This document shows positions 1 to 64,000 of a DNA stretch of 64,000 bases, piece by piece. The stretch lies in assembly GCA_029339505.1 (NCBI GenBank), contig JAQISU010000003.1:21271001-21335000 (forward strand), written 5' to 3'. The notes under the pieces are model-generated. The model saw only the letters and a list, made by a program, of their open reading frames with translations. It was not told where the DNA came from and did not search any database. This stretch comes from Unio delphinus. Its lineage: Eukaryota > Mollusca > Bivalvia > Unionida > Unionidae. Made by a program: the position numbers and the translations under genes. Within the stretch, counting starts at the first letter, position 1, and every line of letters begins with the position of its first letter.

Positions 1-454
1 TGAAATGGTGCCATTCCTATGATGGAATCCATGGAAAATATTAAACTAAACTTGATGTATATATCCAAATCATGGATATTATTTATCTTTTATACCAGTA
101 GTGAATTTTTATTGGAAAATACTAAAATGTAAGGTTTTATACAATTTATATCCAAACTGGAATTGTTTTATGATTAAAGTTGACAATATCAGTTCCTGGG
201 AAGTCTGTTGGCTATATTTCACATAAAATCTGGATAATTGTTTCAACTGGTAAATGCCCAGTTCCAAGTAAGTTTCAACAGCTGATAGTACCTATATAGT
301 GTAAACACGTACAGTAATAAGTATGTTTTATGAGGATTTAATGATGTCAAGTTGATGCCCAAAATGTACATGAAGAATTTTACTAGATGCTTTGTATTAA
401 AACTAAGAGATTTTAGATAGGACAATCACCAAGTATATCGGTGTGCACATTAGA
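1..454. other. AT-rich intronic/upstream sequence, nothing recognised
   Basis: No exon, RNA gene or repeat with internal structure is visible. It lies upstream of the first recognisable kinase-gene exon at 1331 and is probably intron of that gene. Confidence 0.5.
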
Positions 455-705
455 GGGGGCCCCAAGTGGCTGACTGGTCTAAAGCGCTCTCCGTTACGGA
501 TCACTGCCATCTCACCACTGTCTGCATGGGTTCAAGTCTCGGATTTGGCCAATGTGTGATGTGAGAAAGCTTGCCAGTAGCTTCTTGTTGGTCAGTGGTT
601 CTTTCCTGGGTTTTACGGGTTCTTCCTCCACCATTAATACTGGCCGCCATGTATAGCCTATCTTGAGCTGAAAATTGGTGTTGAACCCTTAAAACATAAA
701 CAAAA
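455..705 (+). mobile_element. tRNA-derived SINE, family A, copy 1
   Basis: The head resembles a tRNA, with an A-box-like stretch (GTGGCTGACTGGTCTAAAGCG) and a B box (GGGTTCAAGTC at about 528-538). A conserved body follows, including CTGGCCGCCATGTATAGCCTA near 642, and an A-rich tail. The same unit recurs at 3719-3972 and 29381-29612 with clear divergence, which identifies a dispersed SINE family rather than a functional tRNA gene. The head looks Leu/Ser-tRNA-like. Confidence 0.85.
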
Positions 706-839
706 TATTAGAGGGAGGCAGGGAAAATACCTCAGAGATGCAGGGTGCCACCTGTCACCAGTAGCGCCTCTCTCACTCAGACTTGGGACAACCTTGTACT
801 TGTTTATTCCTATTATTATGTTTGTGCATAACTATATAT

Positions 840-1173
840 CAGATGATTTTACAAAAGTTAAAATTATACCGCTACTAAAAAGCAAAATTAATAACCTGGT
901 GGACAAAAATAACTACAGACCTATAGGTAAATAAGTTTTCATTTTCTGTTAGGTCATCCTAGATGGAAGAGTGCCTCCAACATGTTTGTAAATTGTAATG
1001 TATTCAGTTTTTATGATGTAATTAGAAAATATGTATTCTCTATGATGACAAGAATATCTAATAGTAAGAACTGTATATTGAAATCTCTTTGGAACAATGA
1101 CATGCATTTAAATTCTCATATTAGTAGATGGAATAAATTACTTTTTAAATGTACCACTGAATTTCATTCTTAA
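840..1173 (+). mobile_element. Decayed LINE fragment (reverse transcriptase start and C-terminus)
   Basis: Conceptual translation near 840-930 gives a KVKIIPLLK...NNYRPIG string, typical of the N-terminal reverse-transcriptase block of non-LTR retrotransposons. Translation near 955-1173 gives a SFYDVIRKYVFSMMTRISNS string typical of LINE C-termini. The catalytic middle is missing and a stop separates the two parts, so this is an internally deleted relic. The family assignment (CR1/jockey-like) is from memory of motif style and is tentative. Confidence 0.45.
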
Positions 1174-1330
1174 CAATGCAGGGCACATTTAATTGTGTAG
1201 ATGTATCTGTATACTTGTAAGTATAACATATATGTTCATTTATGTTTACAATGTTTTTACTTTATATCTTAATTTAGATGTATGGACTCTGTAGTCAATA
1301 ATAAAGAATTCTTATTTTATCTTATTCCAG

Positions 1331-1503
1331 ATAAACCTGATCCCCCCGTGGGCAAGCCTTTTGTCGGTGATGTGAAAGAATCTTCCCTCACCCTCTCTTG
1401 GTATGGGCCTGCTTATGACGGTGGCTGCCAAATCACAAGTTACCAAGTAGAGGCTTGTGATGCAGAGGAACAACTATGGAGAGTTGTTGTATCAAATATA
1501 AAG
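1331..1503 (+). CDS. MLCK exon a: first half of FN3 domain
   Basis: The acceptor TTATTCCAG ends at 1330 and the donor AAG|GTACAG follows 1503. It encodes the start of the FN3 domain (PDPPVGKPFVG ... SSLTLSWYGP). The exon enters with two bases of a split codon and leaves in phase 0. The ATG at 1282 lies in intron and is not the start. Confidence 0.88.
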
Positions 1504-4500
1504 GTACAGTCCAACCAATAATTACCTTTTGTACACAGCATATTCTTCATTGCAGTGTCTCATATATTACCAGTATCCACAGTGTGAATTAAAGAAAATA
1601 TTATTTTTAAAATTAATTTGAATTGGTTCAAGTTCATTTAAAAAAAAGCACATTTTGACAAATATGATGTTCCCATATTGTGTTTGTACATACTAGAATA
1701 TATAATATCCTTTGGCTATGTTGCGAGATGTTCGATTTGGAATTGCATTCTCTCTCTCTCTTTCTTTCTCTCTCTCTGTAAGGAATCATCAGGCATACAT
1801 AGCATGTGCCAAGAAACAATCAATGTTTAAAGTGTGTTTTAGCAGCCACCTCCCTTCTACTTTAAATGCCATAGTAAAACATGAGCTCAAAAATGTATAT
1901 TTCCACAATGCAAGTTTGACCAGTATGTGTGCTTTTTGAGACCTGCAGAATTGTAATGTAAAATATAGTATTTTCAGTTAAACTTTACTTATATTAATTA
2001 GTCACCAACCTTGTACAAATTTCTTTATTATTTGGACAACTGGTAAATAGAGTTTGATATGTAATTTTAGGGCTAGGTAGCAACATTTTAAATCATTGAA
2101 ATGATGATGATGGTGCTTGGTGCTATAAGCTCTATAGCAATGATATGATTAAATATATCTGTAAATTTTAATTTCTGAACTTTAGATTTGGTAATTTTTC
2201 ATATTTGTTAATCATTGCCAATAAATTATCACAATTGGTTTAATAATTTTTTAAACCTAACTTTAGCCATTAATTTCCTTAGGGAATTCTCAAAATTAAG
2301 TAAAAGAAAAAATGCACTTCATGTAGTTTTCAGTTTAACTGCAGATTGGTCAGTTTTCTTGAAATGCATAGGACCTAATCATCATTCATACAGAAATATA
2401 ATACTTATAGTTTGGGCTTTTTAAAAATTATTTAGGATACAAGTGTTCACATCCAAGGACTTGTCCCACGGACTCCATATTTCTTTCGTGTCTCTGCCGA
2501 AAATAAGCATGGAATGAGCAGTCCTGGCGCAGTAACTGATGTGGTTGTCATGGCGTCAAGATGCTCATCGCTCAGACTGAGCATAGATTCTGATGGTAAT
2601 TAATTTATGGTTACTATGGCTATAACAAATGCTATAATAACAAATTTCCATTTGTTGCAAGTGTGAAGTTTTGTGAGCAACTATTTATACATGTAAAGTT
2701 TTGACTGCACAATTTTGCTGTAATTGAGCATTAGACTCGATTTAACTAGAAACCTTTTTTATTAACACTTGCATGCCAGTAGTCATTAAGAAATTTTAAT
2801 GCTATACTAAGGGACTTAAATTTGCTAATGTTTGCATGTTTACTCAACCTAATGTTTATCTAGGTGATAACTATCGTTGAAGTTTACATATCTATGTAAA
2901 TTTCTTGATTGAAATTCTAGAATGTATATTCTCTACCAATATTTGTCAGAGAGATGTATATTTCTCATTACCAGTGTCCATCATTGTCAGTGTTAGATGT
3001 TAATATCAGTGTTAGATGTACATTTCTCATAATCTGTGTTAGAAGGATAGAATGCTACTTAATAATTGAATCTCTCCCAAAGTTTATTGTGTTTTGTTGC
3101 ATTGTAAACTGTTAATGTCTTGATGTTTACAGAGTCTTCTAAAATGCAAATGAAAATATTTAGTGTATCTTTATTTGTTGTCGACGCATACTGTGTTGTA
3201 TATGCCTGCCATAAGGTGGATTGTATCAAGTTATCATGGCAGCCATTACATTCATTTTAACCCTCCATCTGCTTTCTATATTGTTTCTCCATAATAACTA
3301 GATTTTCACCGTGAATCATTACCAATATTTGTCAATAGTTTGCATTTGGGGCAAGGAAGAAGAAGATCAATTTTAAGGTCAAAGGTCAAGGTTAGTATAA
3401 TTGAAGAAGACCCTGGTTTGTGTACAATAAAATCAGTTCTTTTATCACAGGCAGGGATGAAACATAGTGCAAGACTTGCACATGAGTCAAAGAAGAAACT
3501 TCTCAAAATCAAGATTACTGTAACAAAAAATAAAAACGATTTTTGTATAATAACTCGAGCTGTACATCACAGACCATACTAAACATTGTGGTTGGCTTTC
3601 ACTTGGAGCAAGGCAGAAGCCTATTGATCCTGAGAAAGATCACAGTGGCTGTAACATGGACAAAAAATTGGTTTCTGCACAAAAAATCCAGTTGCTGACC
3701 ACGTGCCTTCCCCAAAATGTGAGGGGCCCCAAGTGTTCTAAAATGTTCTCCATTTGGATCACTGCCATCTCACCTCAGTCTGCGTGGGTTCAAGTCTCAG
3801 ATTCAGCCAATGTGTGTATGTGAGAAAGCTTGCCAGTAGCTTCTCGTGGGTCAATGGTTCTTTTCCGGGGGTTTTCCTGGGTTCTTCCTTCACCATTAAT
3901 ACTGGCCGCCATGTATAGCCTATCGTGTGCTGAAAAATAGTGTTAAATACTACAACAACAACAACAACAATCCCCAAAAGTTGTTAATGTGCACAGTAAG
4001 TTTGGTTAAAGTCCACATAAATTGACCAAATGTCAATGCCGTCAGGCCACATTATTCAGCAATTTTCAGATTCAACTATACACTACTAGGGTCTTCATAG
4101 AGGACTATTCAACAAGAGTGGACATCATTGCATCATTGACACGATTTTATACAGTTCATTTATATATTTGAACTAAATACTCAATAAGAAGCCATTGTCT
4201 ATGTTGTTACTTTGCTAGACTTGCACTCCAAAGATTTGAATCCTAATATCAACTCCAGTCAGGTATCATGTACAAGGCACATCATTTCAACTGCCTCATC
4301 ACTAAATAACTTGCATTCATGTTGCAGTACCTGATGATACCAAAACAATAAAACCAAAAATTCAATAAAATATTTTGCAGAGTTGTAAATTGCTTTTGTT
4401 AGGTTTTACATAAACCTCTTCTTATTTAAGTGCTGATGAACCCCAGGTAGCATATCAAACCACCACTTAAGTGCTGATGAACTCCAGGTAAAAGATCAAA

Positions 4501-7500
4501 TCATTACTTGTTTAAGTGCTGATGAACTCCAGGTAAAAGATCAAATCATTACTTGTTTAAGTGCTGTTGAACTCCAGGTAAAAGATCAAACACTACACTG
4601 TCTGTGACATGTTAACAGAAGCAGAGCACAACAAACTTTTGGAGAGAATGTTACTATGATAAAAAAAAGTCTTTTTATGCCGTCATATGATTGTTAGTGT
4701 TGTTATATATTTTGATTACTATCTCTATTTACATGTCATTTTGATTCAATTCAGAATATAGAATTTGTGAATATGGATACAGTATAGATATCTTTACATG
4801 ATATAAAGCCACAGTATATAAAAAAATTTCCAAAACAAAGAAATAGAAGAAAACAAATATGCTTACATGTTTCAAAATATATTTCATATGTTGAAAGTAT
4901 GCAATGCCTACCATTATTGAAATAATGTTGTTGCTGAGGAAATATTTTGTGCTTATGATTGATGTTTGTTGCAGTTTTGGCACATGGTCATAAAAATAAT
5001 AAAGTTTAAAATCCATAAGAATAACTATTACCCACACATTTTTCTGTTTTGTACATCATCATTCAATATTCTTATGGAGAACATTCCATATTAAATGCAT
5101 CTTGAAACCAAGCAATTTTATTGGGACAAACGGTAATGACGGTTTACAGGATTTAAGTAGAAATAAATTTTACTGGGATGTTTTGGTCTAATGCAGTATT
5201 GGCGATTTACGTAATTTAAGTTTAAAATATATTCTCCTTGCTCTAAAGTTAAATGATGGATACTGATGAAAGATTACCATGTGGTCTTTGCAATTTTTTC
5301 ATGCATCATTAACTATTTCTTATTTTTGAGTTTTGTTTGAAAACTTATTTCTAACACTTTGCAAATATTTTTGCATGGGTGTAAAATTAAAAATTATAGC
5401 TAATATTTTAGGCTATGGGTAATACTACAACTGAAAATTATATGAAAAGGAATAAGGTTAATTTGCATATTTATAAAGAATTATATTAAAGTTCATTTAT
5501 ATTGGATTCTTATATAATGCCTAATTCCATTTGGAAATTAATTTTTGAGCTGTCCTTGAAAATCCATTTTCTTTTTTTTTTTGGAAAGCATGGTAAAATA
5601 AAATATTCAAACCCTTATTTCTTTTTTGTAATAATATTAAAAGTTTACATTATGAATTAATTGAAAGAGTAGAGGTGCCCTCTTCCTGAATATGAATTTC
5701 ATCTATTACCTTGATATTAAAATTTTGTTGTATTTTATCACAAGATATGTAGTATCATAATATAGATAGCATATTTTAGTTAGTGTAGTGTACATGCTTT
5801 TTAAGTTAGTCATGTATCATATATACCTGGTTATTATTATAAGAAAGTGTGTGGTCTAACAAGAAAATGGCCTGTTAGTACAGTTCATATGAAGTTCTCT
5901 TAGATTAATTTGGAATGATCAGTACTGTACACTAATGTTGCTTAGATTTGATTTTGTTACTAAAACATCTTCAGCACAGACAGGATACATATTTTGATTT
6001 TTGTAAGACCTGTTGTATTTCTAGTGATACCTCATTATGCTGGAAATCACTTTAATAGGGTAAAACACTTTTGTCTTAATGGAGCTAGGTTTGGTCACAA
6101 CAGAGTTGGATTTGACCTTGCCAGTGCTGGGTCTGGTCTTGATGGAGCAGGATTTAGCCTTATAATGAAAGTAGTTTTGACCTTGACAGATCTGGATTTG
6201 GCCTTGACATTGGTTTGGTCTTGATGGCTGTGGTTTTGGCCTTGACAGTGCTGGATTTGGCCTTGACATTGCTGGGTTGGGCTTTGATAGAGGTGATTTT
6301 GGCCATGAGAGAGCTGGATTTAGAGATGTTTTGCCAATTTATATAGCAAAAGTAGATTAAATACTGAAATATGTAATATGAATGCCAGACCATCATCATG
6401 CATTAAAATGTTTGAAATCTTGTAGACAAGAATTATAGGGTTTTTAAAAAATCTAGTGGTTAGAAAGTTTCTGCAGGTCACTTGCACACATATTGAAGTA
6501 TTATAATCATTGTTGATTCTTATTTTAATGTTTCTTTCAAGTCTGTTCTGAATCTAAGGATTAATTAAAGGAAGCAGTAAATTGGGTGTCATTCTTTATT
6601 GCATTGCTTGTTTACTGTAGTTAACATTAAAATGGGTTCTTGTCTGACCACACACTTTGAAGCACTGCAAGTTGTAAGTGTGCTTGTTTTGTTGACCCCA
6701 CCTTGTCAGAAGCTGAACACAACACTTTGGCATCTGTTTGTGTCTATCTACCCACAAAAGTCAAGCCACACCCAGGATTAAGATGGGTGATACAGGTTAT
6801 TACATAGTTAAATAACAACCAGGCTCAGCAGACAGATGGTCTGTTTGAAGCAAGCTGGGTTCAACAAAACAGGAGTCTGTTGTCTGAAGCAAGCCTTGCT
6901 TTTTTTGCTTCATGCTGGTGAATTGCTCCAATTTTCAGACGTGTTTCATGCACCAGAAGTAACTTCTCCACTGAGTGACATTTTCCCATCACCATTATCT
7001 CCTGGTAAGAAAAGCAGACAGACAGGTGAACAGATACATACTGCATAGGTGTGGCAGGCCATGTGCGGTATACATATCAGCTAGCTAGGTGGTTCTATAT
7101 TCCATAAAGGCTAATAACCTACAAAATATTTTCAATAAACCTACACTTTCAATAAAGCTAGCAATACACCAAGTTACACTTCCCTTCAGCAATACACCAA
7201 GCTACACCTCCATTCAGCAATACACCAAGTTATACTTCCATTCAGCAATACACCAAGCTATACTTCCATTCAGCAATCCACCAAGCTATACTTCCTTTCA
7301 GCAGTCCACCAAGCTACACTTCCATTCAGTAATACACCAGGCAACACATCCATTCAGCAATACACCAAGCTACACTTCCATTCAGTAATACACCAGGCAA
7401 CACATCCATTCAGCAATACACCAAGCAACACTTCCATTCAGTAATACACCAGGCAACACATCCATTCAGCAATACACCAAGCTACACTTCCATTCAGTAA

Positions 7501-10500
7501 TACACCAGGCAACACATCCATTCAGCAATGCACCAAGCTACACTTTCATTTAGCAATACACTAAATTGAACTTCCATCCAGCAATGCACCAAGCTACACC
7601 TCATTCAAAAGTTCTATTGTGCAGAGTTTTTGTGAGGGTTTCAATTACAACACCAAACTTTCATTTATACAAGAACATTGAATACATGTACCAATATCGA
7701 TTTAAAAAAAATATTGTAATTTTTTTTTTCCTTCGAATTTTCTTTGAAATAATCTGACAAAATATAGTCATTGCAATTCAGGAGCTTTTTAAACTGACAG
7801 ACTTTTTTAAAAAATTGAATTTTAAGAAAAATATAAATAAAAGTTTATTTGCATCATCTAAGTTGACATGTTTATGAATTTAAATTTCAAATAAACAATC
7901 TATTATTGTTATAATTTGTCAGAATATGTATATATGAAGTTTATTTCAAAAAGCAGTTTTAGCTGAATAGGGTAAGAAAAGTAAAATACTTTGTGATGGA
8001 ACTTTAGGAGTACAGTGTAACTACTGTAGTGATACATGAGGAGATGTAAAATTCTAAATTTAGATAAGTTTTTAAAAAAACTTTCATTTAAATTTGTCTT
8101 CGCAATACAAGATCCTATTTATAATTTTTTCTAGTTTACTTTCATTTTATAATTATCAGACAGCGATTTCAGTTCATAAAGTTTTTTTCTGAACCGGAAA
8201 TATTAGAATTTTTCTTGCCATGATCTTTTAAATTCTGTTATATAATCATTTCATGTAAAATGGTGCCTCCTGATTTTGTAATTTATTTAAGGTATCTCTT
8301 CTTGGTAAGTAAAATACGTGTAGATAAGGAAAAGAAAGGCTTGCAGTGGCTAAGTGATTAACATATCAGATTTGGAAAAGAAATGATGCAGGTTCGAATC
8401 CCACAATTTAATTAACTGGGTCAGCCTCCATTACATGTCTTTGGACTAGGAACTTCACTCAAATTACCTCAGCTCAAAATAACGTTTTATTTGTGATGTG
8501 CTGTAAAACACCACAGCACACCACACCAATCCAAACCCCTGTAATGGAGTTAGTAGCAGACAGAACTTTATTAGGGTAATAACAATGCAGGTCCATGGCC
8601 AGGTTTCTCATTAATGTGATCCCAGTGTATAAAAAAAACTGTAGACTCGTTTTTAGTGGATACACAACTGGAAAAATATAGATCCTAGAAGTGTGGACTG
8701 TCCTTATGAACAGTCGGACTGCTACAGTCTTAAAACTTGCCTTAGGATTATCATACTATACAGAAGATGTCATTGTCACCTGTACTGTCATAGTGTACAA
8801 AACAAGTCATTGTGGCCTATTATTTATACTAGAACCGCTTTGGTTAAGTTATGTATCATATGCTTGCTGATGCATGGTTGTGGATTACATGGCACAAAGA
8901 ATTTCACAAGAAGGTTAATAGGATTGCTTTGAAAAATGCTAAGGATTCTATATTTTTTTATCTTCATTGTATGGAGTTTATGACATTTTTAATGTATTTG
9001 AATTATAGTATAATATTGCAAAAAAATTATGAGGAACAAATTTTATATGAAAGACATCATTTTCCAAACTTTTACAATTTTTCATTATTTATTTTTTTAT
9101 CTTCTAATTTTGAATACAATGTTGTAAAAAATATTGTTCCTAAGAATAGAATCTATTTCTAAAAACAGCATAGCCTGCCCACGTTTATCTTTTTATCGGA
9201 CTTTACCAGATTTTACTTGTTATTATTCAATTTATCAAAGGCAACAAATTGCTGACACGTTGTCTAAATTAAAACTTTTTGTTTCCCAATAATTTGATTT
9301 ATCAGAAACTTTCATTTGTAATGTTTTACATCAAATTCATAAGATCTGTATTCTTTATTACTTTATCTCTATATTTATTTATTTTGACATGTATTCTTAA
9401 TATAATAATCTAATTATTTATGAATTTTACAGATGAGATACCTTTTGAGCACCGGGAAGTGAAATTGACCATGGGTCGAGTGTTTGAGGAACTATATGAA
9501 CTCTCACATGAAGTAGGCAAGTAAGTATATCATGATGCCAGTTTCAAGTAGAACCATGATAAATATTAAACGAGAAATTAAGTCCACAATCCTTTAGTCC
9601 CATTACATTTCAAATGAAGTCCACAATCCTTCAGTCCCATTACATTTCAAATGAAGTCCACAATCCTTCAGTCCCATTACATTTCAAATGTTCATATTTT
9701 GCCCACATTTACAATCATAGTAATGTCCATTTTAATGGATCTTCCATTGATCGTAATGCACTACTGCCAGGCTTTGTGTTTCTGCTGCAAACTTGTCTTA
9801 CCTGCATTTACCAAAACATAAAATAGGAAATTATTATTTATAAAATAATTCAGATTTTTATTTTTTCAAACAATTAATGAAGCATAAATAATTGCTTTGT
9901 CTTAAATTAAATTTGCTAAATCCATATTTATTATAAACAAGTACCACAGTATGTATAATTATATTCTCTCTATTCAGAGGAAAGTTTGGGAGTGTATACA
10001 AATGCATAGAGAAATCAACACAGAACACCTGGGCTGCCAAAATCATTAAGTGTCGTGAGGTAGACAAGGTGAAGATTCACGAAGAGATTGAGATCATGAA
10101 CCAGCTGAAACACCCAAAAATCCTGATGTTGTGGGAAGTATTTGAAGCTCCATGGAAAGTTATCCTGGTCATGGAATAGTGAGTATTTTTGTCTCTAGTA
10201 AAGGCATGGTCAGACATGAGTATTATCCTCATCATGGAATAGTATTTTTATCTCTTGTAATGGCTTGGTCAAACATGAGTATTATCCTCATCATGGAATA
10301 GTACTTTTATCTCTTGTAATGGCATGGTCAAACATGAACATTATCCTCGTCATGGAATAGTGAGTATATTTGTCTCTTGTAACGGCTTGGTCAAACATGG
10401 GTATTATCCTTGTCTTGTCTGTTTAAATGTAAAGACAGGTATTATCCTTATTATGGAGTAGTGAGTATTTTTGTCTTGTCTGTGTAAATGTACAGACATG

Positions 10501-13500
10501 TATTATCCTCATCATGGAGTAGTATTTTTATATCGTCTGTAAATGTACAGACATGGGTGTTATCGTCATCATGGAGTAGTATTTTTATATCGTCTGTAAA
10601 TGTACAGACATGGGTGTTATCCTCATCATGGAGTAGTATTTTTATATCGTCTGTAAATGTACAGACATGGGTGTTATCGTCATCATGGAGTAGTATTTTT
10701 ATATCGTCTGTAAATGTACAGACATGGGTGTTATCCACATCATGGAGTAGTATTTTTATATCGTCTGTAAATGTATAGACATGGGTGTTATCGTCATCAT
10801 GGAGTAGTATTTTTGTCTTTTCTCCTTTGAATACGTTCCCCAATCACATTACTTTAGGGATATTAGCCTGCTACCTCGCGAATCCAGCCCTACCAAAAGA
10901 CGAAAATTCGTCTTTCCTGTCTATGTCATATAGACAAAGGGCAATAACTCTTGCCCATTACCTCCCCTTGCCGCCCGTTAGGTGTCGCTTCTTTAGTTTT
11001 TTAGCTTCGCTTATGCGAAAACACGTACAATTAGACCTCCAATGAATCCAAGCCATCTTAGTGTAAATTCTGACCATCCGAAGTTAAATTTGGAATTACT
11101 GTGTTGGATAATCATTCCTCTACAGGTCGTATACATTATTTTACAATATTTTCCAATTTGAGTGACTTTGTCACCTTTTCTAGACTTCGGACCAGGTTGC
11201 AACGTGGTCAAAGCATGTAATACATGTAGCACTCAATAATTTAGCTTATTCCGTATGTAACGTTTACGATATTAGCGACTAATAACGTGCTGCATTGATA
11301 ATGTGTGCTGTATTTATCTTCTTTCCGTTTCAGTAGACTTCGTCTCTGAACGACCAGTTGCGACTATTTAATGGCGGAATTTCGTGTTGTAGTCACGAAT
11401 TCACGCGACACTTAATCATTTCGCTTCCTTCGTTAGTTACGGTTATGGAATAGCGACTTAATAGCGTACTGAATTGTTAATTTGTGCTTTGTTTATCATC
11501 TTTTCGTTTCAGTAGACTTCGTCTTGAACAACCTGTTGCAACATGCTCACGGTGATAACTAGTGTGGTCATTAAGAGTTAACATGGCACGGAATAATTTG
11601 ACTACTCCGTTAATAACGGTTATAGTATTATCGAATTAATAATATGCTGAATTTTTTTAATCTGTGCTTTGTTCTCTTCTTTTGTCGTTTCAGTAGCAAA
11701 GTCGACAACGAAGGCATGAATGGCAAAATGGGTGTTGGCAATGTGGAAATGGAGGAAATTATGTTGACATGGTTTAGGCTGCCCAGTGGATGTAAATTTC
11801 ACCGCAGGTCCGTGCATGGCTTTCGGGCCTGTAAGTCCGGACGCATGGAGTCTAGGCTGGATCAATTGGATCCATTTTATTATGCACTTTCGCCGGCCGG
11901 CCAGCCGTCCGTCCAGCCGACACCGTCAGTTCAGCCGGCACTTCAGCAGGCACCAACCGGCACTAGCCATACATCCGGCACCGTCCGTTCAGCCCAAATG
12001 GCACCGGACGGCCAGCCGACCTTCCAGCTGGCATCAACAGGCACCGGCCGTTCAGCCCAAATGGCACCGGCCGGCCTGCCGACCTTCCAGCCTGCATCAA
12101 CAGGCACCGGCCGTCCACCCGGCAACGACCGTTCAGCCCAAATGGCACCGGTCGTCCAGCCGACCTTCCAGCCGGCATCAACCGGCACCGGCTGTCCATC
12201 CGACAACGACCGTTCAGCCCAAATGGCACCGGTCGTCCAGCCGACCTTCCAGCCTGCATCAACAGGCACCGGCCGTCCACCCGGCAACGACCGTTCAGAC
12301 CAAATGGTACCGGTCGTCCAGTCGACCTTCCAGCCGGCATCAACCGGCACCGGCCGTCCATCCGGCAACGACCGTTCAGCCCAAATGGCACCGGTCGTCC
12401 AGCCGACCTTCCAGCCGGCATCAACCTATGCAGGCCGTCCATCCGGCAACGACCGTTCAGCCCAAATGGCACTGGTCGTCCAGCCGACCTTCCAGCCGGC
12501 ATCAACCTGCACCGGCCGTCCATCCGGCAACGACCGTTCAGCCCAAATGGTACTGGTCGTGCAACCTACCTTCCAGCCGGCATCAACCTGCACCGGCCGT
12601 CCATCCGGCAACGACCGTTCAGCCCAAATGGCACCGGTCTTCCAGCCGACATCAACCTGCACCGGCTGTACATTTGATTTACGGAGATTATAGTGATGTA
12701 CCCGTCAGTCAATCTGTACTACTGGTTACATCTCACTACCATGAGAGAGATGTTATAGATGTATCTCCGTCCAATCAGACCATTCGAGAGGCAGGTGCCG
12801 GTCATAGCCGGACCTTCGCCGACATTCCGGCCGACCATATACCAGACAAATCAGTCGGTATTGCCGGTGTACACCTCCCGTCACGTCAAATACGTGTCGG
12901 TGTGATTTTAAAACAAGGGAGAATTAGTGACATTATCAGAGATGACAGAATTGAGTTATCTATGCCACTTGGTATGCGCTACCCAGATATGGCAGCTTTA
13001 CCAGAACAGGACTTTCAGGCCGACCATTCGTCAGTTCAATCAGCCGTTAGTGCCGGCCGTCCATATGTTCACGGCTTCTCCACAAGGGAGATTTAGTGAA
13101 AGTGTCAATTATGACAGAATTGCGTCATCTAGGTCACCTGGTATGCTGTACAGATATGCAAGCTATACCAGAACCAACATTCCCTCTGAGCGAATGGTAG
13201 ATGGGTGCACAGTGCTGGCCGCACTACATAAGCATTATGTAATTATTATTACCTTCTAGCCGGCACCAACCGGCACCGGGCGTCCATCCGGCAATGACCG
13301 TTCAGCCATATGGCACCGGTCATCCAGCCGGCACTAACCGGCACCGGGCGTCGATCCGGCAATGACCGTTCAACCCAAATGGCACCGGTTGTCCAGCCAA
13401 GCTTCCAGCCGACACTTGCCGGCACTGACAGTCCATCCGGCTCCGGCCGTCCAGCCCAACAGGCACCGGTCGTCCAACCGTATGGAGATTTTAGTCATAT

Positions 13501-16361
13501 ACCAGTCCGTCTGACTGTACCGCTGTACCAGCACGGGGACTTTTATCATACCGCAATCCGCACAAATCAGATTGACGAAGATTCTAGTGATGTTTCCGTC
13601 TGTCAATCCGTACTACCGGTTACATATCACTACCATGACTCTGATGTTGGCGATGAATCTCTCGATCCAACCCGACCATTCGAGCGGTCGGTGCCGGTCA
13701 TAGCCGGCCCGTCGCAGGCGTTCAGGCCAAACATATACCAATCAATTCATTCGGCATTGCCGGCCGTCCATAGGCTATCAACTCATCCACAAGGGAGAGT
13801 GAATGCCTTTTTTAGAGATGACGGAATCGAGTCATCTATGCCACCTGGTATGCATTACCCCGATATGGATGCTTTACCAGAGCAAGATTATGCACATAGT
13901 GAGTGCGATGAATCACAGGCAAATCAGCTGTATGCAGATCCAACTATGGAACGGACTGAGTTCAGCTTCAAAGCCGCAGTGGAGGAAATTTTTAGGGTGT
14001 TAAGGCCCCTTCAGAATGCCCTCCACCTCCTGCTGCAATTACCGACTATAGGGTTAGTGCGTCGGTCGATCTGGATGAAGGGGAAGAGATTCTATCCTTC
14101 CGCCTCCTTCCCCAGTCGACAAAATTAAGGAAATTAATGACCGTCTGTCGACACGTATAGGGGATCCAGGAAATGCTAAGGCGTTCTTTTCTGAAAGCCA
14201 AGTACCAGCGTCGTTTTCAGGTCGATGGTACAAAACTCACTCCGATGCGTTCAATACTGAGGTCCTGGCTCGGGATAAAATAGGGCAGCAGTCCATATGT
14301 CTGCGGCATTGTCTTATAAAGTGGACAAAACTGTGTTCAATGCCACGTCCAAGCTGGTTCGAATGTAGTCGCTACGTCTTCACTGTTAGACCTAGCCTCC
14401 CTAGCCATTTTCAGGATCGCTGAAAAATCTGGCAATGAACATGCTTGGGATTCGACGGCCCGGTTAGCTAGGGTTCTTAACAGGGCAGCTCACCATTCCA
14501 TGGCCAATGCGCTGACTGCTTCTGCCAACCTAGACCTGATACGTCGTGACGCATGTCTGAAGGGCACGTCGCTTAAACCCCATCATAAGCTGGCTAGATA
14601 TGACCGACGCACATTTCACGTCCCTATCCCACGAGTAGCGGACATTCTCCGTTGTGCTTGTCGGGACTAGGCTTATCAGTTCCATGTCATACCTTTTGGC
14701 CTAAATTTAAGCACTTGGGCTAGTACCAAGGTTATGGGTTACGTCGTCACCCTGTTCCGCTCGACTTCATCTATTGCGTCGGCAGTATATTTGGATGACA
14801 TCCTCCAGAAACATCTGTCAAGTTCTATTCTGCTCAAAGGCAGAAACGATCTTATATCACTTTACGTCATATAAGCTTTCTCGTGAACTGGATAAAGTTT
14901 GATCTCTGTCCAATCCGGATTTTGGTCCATCTGGGTGTGGAGTTTCTCCCGATCTGAATCTGGTAAGGCTTCCTCGAGTTTGCGATTATCCAGATAATTG
15001 CACTCGTAGAGTCCGTTTCCGACAGGATGCGCATTTTAGCGAGAGAGTTGCAGATCCTCGGATTATTCAATGCGGCAGCAGACTTGATCCCGATCAGCCG
15101 TCCTTTTATGCGCCCTTTACAAAGGACGTTGCTAGCGTAATTGCGCTCTTTTCAAGTCCCTTCGATCCCAGAAAACAGTCATGCTCACGCCAGAGATACA
15201 ATCATTCTTGAGTCAATGGCACAACCCCTGTAGGCTGTCCACAGGGATTACTCTGGAGATACCCCAAGGGGATAACGGTATGTTCCGCCACTAATACCTA
15301 CGGTTGGGGTGCCCACCTGTTGCCGAACTTCGATACTGTCAGCGGCACATGGGTGCCAGGGGCGAGCCCTTTCCACATCAACCTTTCAGAAATAACGGCT
15401 GTCATCAATGCCTTTCATTTCGGGCAGGATCAACTCTTATTACAAACTGCCCTCATTATGTCAGACAACATTGTGGTGGTGCCTTGCCTCAAAACAAGGG
15501 GACACCAATCACCAGACCTGTGCAATCTGAACTGGCAATTTCTACATTGGTTCGACAATCTCCACCTCAATGTACAATTCAGACACATTCTTGGCAGACT
15601 CAATGTCTTGGCTGACACTCTATCTAGTCATTCACACAGAATGGTCACTCCATCAATCGGACTTTCTTCCAATTGACACACTTTGGAGACGTCCGATGAT
15701 TGATCTTTTGCAACAAGATGGAATCACAAGTTCTCCACCTTTCATCTCACAGGTTCCAGACCCAGAAGCTTGGGTCGTGGATGCTCGATCAATCACCTGG
15801 GAAGGGTTGTGGGCATTCTCCTACCCTCCCACGGTCTTGGTACTGGAATTAATCCAGAAGTTAAGGGGTCAGAATTGTCAGATGGTTCTGATTACCCCTC
15901 TCAGATGGAACAACTCCTGGGTCTCCGATCTACTCAATCTAGGCGATAGATCTACCCAGGAAGATTACAGTCAGCACAAGTATTCACAAGCAACCGCGGC
16001 CAGGGGTGTTCCACCCCTGTCCGGACCGTCTTTATGTTCAAGCTTGGCTCTTGTCCAGACAGCCTTGCAAGACAAACAATTTAAATCTTTGATTGCGGAG
16101 AGAATCTCGAGAGCAAGAAGGCCCTCTACTCTGAAGGTTTACGAGGGCAAGTGGCATGTTTTCAGAGACTGGTACCATATCATTCACATTGTTCCTCTGA
16201 GTGTCACAATCCCTCAACTGGCCAACTTTTCTCTGGCTTTTCGAGGAGAAACATCTGGCTCCAGTTATTCTCAAATGTTACCGCTCCATGATATCAGACA
16301 CATTCCGCCATTCTGGTACATGTGCTATCAGCCATGACAAAGATTTGTCAAATCTTTAGAC

Positions 16362-16399
<38 letters not shown>

Positions 16400-19300
16400 A
16401 ATCGACTTATATCCCTCACCCTGTTTTCAAATGGAATCTGTCCTGGGTTTTAACATGACTCAATTCAGACAGTATTGAGTCTTTAACCCACGATTAGTTA
16501 AAGCTACTATCATACAAATTGGGTTTCTTGATAGCCTTAGCTTCAGCATGCAGGGTGAGCGAGTTACATGTCCTTTCTAGTGACCCGAACTCTCTTTCGT
16601 TTCGATCAGAGGGTTTGATGGTCCTCTTGACGCAGCCAGGCTTCGTAGTCCAAAATAGATTACCATACATTGCGAGCAACGAGTCGTCATTAGCTCGCTT
16701 TCTTTATAGATAAGTCAGGATCAACAGCCATGTAAGATCCTGTTTGGGCACTCTAGCACCATTTCAATGCATAGAGGTGAGTCAGGTCACATACTAGCAC
16801 CTCTTTCTTCTGGTGATAGCTGGGATATGAGATATCACCATTCAAGCCCTTGCTTCATGGCTGTAGTGGGTTATACGCTCGGCGTACTCTGAGAATTCGC
16901 AAATCAGTCACCTTATAGAAGCTGTTGCAGAGTCAACCTTCTACAGTTTTATCTTCAAGTTTGTACTCGCAGAGGCAAACATTGATTCTGGTAGGTCCGG
17001 TGATGGGCAGCCCAGACGCCCACCAGACCCATGTGCAACAATCAGCACAGCCTATTAGCTTCGCTGGATTCGCCAGATAAATTTTCATAGGTAAGAAGAT
17101 TTCAATAACTATCTTCTTAACCGCATAAAAGGGTCACATATCACGTGACCCTGGGCTGTGTTGCTGATTGAAAATTAGGAGACCGGGTTATCATTCACAT
17201 GGGGAATCCAACCATCATTCCCTAGAGGATACCCGGGGTGGAGGTCGGATGCTCCGCATTCCCTCCTCCTATTACTTATTCTCCTAAAGTAATGTGATTG
17301 GGGAACGTATTCAAAGGAGAAAGCAAATTTTTTAGTAAATTATGTTTCTCCGAGAATACTTACCCAATCACATTACTAAGAAACCCTCCCAACCACCCCG
17401 CCATGCGAGCATCCTCGTGTTTTATATATCGCTCAGCTTAAAAACTAAAGAAGCGACACCTAACGGGCGGCAAGGGGAGGTAATGGGCAAGAGTTATTGC
17501 CCTTTGTCTATATGACATAGACAGGAAAGACGAATTTTCGTCTTTTGGTAGGGCTGGATTCGCGAGGTAGCAGGCTAATATCCCTAAAGTAATGTGATTG
17601 GGTAAGTATTCTCGGAGAAACATAATTTACTAAAAAATTTGCTTTCTCAATAAATGTTGAGATATGGGTATTTTCTCTGTAAATGTACAGACATGGTATT
17701 ATGCTCAACATGGAGTAGTATTTTCGTCTGTGTAAATGAACAGACACGAGTATTATCCTTCTTAAGGAGTAATACTTTTGTCTCACCTGGATTGACATTG
17801 TCAGACAAGTACCTTGTATCCACATCATAGACTAATATTTTTCCCTTTTATGAAAAAGAGGCATATCAATTTTCTATTGGTACCAATGTCCACATTTTGT
17901 CTTACTTTTTTCACAAGTCTAGTGGATCAGTGCATGGAAACATCAGGCTGTGCAAAATTCTTATTTGTAATTAATTTTCGATTTAGATTTCAAAATTAAT
18001 ATTTTCAGTTTAATCCTGATTCAGGCATTACTGCGATTAACATTTTTGACATAACGTATGGTGTACATATTAACATTATTCTGCCTTGTATCATAAAAAT
18101 TATAAAAATTGTTTTCAATCGTTTTTATTATGTATTTATTTTTATTTTTATTTACTTTACATTTCCAAAGTTTTAGACTTCAGTAGTTTAGGAAATCTGA
18201 ATTTTGCTATTATCTTCAATTTACAGTTTTTTATATTTTATATTTTAGAAAGTTTGGTGGCATTTGTTCTGCCAGATTATGAATTTGGAAGCATCAGTCA
18301 AAATTAATAAATTATGTCCAAGTTTTTGTGTCATGTATATAGTAGGGCTCAGAACTGCTCCGATTTCTTGGATAATAAATAATACAAATTTGCACACATT
18401 TTAAATATTTCTTTGATAGTGTTGGAGGAGGAGAATTATTTGAACGTATCATCAGTGAGAATGCTGACCTAACGGAGCATGATTGTGTGCAATTTATGCG
18501 TCAGATTTGTGATGGAGTGGCATACATGCACAACAAAAATATCATCCACCTTGACCTTAAACCAGAGAACATCTTGTGTGTCAAAGATGATAGCAACAAA
18601 ATAAAAATTATTGACTTTGGACTAGCTAGATTCCATAGAAAGGGAGATAGTGTTCGTGTGTTATTCGGAACACCAGAGTTCATAGCTCCAGAAGTTGTTA
18701 ATTATGAGGAGATCGGATTTGAGACAGACATGTGGAGCCTGGGAGTTATTTGCTATGTACTGTAAGTTTAAAGTGTTATATTATTTTACTGTTTTAACCT
18801 CTGAGTAATGTATAGAAAATTTTAACAGCGATAGGGACAAGTTTATAATCACATGATGCACTATAAGTCAGGGTTAGATGTAACAGCACACAAAATACTG
18901 ACAGTTCTGTCACTACACAAGCAGGTATGGACATGTCTATAATCACACAAAGCACTGTATGTCAGGGTCAGATCTAACATCGCACAGTGTACAGGCAGAT
19001 AAAAGTCAGATATATCACACAGTGCCAGTAGGTCAGGGTCAGATATATTACACAGTGCTAGCAGGTGAGGGTCAGATATATCACACAGTGCCAGCAGGTC
19101 AGGATCAGATATATCACACGGTGCCAGCAGGTCAGGGTCAAAAATATCACACAGTGCCAGCAGGTCAGGGTCAGATATATCACACGGTGCCAGCAGGTCA
19201 GGGTCAGATATATCACACAGTGCCAGCAGGTCAGGGTCAGATATATCACACAGTGCCAGCAGGTCAGGGTCAGATATATCACACGGTGCCAGCAGGTCAG

Positions 19301-22300
19301 GGTCAGGGTCAGATCTGTCATCACTTGATGAGCACCATTTTTTACCAGAATTAATACGTTATTTTGTCATGTGATAAATATATACAAATTCTGCACTTGT
19401 AGCATACAAAATATATGACAAATTGAATAATTTCAAATGTACACATGACCTCACTGGTGGTCTAGTGGTTAGAACACCGCATGGATGTGAGAGATCAGTT
19501 TTGAATCCTGGTGGAGTTATACCACAGACTTAAAACAATGGTACTAACAATTGCCTCGCTATGCACCCAGCAATAAGAAGTTAATGTTAGGACTGGTTGG
19601 TCTGGTGTCAGGATAATGTGACTGTGGAATACGATGCTACATGTCTGCAGCATGATGTCTCAGTGCAAGACATCACTATAAACTCCCACACTGCAGACAT
19701 CATAGCGACATGACTGAATTTTTTTAAAGCTACTTTAGAAATCCAGATCACACACACACGCACTCAAATGTTCACTTGCCAAGGTAAACTCCATAAATAT
19801 TAAATGATAATGTCATTGCTACTTTCACTGTAATTATTAGATACAGTATTGGCTATATTATATTAGATATCTGTAATTATTAGATACAGTATTGGCTATA
19901 TTATATTAGATAGCTGTAATTATTAGATACAGTATTGGCTATAGTATATTAGATAGCTGTAATTATTAGATACAGTATTGGCTATATTATATTAGATATC
20001 TGTAATTATTAGATACAGTATTGGCTATAGTATATTAGATATCTGTAATTATTAGATACAGTATTGGCTATAGTATATTAGATAGCTGTAATTATTAGAT
20101 ACAGTATTGGCTATATTATATTAGATATCTGTAATTATTAGATACAGTATTGGCTATACTATATTAGATAGCTGTAATTATTAGATACAGTATTGGCTAT
20201 AGTATATTAGATATCTGTAATTATTAGATACAGTATTGGCTATAGTATATTAGATATCTGTAATTATTAGATACAGTATTGGCTATAGTATATTAGATAG
20301 CTGTAATTATTAGATACAGTATTGGCTATATTATATTAGATATCTGTAATTATTAGATACAGTATTGGCTATATTATATTAGATAGCTGTAATTATTAGA
20401 TACAGTATTGGCTATAGTATATTAGATATCTGTAATTATTAGATACAGTATTGGCTATAGTATATTAGATAGCTGTAATTATTAGATACAGTATTGGCTA
20501 TATTATATTAGATAGCTGTAATTATTAGATACAGTATTGGCTATACTATATTAGATAGCTGTAATTATTAGATACAGTATTGGCTATAGTATATTAGATA
20601 TCTGTAATTATTAGATACAGTATTGGCTATAGTATATTAGATAGCTGTAATTATTAGATACAGTATTGGCTATATTATATTATATATCTGTAATTATTAG
20701 ATACAGTATTGGCTATATTATATTAGATATCTGTAATTATTAGATACAGTATTGGCTATAGTATATTAGATAGCTGTAATTATTAGATACAGTATTGGCT
20801 ATAGTATATTAGATAGCTGTAATTATTAGATACAGTATTGGCTATAGTATATTAGATATCTGTAATTATTAGATACAGTATTGGCTATAGTATATTAGAT
20901 AGCTGTAATTATTAGATACAGTATTGGCTATATTAGATATCTGTAATTATTAGATACAGTATTGGCTATACTATATTAGATAGCTGTAATTATTAGATAC
21001 AGTATTGGCTATACTATATTCGATATCTGTAATTATTAGATACAGTATTGGCTATAGTATATTAGATAGCTGTAATTATTAGATACAGTATTGGCTATAT
21101 TAGATATCTGTAATTATTAGATACAGTATTGGCTATATTATATTAGATATCTGTAATTATTAGATACAGTATTGGCTATACTATATTAGATAGCTGTAAT
21201 TATTAGATACAGTATTGGCTATAGTATATTAGATATCTGTAATTATTAGATACAGTATTGGCTGTATTAGATATCTGTAATTATTAGATACAGTATTGGC
21301 TATATTATATTAGATATCTGTAATTATTAGATACAGTATTGGCTATATTATATTAGATATCTGTAATTATTAGATACAGTATTGGCTATATTATATTAGA
21401 TATCTGTAATTATTAGATACAGTATTGGCTATAGTTTGGCTTTATCAGTTGTATGCTTTCCTAATGACGCAGCATAGAATAAAGACACTAGGAAACTTAC
21501 CATGTAAGATGCATATGTAGGTTTTTTGCCGCCTCTGTATCATTTTATTCTGGGTCACTAATAAACCATTTCACCAATGACCTTTATTATCTGTTTCTTT
21601 TATGTGGGATCATAGTTGAGAAAGATTATATGATATTTGAAGGAATGAAAGCAATTGTCATATGTCAATGTGAATTAGTATTTTTCATATGGACTGTGTA
21701 TTGTCTCATACAGGTCATCATGTGACTTGTTTTGACCAATGAAACTGCAAGAAACTAGTTGAAGATGGATTAATATCATTTTTCTAGAGACATTACTGTA
21801 TTAGCCTTGACTATTACTCAGACCTCCATAAATCAAATAACTTTCCATATTTATTTTTGTTTTTTGAAGGCTGACTGGCATTAGTCCATTTATGGGTGAT
21901 TCAGATGTAGAAACTCTTTCCAACGTCACCAGAGGAGACTTCGATTTTGAAGATGTTAGCTTTGAGCAGATCTCAGATGATGCCAAGGATTTCATCCTGC
22001 GACTGATGGTGAAAAACAAAAAGTAATTAATTTAGCTGTTTATCTCACCTTTTTTTGTGTGTACACGTGGAACAATTTTCAAGCCGCAGGGCAGTTTTTG
22101 ACACAGCATCAGCATGTTTGTCCCACTAAAATATGTGTCAATCAGTCAGTCTGTTCTAGTCAGTTGAAATTGTTATAGCCAGCAGTATATATGATGTAAC
22201 ATTTTCAATCTTTTGATGTCATGTGTATGATTACACTTTGCAGCCTGATTTGATATTAATAACACTGTGCAGCCTGATTTGATATTGATTACACTGTGCA

Positions 22301-25032
22301 GCCTGATTTGATATTGATTACACTGTGCAGCCTGATTTGATATTGATTACACTGTGCAGCCAGTTGATTTGATATTGATTACACTGTGCAGCCAGTTGAT
22401 TTGATATTGATTACACTGTGCAGCCTGATTTGATATTGAATAAACTGTGCAGCCTGATTTGATATTGATTACACTGTGCAGCCTGATTTGATATTGATTA
22501 CACTGTGCAGCCAGTTGATTTGATATTGATTACACTGTGCAGCCTGATTTGATATTGAATAAACTGTGCAGCCTGATTTGATATTGATTACACTGTGCAG
22601 CCTGATTTGATATTGAATAAACTGTGCAGCCTGATTTGATATTGATTACACTGTGCAGTCTGATTTAAAGTGGTATATACAATCAGATTGTGCTTACAAG
22701 TTGCATAGTCATGTTACTTCTTAGTTAAATACAGCTTGATGAGTATATCACAGATTTTCCAAAAGTCTTGGCAAGTTTCTTGTTTTATTACTGGAGCATA
22801 AGTAATTACACTGCAGCATTTTTGGGGAGTAAATAATACAAAACGAAAAGCAAAATCACGAATTTTTGGTTGCATTTATTTCTTTTAATTTTTATCAGTT
22901 GTACTCAATTTAGTTAGCAATATAACCAAACCAAAACATATCTGATTATAATTGAATTGTTCCCTCCATATCAGGGTCCACAGATTTGGTTGTAAACAGG
23001 AAGTAAAAGGTTACCTATTATCAGGGGTCACAGACTCTGTCTTAAACATAATGTAACTGTTACCTGTTATCAGGGGTTACAGACTCGGTCTTAAACATAA
23101 TGTAACTGTTACCTGTTCCTCTTTTTAAAGGTGTTATAAGAATTCATAAGATTATAGAATCAAATGCATGAAGAAAAATTCTGAAATTCAGTTTTGTATT
23201 ATGATTCAATGAAAACGTTTTGGAAAACAAAAGCTTGAACTAATTTTGAACTAAATAAATAAGCAGATAAATAAATCAATAAACACTCGGGTTTAAAACA
23301 GCCATAAATCCTTAGTTTAACTTAACTATGGTCTAAATCTTAATTAAATTCAGTACACAGATTCAGTCAAACTGGAACTTAAGTAGACTGCATGTCCCAA
23401 TTACAAACTTGTGGTAATTCTTTTATTTAGCCACTTACTACTTGATAATGTTTTTTTATATCCCAAATGGGTTTTTTTCTAGGTTTTTTCGAAAGTTGCT
23501 TCTTGGCACACTTGCCCTTCCAAGTAAACTGATTCTGGTCTCAGACTTTATGATTAAATCATGACTGCCATGTCAGTATGGAAACTATTTTTATGACAGT
23601 TGCTGAACTCGCACATGTCAATTTCAATTCATCATTGAGTCAGCAAGAGGGGTAGGTTTCAAACTACACCCATCCCTTCCGCATGGCCACAGTGAACCAC
23701 ACCTTAACTAGCTTGAACAGGTACTAGATATCATTGAAGACTTACCTTGCCCATACAGGTACTGGATATCATTGAAGACTTACCTTGCCAAACAGGTACT
23801 GGATGTCATTGTAGAGTAAGCCCTGGTTTGGTCACAAGTAGTAATACTGTTTAGTAATGAATGAAATGGGAGACTAGATAGTTTGTTCTTTCTGTTAGTG
23901 ATATTTATTCTTTCCGTTAGTGAGAATATTTATGGGTTTTTTTAAAAATATAAATTTGAATAAAACTATTGCCCCTTGTATTAAGATTCCCATTGTTCTA
24001 CCTGATAACTGCAAATGAAAGTCAAAGAATGGATCTCATTTCTTATCATTTAAGTATAATCTAAATCATATATATTTGCTGCCCACAGAAAGAGGATGAC
24101 GGCATCTCAGTGTTTAGAACACAGCTGGCTGGCCCGGGATGAAGCTGATCGCAAAAAGATGAGGATAAGCACAAAGAATCTGAGGAGATTCATGGCCCGC
24201 AGAAAATGGCAGGTAGATGTATAAAACATACAAGAAAGCCTTTCTCAGGGAAAAATATCTTAAAATATTTAACAAGAGAAGGTAATAATTTTGAGAAAAA
24301 AATTGAATAGCACAATAATACTTTTCAATTAAAAACTATCTGCATAAAAAAGTGCAGTGTTTATATTCAGCAATGCATCTTTTAAAATTGATATTGTAGG
24401 TTTACTGAATAATGAATTAATGAATAAATAGAATAATTGTTCATTCAGATTTATAAACTGTTGAAATACGAAGCAAATATATTTGAGGATCTGCAAATTA
24501 CTCTTGCATTAAATTCACACAAGACTTAAAACAAAACTGTTTGCAAAGACAGCAATCAAGTCAGTGCTTGCAGTTATGCATGATATATGGCCAGCTCTGC
24601 TCACCTGTTGATCTGTTCGCTTGTTGCCTATATTTTAACATATTACATATTCCAGTACTGCCATTACCAATACAGGTGCAGTTTCTTTCTTCATATCATT
24701 CAATATTAACATTCACAGGATTTTTTTTGTTAAGCATTTGGTCATGAGACGATTGTCACTCTTTGACAGGTACTTGGCTTTCATGCTATTTTTATATTGA
24801 GTTAATGTCAATAAAATCAAATAAAATCTTGTTCGAGAAAGTGGAGTGATCTCCATTTAGAAATGGATAGGTTATCACCAATAAATAGTTAACAAGTCAT
24901 GCCCATACATTCAAGGAATAATAAGAATAGTCAAAGACAAGTTAGCAAAAGTCCTGCAAATCCAGATTACAGTGTATGCTCACTTATAAGAAATATTATC
25001 ACTTTAAGAAAATATATATATAATTATAATAA

Positions 25033-25073
<41 letters not shown>

Positions 25074-26912
25074 GAATTCACTCCAACTGCAATTAGCATT
25101 GATACTGATTGGATATTGCACAGTGTGCCAGCAGATCGTTATATCACTTTAAGTGGGAATAATTAAAGAGGTCATGGGTATCAGAACTTCCTGAAATATA
25201 ATATTTTTGTTTCAAGGCAGAGGATTTTTCCCATTTATTAATAATGGAGTGATCCTATTTAGAAAGTGCAAACAGTTTGTGATAATTGTCCCAAAGTACT
25301 GATACCCTTGAAATTTGGCCAAAACAGCAAGAAAACTCCTTTCAATCTTACCAATCTAACACTCCACATTTCAGTTTCATATCAGAAATTATATTTCTTA
25401 CTGCTTTAAAAAATAATGGTTCCATGACTCTACATTTGAACTAATGCTTTATTTCTTTCTTCAACTGTTGCATAGAGACTGATTTATTGTTATAATATCA
25501 GTTGGATAAACTGAATCATTATTACAGTAGTAGTTCATTATAGACTGGTTCATTGTTACAATATCAGATAAACTGAATCATTATTACAGTAGTAGTTCAT
25601 TATAGACTGGTTCATTGTTACAATATCAGATAAACTGAATCATTATTACAGTAGTAGTTCATTATAGACTGGTTCATTGTTACAATATCAGTTGGATAAA
25701 CTGAATCATTATTACAATAGTAGTTCAATATAGACTGGTTCATTATTTAGATTTATTTGATGGGTATGCTGTTAGCATGTCTGTTGCAAAATAGTTCTTA
25801 CATTTTCTGATATTTAGCAGTGTAGAAGGCCCAGTTATCTTATTTATTTACTTATTGATTCACTGACATTATCCTTCATAAACAAATTCATGATGTCAAA
25901 TTGTTACTCTTTTTTTTTTAATGCATGTCAAGTTAGCTGTATTGGAAAATAGGTTACTATCAATCTCTGAATGTTAAAAGGTGATGGAATTTCCTTTGCA
26001 TGTCCTGCCACTGTCATTCATTCCTGTCCTTAGATGTAATTCAGTTTTTTTTTTGTATTAATATGGTGAGGTGAATGCTTAAAGGCTTTGGTGACGGTGC
26101 TTTTTTTTCCCCTGCAGAAAACAGGCAACGCTATTCGTGCTTTAGGGCGGATGGCAGCGCTTCAGAAAATGTCAAAACCTCAATCAAGCAGTAGTTTTGG
26201 TGATAGCAGTACGGAAAATAGTTCCTGTTCCAGTGATTCAACAATTTCTCAAGATATCTCAATGTCAGTGAGCTCCCAAATGTCATCTTCTTCATTTTCA
26301 AAGGTGAATGACACAGAGGAAGTGGATGGAAATAGATCACAATCAAGACAAATTGCAGTGACTACTCAACTCAATCCAGATAAAAGAAACACTTCTGTAG
26401 ATGAATTGGTGCCAAGAGACAAAACAAGACATGACTCACCTGATTTCTACTATAGGACTAAACAAATCAAAGACATTTCAGACTCTGCTGACCTATCCAA
26501 CAATAATATAGATAATATGCAGAAAAATGTTCAAGGTGTGACAACAGGTTCTGTCAATAATGTAAAAGACAAAGAAATAATTACTAAAAGTGAAACAAAT
26601 TTCAGTAACATTGCTCAAGGCCTGTCATTATTCATAAAAGGAATGAGGAACTGCAAGGCTTTTGCCGGTGATGTAATAAGATTTGATGTCACCGTGTCGG
26701 GTGAACTGCAACCTAAGATCACCTGGTTCTTCGAGGATGACATCATCCTTGAAAGTCCACGTCATATTATCCAACATGGGGATGGTGGTGAATATTCCCT
26801 CATCATCAAGAACGTGAACGAGGATGATGATGGAGAATATTCTTGCAAAGCTGAAAATCAACATGGAGAAGAAATTTGCTATGCTGAGCTTATTGTCTAT
26901 GGAGCAATTTGA
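1331..26912 (+). CDS. MYLK-like: Myosin light chain kinase (3' part of gene, 8 exons)
   Basis: Ca2+/calmodulin-dependent Ser/Thr kinase that phosphorylates the regulatory light chain of myosin II in muscle or the actomyosin cortex. Exons by splice consensus are 1331-1503, 2436-2595, 9433-9520, 9978-10178, 18420-18761, 21870-22022, 24089-24212 and 26118-26912. Phases join exactly: 2036 nt, two leading bases plus 678 codons including the stop. The domain order is FN3, kinase, autoinhibitory/calmodulin-binding segment (ARRKWQKTGNAIRALGRM), Ser-rich linker, I-set Ig. Kinase landmarks are intact: GKGKFGSVYKC glycine loop, AAKIIK lysine, HLDLKPEN catalytic loop, DFG, and GTPEFIAPEV activation/APE segment. 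This is the smooth-muscle MLCK/telokin layout; the calmodulin segment separates it from titin and twitchin. The gene continues 5' of the window, where Ig domains are expected. A polyadenylation signal AATAAA lies at 27176. Confidence 0.93.
1504..2435. other. MLCK intron, short CT repeat only
   Basis: AT-rich intron. A short CT/CTTT simple repeat lies at about 1751-1778. No other feature seen. Confidence 0.6.
2436..2595 (+). CDS. MLCK exon b: second half of FN3 domain
   Basis: The acceptor TTATTTAG precedes 2436 and the donor GATG|GTAATT follows 2595. It encodes VPRTPYFFRVSAENKHG, the classical FN3 F-G strand signature, then a short Ser-rich linker. It leaves one base of a split codon, completed at 9433. 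Confidence 0.88.
3719..3972 (+). mobile_element. tRNA-derived SINE, family A, copy 2
   Basis: Same body as copy 1 (GTGGGTTCAAGTC B box, TACTGGCCGCCATGTATAGCC), with a degraded A box and a tail of AAC triplets (about 3952-3971). Confidence 0.85.
4425..4592. repeat. Minisatellite, ~45 bp x about 4
   Basis: Direct repeats built on AAGTGCTGATGAACTCCAGG followed by TAAAAGATCAAATCATTACTTG. Confidence 0.85.
6060..6330. repeat. Degenerate tandem repeat, about 27-30 bp unit
   Basis: Repeated variants of TTTGGCCTTGACAGTGCTGG. The open frames on both strands here come from the periodicity. Confidence 0.7.
7145..7600. repeat. Minisatellite, about 28 bp x ~16
   Basis: Unit close to AGCAATACACCAAGCTACAC plus TTCCATTC, with AAGC/AGGC alternation and higher-order pairing in the second half. 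Confidence 0.88.
8335..8520 (+). mobile_element. tRNA-derived SINE, family B
   Basis: The head has AGTGGCTAAGTGATTAA (A-box-like) and GGTTCGAATCC (a strong B box, 8391-8401). The body ends in CTCAGCTCAAAATAACG. The sequence differs from family A. Confidence 0.55.
9433..9520 (+). CDS. MLCK exon c: linker into kinase N-lobe
   Basis: Encodes an acidic linker and the start of the kinase fold (VFEELYELSHEVGK). The donor is GGCAA|GTAAGT. The glycine loop is split between this exon and the next. Confidence 0.85.
9583..9690. repeat. Tandem repeat, 37 bp x 3
   Basis: Three near-identical copies of TCCACAATCCTTCAGTCCCA plus TTACATTTCAAATGAAG, 60 bp downstream of an exon. Confidence 0.85.
9978..10178 (+). 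CDS. MLCK exon d: kinase glycine loop, catalytic lysine, alpha-C
   Basis: Encodes the rest of the glycine loop (GKFGSVYKC), the AAKIIK lysine and the alpha-C helix region (HEEIEIMNQLKHPKI), ending at LVMEY of the hinge. The donor is GGAATA|GTGAGT. The exon end and donor have been copied into the tandem array that follows. Confidence 0.9.
10165..10818. repeat. Minisatellite (~57-70 bp units) seeded by exon end and 5' splice site
   Basis: The first unit overlaps the exon end at 10178 (TTATCCTGGTCATGGAATAG then TGAGT). Later units repeat TTATCCTCATCATGGAGTAG followed by ATTTTTATATCGTCTGTAAA. Some units (near 10347 and 10456) still carry the GTGAGT donor. Open frames on both strands here are products of the repeat period. 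Confidence 0.88.
10838..11005 (+). repeat. DIRS left inverted terminal repeat
   Basis: Matches the reverse complement of 17435-17602 nearly base for base (CCCAATCACATTACTTTAGG ... GTCGCTTCTTTAG). Confidence 0.9.
11006..11640. other. DIRS 5' untranslated region
   Basis: Non-coding. Holds three diverged direct copies of a ~170-bp block marked by GTTTCAGTAGACTTCGTCT (about 11329, 11508 and, degenerate, 11689). Confidence 0.5.
11644..14430 (+). pseudogene. DIRS gag-like region with 81-bp (27-residue) coding minisatellite, frame-broken
   Basis: From about 12000 to 12670 an 81-bp unit repeats about eight times, giving DRSAQMAPVVQPTFQPAST plus GTGRPSGN in one frame. Because 81 is a multiple of three, a second frame and the antisense strand are also open. 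A frame change near 12680 is followed by a block (YGDYSDVPV ... LPEQDF, to 13096) that recurs, diverged, at 13484-13890. That is an internal duplication of about 800 bp. The tail resembles DIRS gag C-termini by position and style. Stops at 13096 and after 14128 make an intact protein unlikely. Confidence 0.6.
12000..12670. repeat. Coding minisatellite, 81 bp x about 8
   Basis: GC-rich units (GGCAACGACCGTTCAGCCCA then AATGGCACCGGTCGTCCAG), strongly unlike the AT-rich surroundings. Confidence 0.9.
14560..15676 (+). pseudogene. DIRS reverse transcriptase / RNase H remnant
   Basis: Translation with frame changes gives YQFHVIPFGLNLSTWASTK and YLDDIL, the YxDD region of a reverse transcriptase. 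From 15290 it gives a DIRS-type RNase H (YGWGAHL ... HINLSEITAVINAF ... MSDNIVVV ... HILGRLNVLADTLS). Stop codons and indels interrupt both, so this copy cannot make enzyme. Confidence 0.75.
15677..17080 (+). pseudogene. DIRS tyrosine recombinase remnant
   Basis: 15677-16337 encodes the linker and N-terminal recombinase-like region (STLKVYEGKWHVFRDWYHI). A pure A-run at about 16366-16396 interrupts it. 16519-16713 holds ACRVSELHVLS, the block with the first catalytic Arg of tyrosine recombinases. The C-terminal H-x-x-R and Tyr region is scrambled. Confidence 0.7.
17283..17377. repeat. DIRS internal complementary region
   Basis: The first part (CCTAAAGTAATGTGATTGGG ... TTCAAAGGAGAAA) is the reverse complement of the left end. 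The second part (GAGAAAGCAAATTTTTTAG ... CCCAATCACATTACT) is the reverse complement of the right end. They meet at GGAGAAAGC, which marks the ends of the element. Confidence 0.9.
17435..17602 (-). repeat. DIRS right inverted terminal repeat
   Basis: Inverted copy of 10838-11005. The last ~46 bases outside it (17603-17648) are end-specific and are mirrored only in the internal complementary region. Confidence 0.9.
17650..17800. repeat. Right remnant of the kinase-intron minisatellite
   Basis: TCTGTAAATGTACAGACATGG and ATGGAGTAGTATTTTCGTCTG continue the array interrupted at 10818, showing that the DIRS element inserted into it. Confidence 0.8.
18420..18761 (+). CDS. MLCK exon e: catalytic and activation loops
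   Basis: Begins after TTTGATAG. It encodes GGGELFERI, HLDLKPENIL, KIIDFGLARF, GTPEFIAPEVV and DMWSLGVICYVL. All catalytic residues (HxD, DFG Asp, APE) are present. The intron before it is 8.2 kb and contains the DIRS element. Confidence 0.93.
18985..19320. repeat. Minisatellite, 33 bp x about 10
   Basis: Unit CAGATATATCACACAGTGCC plus AGCAGGTCAGGGT. The length is a multiple of three, so four frames stay open; these are not genes. Confidence 0.92.
19443..19735 (+). mobile_element. tRNA-derived SINE, family C, copy 1
   Basis: tRNA-like head (GGTGGTCTAGTGGTTAGAAC, weak B box). The body has GGTCTGGTGTCAGGATAATG and a CTGCAGACATCATAGCGACA end. A homologous copy lies inverted at 36535-36800. Confidence 0.75.
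19838..21435. repeat. Minisatellite, 43 bp x about 37
   Basis: Unit CTGTAATTATTAGATACAGT plus ATTGGCTATAGTATATTAGATA, nearly invariant in its first 30 bases. Variation is confined to two positions: ATTATAT/AGTATAT/ACTATAT and GATATC/GATAGC. A few units are shortened (near 20930, 21100 and 21260). Confidence 0.95.
21870..22022 (+). CDS. MLCK exon f: kinase C-lobe
   Basis: The acceptor TTTTTTGAAG ends at 21869 and the donor AAA|GTAATT follows 22022. Encodes LTGISPFMGDSDVETLSNV and DAKDFILRLMVKNKK of the C-lobe. Confidence 0.9.
22232..22665. repeat. Minisatellite, 29/33 bp x about 15
   Basis: Unit GCCTGATTTGATATTGATTA plus CACTGTGCA, mixed with a 4-bp longer form (GCCAGTTGATTTG) and a GAATAAA form in an alternating pattern. 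Confidence 0.92.
23018..23115. repeat. Tandem duplication, ~51 bp x 2
   Basis: TTATCAGGGGTTACAGACTC ... CTTAAACATAATGTAACTGTT occurs twice in tandem, with a third, partial copy just upstream. Confidence 0.8.
23710..23802. repeat. Tandem repeat, ~37 bp x 2-3
   Basis: ACAGGTACTGGATATCATTG plus AAGACTTACCTTGCC repeats. Confidence 0.8.
24089..24212 (+). CDS. MLCK exon g: end of kinase and start of regulatory helix
   Basis: Encodes the terminal kinase helix (RMTASQCLEHSWL) and the autoinhibitory segment up to ARRKWQ. It leaves in phase 0, so the calmodulin-binding helix is split between this exon and the next. Confidence 0.9.
24213..26117. other. MLCK intron with GT microsatellite and one tandem array
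   Basis: A GT microsatellite lies at 25035-25071 and a 63-bp array at 25468-25745. Otherwise AT-rich with no supported exon. Confidence 0.6.
25468..25745. repeat. Minisatellite, about 60-65 bp x 4
   Basis: Unit ATAAACTGAATCATTATTAC plus AGTAGTAGTTCATTATAGACTGG, with a GTTGG insertion in the first and last copies. Confidence 0.9.
26118..26912 (+). CDS. MLCK terminal exon: calmodulin-binding end, Ser-rich linker, Ig domain
   Basis: Opens with KTGNAIRALGRM, the second half of the calmodulin-binding segment. A linker of about 160 residues follows, very rich in Ser, Asp and Asn, and then a C-terminal I-set Ig domain (KITWFFEDD ... DDDGEYSCKAENQHGE). The stop is at 26910-26912. The first conserved Ig Cys is replaced (IRFDVTVSG), so the usual intradomain disulfide cannot form; this is common in cytoplasmic I-set domains. 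Confidence 0.9.
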   Translation, partial: KTGNAIRALGRMAALQKMSKPQSSSSFGDSSTENSSCSSDSTISQDISMSVSSQMSSSSFSKVNDTEEVDGNRSQSRQIAVTTQLNPDKRNTSVDELVPRDKTRHDSPDFYYRTKQIKDISDSADLSNNNIDNMQKNVQGVTTGSVNNVKDKEIITKSETNFSNIAQGLSLFIKGMRNCKAFAGDVIRFDVTVSGELQPKITWFFEDDIILESPRHIIQHGDGGEYSLIIKNVNEDDDGEYSCKAENQHGEEICYAELIVYGAI

Positions 26913-29900
26913 AAAGTTATCCCCAAACACAATATCATAGTTCACTTACATGAAGTGTTCAAACCTACTTGTCCATCTTCACTATTTTATCGTTGAATAT
27001 AAAACAATCATATTGCAATGAAAATGGTGCTTAAAAACGTTCATTAACAAAGCTCGAGTGCTGATCCCCTGCTAAGGTGTGTGGTCCACTCTTAAGCTTG
27101 AGAAAGAAGATATACCAACCAATGAATTTGAGTACAAATTAATACCATCCAATTAAATTCGAATAAGATCCTATAAATAAAACAATCATGCCAACTAGTT
27201 TGACCGCTAGCAGTATGCTTCAAATCGTAGTTTAGAATATTGGGTTTTGTACAGTGTATGATAATAGTAATGTTTCTCTCTCAGTGCTTTGAATACTTGA
27301 CTTTTCTTGGATCTGATGACATTCCTTGAATGCTCAGCTTTATTTCTCATCATCTCATACATCATCAAAAACGTAAAGGAATCTCGTGCAGATCCATTTT
27401 TCGAACAATTTTCGTGACCCACTAACCCTGACAAGCACTGATTGAAAAACATTCCAAGCACTTAAGAAAATTTGTTATTATTTATTTGTTTATGAAAATT
27501 ATCCTTTCAGCATCAGATGTATATTTGTTGTAGGGATTTTAAGTTATTGTTGTTCGCTCAGTGAAACATTAAAAGGATGGAGTAAAATCAGGGATCTGAT
27601 GACACGTTTCTGTTAGTGTTTTTAATTATTTTACAGAATGTTTTTATATCAGTTGTTGACTGACACAAACTGTTTGACTGCATACACTGTACTTGAACAC
27701 AATAAAATAATCATAAAATTAGTGTCTCAGTTTCTTTTTTATCTTCACTTTAGTACTAATACTTTAACTCTATGGTACAGCTACTTCAAATGTAACTTTG
27801 AGGAGGTGAAGAAAGTAGAAGCCTCTGGGTCATCAATTCAGATGGTGTAGAACAACACAGTTCAGTTCTTGGTCATCAGTTCAGTTCCTGATCATCAATT
27901 AAGATGGTGTAGAACAACACAGTTGAAATTTTGTAAGAGGCAACAACAATTGAATATAAGGATAAGTAATACATGTAGCGGTAACTTGTACTCGTTTATT
28001 ATGTGATGTGGGATAAGGTGTGTGTGTTTCTAATAACTCAGAAGTAAATTCATGCCAATAGTCCCACCAAAAGTTTCATGAAGGAACAACGAAGCCCCAG
28101 TTTTAGTCATTTTCGCCCTCTCAAATTAAAATGTAGTACTGCTAGTGTTTGGAGTGTCAAACAGAATCGGGATTTTTTTCTGAGGTATTTTGTTTAATGA
28201 CTGAAACATATCTCTATTGTTTTAAAACTGGCAACTGGAGAATGTTATTCTTATTTTCTTTAGAATGCTGATGCATACAAATTGGAGAAAATCCTTCAAT
28301 TTTATCTTTGATTAATTTCAGAGATACGTTCCATAATAATTCAATACAATATGGCTGTATTTTAATCCTTGATGCCCGTTGACTGTTGGTTGAATAATGA
28401 TTATGAAATAATATGACATTCTAAATCTGTATATGGGTCTTTAACTTTGTGTATGAACACTGTCTTGGGTGGAGAAATTCCGAAAAAACTGTCAACAGAC
28501 TTAAACAACCAATATCTGCATTTTCTGCCACAATAGTGGTATAACCTTCTGGACGTTCAGCTGTAACAATATTGTCAGCCCGTTAAAGATTGGGGGTGTA
28601 AAAAGAGTGCCCATCGAATTTCACATCACAAACGTGATTTTAAGACAGTGTCGTGGATCAAAGACAATTTGATATGATATTTTTCAATTATTATACGACA
28701 AATATCTGGCTGCATTTAGTATATGCCAATAAAATCTTTAAACTGCCGGGATTGTCTGGCCAATACACGAATTGAAGGAAGCAGTTGAGCAATAACGTGC
28801 GTTTACAAACACTCATCGAAAGCTACACCAGTGTCATCAATACTTTGATTTTATAGTGTGACTAGAACGAAATCTGTTTACATACTATTTTGAATATATA
28901 ACCAGCTTGAGGAGCCAATTTCAGTAAAAGAAAATACAGCTCCCCCAACCATTTTTTCTAAGAACAATTCTCAGCAAAATATCTTGGAACTTAAGATGAC
29001 TGATTGCTTGTTTTCATTTGTTGTTAGGCAAGCTATAAGAATAAAACTTCATAAAACCAGCAATTTATTTTTCCTTATTGTTATAAAGCTCAATTTAACA
29101 TGCGACTATTTACCTATGCTAAGATGAACAAAACTTTTAAAATTAAAAAACCCCACAGTAAACCTCGTATTAGGCGACGCGAAGTGAAGCTTAATTGGCT
29201 TAATGGTTCATGAAGCTTCGTATTAACCGGAATAAAAGTCAATGAAGCTTCGTATTAACCGGAATAAATGTCAATACATTTTTGATAAATTATTTCGTGT
29301 CAAATTTCTAAATTTAACTTGTTTAGATTTGTAATATGTTATTCAACTGCAGGACTCCACGCACATACAAAAAACATTATGTCATGGTGGCCGAGTGGTC
29401 TAAACGCTCTCCGTTACGAATCGCTGCAATCTCACCGGTCTACGTGGGTTCGAGTCTCGGATTCGGCCAATGTGGGTGAAACCTTGCTGGTAGCTTCCCG
29501 TGGGTCGGTTGTTATTTCCGGGTTTTTCCTCCACTATTAATACTGGCCGCCATGTATAGCCTATATTGTGCTGAAAAATGGCGTTAAACCCGATAACAAT
29601 AACAACAATATGTCATGATAGTGCGTATTAAAAGCTGTCGATCATCATACGATGTTCGTTTTATCCAACAAAAAGGTGTATGGAAATCGTGCAATAACTC
29701 CTCTAATTTATCACACCCTTTTTGTTTAATTTTACGTTTCATTACACTGAATTGTCAAACCATGTTTATTGATTTGTTATCAGACCCCTTAATTGCTTTT
29801 CACACTTTTCTATACTCTTATTATCAAACCCGTTAACTTTTTTTTCACCCTTTGGCCATATATTATCAGGTATATGACAATTTTTTAGTTTATCTCAAAA

Positions 29901-31110
29901 TGTCGAATTTTTATTTTAGAAAGGAGTCGTGATGACAAAATAAAATACATCAAGCATATTTTCTAATTACCAACATTTTCTAATTACCAACATTTCCTAC
30001 AACAGTTTCTAATTATCAACATTTTCTAATTACCAACATTTTTCCTCAAATTTAATTCTTACAAATAAGGCGTGCCCACCCCCACCCCACCCAAATAAAT
30101 AAATAAATAAATGTAAACTTTCAATCAAGCACATTACACCAAAGAAAGACGCACAGTGATTATTTTATCGGACTCTGGGATATTTTGTCAGCAGACGACA
30201 AAACATCAAATTTTCAGCTTCTCAAAATCTTTCATACCTATTACACAATTTTCATCTTGATTTCACCTTCAGCAGTGATAAATTTTAGTCTAGCAATATA
30301 TTTATACATCAAGAAGCAAGCCCTGGTTTATTCACTTGAAAATTGTTTCAGTTACACTTTTAATGACCTTAATATGACCTTTCTTGTGTAGGGTTGATTT
30401 ACACCTTTGAATGCATATACTACTTGAAATTAAATGATATGTTTGGTACACAAAATCTGAAAAACTTTATAATCGATAAAGCATGAAAATCAGTTATTTA
30501 TTCCACATTTACATGAATGACCTTTATATGATCATTACAAAAGGACTACTGGACAAAGTAAAAATACATATACCGCTGTTTTAGAATGGTGATAAGCTTT
30601 TCTTTAGTAAGACACTTCAAAATAAAATTGACAAGAAAAGTGTTTTGGTATGCGCTTCATAAATCCTATGCGACATTTGCACTCTTGTGTAAATTGAGCA
30701 CCACCCTTATTTTCCTTGGCGCAAACGATGGCCGTGCACACATCAACTGCATAATACCAAACGCAACGATTCCATAGTCACTAAACCAATATATCCACTA
30801 GAACACAGTAATAATAATAGTAGTAGTAATAATAATACTGAGGACTTTGTATTGCGCCAAATATTTAGAATGTATATGCACTTTACAACATATATAATGA
30901 TATGACTAGAAAATAATGTTTATTGCCATTGCGAAAGCAACAATAGTCTTCCTGAATATAATAAACACCTATCTACAATTCAGTTTCTGAAATAATTTAA
31001 TCATCGTTTCAGCAAAATGTTAAATCACTGAGAAATGTCATTGACACAACTGTCAAATACTGCAATACAGTATTAATGACCGGAAGCTGGATTACACATC
31101 AAAATGTTAT
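26913..31110. other. MLCK 3' UTR and intergenic region
   Basis: A polyadenylation signal AATAAA lies at 27176-27181. The rest is AT-rich and contains SINE A copy 3 at 29381-29612. Small open frames here have no recognisable content. Confidence 0.6.
29381..29612 (+). mobile_element. tRNA-derived SINE, family A, copy 3 (best preserved head)
   Basis: The head ATGGTGGCCGAGTGGTCTAA resembles a Leu/Ser tRNA 5' half. The B box is GGGTTCGAGTC at 29447-29457. The tail is AAC-type. It aligns with 455-705 along its length. Confidence 0.88.
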
Positions 31111-32268
31111 TTAAAGAGTCAGTGGCAATTTAAAGAGTGGTGCACAACTATTCGGATTTTCTGCATAAACTTCAACAGTCTCTTGCAAAATATCGAACAC
31201 ACCCGTGTATACAGTGGTGGCATCATCAGTGGTAGATGGGCGCCTAAAAATGGGATAGTTACTGTTCTGAGTATCCCCAAGAATGGCCTTGACCTCTTTG
31301 ACGTTCCTAGGTGGCGCTATTTGTTCTGCGCGTTTTGCACGTGCGAATGTGCTATTTAAGCCGGATCGCTCATCAATGCCCTTTAAATGCTGGTAATGGT
31401 TGAAATGAAAGTAGTGGCAAGATTTATTTACGTCATGTTGTTCATGTACATTTGTAACTTCCAGTGGACATTCTGTTTTGCCAGGTGCGACTTCTATCGA
31501 CCACATTTCCTTCTTATTCAATGAAGCAAGATTAATGTTGTATCCGTATGCCGACCCGTAATCTTGGTTACGGGCAATGCGGATGACATCGTCAACGCTT
31601 GAGGCAGAGAAGAGGGCCCTGTTTAGCAGTTGTCTAGTCGGAGAACCAAGAGATGCATTCTTTGCGTAGAGACCATTTATGGAAAAGACCAGTCCGTGTT
31701 TGTTGCATCCGAATGCATTACCAGGCAAAGTTCCAGGATAGGAGAAAGCAAAGAAGTGCTCCTCGTCACATTTTACAGTGCCAGATTTTCCTCCCGGTTC
31801 AATCACATTGGCATTAACAAGATACCCGTAGGGTCTAATAGCTGGATCGCAGTCTTCATTGTGAGCCAAAATTTTAACGTCAGGTCTATTTAGAAATATA
31901 GTTGAGCAGCCATGTACATGGCTTAACAGATTGGCCTCCACCTCTGCAAAATGTACATTGTAGACTTCCTTCGAAATATTCAAAAGAAAGAGGTGCTCAA
32001 ATGACATCCCACAGCCGTCTGCAATTCCTCTAATTTCGGTAACGTATTGTGGAAAACAACTTTCTCCTCCTACCAGATATTCGGCGAAGATGTCTCTACC
32101 TCTCTGGGTATCATAGAAGCGGAGGAGTCGCGACTGAACATGCGTTGACGCGTTGAAATACTTCCGTATCCTATCCTGGAAAACCGAGCCAATACTGTAG
32201 CCCACTTCATAGTGATTTCCTCTGGTAAACAGCAGCGGTAGTAACTGTGAGTTGTTAGAACTTGCCAT
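31111..32268 (-). CDS. Tan-like N-terminal-nucleophile hydrolase (peptidase C45 / acyltransferase family)
   Basis: 385 aa, single exon. The family includes Drosophila Tan, which hydrolyses N-beta-alanyl-dopamine and carcinine, and fungal isopenicillin-N acyltransferase. The chain is made as a precursor that self-cleaves before a Cys, which becomes the catalytic nucleophile. Here HVHGCSTIF (Gly-Cys at about residues 120-121) matches the cleavage and nucleophile site. Downstream ILAHNEDCDP, PGTLPGNAFGCNKHGL and NRALF blocks are typical of the family. Length fits Tan. The start is the ATG at 32268; the codon before it in frame is GTG. There is no signal peptide, so a cytosolic enzyme is likely. 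A polyadenylation signal on this strand lies near 30920. The substrate in this animal is unknown; biogenic-amine conjugates are the family-based guess. Confidence 0.85.
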   Translation of the reverse strand: MASSNNSQLLPLLFTRGNHYEVGYSIGSVFQDRIRKYFNASTHVQSRLLRFYDTQRGRDIFAEYLVGGESCFPQYVTEIRGIADGCGMSFEHLFLLNISKEVYNVHFAEVEANLLSHVHGCSTIFLNRPDVKILAHNEDCDPAIRPYGYLVNANVIEPGGKSGTVKCDEEHFFAFSYPGTLPGNAFGCNKHGLVFSINGLYAKNASLGSPTRQLLNRALFSASSVDDVIRIARNQDYGSAYGYNINLASLNKKEMWSIEVAPGKTECPLEVTNVHEQHDVNKSCHYFHFNHYQHLKGIDERSGLNSTFARAKRAEQIAPPRNVKEVKAILGDTQNSNYPIFRRPSTTDDATTVYTGVFDILQETVEVYAENPNSCAPLFKLPLTL

Positions 32269-32424
32269 CACGTATTCGTCTTTGGTTTTGTTACCTTGCT
32301 GGTATTCGCTGATTCAATCTAATGATAAAAAAAATATACGAGGGGGTTCAATAATTTTCTGCCTATTCATTGTCTTATCTTCGACAAATGTCACCCACTT
32401 TCTATACCTTAACCTTTTATCTGT

Positions 32425-32474
<50 letters not shown>

Positions 32475-32930
32475 TTGAGGATGGAAACTATATTATCCTA
32501 TTCTCCACTGAGGCGCTCCTGTTTGACCTCAATGATCTTACATTTTACCTTACGAACCCACGTGCCCAGGCATTAATGAACAATTTACTACAATGCCAAC
32601 TGAAGGTATCCGTGTTTTAGAAAATTTAAAAGCGGTTTGAGTAACAATGTGATTTATATTTCCCTTTCGCGAAATTCCTAGCACAAAAATCACCCCCCGT
32701 GTCTTAAATTGTAAGAGGTTACAGATATCATTATGAGCTATTGGTAATGCACAAGGCTGGTTTGGGGCGGTATTCTACTTGTGAAGAAAATAGCGGCGAG
32801 TGTGTGCAAGAATAACGTATAATAGAAAAAATTCCATGCCTTTTTTGGGCACAGATTTCGATGGAGCAGTATGAAGTCTCTATGTACTTAAAAATAAATA
32901 CCATAGAGTATTTGATAGGGTTGCGGAAAA
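32269..32930. other. Intergenic, AAT microsatellite
   Basis: An AAT/ATA trinucleotide repeat at about 32427-32475. Nothing else recognised. Confidence 0.6.
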
Positions 32931-34803
32931 TTTGAAATGGCCATGGGAGCATTTGACTCAATCATTACAATGGGTACTCACTGGTAAGGCTAGTGATATT
33001 TACACTTCACTGTCAGTTCACCAAAGTGCAGACTATGTAGCGGTCAAATTATACATTTTATGGGTTTATGAGTTAGTCCCTGAAGCTTACCGGCAAAAAT
33101 TTAGAAACTATAACTAAATAAAAGCTGGACCAACTCGTGTCGAATATGCTTGAGAAAATAGCAGTTATTAGACAGATGGTGCTTAGCCAAGAAAAAGCTG
33201 AAAACGGTAATGAAAGTCTCAAACAACTTGTATTACTTGAAAACTGCGTCCATAGAGACATTAGGACTGATCTTGACGAGCACAAGATCGAAACAAGGAA
33301 AATACTTCTCGTGCCGCTGATGTGTACTCTTAAACGTCCTTTTGTAAATAAGACTTCTACTCAACAGTCTTTTGGCAGAAAAGTATTTCAGCCTAATACA
33401 AGCCCTTCTAAAACTCAAACTGGCACAACTTTTAAAAATCAGACTTCAGAGAAGTTGGATTCTATATCCATGTCTCTTCCTATGTGTACCTACTGCAAGA
33501 GTAAAAGGCATATTATTTTGTATTGCTACAAATTGAAAAGTAGGAATCAGAATCATGAGAGACTTGTTCCGTATGTTTGTTTTTTTCTAAAAGGTCAAGG
33601 TCACAGTCATGTATTGAAAGCAATACATTTGTTGAATCTAATAAACCCCCGTCTGATTTTATTATGGAGAATTATGAACCATTCATACCGCAGGGTTCTA
33701 TATCACTCTTTAGTAATTCGGCCAACCTCACCCATATTAAAATTTAGAAGGACATATGAGTTTCTGTCTACTATTGTCAGATACTTTTCCTTTTTCTGAG
33801 ATGTCTTCATCTAACGAGAGTGTTCTTTTTCAGGAAGTAGAGTTCGGCTTTGTTAATGTTCCTTTCCATTGTGTAAATTTGTCATCAGACTTAGTCTCAG
33901 GACCCTTGACAGTCGGAACAGTCTATGTTTTACCCGATTGGAGATTTAATGTATTACTAGGCAACAACCTAGCTGGAGACAAGGTTGTGGTTAGTGCACT
34001 TGTAACTGACAATCTTTGCATGGATCAGAAAGTCGATCCAATTGAAAAAGAGTTCCCTGATTTATTTTCAGTTTGTGCAGTTACCAGAGCTATGGCAAAG
34101 AAAGCTCGTGAATGATTTTGATAAAGAAAGTATTCATTTAGCTGACACGTGTATTTGTCAGGCTTTTGATGAGGTTACTTTCACTCCTTGTTTGGATAAA
34201 TCAGAAGGTATTGATCACAGTGATCCTCTTTTAACTACTTATTCTGCTTCGTCTAAACAGGGCGATAAACGACAATCACTTGTCAAACAGGAAAAAGATC
34301 ATGAGATCCCCTTTTTGTTCGAAAGGGCCATTACTGAAACTGAAGCCTCTGCATTACGTGTCTGTTATTTCATTAAAAATGGAGTTCTTATGAGAAAATG
34401 GATGCTTCTCGAGGTGATCAGTGGTTAGTAAACTATCAAATTATAGTTCCAAACCCTTATAGACAGGAAATACTTAGTCTGACAATCAGAAGATATGTAA
34501 GGCTCATCTGCAACCTATTCCTGCAATTTGACAAGCCATTTAGTAGAATTATGGTAGACTATGTTGGTCCTTTCTTAAGACCAAGTCTGGTAACCAATAC
34601 CTGTTGATCGTTATATGTGCATCAACAATATGTCCAGAGGCAATTCCTTTGAGGAATTTTAAGTCAAAAACATTAGTAAAAGCATTGATAAAGGTTTTTC
34701 TTAGTCAATTTTGCCTTCCTAAATCTGGCCAATCGGGTCACAGTTTAGGTATGGAACTTTCCAGCCCATTATGCTTGAATTTGGCATTCAACAATTCAAG
34801 TTA
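32930..34803 (+). pseudogene. Ty3/gypsy retrotransposon fragment (gag, protease, integrase relics)
   Basis: 32932-33117 encodes a gag capsid C-terminal stretch (LTGKASDIYTSLSV ... YELVPEAYRQKFRN) typical of animal gypsy elements. 33137-33580 follows with a CCHC zinc knuckle (CTYCKSKRHIILYC). 33830-34115 resembles the protease region (VGTVYVLPDWRFNVLLGNNL ... AVTRAMA). 34540-34800 has integrase blocks (MVDYVGPFL, ICASTICPEAIPLRNFKS). Reverse transcriptase and RNase H are absent, stops and shifts separate the parts, and no LTRs are visible. It is an old, internally deleted copy. Confidence 0.78.
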
Positions 34804-34984
34804 AAACTTCAGATTAGATTATACGGCCCTTACAAAGTTAAGAAGAAAATAAATGGTAACTTGTAAATCCGTGTGGAATAACACAACCAATTGTCCTGTG
34901 GCTATTTGGAGTTTCTCGCTGGATATGCTTATTACCAATAACTGGTATGTGTCTAAAGTACAGCAAAACTGCACAGTTTAATGT

Positions 34985-35110
34985 ATAGATGACATCATAT
35001 TTTCACTCACTATCAGCACATATTTCGGGGTTGATATATCGGACTACCTCCATATATACTGGCAGCCATGTAAAGCCGATAAGGTGCTGAAAGTTAGTGT
35101 TACTTTACGA
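34985..35110 (+). mobile_element. SINE tail related to family A
   Basis: ACTGGCAGCCATGTAAAGCC ... GTGCTGAAAGTTAGTGTTA parallels the 3' body of family A (ACTGGCCGCCATGTATAGCC). No head is present. Confidence 0.5.
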
Positions 35111-35585
35111 TAATTATACAGAATTTATAAATGTTTTATTTTTAGCAATACATTTGTTTTAAAAATGAACTTCTAGCCATTACGAATTTCAGCACTTCAC
35201 AAAAACGTTACATGAATAAAACACTGGTTAAGCGAGGTATGTTTCGATCCTAATTATTTCACAAAACCAGTGTTCCATAAGCAATCCTCAACCCCCAGCC
35301 CCACCCCGACAACAACACACAATATCTTTAGCACAGTGCTTGAAAAAGGCGGCTGGGGTGGGATGGAGAAGGAGGCAAAGACATTAGCGATGTTGCAGAT
35401 AGGTTTATCTAAGTGTTACAAAACAGCAGATCAAATACTAAATTGCAGATTACATGAAATGCATCGAAAAAAATTCAAATTAAAGAAACTAAAATATACT
35501 ATTCGTTTTAAGGAGAGCCAGCCTAGACTTTCAGTACAACTTCGCAAATCCCTATACCCTTTGCTAAATATATCCTTATTTGAAT

Positions 35586-35588
<3 letters not shown>

Positions 35589-35650
<62 letters not shown>
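35589..35650. repeat. GA microsatellite
   Basis: About 31 perfect GA dinucleotides. Confidence 0.97.
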
Positions 35651-35652
<2 letters not shown>

Positions 35653-36472
35653 TTTGCTGTAATAAATATCCAACTTCATTCGGTTTTCCATGAATTGGAA
35701 GCGAAAAACCTATACCCCTCTCATACAAATGTACTGGCACACTCTCCCGTTTCTTGGAAGCACCCCACCCCATTTTAAAAACGAAAAGTATTAAGGATAA
35801 ACAAAATGCACAGAACTTAGTCATTTCATTAACTGATTTATAATTTCTAACCTTACTGTCACCCAGTGGCACCTACCACTTTCAACTATTTGGAAACTCA
35901 CAATATAAACAAGCGGACAGACAGCTCGTTGTCCTTGTCTGGTTTCTAGCATAGTATATTGCAGTAGAAACTGTGCCATATGCGTACAATTTTTGCAACA
36001 TCTACTTATAATATTTCTACGACAACCTGAGTGAATAAGAAGGACTAATTCTTATTCTTGTGTACATGAATTCAAAGCGATGTAACTCAAAAATTTACGA
36101 AATTATAGAGACTATCAAAGACGGCGAACTACATCACATCTGTTACCTAGAAACCGACAGGTCCATGCAAATATGGCGACTGTGTTACTCAAGAAAGTCA
36201 CGTTTAATTCAAAATGCCAAGTTGTAATGTTTGTGACCATCTCACCCCTAGCGACAATCAGGTTAGAACTTGCCACCTCAATGAAATGACTAAGTTTTAT
36301 GTATTTTTTTATATCCTTGATGCCTTCTATTTTTTAAATTCTATGGGCACACATACATACGGGATGGTGTTAGAATATTATTTACAATACCAAGAACGAT
36401 TACTATAAGTTTGGTGAATTTTCAGCAGTAATTCAAAATGAGCTATACTTCAAGAGTACGTACGAACAGACA

Positions 36473-36523
<51 letters not shown>
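36473..36523. repeat. GT microsatellite
   Basis: About 25 GT dinucleotides adjoining the inverted SINE C copy. Confidence 0.97.
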
Positions 36524-36526
<3 letters not shown>

Positions 36527-36534
36527 TTTGGATT

Positions 36535-36800
36535 TTTAACGTAGCTTTCAAACTTTTTTTAGTCATATCGCTACGATGTCTGCAGTGTGCCAGTTTATAG
36601 TGATGTCTAGCACTGGCATCATGCCGCAGACATGTACCTAGTCACATTATCCTGACACCAGGCCGACCAATCCTAACACTAACCTCTTAATGCTGAGCGC
36701 CAAGTGATCCAGCTGTTCGTACCGATTTTATAATTCTTTGGTATGACATGGTCGGTGATCGAACCCAAGACCTCCCACCTCCCACTAGGCCAGCGGTCGA
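36535..36800 (-). mobile_element. tRNA-derived SINE, family C, copy 2 (inverted)
   Basis: The reverse complement matches 19443-19735 along the body (GGTGTCAGGATAATGTGACT, CTGCAGACATCGTAGCGATA), with a head containing GGTTCGATCACC. Confidence 0.75.
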
Positions 36801-38267
36801 ACAGACAGAAAATAATTTAATCCCCTGATACATTAGCGTGTTCCAGATCATTTATACACGAGTATCAGTATATAATAATTATCCGATCAGTCTACAAAAA
36901 TAAATAAATAAATAAATAAATAAAAAATCAAAAAGCCATTACACATTTGAGTGAAAGCTATTTGTATAAACACAGACAAGCAGTGGAAAATTGCTTAATT
37001 ATCGGTCCATTGAAGACGTGTGATCCCCTTCTCTCGATCATGTTGGAAGTTTTAACAACTTAATTTTACCTGAATGCCATGGCTTGCCGCCGCATCCAGT
37101 GAAATTCACCGACTCAAGCACATACATATCTGCTCGATACCCCAAGGTGTAGATGGTGTTATCATATCGGAAACTTGGCTAGCGAAGATGATTGTTGTCT
37201 ATCATACTGGTCAACAGATGGCGTTATTTACACTATTTCTACTTGCATTATCCTAACATCTTAACAAGCTCTACAGACTAGTGTTGTGCATTTTTACCAT
37301 TATGGTAATTAATATATAATCAAATCAACAGTTAGCGAGCAGACTAAGAAATGGAATAATGCAATGTAGAATGTTGACGTGTGTAATATTAAAATGAAAT
37401 ACGCACGTGAAATTTCAAAATATGAAATAACAGTATTCCAATATCACGCATTTAAAATTAAAAGATAACTATTGGAAGATGCAATCTTGATTTTATATCT
37501 GCCAAACACACAGAAAACGGAAGTATAAAATAGCGCAGAAAGAAAAATAATATAAACTAATATGTAAAAAATTATGTCCCTAACCCCTCTCCATACTTTG
37601 CTGTCGTAACAAAGCGGTACAGACCGCCTGATCACCAAACACATCGAATTTATGTGTATATATTTCTACAACTACTTCCGATGTTATTTCACAACCTGCG
37701 GAATATGACGAGCTATCGATATTAAATCGATATTCAATGTAGGGTCTATAGGACCTGACCTAAAATTTGCGAATTTGTAGTTCAGAATGGCGATAGATCA
37801 TAGACCAATGTTGCCGGTCACACTACGTCTACAGGCTTACTCCTCACAGGCTTTATCTTCATCAAGTACACGCCAGTCTATCAAGCGAGTACTATTTTTT
37901 CATCAAAAAACAAAATGTTCCCAAATTCGCGTATATAAACCAATCTAATAGTCCACCGATGAGTTTAAAAGCATATCAAGCGTTACGGTAGATGTTGTAA
38001 TAGTCAAGTTGTAGATGGAAGGTCATACGAAACTCGAACTAAAAAACCCGCCCCCTAGTCAAAATACCACTCCAAAATAAATGTAACAAAATTTTGACCC
38101 ACTTGTATACATCTAGTCTCTGTAACACAAGGCGACGGATGTGTCTTCAGATTTTACAGCCCTTGTTATTAAGCCGAGAGCTACACTTGCAGTTGTACAT
38201 TTTCTCCACGCATATATCCAGCTTACATGCACTGAGTTGATTATTTTACATGAGGTGATTATAGTTA

Positions 38268-38270
<3 letters not shown>

Positions 38271-38321
<51 letters not shown>
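38271..38321. repeat. GA microsatellite
   Basis: Uninterrupted GA repeat, about 25 units. Confidence 0.97.
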
Positions 38322-38324
<3 letters not shown>

Positions 38325-39778
38325 AAATATACTCAAGGATATAGATTTGTCCAGCTTAGATATTTAGAGCTGAAACTTACCCGCGTCTGCTAGGTTTTCA
38401 TACTGATCGACCTTCACCCCAAAACAATATCAGGTATTATTTAATAGTACAAGTCATGCAGAGCATGTTTGAGCAATTGACGGGCTTGTTAATTTTCGTA
38501 TATAGGCTGCACTAATTTACAGCACATGCACATTCAGGGGGGATGCCGTGTCCCTCCCCAAATGACGTCTCTGATGCTCAGCACCTTAACTGTGAAGAAA
38601 CTTCCAGACGAAAATAATTGATTGCTTTGGACTTGTTCAGTGGTGGCCAGGCACTAAAAACAGGGTCAAGAAAAGCGCACATCTAGTCTAATCGTCACAT
38701 TTTAGGTAGCACACGAATTTATGTATCTACATGCGTAGCTTTCATTTTTACCGCAAAGCGCGCGACATTCAATCCAGATTTATACCGGTCTACACATTTA
38801 GGCTGATATTGTCCAAAACTTTCCACGTGATTTAAGATCGATTTTGTTGCATATGCTTTTCTGAGCATGTAAATATTGGTCGTACAACGGAATGTGGCTG
38901 TATGGCGATCCAACTAAAGTTAAAATTTGTGATTTTACGGTATGTAGTGTTATGTTTTGCTAAATAACCCAAAAACATGGTTTGGTTAACTACTTTGTCA
39001 CGTTGTAAGGATTAACCAGATTGCAACATCTATATGTTAGAAGCATTTTCGTGATATGAGAACGATTGGCGAGATTAGTTAGATAGCGGTAAACCTTGCA
39101 GCCAAGTCTGCTGGCCAGAATAGAATTAACGTGCACCTCTGACCTGCCTGCTCAAAATAAAATAATAAACAATGCAGCACAGCAGCGACTTATGGCGGCG
39201 GAGAGTAGATTAAGTAGAATAACGAAATTGTATTCGGATGAGTTGGGCTATATCGCGATAATTGAAGATACATTAAGTCTCTTCATGACCTAGAACGACA
39301 AGTTAAACACTATATGTCGTAATATACCCCATGTGAGAGTGATGCGCACATTTAACCACATACATACCCACACAAACACGATTTCACCTCTTTGGCCGAC
39401 ATTATTGAAACTTAATAGCTGACTGCCCCACCCAAAAAAAATTAATTATGCGGGATCCCCTGACCGCAGCGCACAAATGGCCTGTTTACTTCTTTTCCTT
39501 CATCGTTGAACACTTCATCGTCACAGTCATCCACACATGAAATCGACCAGATAATTAATATGTTTGGCGACGTAATCAGCGACAGCCCTTCGCGATCACG
39601 TTTCATTTTAGATGCGGGATTGACTATTTCAGCGGCCAACAACGTGGCTTCAGTTCCTGGGATTCTTTCATCGATTAATTCGTTGATCGTATTGTGAATG
39701 CGCAGCTCTGGCACGTTAAATCACGCGTACAAGCGACAATAATGCGTTAACGTCCATGTTAGACTCGGTCATGTGTTG

Positions 39779-39784
39779 CTGCAG
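39779..39784. repeat. Target site duplication, left (CTGCAG)
   Basis: CTGCAG immediately precedes the left terminus and recurs immediately after the right terminus (59771-59776). Six bp is the characteristic Polinton duplication length. It is palindromic, so it also extends the apparent inverted repeat. Confidence 0.92.
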
Positions 39785-40110
39785 AGTAGTAATAGGGGGC
39801 ACTATAGGGTCTATGGAAAACCCAGTCAAAAACAGCTTGGGGCACTATAGGGTCAAGATTTATAGGGTCAAGGGAAAATCCAGTCAAAAACAGCTTGGGG
39901 CACTATAGGGTCAAAACAGCTTGGGGCACTATAGGGTCAAGGGAAATGGAACAGGGTGGGCCTATATAGCGTCAAGGGAAATGGAACAGGGTGGGCCTAT
40001 ATAGCGTCAAGGGAAATGGAACAGGGTGGGCCTATATAGGGACAAGGGAAAAAAAAGGGCGGCAAAGAAAGTTACTATCTTTTCGAGACCTATGAGTGGC
40101 CCTGAAAAGG
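39785..40110 (+). repeat. Polinton left terminal inverted repeat
   Basis: 326 bp matching the reverse complement of 59445-59770. It has internal structure: three copies of a GGCACTATAGGGTCAA motif, then three tandem 35-bp units (39941-40045, GGGAAATGGAACAGGGTGGG plus CCTATATAGCGTCAA). The inner edge ends inside a histone-like hairpin. Confidence 0.97.
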
Positions 40111-40113
40111 ACC
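40098..40113 (-). terminator. Histone-like 3' stem-loop, copy 1 (left TIR edge)
   Basis: On the minus strand: GGTCCTTTTCAGGGCC, a 6-bp stem with one G-U pair and a TTTC loop, followed by ACTCA and, 12 nt after the stem, CGAAAAGAT. It starts 27 nt after the stop of the minus-strand gene 40141-40374. Confidence 0.88.
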
Positions 40114-40140
40114 GTTATGTGTAATGTTAACGTTGTCTTG

Positions 40141-40374
40141 TTAACACAGAGGACATCTCACAGATCTTCTTCTCTTCCTTAAACTTCTCCTTACTGTGGG
40201 TCCATAGAAGAGAACTCTCTTCAAGCAACCTTGTCTTTCTACATAGACTCTTCTCTTCCAATAGGCTGTCTCCGTCCTATGAATGACACTCCATGATGAT
40301 CTGACATACATGGGTATGTCAGTCCTAAACAGCATGCTAGACACAAGGGTTGACGATTCAACGTTAGTCCACAT
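40141..40374 (-). CDS. Small basic Polinton protein, outward-facing left terminal gene
   Basis: 77 aa, unrecognised. The C-terminus is strongly basic (RRSLRKRRRSVRCPLC). It lacks a membrane segment. Gene status is supported by flanking signals rather than homology: a TATA box (TATAAATAA on this strand, 40416-40424) about 50 bp before the ATG, and a histone-like 3' hairpin 27 nt after the stop. A DNA/RNA-binding role is possible from charge alone. Confidence 0.6.
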   Translation of the reverse strand: MWTNVESSTLVSSMLFRTDIPMYVRSSWSVIHRTETAYWKRRVYVERQGCLKRVLFYGPTVRRSLRKRRRSVRCPLC

Positions 40375-40415
40375 CTTGTGATGAGAACAGGTGAAGCGAA
40401 TGCCGTGAACTGCGG

Positions 40416-40424
40416 TTATTTATA
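40416..40424 (-). promoter_or_regulatory. TATA box for the left terminal gene
   Basis: Minus-strand CCCCTATAAATAACC. It lies 42-50 bp upstream of the ATG at 40374, leaving a short 5' leader. Confidence 0.65.
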
Positions 40425-40520
40425 GGGGAAGAGCGGATTGAAACGGATTGAGTGTATCGACCAATCCAAACACGCGTTACAAAAGTCAGGCACAGTCATC
40501 CAATCGGAAGAGAGCGGCCT

Positions 40521-40545
40521 GTGACGTCACCTTTTCTATATAGAG
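40521..40545 (+). promoter_or_regulatory. CRE/ATF site plus TATA box for the gene at 40593
   Basis: GTGACGTCAC is a perfect palindromic CREB/ATF site (TGACGTCA). It lies 5 bp before TTCTATATAGAGG. The ATG is about 55 bp downstream of the TATA. Confidence 0.75.
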
Positions 40546-40592
40546 GTACTAGCGTCTGTGCGCAGTCAATCGATGAGACAGAGTTGTCAATC

Positions 40593-41240
40593 ATGGCGGA
40601 CAGTAAGAAGACGATGAATTGGAGTGAGTCAGGAGTAGAGACAGCAAGTCATGGGCCAACAGTGACTACTAAAGTCATGACAAATCTACATCCAGAAGAA
40701 GTGGATTTTAACTGGGATATTGTGGATTTTTTAACATCGCAAGAATTTATTCCGGAACCTTCGTTGCCTTCTGTATCTTCTTATGGACACGTCGATGATT
40801 TTAAGCAGAGACAAAAAGAAGAATTGGAGCGATTTTTACAACAACAGAAAGTAGAAGAACAAGCTTTTCTTATGCAACAGCAGGAAGAAGAAGCAAGAAG
40901 GAAACACCAGGAAGAAACAGTAGCAGCAGCAGCAGCAGCAACAGAGAAGAATGAAGACCAAGGACAGAAAGAAAATAGTGAAAATCAAACGGTCACGACG
41001 GTACTTTTAGATATTTTAGCTGAGTTAAGGAGTCTGAAACAAATGTATCAGACTTCTTTATCACGACCGAAGAGAAAAAGACCTTCTCGAGCGAAACAAC
41101 CCGATCTCTCTGTGACTACGTCTACCTTACCACCGTTAGTGATTTCTACCAAATCATTGACAGAAACCACCAGTCCCGAAGTAGGCCTTGGCCGTGGCAA
41201 AGGCTTAAGACAGCTCAAGAGGATTTCGTCCCGTTTCTGA
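40593..41240 (+). CDS. Acidic/Gln-rich coiled-coil accessory protein with basic NLS-like segment
   Basis: 215 aa from the ATG at 40593 (ATCATGG context, downstream of the TATA; the earlier in-frame ATG at 40452 precedes the promoter). About residues 1-65 are acidic with several aromatics. About 65-115 form a Gln/Glu-rich coiled coil (FKQRQKEELERFLQQQKVEE), followed by a poly-Ala tract and then a leucine-rich helix (TVLLDILAELRSLKQMY). Next comes a bipartite-like basic run (RPKRKRPSRAK), and the end is RGKGLRQLKRISSRF. No family is recognised. A nuclear regulatory protein is a reasonable guess. The CRE-type promoter and histone-like 3' end suggest early, cell-cycle-linked expression. Confidence 0.75.
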   Translation: MADSKKTMNWSESGVETASHGPTVTTKVMTNLHPEEVDFNWDIVDFLTSQEFIPEPSLPSVSSYGHVDDFKQRQKEELERFLQQQKVEEQAFLMQQQEEEARRKHQEETVAAAAAATEKNEDQGQKENSENQTVTTVLLDILAELRSLKQMYQTSLSRPKRKRPSRAKQPDLSVTTSTLPPLVISTKSLTETTSPEVGLGRGKGLRQLKRISSRF

Positions 41241-41273
41241 GTTTGTTTTGTTTTAAACAATCAAAACACCAAC

Positions 41274-41289
41274 GGTCCTTTTCAGGGCC
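41274..41289 (+). terminator. Histone-like 3' stem-loop, copy 2
   Basis: GGTCCTTTTCAGGGCC, then ACTCCA. 11 nt after the stem comes CGAAAAGAAATAC. It lies 33 nt after the stop of the gene at 40593. Flanking bases CAAC match copy 1. Confidence 0.9.
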
Positions 41290-41553
41290 ACTCCAATTAT
41301 TTCGAAAAGAAATACTATGTCAATTGCCTATTTCAATGAAAACTCAAAAGTCCTTTTATATATTTTTTAAAATCCATGATGTACGTGTGAGTGAAGGAAT
41401 GTGTGAGTGTAGGTTCTTATTCGATCAAATCAAAACCAAGAGACACTTACGTTTTTTCTCTCTGGTGTATTCTAGTACAAACGTTACAATTCAATATCAC
41501 AACATAACATAACACAATACCATTTTTAAAAAGTTCATAAGTTTTCTTCTGTT

Positions 41554-42021
41554 TCACTCTTTCTGTTTTTTCATTTTCTTTACTGTCACAGCTTTTTCTT
41601 TTTCTTCGTCACTTTCGTTTCGTCTTCTTTTCTTGTTTTTGTGAACGTGACGGGGTTCCTCTTTCTCCTCCTGTTCAGAATTTCTTTCCTCCTCCTCCTC
41701 CTCCTCTTCCTCCGCCTCCTCCTCCTCCTGCTCCTCCTTCTCCTGCTCCTGTTGTTTCTTAGGACAGTTTGGAGACCAATGTCCTTTCTCTTTACAATAA
41801 TAACAGGTATCTTGACTTTTGTCTCTATTGGTACCTTTTTTATTTTTGTCACGATCTGAACATTCTGTAGCCCAATGTCCTTTCTTCTTGCAGATATAGC
41901 AAGTATCTTGACTTTTATCTCGATAGGAGGAAGAGTAGGCCGTCGGCTGGTCTGACGAAAACTTTCGTATGACCCCACGTAAAGCTCTAATGAGAAGTTC
42001 CACTTCTGTAGGTTCTTTCAT
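41554..42021 (-). CDS. CCHC zinc-knuckle protein with acidic tail
   Basis: 155 aa from the ATG at 42021. Two zinc knuckles spaced about 25 residues apart (CYICKKKGHWATEC and CYYCKEKGHWSPNC, each C-x2-C-x4-H-x4-C). A Glu-rich stretch of about 40 residues follows, then a Lys-rich end. Zinc knuckles of this type bind single-stranded nucleic acid (retroviral nucleocapsid, CNBP). The gene is divergent from polB and shares its promoter region. It converges on the gene at 40593 and has no hairpin of the histone type. Role unknown; ssDNA binding during protein-primed replication is an inference. Confidence 0.82.
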   Translation of the reverse strand: MKEPTEVELLIRALRGVIRKFSSDQPTAYSSSYRDKSQDTCYICKKKGHWATECSDRDKNKKGTNRDKSQDTCYYCKEKGHWSPNCPKKQQEQEKEEQEEEEAEEEEEEEEERNSEQEEKEEPRHVHKNKKRRRNESDEEKEKAVTVKKMKKQKE

Positions 42022-42071
42022 CGTTCTGGTCAATGTGAGAGTGAAATGAATACTGAACCGTTAGACACTAA

Positions 42072-42110
42072 CCCTTTATATATGCACGGATCGGACATGA
42101 ATATATAGGG
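42072..42110. promoter_or_regulatory. Divergent promoter with two opposed TATA boxes in an imperfect palindrome
   Basis: AACCCTTTATATATGCACG on the left mirrors CATGAATATATAGGGGTT on the right, centred on GGATCG. The left box serves the zinc-knuckle gene (ATG 42021) and the right box serves polB (ATG 42155). Confidence 0.7.
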
Positions 42111-42154
42111 GTTATGTTCTTTAAAAGGTAGTCATTTGACTTTTTGCAGACAAG

Positions 42155-45100
42155 ATGAAAAGACCACATCATGTTGTGGAGAAAGGAAAAGATAGTAAGA
42201 GACAGAAACTTAATGTATCGCCTAGCACAGTAGCTGAAGTCTTGGCTCAAATTCATGCCAGTGATTTTGAAGATGACATGAGTGAGCCCGAATCTACGCC
42301 TAAGCAATCGACGTCCAAGCAAAGTGCACCACCCTTAGTAAACCCTGAAAATTACTATCACATTCGAGAGACGGAAAAGCGTTCCTCTCGAAAATTAAGA
42401 ACAACGGCTTACACGTATGCCGTAAAGTTTAAAGATTTCAAGGCCAATGTACCTTTGGAGAATACAGAAGGGTTCATTACCGAGGTGTGGGATTCTGTGT
42501 TAACTGCATTGAAACAGCAATGTCAAGCCAAAGAAGACGATCGCTTGAGACTTTCTATTCATCACGATAATTTAAAGTCTCCCGTTTGGATCGAGTTTAC
42601 TAGCCCATCAGAATTAACACCTTCCAAAGTCATTGACAAAATTCAACATGTGCAACAATCCAACGACAAGTTTCACATCACCGATGGAAAAGCCACACTG
42701 TTCATGACCCACGTGTCTCTTCCTGAGGGGACCGGACGCAAAAAAGTGTTATTGGTGGACAGCCTTCGTAACATGAAGCGAAGCCTCGTCCGAATTAACA
42801 ATCCTCAAGACCAGATGTGTTTAGCCCGTGCCATCGTCGTGGGACAAATGTATGTCAACAAGAACGAGACGATAGAATGGAAAAGAGCCTGGGAAACTAT
42901 TCGACAATCGGACCGAGCCAAACAACGAAGTGAAGCAGAACTCCTGTTACAGCAAGCGGGGATATCCAAAGATACCCCTTGCGGTATTCCAGAAATGCAA
43001 AAGTTGCAAGACGTCTTGGCTCCACGTTACACTTTGAAAGTACACCCTCAAGAAGTGCGTGGTCCTCTTTTGTTTCGAGGCCACGATTTCAAAGACGGAA
43101 AATACATTCACGTCTATCATCACGATGGTCATTTTGATACCATTACCAGTATCACTGGATTTCTGAAATTCAGTTACTACTGTGAAAAATGTGACTATGG
43201 TTATAACAATCGAGAACAACACAAGCATTGTGGATCGAAATGTGAGGGATGTTTGGCCTCTCAACCTTGTCTGGACAAAGGACAAGTACGAGTGCATTGC
43301 CCTGTGTGTCAGCGCACTTTTGTCAGTCTTACCTGTTACCAACAACATTTGAAGATGCAAGGTTCACAGCAGAAAAGTACTTGTCAGCTTCTGAGATTGT
43401 GTCCTACTTGTGGACAAGGCATACGTACCAATAGTGTTAAGTTACACGTTTGTCGAGGGAAGAAACGATGTCACATTTGTCGCCAAATTGTGGACTTGGA
43501 GCACGAATGCTTCATTCAAAAATATCAACCCCGACCAGAAGATACCCAGAAGAAAGGGAATTTTATCTTTTTTGATTTCGAATGCATGCAAGAAACTGGT
43601 ATTCACATTCCTAATTTCTGCGTGGCTCACCGTGCGTGCGAGCAGTGCATCCAAGAACCTATCTTTAGTCATTGCCCTTACTGCAGCAAGATTCCTGGAG
43701 GACGTGAAAAAATCTTTCGAGGGTCAAATACGCTAGCCGATTTTGCCCAATGGATCCTAAACCCCATCGACGAAACGTGGAGTCCAGAAGACATCGAACG
43801 TTACGGCGAGTGTCATTGCCATGCCACAGTCATGGCTCACAATTTCTCGGGATACGATGGGCAATTTCTGCTTAGATACTATGCGGAACAAAGTACCGAA
43901 CGGCCTCAAGTGACTTTGAACGGAGCCAAAATCATTTCTATGCAAGTAGGACAAGTACAGTTTAAAGATTCGATGTGTTACTTGGCCATGCCATTAAGTC
44001 GCATGCCTAAAACGTTTGGAATGACAGAAATGGCCAAAGGTTATTTTCCACACTTTTTTAATACCGAAGCCAATCAACATGCCATTCTACCCCATTTGCC
44101 TGAGGTTGACGACTACGACCCCGACAACATGCGCAACGAACAACGAGAAGCTTTCCATGCTTGGTACCAGACTCACGCCTCGGACCCCTTTGACTTTCAA
44201 GAAGAAATTTTAAAGTATTGTCGATCTGACGTGGACATTTTACGACGCTGTTGTGGAAAATTTCGAGAATTGTTCATGGAATACGGAGGGATCGATCCTT
44301 TGAAAGAAGCTTGTACCATTGCCAAAGCATGTTCCTTAGTGTACCGAAAACGCTTTATGCCCGAAAATACTCTAGCGGTCATCAGTCCTCAAACGACGAA
44401 TTTTGTCAAACGTCAATACTCGGTTAAAGCCCTACGCTGGCTCCATTACTTGTGCGACAAGGAAGACAAATGGATCCAACACGCTCGCAACGGAGGAGGC
44501 GAAAAGACCATCGGAACGTATTCGGTAGATGGTTGGGACTTAGAAAACCCTAAGATCGTGTACGAGTTTAACGGATGTTTATTTCACGGATGTCCTCTAT
44601 GCTACCCTCAGCGTAACACCAAAAATCAGTTTTTACAACGAACCATGGAAGATTTGTACCAGACCACGTGTCAGCGACGTTTGAAGTTAGAACAACAAGG
44701 ATACCAGGTAGTGGAAATGTGGGAACACGAGTACGATCTGCGTTTGAAAACCGATCCCGAGTTTAAACGCATCGTAGAAAGTTACAAGTGGGTGGATCCA
44801 TTGAACCCCCGGGATAGTTTGTACGGAGGACGAACGAATGCTACTTGTTTGCTGTACCAAGCGGATGAAGAGAAAGGAGAAGAAATCAAATACTTGGACG
44901 TGTGTTCGCTGTATCCTTACGTGTGCAAATATTGTCACTTTCCCGTAGGGCATCCAGAATTGATGACAGAACACATTGACTTGGACCACATTCGTCAGTA
45001 CGAAGGATTGATCAAGTGTAAAGTCTTACCTCCCACAGACTTGTACCATCCCGTTTTACCTCACCATTGCCAAGGAAAACTGATGTTTCCTTTGTGTCGC

Positions 45101-46225
45101 ACATGTGCCGAAACGTGCAACCAAGACCAACCTTGTCAGCACAGCCTGGAAGAACGCGCCTTGACAGGAACGTGGGTGAGCGTGGAATTGTTTAAAGCTC
45201 TGGACCTGGGATACCAACTGTTAGAAGTGTACGAAATTTATCACTTTCCCAAAACACAACAATACCGCAAGGGCGACGAGAGACAGAAAGGTATTTTTGC
45301 AGACTACGTGGATGCTTTTTTAAAACTAAAACAAGAAGCTAGTGGCTATCCTTCCTGGTGTCACACTCCCGAAGACCAAAAGATATTCAAAGAAAAATAT
45401 CGGGAGCAGGAAGGTATCACTTTAGACCACATCGAGAAAAACGAAGGAAGGCGGTCGTTTGCCAAAGTGATGCTCAATTGCTTGTGGGGTAAAATGGCAC
45501 AACGACCCTCTTTACCCAAGACGGAGTATTTGTCCGAGCCGTCTCGCTACTTCCAGATGATTCACGACAAAACCAAAGTCATGAAACACGTGGACGTCAT
45601 TCGTGAGGACTTGATCTTAGTCAATTACGAAGAAGAACTAGACTTTGTAGAAGCCGACAAATTTGGAAATGTCATCATTGCGGCTTACGTGACAGCCCAC
45701 GCTCGTTTAAAATTGTACGAAGTGTTAGAACTGTTAGGAGATCGTGTGTTGTATTTTGACACGGACAGTTGCATCTACATTCACCGACCGAACCAGTGTA
45801 ACCCTGTCATCGAAGGAGACCGTTTAGGAGCCTGGACCGATGAACATCCCAACGACAAGATTCTATGTTTTGCAAGTGGCGGTCCTAAAAATTACGGTTA
45901 CGAATACCGAGACCCACAAGGAGAAATGCACACCGAATGTAAAGTGAAAGGATTGACTCTCAATTATCGCACCAGTCGAGTGGTGAACTTTAACGTGCTA
46001 CAAGAAGCCTTACAGTCGGGACAGGATGAAACGTTTCAAGTGACTACCCACGAACCGCACAAGATTGTCCGTTTACCTACACACCAAATCGTTAGCCGAC
46101 CTTTGGAAAAAGTCTATCAAATCGTGTACCAAAAAAGAGTACGACTTCCCAATCACTTCACTCTCCCGTACGGTCACGTCGAAATTGGGCAGCATATAAA
46201 AAGGGACATTGTCCAAGACCAATAG
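42155..46225 (+). CDS. polB: Protein-primed family B DNA polymerase
   Basis: 1356 aa. Replicates the element from its termini. All motifs are present: Exo I FFDFE (~473), Exo II HNFSGYDGQF (~562), Exo III YCRSDVDIL (~687), Pol A YLDVCSLYP (~913), Pol B KVMLNCLWGKM (~1104), Pol C YFDTDS (~1200). So both proofreading and polymerisation residues look intact. The long N-terminal extension (about 1-450) includes a Cys/His-rich stretch at about 345-450 (CEKC, CEGC, CPVC, CPTC, CHIC pairs) consistent with several zinc fingers; such extensions in Polintons may hold the priming terminal-protein function. There is no frame break. The ATG follows a TATA box by about 50 bp. Confidence 0.97.
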   Translation: MKRPHHVVEKGKDSKRQKLNVSPSTVAEVLAQIHASDFEDDMSEPESTPKQSTSKQSAPPLVNPENYYHIRETEKRSSRKLRTTAYTYAVKFKDFKANVPLENTEGFITEVWDSVLTALKQQCQAKEDDRLRLSIHHDNLKSPVWIEFTSPSELTPSKVIDKIQHVQQSNDKFHITDGKATLFMTHVSLPEGTGRKKVLLVDSLRNMKRSLVRINNPQDQMCLARAIVVGQMYVNKNETIEWKRAWETIRQSDRAKQRSEAELLLQQAGISKDTPCGIPEMQKLQDVLAPRYTLKVHPQEVRGPLLFRGHDFKDGKYIHVYHHDGHFDTITSITGFLKFSYYCEKCDYGYNNREQHKHCGSKCEGCLASQPCLDKGQVRVHCPVCQRTFVSLTCYQQHLKMQGSQQKSTCQLLRLCPTCGQGIRTNSVKLHVCRGKKRCHICRQIVDLEHECFIQKYQPRPEDTQKKGNFIFFDFECMQETGIHIPNFCVAHRACEQCIQEPIFSHCPYCSKIPGGREKIFRGSNTLADFAQWILNPIDETWSPEDIERYGECHCHATVMAHNFSGYDGQFLLRYYAEQSTERPQVTLNGAKIISMQVGQVQFKDSMCYLAMPLSRMPKTFGMTEMAKGYFPHFFNTEANQHAILPHLPEVDDYDPDNMRNEQREAFHAWYQTHASDPFDFQEEILKYCRSDVDILRRCCGKFRELFMEYGGIDPLKEACTIAKACSLVYRKRFMPENTLAVISPQTTNFVKRQYSVKALRWLHYLCDKEDKWIQHARNGGGEKTIGTYSVDGWDLENPKIVYEFNGCLFHGCPLCYPQRNTKNQFLQRTMEDLYQTTCQRRLKLEQQGYQVVEMWEHEYDLRLKTDPEFKRIVESYKWVDPLNPRDSLYGGRTNATCLLYQADEEKGEEIKYLDVCSLYPYVCKYCHFPVGHPELMTEHIDLDHIRQYEGLIKCKVLPPTDLYHPVLPHHCQGKLMFPLCRTCAETCNQDQPCQHSLEERALTGTWVSVELFKALDLGYQLLEVYEIYHFPKTQQYRKGDERQKGIFADYVDAFLKLKQEASGYPSWCHTPEDQKIFKEKYREQEGITLDHIEKNEGRRSFAKVMLNCLWGKMAQRPSLPKTEYLSEPSRYFQMIHDKTKVMKHVDVIREDLILVNYEEELDFVEADKFGNVIIAAYVTAHARLKLYEVLELLGDRVLYFDTDSCIYIHRPNQCNPVIEGDRLGAWTDEHPNDKILCFASGGPKNYGYEYRDPQGEMHTECKVKGLTLNYRTSRVVNFNVLQEALQSGQDETFQVTTHEPHKIVRLPTHQIVSRPLEKVYQIVYQKRVRLPNHFTLPYGHVEIGQHIKRDIVQDQ
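46193..46203 (+). promoter_or_regulatory. TATA box for the BIR gene, inside the polB 3' end
   Basis: CATATAAAAAGGG about 60 bp before the ATG at 46260, giving an expected leader of about 35 nt. Confidence 0.7.
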
Positions 46226-46259
46226 TTCATTGTGACTAACACAGCCAAGCGAAAAGAAG

Positions 46260-46925
46260 ATGAATCCATTTAAACAGACATCATTCAAGTTTGGGGATTG
46301 TAAAACAAATGTACCTTTCCAGAGTGTGAAAAGTACTGGATGGATAAGACCTATGCATTGCAACGGAAGTTGTCCGGAAGGAAACTGTAAGTGTCCTTGC
46401 GGTATGCACTGTAATTGCGTTACAGAGTGCGATGGTGAACCTTACGATTGTAGTGATGCCAGACGCTGTGACGTTAGCGATTCAGCTGGATATCGTGGGA
46501 ACGTTGCTATGACTACTACCCCTATATCTACCGTGGAAAGTGATGCTGTGCGTGTCAAACCTGAGGGATGCGAAAGCGGTGCCACACGTTATCGTGGACT
46601 CCTAAGAATTTCACCGTACCTGCATCGAACAGAAGTGAGGAGAGTCGAATATTCGTTCCCGACGAGTTTGCCTGAATACTGTCACTTTAAAAGTCGATTC
46701 CAAACCTTCAAAGATAAATGGCCAAAATATCTGCCTGGACCAACTCCTGAAGAATTAGCCAGAGCTGGATTTTTCTACTTGGGCGAAGGAGATAAATTCA
46801 AGTGTTTCAGTTGTGGTGTATCCATTTACGAGTGGGAACAGAAAGATTCCGCTTACTTGGAACATGCTCGATGGTCTCCGAATTGTCAATACCTACCTTT
46901 AGTAGGACCTAGTGATTGGAAGTGA
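46260..46925 (+). CDS. BIR-domain (IAP-like) protein with Cys-rich N-terminus
   Basis: 221 aa. Residues ~143-213 form a BIR domain with the exact zinc ligand spacing C182-x2-C185-x16-H202-x6-C209 and the family signature (RFQTFKDKW, AGFFYLGEGDKFKCFSCG, EHARWSPNCQYL). BIR proteins of the IAP family bind caspases or their activators and block apoptosis. A single BIR without RING is seen here. Residues 34-72 contain ten Cys, several as C-x-C (CKCPCGMHCNC), resembling molluscan metallothionein spacing. This fusion is not one known to me. Likely role: keeping the host cell alive during replication (inference). It is probably a captured host gene. Confidence 0.9.
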   Translation: MNPFKQTSFKFGDCKTNVPFQSVKSTGWIRPMHCNGSCPEGNCKCPCGMHCNCVTECDGEPYDCSDARRCDVSDSAGYRGNVAMTTTPISTVESDAVRVKPEGCESGATRYRGLLRISPYLHRTEVRRVEYSFPTSLPEYCHFKSRFQTFKDKWPKYLPGPTPEELARAGFFYLGEGDKFKCFSCGVSIYEWEQKDSAYLEHARWSPNCQYLPLVGPSDWK

Positions 46926-46937
46926 CACTACTACTCC

Positions 46938-47324
46938 ATGTCGTGTAACACGTCTAGACCAGTATATAAGCCCTCTCTAAAACATAATATTCAAGGATTA
47001 CCATACGAATTGCAAGAGAAGATCTACAAGGACGTTTGGCAAGGTCTTGCTAAAGAAAAATCTCAATGGGTGACTGTAGAACATTTGTGTCGTGAAATTC
47101 ACAAGAGGCAAGTGACAAAAATTAACCAACGTATTAGATTTCTCTGGATTAAGGGTATTTTTTTGCTCTGTTACCAATTTACTACGTTTACATCTGAAGA
47201 TGTTGTGATCCTTCTTGACCGTTACCCTGAATGGCAGTGGGACGAAATTACACGTTATATTAATCACTTTTGCTTTTTGTGCAAATTTAATTCTGTGTTT
47301 AATTCTGGGTTGAATCTACACTGA
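46938..47324 (+). CDS. Unrecognised Polinton protein, possible winged-helix fold
   Basis: 128 aa, starting 12 nt after the BIR gene stop. Contains charged helices (LPYELQEKIYKDVWQGL, VEHLCREIHKRQVTKI), then a hydrophobic/aromatic stretch. No known motif. The spacing of helices could suit a winged-helix DNA-binding fold, but this is a guess. A TATA-like AGTATATAAG lies inside its 5' end (46961) and may serve the next gene. Confidence 0.55.
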   Translation: MSCNTSRPVYKPSLKHNIQGLPYELQEKIYKDVWQGLAKEKSQWVTVEHLCREIHKRQVTKINQRIRFLWIKGIFLLCYQFTTFTSEDVVILLDRYPEWQWDEITRYINHFCFLCKFNSVFNSGLNLH

Positions 47325-47364
47325 TAGTCTTCGACCTAAAAAAGAAGTATAAAAGAGAACGACC

Positions 47365-47583
47365 ATGCCACAACCTTTATCATTGGTGATCCAACAGATT
47401 CCGTGGAAGGATATCAATGAGAAGATTCACACGGTGAAAGATTACGAACACTTATTGCAAGAACTGTACCCTATGAATTGGGGTCGACGTGTCGTGTGTG
47501 TTTTAGTGACTTGCTTTCTAGGATTTCGTTTACCTGTCGATTCCTTGTGGACACTTTACGAACACTACCTATCAAAAAAATAA
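47365..47583 (+). CDS. Small unrecognised Polinton protein
   Basis: 72 aa, with amphipathic helices and one moderately hydrophobic segment (VVCVLVTCFLGFRL). TATAAAAG lies only about 17 bp before this ATG (47348), too close for normal TATA use, so transcription probably starts inside the frame or from upstream. Confidence 0.5.
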   Translation: MPQPLSLVIQQIPWKDINEKIHTVKDYEHLLQELYPMNWGRRVVCVLVTCFLGFRLPVDSLWTLYEHYLSKK

Positions 47584-47589
47584 GACAGT

Positions 47590-47838
47590 ATGGTGACTCC
47601 TTTAAATGTCCACGAGAGACTTATTCTGTTCAAAGCCTTACGCTTTCATCTGGATACGTCTCGACCTCTCCAAGAAAAAAAGATTCGTCAACTTTTACGT
47701 ACGGAAGCAGTGTACGAAGATGTGTGTGTAGCTTGTGATTTACACCCTCATTGGACAGATGTACGTCACTGGAAAAGTTGGGATTTTGAGGCTTGGACAA
47801 ACGAAGTATCCCATTATGCCCAAGCGCTGTGTTCCTAA
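47590..47838 (+). CDS. Small unrecognised Polinton protein
   Basis: 82 aa. Begins 6 nt after the preceding stop and overlaps the next gene by 23 nt. Contains HLDTSRPLQEKKIRQLLR and a Trp-rich end (HWTDVRHWKSWDFEAW). No family recognised. Tight packing suggests a shared transcript. Confidence 0.5.
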   Translation: MVTPLNVHERLILFKALRFHLDTSRPLQEKKIRQLLRTEAVYEDVCVACDLHPHWTDVRHWKSWDFEAWTNEVSHYAQALCS

Positions 47839-48181
47839 AATTCATCGTCGAGTGAAAAAAGTCACTTTTAAACCTGTGTTAGTGACAGTACCAGAAGAAG
47901 AGAAAGAATCTGTCACCGAAGACAATCCCTCTGTTCAAGACAGAACTGTCATGGACATTTCCCCACAAAGACCCTTTCGAGAGGACACGTATGTGACTAT
48001 ACCCCCTGTAGAGGAGACTATAAGAACATTACACACTACCTCTAGGAGACGTTTGTTACGCAAAGAATGTTGTACAGTGACTTGTTTATATGCCACTTTG
48101 ATCGTTTCCCTGTGTCTTTTATTCCTGTATTTATCTATTTGGCTTTTATGTATTTTTGTCTTTCGTGTTGTTCGAATTTAA
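47816..48181 (+). CDS. Tail-anchored membrane protein
   Basis: 121 aa from the ATG at 47816, which overlaps the end of the previous gene. The N-terminus is basic and the middle acidic. The last ~35 residues are a hydrophobic helix (LYATLIVSLCLLFLYLSIWL) followed by a short basic end, so the orientation is N-in, tail-anchored. An LRKECC Cys pair before the helix could be palmitoylated. AATAAA follows at 48192. A virion or host-membrane role is possible. Confidence 0.65.
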   Translation: MPKRCVPKIHRRVKKVTFKPVLVTVPEEEKESVTEDNPSVQDRTVMDISPQRPFREDTYVTIPPVEETIRTLHTTSRRRLLRKECCTVTCLYATLIVSLCLLFLYLSIWLLCIFVFRVVRI

Positions 48182-48213
48182 ACATGCATTCAAATAAACG
48201 TGTCTTGAAAAAA

Positions 48214-48222
48214 GTATAAAAA
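48214..48222 (+). promoter_or_regulatory. TATA box for the packaging ATPase
   Basis: AAAGTATAAAAACC, about 60 bp before the ATG at 48274. Confidence 0.7.
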
Positions 48223-48273
48223 CCTCTTGTCTAGTCTGTTTTTGTGTCAATACTGTCATACCACTACACGACT

Positions 48274-48999
48274 ATGGCTCACTCTACTCTTTCTACTACT
48301 CCTTCCTCCTCCACATTCAAAGTCATTGACGAACACTTAGATCAGGCTAGTTGGAAAGCCTTGTATCTTCGTCATCCTTTTAACATGTTAATTGCTGGAC
48401 CGAGCGGTTCAGGCAAAACCGAATTTGTCAAACGTTTGATCGAACATAAACATCATTTGATCGATCGTCCACCTCAACGCATCGTGTGGTGTTACAAAGA
48501 GTGGCAATCGGCATACAGCCTCTTGCAAGAAAGTCAAGGTGATTCCATTGTGTTTGTAGCAGGCATTCCTAAAGAAGACGAAGGGATCGTGTCTGACCCT
48601 AGTCAAACTCATTGGGTCATTTTTGACGACATGTTAGGAGAAGACGAAGAAGAAATTAAACTATGGTTTACGCGTAAAGGGCATCATCGTAATGCCAGTG
48701 TCATTTACATTACACAAAATTTATTTCAACAAAGTAAAGCCCATCGTACCATTAGTCTTAATGCTCATTACGTGGTCTTGTTTAAAAGTCCTCGAGATAA
48801 ATCACAAGTGCAAGTTTTAGCCAAACAGTTAGGAACACCTTGGCTAACTCATGCGTACGATGATGCCACTCAAATGCCACACGCCTATTTACTCGTAGAT
48901 TTAAAACCCACTACTCCTGATTATTTGCGATTTCGTACCGATTTGTTTCACGACTGGTGTCAAGACGGAGGACCTGTCGTGTACACGTCCTCCTCGTAG
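48274..48999 (+). CDS. A32-like DNA packaging ATPase (FtsK/HerA superfamily)
   Basis: 241 aa from the ATG at 48274 (in-frame codons before it start with GTG only). Walker A GPSGSGKT (~42-49), Walker B HWVIFDDM (~113-120), and a sensor segment (SVIYITQNLF). ATPases of this family pump the genome into preformed capsids in Polintons, virophages and large DNA viruses. The length is normal for Polintons and all key residues are visible. Confidence 0.95.
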   Translation: MAHSTLSTTPSSSTFKVIDEHLDQASWKALYLRHPFNMLIAGPSGSGKTEFVKRLIEHKHHLIDRPPQRIVWCYKEWQSAYSLLQESQGDSIVFVAGIPKEDEGIVSDPSQTHWVIFDDMLGEDEEEIKLWFTRKGHHRNASVIYITQNLFQQSKAHRTISLNAHYVVLFKSPRDKSQVQVLAKQLGTPWLTHAYDDATQMPHAYLLVDLKPTTPDYLRFRTDLFHDWCQDGGPVVYTSSS

Positions 49000-49027
49000 A
49001 CATAACACTATGAAGCACTAAAAAAAT

Positions 49028-49036
49028 CTATAAAAA
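49028..49036 (+). promoter_or_regulatory. TATA box
   Basis: ATCTATAAAAACC, about 45 bp before the ATG at 49075. Confidence 0.65.
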
Positions 49037-49074
49037 CCTTGGGTTACTTTGACCTGGTCTCATACATCGTCAAC

Positions 49075-49974
49075 ATGACGTCCCTTCAGTCTCATCTTCC
49101 CATCAAATTGATTCGTGCCTTGTACGGCATCAGTCGCGAAAAAAATCCACAAAGACGTGCTCACGTCTTAGAAGCCAGTCTCAAAGAAGTCTTACGATGG
49201 TTTACGGTGACAGCACGTCAAATACTGCAAGGCATCATTCACATTCCACATCAAACCAAACGCTTTTTTGACAGAAACAAAGTAGCCTTGACGCAACTGG
49301 CCAATCCTCGCATTGACACTCACACCAAAAAGCAAATCATATTGAAACCTGGAGGTAGTGGTTCTCTAGGAGGTGTCATCATTCGTTCCCTTTTAAAATG
49401 GGATCCCAATACTCCCAAAGTTCACCCCAAGAAGAAAACAAAAAAAGTCAAACAAACCCCTAAGAAAAAGAACAAGGGTGCCAAGACCAAAACACAGAAA
49501 AAGAAAAGTCCACAGACAAAAGCGGTCACCCGCAAGAAAGGCACTTCGGCCAGGACACAACCTTACCTTCGTCAACCACGACCTGTAAGAAAAGATCTAC
49601 AAGGACGTTTGGCAGGGACTACGTTGCCAGTAGCCTCAGGGGCTGTCACTTCTCCGTTGCGGGTGATGCCAGCCAAACCCAATTTGACACCCGTTTTTCC
49701 TAATTTGATGAAACATTGGAAATCTGCGTCTCCCAAAACGTCTCCTCCACCGGTGACACCCTCATCCACATTAGCGTCAGTAGCAGCTGCTCACAAAGTA
49801 CCTGCCCCTAAAGTGAAAGTCCAAGAAAGATCTGGCATGTTAAAGAGTTTACTAGATTTGTCCAAACAAGAACTGTCCCGATTGAAACCGTTGCGAACCC
49901 CTTCACGACGTGTGTTACCTGCCATGAAGTTGATACGACGCAAAGATAATCAGTGGCGACGCATTCCAGTATAA
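49075..49974 (+). CDS. Lys/Pro-rich basic protein, probable core or scaffold component
   Basis: 299 aa from the ATG at 49075. The first ~100 residues are helical (LIRALYGISREKNPQRR, LEASLKEVLRWF). A long Lys-rich tract at about 115-165 contains repeated KKK and PKKK motifs. The C-terminal half is Pro/Ser/Thr-rich, ending LIRRKDNQWRRIPV. The composition resembles viral DNA-condensing proteins. It contains GGSGSLGG, which could be a protease-processing site. Specific homology not recognised. Confidence 0.65.
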   Translation: MTSLQSHLPIKLIRALYGISREKNPQRRAHVLEASLKEVLRWFTVTARQILQGIIHIPHQTKRFFDRNKVALTQLANPRIDTHTKKQIILKPGGSGSLGGVIIRSLLKWDPNTPKVHPKKKTKKVKQTPKKKNKGAKTKTQKKKSPQTKAVTRKKGTSARTQPYLRQPRPVRKDLQGRLAGTTLPVASGAVTSPLRVMPAKPNLTPVFPNLMKHWKSASPKTSPPPVTPSSTLASVAAAHKVPAPKVKVQERSGMLKSLLDLSKQELSRLKPLRTPSRRVLPAMKLIRRKDNQWRRIPV

Positions 49975-49979
49975 AAATA
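49969..49979 (+). promoter_or_regulatory. TATA box overlapping a stop codon
   Basis: CCAGTATAAAAATATG: the TAA stop of the upstream gene (49972-49974) is part of the TATA box for the gene at 50041. Confidence 0.65.
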
Positions 49980-50040
49980 TGACTTGAAGACCACGACGTC
50001 AATCAGTATTTTTTTCTGTACCACTACTGAACACTCAAGA

Positions 50041-50265
50041 ATGTCTCCTCAAAAACGTGCACACCATCACTACCCTCGATTTTCTGCTGCCCAAAAAGGA
50101 ACAGGAAAAAGACAATCTCGTCATCGTACCAAAGGCTTAAAAACCAAACATCGACGTCCTTTCCTCCAAAGACGTAGTCTTTTAAAGAAAAAGAAGAGTC
50201 ACCAAAAAGGAGGATCCTTTGGTAATTTTGTGAAAGACATTGTTACCTTTTTGACGAAGCGGTAG
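50041..50265 (+). CDS. Small basic core-like protein, paralogue 1
   Basis: 74 aa. Starts MSPQKRAHHHYP, is Arg/Lys-rich throughout, then KKKKSHQKGGSFGNFVKDIV. The layout of a basic N-terminus, a GG site and a hydrophobic tail is shared with the two genes that follow. It matches adenovirus core peptide mu/pX precursors in organisation, where the GG is cleaved by the viral protease. Confidence 0.65.
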   Translation: MSPQKRAHHHYPRFSAAQKGTGKRQSRHRTKGLKTKHRRPFLQRRSLLKKKKSHQKGGSFGNFVKDIVTFLTKR

Positions 50266-50278
50266 TTCCCCAAAAAGT

Positions 50279-50286
50279 AGATAAAA
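50279..50286 (+). promoter_or_regulatory. TATA-like box, duplicated promoter copy 1
   Basis: AGATAAAAGAGAGTGTGT. The same promoter plus leader recurs 290 bp downstream (50569). Confidence 0.55.
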
Positions 50287-50341
50287 GAGAGTGTGTACCA
50301 AGTCATTGACACTAGTAATATTGTGAAACGAACAAGCAAAG

Positions 50342-50770
50342 ATGTCACCTCGCAGAAAACATTCTTCTTCACCCCACAAAGGAAAGAAAAGGAAAGGACG
50401 TTTAGCCAAACATCGACACGTTCATCGTCCAAAGGCCCAAAAGAAAATATCCGTCCGTCAAAAGAAAAAGATGCTGGTGCAACGCGGAGGATTTTTCCTA
50501 CCCCATGATCTCTTTCCAGAAAAAGTGATACCACTTATAAATCAAGTGATGGCACAACAAAAAAAAAAGATAAAAGAGGGTGTGTTTCAAGTCATGGACG
50601 TCAGTGGTATTGTGGAACGAACAAGCAAAGATGTCACCTCGCAGAAAATATTTTTCTACACCTCACAAAGGAAAGAAAAAGAAAGGACTACCTCCTCGTT
50701 TGGTCAAACACGGAGACGTGTTGTCTGTCCTGTCCAAAGCCTCTCCACCCATGCGAAAACAAATCATTAA
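50342..50770 (+). CDS. Core-like protein, paralogue 2 (shortened, altered C-terminus)
   Basis: 142 aa as read. The first ~52 residues parallel the gene at 50632: MSPRRK, KHRHV, VRQKKKMLVQRGGF. The central ~59 residues of that gene are missing here. After FFLPHDL the frame reads through the duplicated promoter and into the next gene in another frame, so the last ~60 residues are probably not conserved protein. Likely a degenerating tandem duplicate. Confidence 0.5.
   Translation: MSPRRKHSSSPHKGKKRKGRLAKHRHVHRPKAQKKISVRQKKKMLVQRGGFFLPHDLFPEKVIPLINQVMAQQKKKIKEGVFQVMDVSGIVERTSKDVTSQKIFFYTSQRKEKERTTSSFGQTRRRVVCPVQSLSTHAKTNH
50569..50576 (+). promoter_or_regulatory. TATA-like box, duplicated promoter copy 2
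   Basis: AGATAAAAGAGGGTGTGT. The leader to the ATG (ACGAACAAGCAAAGATGTCA) is the same as copy 1. Confidence 0.55.
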
Positions 50771-51119
50771 AACGGCTTCCAAAGATGTCATCGATACCGT
50801 GTGCGAATGTTGTTTGAATGTCTTGAAAGGCACGATACCTTTGTCTTCACACCAGAAAAAATGCTTAGCCAAACATCGACACGTTCTTCGTCAAATGGTC
50901 CAAAAGAAAATACCCGTCCGTCAAAAGAAAAAAATGTTGGTGCAACGCGGAGGATTTTTACCTTTTCTTCTTCCTGTGTTGGGAGGATTAGCGAAATCCG
51001 GTATCCTATCCAGCATATTACCAGGTTTTTTACAAGGGATGACACAAGGGATGTCCCCAGGGATGCACCAAGGGATGGCTCCAGGGATGCACCAAGGGAT
51101 GGCCCCAAGGTATGGGTAG
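50632..51119 (+). CDS. pX/mu-like core protein (full-length paralogue)
   Basis: 162 aa from the ATG at 50632. Basic N-terminus, then a conserved helical domain (SKASPPMRKQIIKTAS, VCECCLNVLKGTIPLS, KCLAKHRHVL), KKKMLVQRGGFLPFLLPVLGG, and a Gly/Met-rich repeat tail (GMxPGMHQ, four rounds). The MLVQRGGFLP block with its hydrophobic follow-on matches the processed pX core peptide architecture of adenoviruses and adintoviruses; the central domain is one I recognise from uncharacterised invertebrate Polinton proteins. Presumed to condense genome DNA, with cleavage at GG by the adenain-type protease. Confidence 0.8.
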
Positions 51120-51156
51120 CAATATGTATGATCCTTCCAGAAGATAAAAGGGATCC

Positions 51157-51891
51157 ATGAAGCACCACGATCTCAGACGTAACCTTTGGAAGCCCATGGA
51201 AGGACGAAAACTGACTTTAGTTCCTTACAAACGATGGATGGAATACCATCGTTGGCAAGAACAACGTACCCCCCATTTACCACCCAATCCTGATTTGAAC
51301 GAGATGTCCCAATTACAACACGAATTGCAATCCTTGCTGCATCGCCACGATTTGTCCGAAACCGAAAAATCGCAAAAGTACGGTCAACTTCTGCAACGAC
51401 TACAACTCTTTCATCGAAAAGCTGTGGAACAAACAGCTCTACCCACACTGTCCGATTTGAAGGCACTAATGAATAATCCGTCGCCTTTACCCTCTACAGT
51501 AGCCAAAACAGACGTCACCCCACCATTACCCAAGGAAGAAAAAGAACCCCATGATCTCTTTCAAACACCCACTGCTACTCCCATTCCGAGTAAGATTGCC
51601 GCTTCCTTATTGACCCCTTCTCCCACGCCCCAACGAGAAGAACTCAAAACTTGGGTTAAAAAGATGATGGCTACTCCTGCTTCAACAGAAGTGAAAAAGA
51701 AAGAAAGGAAACCAGAGGTGAGAAAAGAAAAGAAGACCAAAACTATCTCATTACCTCCGCCACCACCACCACCACCACCATCACCCTCGACGTCAACTCC
51801 TGTGGCACATCGGACACGTAAAACCGTTTCCAAACAACCCGCATTTCGTCCCACCCAAAGCAATATCCTCGAAGAGTGGGTCACTTATTAA
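51157..51891 (+). CDS. Conserved Polinton protein with LVPYKRW and QLLQRLQ motifs
   Basis: 244 aa from 51157, but TATA-like GATAAAAG (51143) lies only 8 bp before that ATG. The in-frame ATG at 51196 is the likelier start (231 aa) and places the conserved KLTLVPYKRWMEY block at the N-terminus. Then comes a helical region (LSETEKSQKYGQLLQRLQLF) and a Pro-rich C-terminal half with a run of nine Pro. I recognise the LVP ... KYGQLLQR style from uncharacterised Polinton-encoded proteins; function unknown. Confidence 0.65.
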   Translation: MKHHDLRRNLWKPMEGRKLTLVPYKRWMEYHRWQEQRTPHLPPNPDLNEMSQLQHELQSLLHRHDLSETEKSQKYGQLLQRLQLFHRKAVEQTALPTLSDLKALMNNPSPLPSTVAKTDVTPPLPKEEKEPHDLFQTPTATPIPSKIAASLLTPSPTPQREELKTWVKKMMATPASTEVKKKERKPEVRKEKKTKTISLPPPPPPPPPSPSTSTPVAHRTRKTVSKQPAFRPTQSNILEEWVTY

Positions 51892-51899
51892 CCTAAACC

Positions 51900-52370
51900 A
51901 TGGAGAAGGTCTTAGCCAGCATTTACTACGATCCAGCTCACCCTGCAGGTTACGGAGGCATTCAGAAATTGTATCGTGCTGCCAAAACTCGCCTGAAAAA
52001 GCTCCGTTTACCTGCAGTACAACGATGGTTACAAGAACAAGCGACGTACACTTTACACAAACCCATTCGACGAAAATTTCACAGAAGTCGCACTCAAGTG
52101 GAAGGCATCGATCATCAATGGCAAGCCGATTTAGCTGATGTCTCTCATTTAGCCACCTACAATCGTGGCTACAAATATTTGTTTTGTGTCATCGATGTCT
52201 TTTCTAAATTTGCCTGGGTCGTACCGTTGACATCCAAATCGAGCGGAGAGTTAGTACGAGCTTTGCAACTGGTGTTGAAACAAAGTGGTCGTCACCCTCT
52301 TCGATGGCAAACCGACAAAGGCACCGAATTTCTAAACCAAGCTTTCCAACGAGAATTAAAAAAAACGTGA
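51900..52370 (+). pseudogene. int: Integrase, N-terminal part (frameshifted)
   Basis: Retroviral-type (rve, RNase H fold) integrase that would insert the element and create the 6-bp duplication. This part covers the N-terminal helical region and two catalytic Asp (WQADLADV and QTDKGTEF). It stops at 52368-52370, just after a run of eight A (52358-52365). The remainder, with the catalytic Glu, continues in the +1 frame. One base too many in the A-run accounts for the break. It may be a true mutation or a homopolymer base-call error. Confidence 0.9.
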
Positions 52371-53013
52371 CATTCATTTTTTCACCACCGAAAATCCTGA
52401 AACCAAAGCCAGTATCGTGGAACGTTTTCAACGTACCTTGAAAGAACGCATGTGGAAATATTTTACGCATCAACACACTCTCAAATACATCGACGTCTTA
52501 CCGCACTTAGTCCAAGCCTACAATCAATCTTACCATAGAAGCATTGGACGTTCCCCACAAGAGGTGACACCTGACAACGAAGTAACTGTTTTTGAGCGTC
52601 TGTTTGGTACGTCCCGAACGAGGGCTGTCCCCAACAAAGGTGGAGAAGTGTTAACCCCGGGAGATTGGGTACGCATTGGTAAAACCAAACGCACTTTCGA
52701 CAAAGGTTACTTACCCAATTGGACTACCGAATTGTTTCGTGTTACTGAACGAGTGCGTGGCCGTCATCCTACCGTCTATAAATTGGAAGACATGAACGGA
52801 GAAGTATTAAAAGGAACGTTTTACTTGCCTGAGTTACAACGTGTCACCAAAAAAGAAGACGACGTGTACGACATTGAAAGCATTCTCGAACGAAGAACTC
52901 GTAAAGTAGGAAAACGACGTGTCAAAGAAGTCAAAGTACGTTGGAAAGGATATCCTCCTAGTTTTGATTCTTGGATTGACGCTGCCCAAGTCATCGACTA
53001 TAAAAAGAAGTGA
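52371..53013 (+). pseudogene. int: Integrase, C-terminal part with chromodomain
   Basis: Continues in the shifted frame: catalytic Glu in IVERFQRTLKERM, then the AYNQSYHRSIGRSPQE block, an SH3-like DNA-binding region (LTPGDWVRIGK) and a C-terminal chromodomain (YDIESILERR ... VKVRWKGYPPSFDSWI). The chromodomain, which reads methylated histone tails in chromoviral integrases, may steer insertion. Apart from the one-base shift the reading frame is clean. Confidence 0.92.
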
Positions 53014-53018
53014 CCATC

Positions 53019-53438
53019 ATGCCCTTCAATACAGCTTCGGCAACCACAGTGACTTCTCCTTCACCCACGTCATCTCTGCAAGATTTACAAAAGCAACCCT
53101 TGTGGGTGTGGTGTGGAGAACGTGTCCCTAAAACCCAAATCGTCTTTTTCTGTCAAATCTTTGTGGTGTATTGTGTTATCGGTGCAGCCATTGCTAATTT
53201 GAGTTTGCAACAAGGAGACAAACAATTGTGGACCATTTTACTCAGCAGTTGCATCGGGTATCTTCTTCCCAATCCTTCCCTGAAATACTCTTACAACGGG
53301 AACAACAATAACACTATTGGGAGCCTTGCGGCCAACGTTAGTCCTTCTCCTGACAGTCACCCTTCCAATCACAATCCTCTTTTAGACACTCCTTTAACCT
53401 CGAGTGACTCCTCGGACAGAACAACATTGGAATTATGA
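53019..53438 (+). CDS. Two-helix membrane protein conserved in Polintons
   Basis: 139 aa from the ATG at 53019 (the frame extends 5' only with GTG). Two adjacent hydrophobic segments (IVFFCQIFVVYCVIGAAIAN and LWTILLSSCIGYLLPNPSLK) form a hairpin. The tail is Ser/Pro/Asn-rich. The LLSSCIGYLLPNPSLK ending is one I know from small proteins next to Polinton capsid genes. Its stop overlaps the next start (ATGA), implying translational coupling or a shared transcript. Confidence 0.75.
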   Translation: MPFNTASATTVTSPSPTSSLQDLQKQPLWVWCGERVPKTQIVFFCQIFVVYCVIGAAIANLSLQQGDKQLWTILLSSCIGYLLPNPSLKYSYNGNNNNTIGSLAANVSPSPDSHPSNHNPLLDTPLTSSDSSDRTTLEL

Positions 53439-54376
53439 ACAACACTATTAACCAATTTTACTTAACGTTACCCAGTGACAGTTCCATGGAGGTGTTTCCT
53501 AACAACACGTTGTGCTGTTACACGGCTAAATTACCTCAAACCATGCATTTGGATCAAGATGATCATTGGGAAGTAGCTTTAGTGGAAATAATACACCCGA
53601 CACAAATCAAAAACATCGTCGAAAATCAAAACACTTTTACAGTTGAAGTGTATGACGAGCAATTGCAAAAAGCCTTAGACGCACGAGGTAAAGGTGGCGA
53701 AAAGAAATCAGATGGACCCAAAACTAATGTCCTGTCCACTCATAAGTTCGTCATTCCTCCAGGTTATTATTTCAGTGGTCAACATTTAGTGAATACGATT
53801 GTAACCAGGTTCAATGTTATGTTTGGTAAAGCCATGGAGTCCTTTGCAAACTCAAAAAACCCAAAAAGTGTGACCATTGAGTACTATTCAGTGTCTCGTC
53901 GACTCATGATGACATTTTCAGAGGAGAAAATGATGGCCATTACTTTTTGTCCTGAATTGTTTGATATTTTAGGTGGAGACCTCAAGATGCTCCCGAACAA
54001 AAAGCAAATACCAGGCATAACCAGTAACTCGGATTTTGCAAAATATTTTCGATTCCCTATTGAATTGAACCAAGGTCTCAACTTGATGTTTGTGTACTCC
54101 GATGTGGCAGAGTACAACGTGGTAGGACACACCTCTGCACCGTTACTGCGTGTCATTCCTTTCAAAGTGGATTCTGACACTACCGATAAAGAGGAAGGTG
54201 GAAATACCAATCACGTTCACCGTGAATTTGTACATCCTCATTATTTACCCGTCAGTAAGTCGTATTTCGACAGTGTCAACATTTCTATAAAAGGAGAACT
54301 AGGACAAAATATTCCATTTACCAAAGGGAAAGTCACAGTGAAACTCCATTTTCAAAAACGATTCTCCAACAACTGA
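53435..54376 (+). CDS. Minor capsid (penton-like) protein
   Basis: 313 aa. The N-terminus FYLTLPSDSSMEVFPNNTL and LPQTMHLDQDDHWEVALVEI is the hallmark of Polinton/adintovirus minor capsid proteins, predicted to form a single jelly-roll at icosahedral vertices. Beta-rich throughout, with no signal or membrane segment. It sits directly before the pVI-like and major capsid genes, the usual order. Confidence 0.88.
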   Translation: MNNTINQFYLTLPSDSSMEVFPNNTLCCYTAKLPQTMHLDQDDHWEVALVEIIHPTQIKNIVENQNTFTVEVYDEQLQKALDARGKGGEKKSDGPKTNVLSTHKFVIPPGYYFSGQHLVNTIVTRFNVMFGKAMESFANSKNPKSVTIEYYSVSRRLMMTFSEEKMMAITFCPELFDILGGDLKMLPNKKQIPGITSNSDFAKYFRFPIELNQGLNLMFVYSDVAEYNVVGHTSAPLLRVIPFKVDSDTTDKEEGGNTNHVHREFVHPHYLPVSKSYFDSVNISIKGELGQNIPFTKGKVTVKLHFQKRFSNN

Positions 54377-54383
54377 AAAAGTG

Positions 54384-54824
54384 ATGTATCCTGTGTACCG
54401 AGGAGTCACTCGACAACGAGGACATGGCTTAGGAGATATGTTTAAATCAGCCTTTCGTTCCGTGGTCCCTGTTTTGAAACCGATGGTGACACGAGGATTG
54501 CACGCCTTAAAAGATGCCGCATTGACTCACGGCAAAGATTTTCTTCACAATGTTCTCATTGACAAACAAAACCCAAAAGAAGCTTTTTTGAGAGCAGGCA
54601 AAAATGTCTTACTTCAAACGGGTAAAGAGATTTTGGGTCGACGAGAAAGTCCTATAAATGCCCTGAACGGTACCGAGTCTGACATTCCTGCTTCCCTGAC
54701 GACACAGCAAGGACAAGGTAGAAAGCGACGACGAAGGCACAATTTCAAAAGTCTCCGTACCTCTAAAGTGAGAAAGACGAAGAAAAAAAGAACCGCTCGA
54801 GACTTAGACATTTTTGATTATTAA
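54384..54824 (+). CDS. pVI-like / minor virion protein
   Basis: 146 aa. N-terminal YRGVTRQRGHGLGDMFKSAF, then an amphipathic region (VVPVLKPMVTRGLHALKDAA) and a strongly basic C-terminus (GRKRRRRHNFK, VRKTKKKR). Polinton proteins of this layout sit between the two capsid genes and are compared with adenovirus pVI, which links hexon to membrane disruption. The comparison is by position and style only. Confidence 0.7.
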   Translation: MYPVYRGVTRQRGHGLGDMFKSAFRSVVPVLKPMVTRGLHALKDAALTHGKDFLHNVLIDKQNPKEAFLRAGKNVLLQTGKEILGRRESPINALNGTESDIPASLTTQQGQGRKRRRRHNFKSLRTSKVRKTKKKRTARDLDIFDY

Positions 54825-54851
54825 AAGTGAAGAAAAAAACATAAAGAAAAA

Positions 54852-56207
54852 ATGATGCACCAAGAATCTTGTGCCTGTTCCAAGTCGGAACTAGATCTCT
54901 TTGCCATGCCACCCACCATGACAACCATGCAAGAAGCCCAATGGGTCGAATTTCATCCCGTCTCCTCTTTGACGGATTCAGCTCCCATCGAGTTTGAAAT
55001 CAAAGGACAACCCGAAGATTACATCGATCTCAACAACAGTTACTTGTATTTGAAAGTGAAAGTGAGTAGAACGGACAACACCGATCCAGCAGCCGATGCC
55101 CAAGTAGCTCCCGTCAACAATTTCATGCATTCTTTGTTCAGCGAAGTGGATTTGTACATGAATAACAAACTGATCAGCAGTAGCACGGATACTTACCCTT
55201 ACCGAGCGTACCTCGAAAATCTCTTGACGTACGGAAAAGAAGCCAAGAACACTCATTTAGATGCTTGTGTGGTATGGAAACCTGACACCGCAGGTGAGAA
55301 TACATTTAACGACACAGCCTTGTCCGTAGCAGCAGCAGCTGCTGAGGGCGTCAATCCTGCCATTCCTGCCAATCCTCACAATGTGGGTTTTAACGAGCGT
55401 CGAAAGAAAATTCTGCGAGGACGTAGTTTAGAACTGTTCGATCGTTTGCATTTGGACATGTGGTTTCAAGAGAAGTATTTGCTGAACGGAGTAGATATTC
55501 GCTTGAGACTGAATCGTAGCAGTGCTGCTTTCCATTTGATGGCTGATGCCAACACATACAAAACCATCATCCAAGAAGCCAGGTTATACGTGCGTCGTGT
55601 GGAAGTGTTACCTAAAGTGGGAAATGATATCAGTCATACTTTGAGCAGAACGACAGCCAAGTATCCGATACGACGCGTGGAAGTAAAAACGTTCACCATT
55701 GCCAAGGACCTTAGATCCAAGATCGAAGATCATCTGTTCCAAGGACAGTTACCCAAACGTTTATTCATCGGTATCGTCAGCAATGCAGCCTTCAACGGTG
55801 CCCACAATATCAATCCTTTCCAGTTTAAGCACTGCGGAGTAACCAAAATCGAAGTCAGTCGCGATGGCAAAACTTTGTGTACCAGACCTTTCGAACCCAA
55901 CTTTGCCGCGAAGAATTACTTGAGGTCGTACTTGTCACTGTACGAAGCCACAGGACAGTTAGGAACCAACACCAGTCACGGTATTTCCTACGAAGATTAT
56001 GCAGGAGGTTACACGTTGTGGGCTTTTGATTTCACTCCAGACCAAGGCAGTGACGAGGGACATTTCCACCCTATAAAATCTGGGCAACTGCGTGTGGAAC
56101 TTCAGTTTGCAGAGACTCTTCCCGAAACGGTGAATGTCATTCTGTATGCTGAATTCGATAATACCATAGAAATCAACAGTTTGAGAGAAGTCATTCTAGA
56201 CTATTAG
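54852..56207 (+). CDS. Major capsid protein (double jelly-roll hexon)
   Basis: 451 aa. IEFEIKGQPEDYIDLNNSYLYLKVKV, MHSLFSEVDLYMNNKLIS, YPYRAYLENLLTYG and the C-terminal region (GQLRVELQFAETLPETVNVILYAEF) are the conserved blocks of Polinton/adintovirus major capsid proteins. The family predicts two eight-stranded jelly-rolls forming pseudo-hexagonal trimers. Complete, with no frame break. An alternative start one codon later (54855) is possible. Confidence 0.95.
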   Translation: MMHQESCACSKSELDLFAMPPTMTTMQEAQWVEFHPVSSLTDSAPIEFEIKGQPEDYIDLNNSYLYLKVKVSRTDNTDPAADAQVAPVNNFMHSLFSEVDLYMNNKLISSSTDTYPYRAYLENLLTYGKEAKNTHLDACVVWKPDTAGENTFNDTALSVAAAAAEGVNPAIPANPHNVGFNERRKKILRGRSLELFDRLHLDMWFQEKYLLNGVDIRLRLNRSSAAFHLMADANTYKTIIQEARLYVRRVEVLPKVGNDISHTLSRTTAKYPIRRVEVKTFTIAKDLRSKIEDHLFQGQLPKRLFIGIVSNAAFNGAHNINPFQFKHCGVTKIEVSRDGKTLCTRPFEPNFAAKNYLRSYLSLYEATGQLGTNTSHGISYEDYAGGYTLWAFDFTPDQGSDEGHFHPIKSGQLRVELQFAETLPETVNVILYAEFDNTIEINSLREVILDY

Positions 56208-56212
56208 ACACT

Positions 56213-56710
56213 ATGGAAGACCCTTGTCCTTCTTTGAATAGTGGAGAATCCATGGAATGGGAGGTTACAGAAAAAGCAGATCCCCAAGACCTAAAAGAAG
56301 AAGTAGTGATCATGCAATCCAGATGGCCAGAACAGGAACAACAGTTAGTGGCTTGTTTTGCACAACACTTGGAAGCTAAAATGAGGGACATGATTAAAAA
56401 AGATTGTTATGGATGTCAAATGGATCATCCCAGTCAAATTCAACACGATAAATGTATGATGATGAGTCAAGAAGAAAAATTGGACGATTATCTGAACGAA
56501 GCTTGGAGTCTCATCTCCGAAGAAGACGTGTTACTTCAGTGGTATAAAGGCTTACGTGATCATTCCTCTCCTCCATTGTTTGCTCGAGAAATCGATCGCA
56601 TCGAAGCTCTCTTGGCCAAAAGTAAAGAGACGAAGCAAACCATTAGTTACTTGTCAGACCGTTTCAAGCAAAAAGTCTGGATTGAATTGATGACTTATCA
56701 TCATCTGTGA
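56213..56710 (+). CDS. Conserved Polinton protein with CYGCQMDHPSQ motif
   Basis: 165 aa, beginning 6 nt after the capsid gene. The core motif CYGCQMDHPSQIQHDKC gives C-x2-C ... H ... H ... C, which could bind zinc. I recognise it from uncharacterised proteins encoded beside Polinton capsid genes. The rest is helical and acidic. Function unknown. Confidence 0.7.
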   Translation: MEDPCPSLNSGESMEWEVTEKADPQDLKEEVVIMQSRWPEQEQQLVACFAQHLEAKMRDMIKKDCYGCQMDHPSQIQHDKCMMMSQEEKLDDYLNEAWSLISEEDVLLQWYKGLRDHSSPPLFAREIDRIEALLAKSKETKQTISYLSDRFKQKVWIELMTYHHL

Positions 56711-56745
56711 AGAAAGGAGAAAAAAACAAGGCTACACAACAAAAA

Positions 56746-56928
56746 ATGGATACTTGGGAACTTTATTATCTTTTGAACCGTAGTTCGTACACTGCTTCTT
56801 GGAATCCTGTGGTGTGTGCTAAAGATGAACTACCTCATCGCAAACCTCAAGAGAATCAAGCTTATGTCATCAACACAGATGACAGTCATCTTCCAGGAAC
56901 TCACTGGGTAGCTGTCTACTTTTTTTGA
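56746..56928 (+). pseudogene. Adenain-like cysteine protease, N-terminal fragment
   Basis: 60 aa from the ATG at 56746. AYVINTDDSHLPGTHWVAVYF contains the catalytic His (GTHW) of adenain/Ulp1-type maturation proteases. The chain stops at 56926-56928, after a T-run (56920-56926). A one-base change in that run would extend it only about a dozen codons, so the acidic partner and the catalytic Cys are absent. A normal Polinton protease is about three times longer. Without it, core precursors with GG sites could not be processed by this copy. Confidence 0.82.
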
Positions 56929-56945
56929 CTCATCCTACTACGAAG

Positions 56946-57308
56946 ATGTGCTCAAGACTAGCTAAGCTGAACGAAGCTTATGTCACTCTGCATCGTATCA
57001 GACACAATCTGATGCCAAAGCCTGAAGAGATTGAGAATGTGAGAATGCTACAAGAAACGGAAGACCTCATAGAAGAACTCTTCAGAGAGGAAATTCAAAA
57101 AGAGAAAGAAGAATGGACTGAGAAGTATCGACTTCAAAAGCAGCAGAGAGAGCAGAGAGAACAGCAGCAGCAGCAACAGCAACAACAGCAGCAGGAACCA
57201 GACAGAAGTTTTGTCGACTGTCGTGTGGACACGAAAGAGTTCTCTTTCTCTTTCCGAAGAAGCAGACCCTATCGTGTAGCCAAACGAGGACGCAATCTTA
57301 GACGATAA
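56946..57308 (+). CDS. Coiled-coil poly-Gln accessory protein
   Basis: 120 aa from the ATG at 56946. A helical coiled coil (LQETEDLIEELFREEIQKEKEEW), a Gln tract (about 11 Gln) and a basic C-terminus (RRSRPYRVAKRGRNLRR). Unrecognised. It lies just downstream of the broken protease and ends 40 nt before a histone-like hairpin, as do the other peripheral genes. Confidence 0.7.
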   Translation: MCSRLAKLNEAYVTLHRIRHNLMPKPEEIENVRMLQETEDLIEELFREEIQKEKEEWTEKYRLQKQQREQREQQQQQQQQQQQEPDRSFVDCRVDTKEFSFSFRRSRPYRVAKRGRNLRR

Positions 57309-57348
57309 AAGATTGCCATCCTTCCTCGTACACACAAACACAAAAAAC

Positions 57349-57364
57349 AGCCCTTTTCAGGGCT
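57349..57364 (+). terminator. Histone-like 3' stem-loop, copy 3
   Basis: AGCCCTTTTCAGGGCT with a perfect 6-bp stem, A-rich 5' flank (AAAAAAC) and ACCCA 3' flank, the canonical histone form. CGAAAAGAATT follows 12 nt after the stem. Confidence 0.92.
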
Positions 57365-57539
57365 ACCCAATATTCTCGAAAAGAATTAATCATTCAATTT
57401 GCTTATGGTATGTGAGGAAGTTAGAAAAAAATTAGAAGTGAGTCTATAATCACTATCTCATTTTACTTTTGTTTTGAAGTGCGTCTATAAGCACAACGTA
57501 TTTTTTTTAAAATAACTTGTTCAATTTATAATTAATATG

Positions 57540-57666
57540 AGTCAAGTATAAAAGTGAGAGTATTTTCCATCACGTCAGCGTGTTTTTTGGTAATGATAGG
57601 GATAATGTAAGTTTTTTGGATCTAGGGGGTGTTTTCCATCACGTCCGCGCTTGAACTATATATAAA
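57540..57666 (+). promoter_or_regulatory. Promoter region with duplicated CACGTC box and TATA
   Basis: TTTTCCATCACGTCAGCGTG (57563-57582) and GTTTTCCATCACGTCCGCGC (57631-57650) are diverged copies of one box. The second is followed by TATATATAAAG at 57657, about 50 bp before the ATG at 57713. An additional TATAAAAG lies at 57548. The GGGGGTGTTT...CACGTCCG...TATATATA arrangement recurs at 58760. Confidence 0.72.
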
Positions 57667-57712
57667 GAAGCACTCGTCAGTCTGGCTACCCATCGTTGGC
57701 GCATCAAAGAAG

Positions 57713-58189
57713 ATGAGCAGAGTTCAAAAGTTAAGAGAGCTTCAAATGCATCTGGAGAATGCTAGACGTCTCCTGGACGAGCTGGCAATGGAGGCCAAAG
57801 AAGAAGAGACCAGAATTAAAGAAGAGGAGGAGAGGAAAAAGAAAGAAGAGGAGAAGGAAATGAAAATGTCAATTTTGCCTCACCCCATGATGAGGCAAAC
57901 TAGTCAAGTTAAACCTATGGTGAGGACACCTTCACCAGAACCAGTTCGTCCACTACAGGCACAGACCCCAACGCAACAACCACAGTCTCAGCCGCAACAA
58001 TCACAGCCTCATCCACGGTTGCGGAATAGAGGAAGAAATGAAGAGACTTTCACTATCCCTCAAACAGAAGATTGGGATAGTGAAGCCACTCATTCTCCCT
58101 CTGCGCTCCCAATCACAAGAGTGAATTGGGAGAATGATTGGAGTAGGAGATGTGTGTGTGGGGCTAGACCTGGGAGATGCCAGCATTAA
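57713..58189 (+). CDS. Coiled-coil, Pro/Gln-rich accessory protein
   Basis: 158 aa from the ATG at 57713, downstream of the TATA. A charged coiled coil (LQMHLENARRLLDELAMEAK then a Glu/Lys run), a Pro/Gln region (QTPTQQPQSQPQQSQ), and an end with three Cys (RRCVCGARPGRCQH). Unrecognised. The histone-like hairpin starts 28 nt after the stop. Could be a nuclear regulator; no direct evidence. Confidence 0.7.
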   Translation: MSRVQKLRELQMHLENARRLLDELAMEAKEEETRIKEEEERKKKEEEKEMKMSILPHPMMRQTSQVKPMVRTPSPEPVRPLQAQTPTQQPQSQPQQSQPHPRLRNRGRNEETFTIPQTEDWDSEATHSPSALPITRVNWENDWSRRCVCGARPGRCQH

Positions 58190-58217
58190 CCAGGTGCATT
58201 TTGAAGTTTAAAAAAAC

Positions 58218-58233
58218 AGTCCTTCTCAGGGCT
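58218..58233 (+). terminator. Histone-like 3' stem-loop, copy 4
   Basis: AGTCCTTCTCAGGGCT: a 6-bp stem with one G-U pair, TCTC loop, 5' AAAAAAC and 3' ACCCA. AGAAAAGAAATAC follows 12 nt after the stem. Confidence 0.9.
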
Positions 58234-58317
58234 ACCCAAATGTCTAGAAAAGAAATACTATGTCAATTGCCAATGGGTGTGAGAGAGGAGTAGTGTGATT
58301 ATAAACACTGACTCTAT

Positions 58318-58450
58318 TTAGATAGTATATGGTGTGATTTTGGATAGTATATGATAGGGTGTGTTTTTGGCTGCTTCCCCGTGTGTGTGTGTGGTTAGTA
58401 TAGGGTGTGATTTTGGATAGTATACAGTATGGTTTGTTTTGGCTACTTCC

Positions 58451-58484
<34 letters not shown>

Positions 58485-58541
58485 TTAGTATAGGGTGTGA
58501 TTTTGGATAGTAAATAATAGGGTGTGTTTTTAGCTGCTTCC

Positions 58542-58613
<72 letters not shown>

Positions 58614-58755
58614 ATAGTATACAGTGTGATTTGGGATAGTAAATAATAGGGTGTGTTTTGGCTGCTTCACCGTGTGTGTGTGTGTGGATAGTATATAATG
58701 TGATTTGGGATAGTATATAATATGATTTGTGAATAGTATATAATATGAAAAGTGA
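58318..58755. repeat. GT-rich tandem array inside the Polinton
   Basis: About five units combining (GT)n tracts of different length with GGATAGTATATAATGTGATT and GGCTGCTTCCCC. The open frames with His-Thr runs on the other strand are artefacts of it. Confidence 0.9.
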
Positions 58756-58759
58756 ATGT

Positions 58760-58802
58760 AGGGGGTGTTTACTTTCACGTCCGTGCTTAAGATATATATA
58801 CG
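58760..58802 (+). promoter_or_regulatory. Promoter with conserved CACGTCCG box and TATA
   Basis: GGGGGTGTTTACTTTCACGTC then CGTGCTTAAGATATATATACG. Matches 57624-57666 in order and spacing. The ATG is at 58846. Confidence 0.75.
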
Positions 58803-58845
58803 CAATCGTCGGTCCTTGGAGCCATTCAATTTTGAACACATCAAG

Positions 58846-59421
58846 ATGAATTTTGAATTGTTTATCCAACTCCGAGACAGCTGGTTTGGGATCCTTGATG
58901 CAGAATATGAAGTGGAAAGACTTGAGGAAGAATTTCAAAGTAACCATGGCTTTGTAAGCCAACTGAAATTAGCAAGAGATCTATTAGAAGGTATGATAGA
59001 GGAGGAAGACCAGAAATTAAGAAGACGTATTAAAAGAAAATATATAAGAATAGGGGATTTGAAGCAGGCACTTGATCATGTCATCAAAGTCAGGTGCTTT
59101 CTAGAAGAAACATTACATCTCATAGAGTGGGAATATGTGCAGTGGGGTCTAGACAGGCTAAAGAAAGCAGAAGCAATGATGAGAATGGTGATGGAAGAAC
59201 AGGTGATCCAGATTAAAGAAAACTGGTCTAAGGAGAGAAAGGAAAAAAAGAACAAAAGGAAGAAAGAGGACTTTGATCTACTCAATCTAAGATGGATGAG
59301 AGTTCAGGAAAAGTTTCGAGCTATGGGACATCCTGACTGGATTCCCGAGGACGAAAAGAAGAAGAAGAAAACGGGAATCATTGGTAAACTTAAAAGGTGG
59401 TGGAACAACGACAGAAAATAA
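58846..59421 (+). CDS. Helical, basic accessory protein, outward-facing right terminal gene
   Basis: 191 aa from the ATG at 58846. Almost entirely alpha-helical by composition, with several coiled-coil segments (LDAEYEVERLEEEFQS, LIEWEYVQWGLDRLKKAE), a Lys-rich stretch and the end KLKRWWNNDRK. Unrecognised. The stop is 20 nt before the histone-like hairpin at the right inverted repeat, mirroring the arrangement at the left end. Confidence 0.72.
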   Translation: MNFELFIQLRDSWFGILDAEYEVERLEEEFQSNHGFVSQLKLARDLLEGMIEEEDQKLRRRIKRKYIRIGDLKQALDHVIKVRCFLEETLHLIEWEYVQWGLDRLKKAEAMMRMVMEEQVIQIKENWSKERKEKKNKRKKEDFDLLNLRWMRVQEKFRAMGHPDWIPEDEKKKKKTGIIGKLKRWWNNDRK

Positions 59422-59441
59422 AAGAAGAAGAAGTATCCAAA

Positions 59442-59457
59442 GGCCCTTTTCAGGGCC
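59442..59457 (+). terminator. Histone-like 3' stem-loop, copy 5 (right TIR edge)
   Basis: GGCCCTTTTCAGGGCC: a perfect 6-bp stem and TTTC loop, with CCAAA before and ACTCA after. CGAAAAGATAG follows 12 nt after the stem. Most of it lies within the right terminal inverted repeat. Confidence 0.92.
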
Positions 59458-59770
59458 ACTCATAGGTCTCGAAAAGATAGTAACTTTCTTTGCCGCCCTT
59501 TTTTTTCCCTTGTCCCTATATAGGCCCACCCTGTTCCATTTCCCTTGACGCTATATAGGCCCACCCTGTTCCATTTCCCTTGACGCTATATAGGCCCACC
59601 CTGTTCCATTTCCCTTGACCCTATAGTGCCCCAAGCTGTTTTGACCCTATAGTGCCCCAAGCTGTTTTTGACTGGATTTTCCCTTGACCCTATAAATCTT
59701 GACCCTATAGTGCCCCAAGCTGTTTTTGACTGGGTTTTCCATAGACCCTATAGTGCCCCCTATTACTACT
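59445..59770 (-). repeat. Polinton right terminal inverted repeat
   Basis: Inverted copy of 39785-40110, with the same three 35-bp units and the same terminal motif. The target duplication CTGCAG follows at 59771-59776. Confidence 0.97.
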
Positions 59771-59776
59771 CTGCAG
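59771..59776. repeat. Target site duplication, right (CTGCAG)
   Basis: Exact copy of 39779-39784. Confidence 0.92.
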
Positions 59777-61520
59777 GTCTTTGATAATCTATAATCGGAC
59801 GTCAAGGTATAACGTTCTTGTTCACGTCGTTGCTGAATTTCATCAAATTTTCTCATACGACATAGACGTTCAGTTTTGGATACAGTTCATTATCACTGAT
59901 TTGCAAATATTTCATTTCACGAAGGATGTAATCAGTTATCTACGTTCATGTTTATATACAAATCAGACGTATAATTTAACAACTTAAATGTATATCTTGG
60001 CTTAACGCCAAGTCTGTCTTGAACATAGTTAACTTCCTCGCTTGCGTGAAATTTATTTGCTATCGCTGTTGGTAACTTCACGTCCCATATTAGACCAATA
60101 AATCAACCCTAGCAGTCAATTTAATTAGCCGTGTGCTTATATATCATTGACAATTTTCTCCCAGGTACATGAAAGTAACTTATATGTATGCCAATATTTT
60201 TGTCTATGTTGCAAAAGTAAACAACTTCACCATCACCCACCACTCTCTCAGAAGTTGAGGATATCTGTAGAGCCCACAACGTCAGGCTAACAACGAAGTT
60301 ATTTGTCACGTGATCAAAACAAATGGCATATGTGGTTCCCTACTTTGTATGCTCCCTCCTGCATTCGTGCACCGCAGGAAGCATATGAAGCAAGGACTCT
60401 AACTAAAATTTCAGTGATACCGATTCGAGCACTAGGCTGAAATTTAGAACAACAAAAAAAAGACATTATCCCCACCCCCAATATTTATTTTTTGCTGCAG
60501 TGTGGTAATCATCTTGATGCATGTGTCAAAACGGTATCAAACCATAGAGACTAACGCACCAGTCTCAGCGGTGCCGCATGGATTCCCCTATTCAGTTTTT
60601 CTGTCTTCGCTGTTATCACTGTCGCACACGGTTCCCTAACGTTTACGAATGGAAATTACCGTAGCGAACACAGATTGGTACACTGTAACGTCAATTGGTT
60701 GTCGCGATGTCAGTCATATCTCTCTAAACAAGGCTATCGACGTGATATGTGTAATAATCTGCCAACGGCATGCCAGTAATCTCATAAATGTCTTTGATGG
60801 GAAACGCCTAATAACAGTAAATACTTCACTCGTACTCTAAAGTTATCAAACCCGTTTATCTTTGTATGTGATTTTATTTATGAAACATTTTTATTAATTT
60901 TCACTCCTTTCTATAATCTGGGCTATTAATTCAACTAAATTCAACGGTCACGGGATTGATTGATTTCAGCCCATGAAAAATGAAAATCATGACATGTTTC
61001 TACTTTTTGTGTATCCATTTGTTGAGGCCATCTTTTGATTTATGGATTTATTTGCTTAAGAATGAGTAGCACATATGGCTGATATTTCAAGTGTTTTATC
61101 TCAAAATAATGGAGAAAAATTTGGTTTCATGCGGTTGACATGCACAACAGAATGTGGTGTATTTGGATATCCCCACGCACAAAATGAAAGCGCCTTCATA
61201 ATTTTGTGTAAAGAACAATGTTGTTCAATGTAGATTTGTGTGGCTAGCTAATCCGAATGGCGGATATTGACTTGCACACGTTTTGTGACGTGACGTAAAT
61301 ACAACATTCTGATTAAAATCAAATAATTTTACGTAGGACAGCGGTGATCTAATTTGAATCAGATCGGTCAAAACGACGGATATCAAAAAAGAATTTGGAC
61401 CACACCGTCCGAAATATCGGCCTAGTGTACATAAGACCAGACAACATTTGTCTTCCTCAGATCATCTCCTATCACTAGCTTACAATGAGTTGATTATTTA
61501 ACTTGTTGAAGAATATAATA

Positions 61521-61524
<4 letters not shown>

Positions 61525-61613
<89 letters not shown>
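61525..61613. repeat. GA microsatellite
   Basis: About 44 GA dinucleotides, the longest in the window. Confidence 0.97.
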
Positions 61614-61617
<4 letters not shown>

Positions 61618-61854
61618 AAATATTCAGAGCTTTACCTTGCCGGTCAATCAGACTTACAAATCAGTAGGACGGCGATCATACTAATACGACGTTTTCTATT
61701 GCATACACAGTATGCACATTTGTAAAATACTGTAGTTATGCTCTGGTGATTTACAGGATACTGGTGTTGGAATACCAGTAGTGTCTGAACATATATACTG
61801 ATAACATTGTACTAGCATAATGTGATATTTACGCAGTTATTGAAAAACTTAAGT

Positions 61855-62020
61855 ATTTAGCGTGTCGGATTCATGACCGAAGGCGTATGTTTTAGAATCC
61901 TACAATCGGAACAACCTGAGTCAATTATTCAGATGTATCCGTGGTTATAACACACTGTGCCAATTGTCATGGCACTAAATAAACCAATTGTGTTGTTGAG
62001 CGTTAAACACACAAGTAAAC
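61855..62020 (+). mobile_element. Possible SINE fragment
   Basis: Degenerate tRNA-like start (TAGCGTGTCGGATTCATGAC ... TTTTAGAATCCTACAATC), then a tail ending GTTGAGCGTTAAACACACAA. Resembles mollusc-type SINE tails; no second copy in this window. Confidence 0.4.
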
Positions 62021-62038
62021 ACTCCTTATGAGGATTAG

Positions 62039-62325
62039 CTGGTGTTACGTGCTTAGGCTCGAATAAGCAGCAACATAGAAAGAAGTGAAAATAACAAGCT
62101 TGTAAAATTTAACAAACAATTTATTGAGTACAAATATTTTCATAAAAGAAAATAAATAAACTTACGGTTTTAGAGTATCAAGTCCAAAAATTAATCCAAA
62201 AGAATTCACAATATAATCCACTAGTGAAATTGCAAGAGTCCTAATAATAAAATGTCTTAATAGTTCCCGGTTCGAATCTTGACGATGTAATCTAATATGG
62301 ACGACGATGTCACGTGATGAAGTCA
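62039..62325. repeat. Dispersed repeat, copy 1
   Basis: Shares order and sequence blocks with 62985-63240: a GCAGCAA start, an AATTTAACA...AATTTATT block, AGTCCTAATAATAAA, CGAATCTTGACGA and GGACGACGATG. Confidence 0.65.
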
Positions 62326-62798
62326 GTTTTAGTTTTATAATAATCCAAATGAGCACAAGTAATTTCTAGATAAATAACACAATAAATTCCTCTTGATTCC
62401 AAACGAATTGAAATGATTTACACTCAAACAGTAAAACACATATCTTTGAATTCCAAAGCCCAGACTAACTACTGAACAGTTGATTCTCGCGTAAACAGAT
62501 AAGGGTCACGTGATTTTCTAGAAGATCATATAACGAACCCATGCTCGCAAAGTCGCGTATACATTATGATCTAGAAAGATGTCCTTGGAATCAACCAATC
62601 ATTTTAGAAGCTTGCTTACACTCTGAAGCAAGGTCAAAAATGAGGTTAACATCTTTTGTTTACTTGTAGAGGAAATGTTTCTAGAAAACATTCCCAATGA
62701 ATGAATTTTTAATTAAAAAATGTCAAATTTGAATCTGACAAAAATAAATAAATTCTTTAAATCAAATATACGTAACACTGGAAAAGCTGTGTTCGTGC

Positions 62799-62800
<2 letters not shown>

Positions 62801-62853
<53 letters not shown>
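62801..62853. repeat. GT microsatellite
   Basis: About 26 GT dinucleotides. Confidence 0.97.
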
Positions 62854-62856
<3 letters not shown>

Positions 62857-62984
62857 TCTTTCATACATTTTTAATAAAACTTTGTGACATCCGGACTTCC
62901 GATTTCGAAATATAACAGTGGGTTTAACTTCTACGTTTCAATAACAGAGGCCCTTTTGTCAAGAAGGCTTCCATCTAGCTATTG

Positions 62985-63240
62985 TTGCCTGTTTGGGCCC
63001 TCATAAAGAGTAACCCGAAAAACGTGAAGGCAGCAAGCATTGTACAATTTAACACAATTTATTTCCCTAGAAAACAAGGTAAAAATAAAATAAAAGAACT
63101 TAGTTTTAAGAATAAAATAGAAAAACAATCCAAGAATGATCCAAGAAATAAAAATTAGAAGTCCTAGTAATAAATGAATTTGAGTTTGAGTCCTGACGAA
63201 ATCCAAGATGGAAAGCGATGACGTATGCTGCGGTCAGTAT
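62985..63240. repeat. Dispersed repeat, copy 2
   Basis: Diverged copy of 62039-62325 (GGCAGCAAGCATTGTACAAT, AGTCCTAGTAATAAATGAA, GAGTCCTGACGAAATCC, GGAAAGCGATGACG). Same orientation. Confidence 0.65.
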
Positions 63241-64000
63241 AATACTGACGTATCTACAGTTCTTTGTTTACTTTCAGAAAATAACACTCCGATGTTTGAA
63301 TTCGGAAAAAAATTTCAATAAATGCCATTGTCCTAGAATTCCGAGTACAATGATTTTCAGGGTAAAATAATCTCTATGAATCTAAATTTGAATAAAAATT
63401 AAAATATAACTCCAAAACTTGTCACAACTGAAGAAAACCCTTGACGTCGAAATGTGTACTAGCCCAACTGAAAAAAATCTCTAAACATCACTATTGGATC
63501 TGTTTACTGCGGAAAGCAGACGCCCGGATGAGGGTCAGCTTACAGTAAACCCAGAATTTCGCAATTACAAAGTAGAAGCCATTTGGAATCGCATCACAAT
63601 TAGTATTTTCAGTTCAGTACCCTTAGAATGTAGTTCTAGTCTATTTTTAGAACATTTTTCCTCTCTCATTTCGGTAGTGATAGGAGAGTTATATTTATTC
63701 ATTTTTGGTAGGGATTTAAAGGTAATTGATTATTCTTGAGAATACGAGCTCAGAGAGTGGTTGTCGTTGTGAATATAGGTGACAGTGCACAGTAATAGGG
63801 CCTTGGTGATGATCCGGAAGTGAAATCGTTTCTGTTTACATGCTGCTCTGTTTACAGTGTAGCTGTCAAAAAAGCAATGCCGGTGAATTTTTGACAAAAA
63901 CTTCACTGTGTAGTCATCGTTGAAGATATTTTAGATTAGCATATGATTTGTATTGATTGACACACAGTGGAAAGGTCAATATTGAGAAATAAATGTTGAG

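Follow-up and report, generated by a model that had tools for sequence, protein, structure and literature searches.

Five genes of a Polinton in the bivalve Unio delphinus very probably end in a host histone-type 3' signal

Why should genes of a mobile element end in the manner of replication-dependent histone mRNAs? The question is raised by a 64-kb stretch of Unio delphinus DNA, referred to here as the window, in which five histone-type hairpins (H1 to H5; histones are always named as such) lie within a Polinton of 19,986 bp (39785..59770), recognised by its inverted repeats together with a polymerase, an integrase and an ATPase. An inverted repeat search placed the left TIR at 39785..40116 and the right TIR at 59439..59770, with inner edges at the foot of hairpins H1 and H5, respectively. 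A 6-bp target-site duplication, CTGCAG, was read by eye at 39779-39784 and 59771-59776, and alignments of many host copies start at 39785 or stop at 59770. Pfam matches identify a viral-type family B polymerase (DNA_pol_B_2, 145 bits), an integrase in neighbouring frames (rve, 45.9 bits; chromo, 33.4 bits) and a packaging ATPase (Pox_A32, 29.6 bits). The capsid frame (54831-56207) has itself no Pfam match, and its relative P0116, at 45% identity, matches DJR-like_dom with 31.4 bits (cut-off 27); a short frame upstream of gene P2 resembles what we take to be the start of an adenain-type protease. Polinton/Maverick and adintovirus-like animal elements share with this one the family B polymerase, the rve integrase with chromodomain frames, the A32-type ATPase, the double jelly-roll-type capsid protein, TIRs and a 6-bp duplication, whereas the histone-type 3' ends of its five terminal genes set the window element apart.

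H1 follows the gene Pm on the minus strand (40113-40098; GGUCCU-UUUC-AGGGCC-ACUCA) and the others lie on the plus strand, namely H2 after P1 (41274-41289; the stem of H1, then ACUCCA), H3 after P2 (57349-57364; AGCCCU-UUUC-AGGGCU-ACCCA), H4 after P3 (58218-58233; AGUCCU-UCUC-AGGGCU-ACCCA) and H5 after P4 (59442-59457; GGCCCU-UUUC-AGGGCC-ACUCA). A sequence-only reading of this DNA had described all five, and each was recovered exactly, in position, stem, loop and the ACCCA or ACUC(C)A 3' of the stem; its distance of 20-40 nt from the stop codon was also measured at every site (27, 33, 40, 28 and 20 nt for H1-H5). The five have a 6-bp stem, a 4-nt UYUN loop and a G-C second pair in common, with one G-U pair each in the stems of H1, H2 and H4. 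The HDE core GAAAAGA follows at 40078..40084 (-) for H1 and, on the plus strand, at 41304..41310 for H2, 57378..57384 for H3, 58247..58253 for H4 and 59471..59477 for H5. The same reading had put a purine block a constant 11-12 nt after each stem: the spacing is indeed near-constant, but C/AGAAAAGA starts 12-13 nt, and GAAAAGA 13-14 nt, after the stem.

An RF00032 (Histone3) search of the 64-kb window at E<=5 returned the five hairpins and no further match. The Rfam cut-off of 34 bits, proposed as a check on the reading, divides them: H3 and H5 lie above it (34.9 bits each), and the other three below, at E 1.8e-4 to 0.08 (H1, 25.1 bits, E 0.0099; H2, 29.8 bits, E 1.8e-4; H4, 22.7 bits, E 0.082). 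These three scores are what speaks for a chance resemblance, which we regard as next to impossible; it is already refuted by the match to host histone genes and the persistence in copies described below, and by the count of hairpin + GAAAAGA composites, five in the window versus 0.006 expected per 64 kb (5 composites altogether in 806 simulated 64-kb windows). H1 and H5 are twin copies, one in each TIR, and the five hairpins therefore represent four independent sites.

Judged by their sequences, P1-P4 have ends like those of histone genes, yet are not histone genes; a Pfam scan of the four gave no match over cut-off and no histone domain. P1 (40593..41240, +) encodes 215 aa of a conserved family, with a predicted structure that is helical at low confidence (mean pLDDT 63.5). 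P2 (56883..57308, +), a stop-to-stop frame of uncertain start, is glutamine-rich with a basic C-terminus; P3 (57626..58189, +) and P4 (58762..59421, +), also stop-to-stop frames, have an ATG at 57713 and 58846, respectively. Pm (40141..40374, -; TATAAAT at 40424, -), a very basic 77-codon frame of pI 11.3, looks like a real gene, as its dN/dS is 0.27-0.31 when the window is compared with three copies; the 0.46-0.92 among those three copies is as expected for decaying copies. That H1, which follows this frame, is a mere mirror of H5 was ruled out by the former values.

The likeness is decided by the histone genes of the host itself, which are found in a cluster (G000:C15) as a repeat of five genes, for histones H2A, H1, H3, H4 and H2B. 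All five have the same hairpin type as the Polinton, with an HDE 13-14 nt after the stem that is GAAAAGA in four and GAAAAAGA in the histone H2A gene, so hairpin type, purine core and spacing match in the comparison that the sequence-only reading had suggested. The outer pair of hairpins H3 and H4 is A-U, which is absent from six aligned host histone hairpins. More generally, the Polinton ends share with the metazoan replication-dependent histone mRNA 3' end (RF00032; SLBP/U7 snRNP) the 6-bp stem, the UYUN loop, the A after the stem, a purine HDE that lies at 13-14 nt and has the core found in the host, the closeness to the stop and the short uninterrupted frames, and in two genes a histone promoter element; they differ in that the genes are non-histone and mobile, two of the hairpins have the outer A-U pair, and processing is a prediction. 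The host also encodes the SLBP RNA-binding domain (PF15247), in two exons on contig C166 (59.5 and 38.5 bits), a domain matched in none of 14 control genomes.

Persistence of the hairpins in copies of the element was scored at sites not used for choosing those copies. H4 is kept in all nine copies whose P3 end was located by protein, and also in one that was identified through its flank; among these ten, five have 6/6 pairs, four 5/6 and one 4/6, and GAAAAGA lies at the normal distance in eight. H3 is kept in five of seven copies with P2 (three with 6/6 pairs, two with 5/6; GAAAAGA in 4/5) and is missing from the other two. H2 is kept in half of the ten copies that reach the P1 end, being broken in two and absent from three (L013, L018 and L022), which share one contig and may represent one duplication; some H2 stems were judged by eye, copies short of the P1 end (L079, L080, L082) were set aside, and the H2 and H3 counts leave out L104 (P1) and L096-L098 and L103 (P2). 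For H5, 20 of 22 listed copies were read. The HDE is altered or displaced in some copies (L062, L071, L078).

These losses bear on the possibility that a histone gene end was once captured and that the hairpins are inherited remnants, hitch-hiking without present use. Decayed copies with some broken hairpins, and the similarity to the host histone H1 gene at both ends, are what such fossils would look like, and yet we find this history improbable. The four independent sites lie at unrelated genes, each 20-40 nt past the stop, and hairpin and HDE are better conserved than the adjoining UTR: for H3 mean pairwise identity is 0.89 in the hairpin and 0.94 in the HDE versus 0.66 in the UTR just before, and for H4 0.86 and 0.92 versus 0.70-0.78 in averaged neighbouring regions (other conserved stretches are the last P3 codons, 0.81-0.87, the P2 coding end, 0.88, and 58285-58310, 0.93-0.95). 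Double changes also preserve pairing. Across 27 sites, five of them in the window, 16 in copies and six in the host histone genes, 13 cells hold double changes and the covariation score is 0.269, neither being reached in 500 shuffles; the double changes fall in three of six pairs, a spread reached by 35/500 shuffles. Further pair types are no more frequent than in shuffles (277/500), and a single inherited event may account for the outer-pair change. This set omits the broken H2 of L019, the three hairpin-less P1 ends and the copies L077, L078, L081, L083 and L084. Lastly, in one of 19 relatives of P1 (P0140) the frame continues beyond a lost stop as QWPISGPPTSLEKRYYVNCQF, read-through codons that fit, by eye, the same layout of hairpin + 13 nt + GARAARMG + TAYTAYGTNAAYTGY.

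The sequence-only reading had also asked for the hairpins in related elements, and here the outcome is divided: they are kept in host copies, as above, and absent from the contigs of six distant relatives in a prokaryote genome collection, most of them fragmentary and with a capsid identity of 26-45%, which gave no Histone3 match at E<=1. In IMG/VR no relatives were found by polymerase, by capsid or P1 alignment, or by two hairpin DNA patterns. No report of histone-type 3' ends in Polintons was found among the papers listed by literature searches.

A different explanation would place the hairpins outside the histone pathway, as generic transcription-end signals, guides of polyadenylation or DNA signals that serve replication at the TIRs. 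Hairpin-guided polyadenylation occurs in mimivirus, a precedent for such a role, and H1 and H5 do sit at the inner TIR edges; H2-H4, however, lie outside the TIRs, by which a TIR-only feature was ruled out, the central genes have no Histone3 match after them, and the host histone genes have the same stem, loop, HDE core and spacing. We therefore hold this explanation to be very improbable.

Of more weight, if still unlikely, is a dual mode, in which the hairpin acts mainly in SLBP-dependent translation or stability and part of the transcripts is polyadenylated downstream, as in some histone variant genes; dual 3' ends have been reported for H2A.X (PMC7807067). Genes of the H2A.X type likewise combine a hairpin with a possible AATAAA, but among the window hairpin genes AATAAA occurs only at P4, where it overlaps the stop and precedes hairpin H5; poly(A) use may therefore still occur there. 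Against the dual mode, all five window sites have an HDE at processing distance, and a search of 200 nt after each of the five hairpins found no AATAAA or ATTAAA on the coding strand. Near some stops of the central genes AATAAA or ATTAAA is present, which is not decisive.

With the match to host genes, the persistence in copies, the covariation and the host SLBP domain in its support, the reading of these ends as histone-mRNA 3' architecture is upheld, and we consider it very likely that five Polinton genes end in a host histone-type 3' signal, with predicted SLBP/U7 processing to poly(A)-less and mainly S-phase messages. SLBP binding, U7 pairing, cleavage, the absence of poly(A) and S-phase timing are inferred from the known pathway. 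Host SLBP and U7 snRNP are predicted to cut the transcripts just 3' of the hairpin, and the resulting messages, lacking poly(A) tails, would likely be produced and translated mostly during S phase. The element would likely benefit by having its small accessory or DNA-binding proteins (Pm with its high pI among them) supplied during host DNA replication, which may be the best time to replicate for an element that encodes its DNA polymerase itself.

Considering the origin of these signals, the promoters of P3 and P4 contain an element of the host histone H1/H2B type. That of P3 (GTGTTTTCCATCACGTCCGC; 57629..57648, +) agrees with the host histone H1 promoter at 19/20 positions and is followed by TATATATAA at 57657, with a second, weaker copy at 57560..57579 (+; 3 mismatches); that of P4 (GTGTTTACTTTCACGTCCGT; 58765..58784, +) agrees at 17/20 and is followed by TATATATA at 58793, as against 14-16/20 in 17 other upstream regions. 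At <=3 mismatches the element has two window matches versus none in 100 shuffles, and its ten-base core, at <=1 mismatch, four versus 0.92 expected (three at P3/P4, one inside the polymerase gene). The exact core is found at 11 of 104 loci, from seven distinct Polinton copies, and also at both cluster loci; no histone-type promoter was found before Pm or P1 when their upstream regions were compared with host histone H1. A looser scan of L007-L036 gave nine matches with TATA, two of which (L014 at 771, and L033) are probably due to chance. A likeness of the element to vertebrate histone H4 site II/HINFP was considered, and a literature search did not confirm it. Since the promoter element is histone H1-like and a distal TTGCC is shared, the signals may derive from a host histone gene, and sequence similarity suggests histone H1 as the best candidate donor.

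Taken further, these non-histone Polinton genes would be honorary replication-dependent histone genes that have copied the SLBP/U7 3' end and, in two cases, the promoter element too, with poly(A)-less mRNAs whose production, use and destruction would follow the S-phase clock; we think this broader view rather probable. It would make the element the first selfish user of the histone 3'-end pathway, as we know of no other, and would render testable both the timing of Polinton replication to the host and the idea that cis signals alone let a virus couple genes to S phase.

Copies of the element hold most of the best-scoring histone stem-loops listed for the host. There is also a warning here, in that a search for histone genes in mollusc genomes by their hairpins can pick up Polintons. 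Among the 74 host RF00032 matches listed, 65-66 are in copies of the window Polinton's family and eight at histone genes (three of these by repeat spacing). Six of the listed matches fall in the cluster, three read and three inferred from repeat spacing; of the 68 outside it, 61 have Polinton genes alongside, four more align to the Polinton right end or TIR, one is similar only around the hairpin and two are histone H2B.

Five genes of the Polinton are followed by histone-type 3' stem-loops, here termed hairpins H1–H5 (distinct from the histone genes H1, H3 and H4). The sequence-only reading placed them at 40098–40113 (H1, minus strand, after gene Pm), 41274–41289 (H2, after P1), 57349–57364 (H3, after P2), 58218–58233 (H4, after P3) and 59442–59457 (H5, after P4), and inspection of the sequence bore out these positions, together with the 6-bp stem, fully paired in all five with one G–U pair each in H1, H2 and H4, the UUUC or UCUC loop, and a stop codon 20–40 nt upstream of each. 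An A lies immediately 3' of every stem, and the purine downstream element (HDE), core GAAAAGA, starts 13–14 nt past the stem in 5/5. A paired stem combined with a T[TC]TN loop and a correctly spaced GAAAAGA is seen five times in the window vs five times in total across 806 simulated windows of equal composition. Scoring against the Rfam Histone3 model (RF00032) supported the assignment in part: H3 and H5 pass the cut-off of 34 at 34.9 bits each, whereas H2 (29.8), H1 (25.1) and H4 (22.7) do not, and no match beyond the five hairpins was found in the 64-kb window at E ≤ 5.

The element, of 19,986 bp (39785–59770, ends read by eye), is bounded by terminal inverted repeats (TIRs), much of each consisting of 26/35/58-nt repeats (39803–40051), and has CTGCAG on either side; many host copies align to identical ends. 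Its coding content comprises a polymerase (DNA_pol_B_2), a gene with a BIR (inhibitor of apoptosis) domain (46236–46925), an ATPase of the A32 type, frames for an rve integrase and a chromodomain, a zinc-knuckle (zf-CCHC) frame between P1 and the polymerase (41554–42060, minus strand), and a protein of capsid type. A relative of this last protein, P0116, has a match to the double jelly-roll domain. The hairpin genes form a divergent pair at the left end (Pm and P1) and a trio at the right (P2, P3 and P4), and the genes of the central block (polymerase, integrase, capsid) are all without a downstream Histone3 match. Hairpins H1 and H5 are twin copies at the inner edges of the two TIRs; H1 nevertheless still follows a gene, the minus-strand frame Pm (77 codons, pI 11.3), which has a TATA box and a dN/dS of 0.27–0.31 when the window is compared with three copies, the range among those three being 0.46–0.92. 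Between Pm and P1 lie the CRE-like TGACGTCA (40522–40529) and CCAAT-like motifs. Just upstream of P2, a short frame with an early stop (56747–56925) contains GTHWVAVYF and resembles the first part of a cysteine protease of adenovirus type; the protease gene looks broken in the window copy. Tandem GT-rich repeats separate hairpin H4 from P4 (58318–58750), and a large 43-nt array of about 38 copies (19828–21435) lies outside the Polinton.

Comparison with host histone 3' ends, as the sequence-only reading had proposed, revealed the same hairpin type, purine core and spacing in the five genes of the histone repeat that was read (H2A, H1, H3, H4, H2B). All five end in GGYCCU-UUUN-AGGRCC, followed after 13–14 nt by GAAAAGA, or in H2A by GAAAAAGA. 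A distal element, ATTGCC in H2A and H1 and ATGCC in H3, is absent from H4 and H2B; in the Polinton it reads TTGCC at hairpins H1, H2, H4 and H5 and TTTGC at H3. The 2.5-Gb host genome, whose histone H1 has mussel and oyster proteins as its closest named relatives and which is therefore probably that of a bivalve, also encodes an SLBP RNA-binding domain, in two exons, which was found in 0/14 control genomes.

Across the host genome the Histone3 search gave at least 74 matches, at least 69 of them above the cut-off, vs a match in one of 14 control genomes, below the cut-off. This list is no census, since 75 of 434,796 first-look candidates were scored, and window hairpins H3 and H5 are themselves absent from it. 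The histone cluster, on contig C15, where matches are mostly 6,817 nt apart, accounts for six of the 74 listed (three read, three by spacing). Polinton genes lie alongside 61 of the remaining 68 listed loci, four more align to the Polinton right end or TIR, one (L044) resembles the Polinton around the hairpin only, and two are H2B. The H2B-like locus L015, probably a decayed histone copy, has the hairpin GGCCCUUUUCAGGGCC and then an inverted hairpin-like stretch.

Because copies were chosen by hairpin, persistence was judged on hairpins outside that choice, 20 of the 22 H5 copies being read further upstream. Hairpin H4 is kept in 9/9 copies where protein comparison found the P3 end, and a tenth site was identified through its flank; these ten retain six pairs (five sites), five (four) or four (one), with GAAAAGA at the normal distance in eight, displaced in L062 and altered in L071. 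Hairpin H3 is kept in 5/7 copies with P2 (six pairs in three, five in two; HDE altered in L071) and absent from L072 and L073. Among ten copies reaching the P1 end, a count which leaves out three shorter P1 copies, H2 has six pairs in four, five in one, is broken in two and absent from three, all on one contig. These three (L013, L018, L022), Polinton left ends close together on contig C222, carry Pm and P1 with other sequence after P1.

Mean pairwise identity at H4 is 0.86 in the hairpin and 0.92 in the HDE vs 0.70–0.78 in averaged neighbouring regions, and at H3 0.89 and 0.94 vs 0.66 in the UTR upstream; the ends of P3 (0.81–0.87) and of the P2 coding region (0.88) are also conserved. Across 27 aligned sites 95.1% of stem cells are paired, and double changes fall in 13 cells (per-sequence counts) at three of six stem pairs; the change in the outer pair may have arisen once and been inherited. 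The covariation score of 0.269 and the 13 cells were each reached by 0/500 shuffles (slid controls scored 0.083 or less), three pairs with double changes by 35/500, and the number of pair types, by 277/500, is no higher than chance.

Outside the host, a search of the protein collection identified 19 relatives of P1; 18 of these terminate at their stops and are uninformative on hairpins. The other, P0140, has no stop and continues as QWPISGPPTSLEKRYYVNCQFQ, whose codons, read by hand, fit GGCCNA-UHUC-NGGNCC, 13 nt, GARAARMG and TAYTAYGTNAAYTGY, arranged as at H2 and H4, with a top stem pair that on protein evidence is putative. P0140 fits the expectation that related elements share the hairpins; in more distant relatives (symbiont and other assemblies, 26–45% capsid identity), most of them not covering element ends, no Histone3 match was found. 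The trait is therefore one of a Polinton subgroup at least, and not demonstrably of all Polintons.

Likeness to histone genes extends to promoters. GTTTTCAATCACGTCCGC, common to host histone H1 and H2B, starts within 73–101 nt of the ATG and precedes a TATA-like box, its core also lying on the minus strand upstream of H2A; the element may resemble the vertebrate H4 site II / HINFP. The Polinton has GTGTTTTCCATCACGTCCGC at P3 and GTGTTTACTTTCACGTCCGT at P4, each followed by TATATATA, with best 20-nt matches of 19/20 and 17/20, both to histone H1, vs 14–16/20 for 17 other upstream regions (Pm and P1 included). The exact core occurs in 11/104 loci, representing seven distinct Polinton copies, and also in both cluster loci. 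Downstream of H4, 58285–58310 contains GAGGAGTAGTGTGATTATAAACAC, at 0.93–0.95 identity at least as conserved as the hairpin, and may be a further promoter.

No report of histone-type 3' ends in Polintons/Mavericks/adintoviruses, viruses or transposable elements appeared among the matches listed, as titles and abstract openings with subscription literature thinly covered. The SLBP/U7 pathway itself is already known; to our knowledge its use by non-histone genes of a mobile element has no earlier case. In that pathway SLBP recognizes the stem-loop and U7 base-pairs with the HDE, cleavage by CPSF73 falling 4–5 nt past the stem (PMC7026596); replication-dependent histone mRNAs are non-polyadenylated and S-phase-linked (PMC5011920), and in the bivalve Lucina pectinata the palindrome occurs in all histone mRNAs and the purine element in some (PMC6210712). 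By analogy, SLBP binding, U7 pairing, cleavage and S-phase timing would apply to Pm, P1, P2, P3 and P4, whose transcripts are predicted to be poly(A)-less S-phase messages. The P4 stop codon is overlapped by AATAAA, so that a dual-mode 3' end, hairpin plus poly(A), is possible for this gene.
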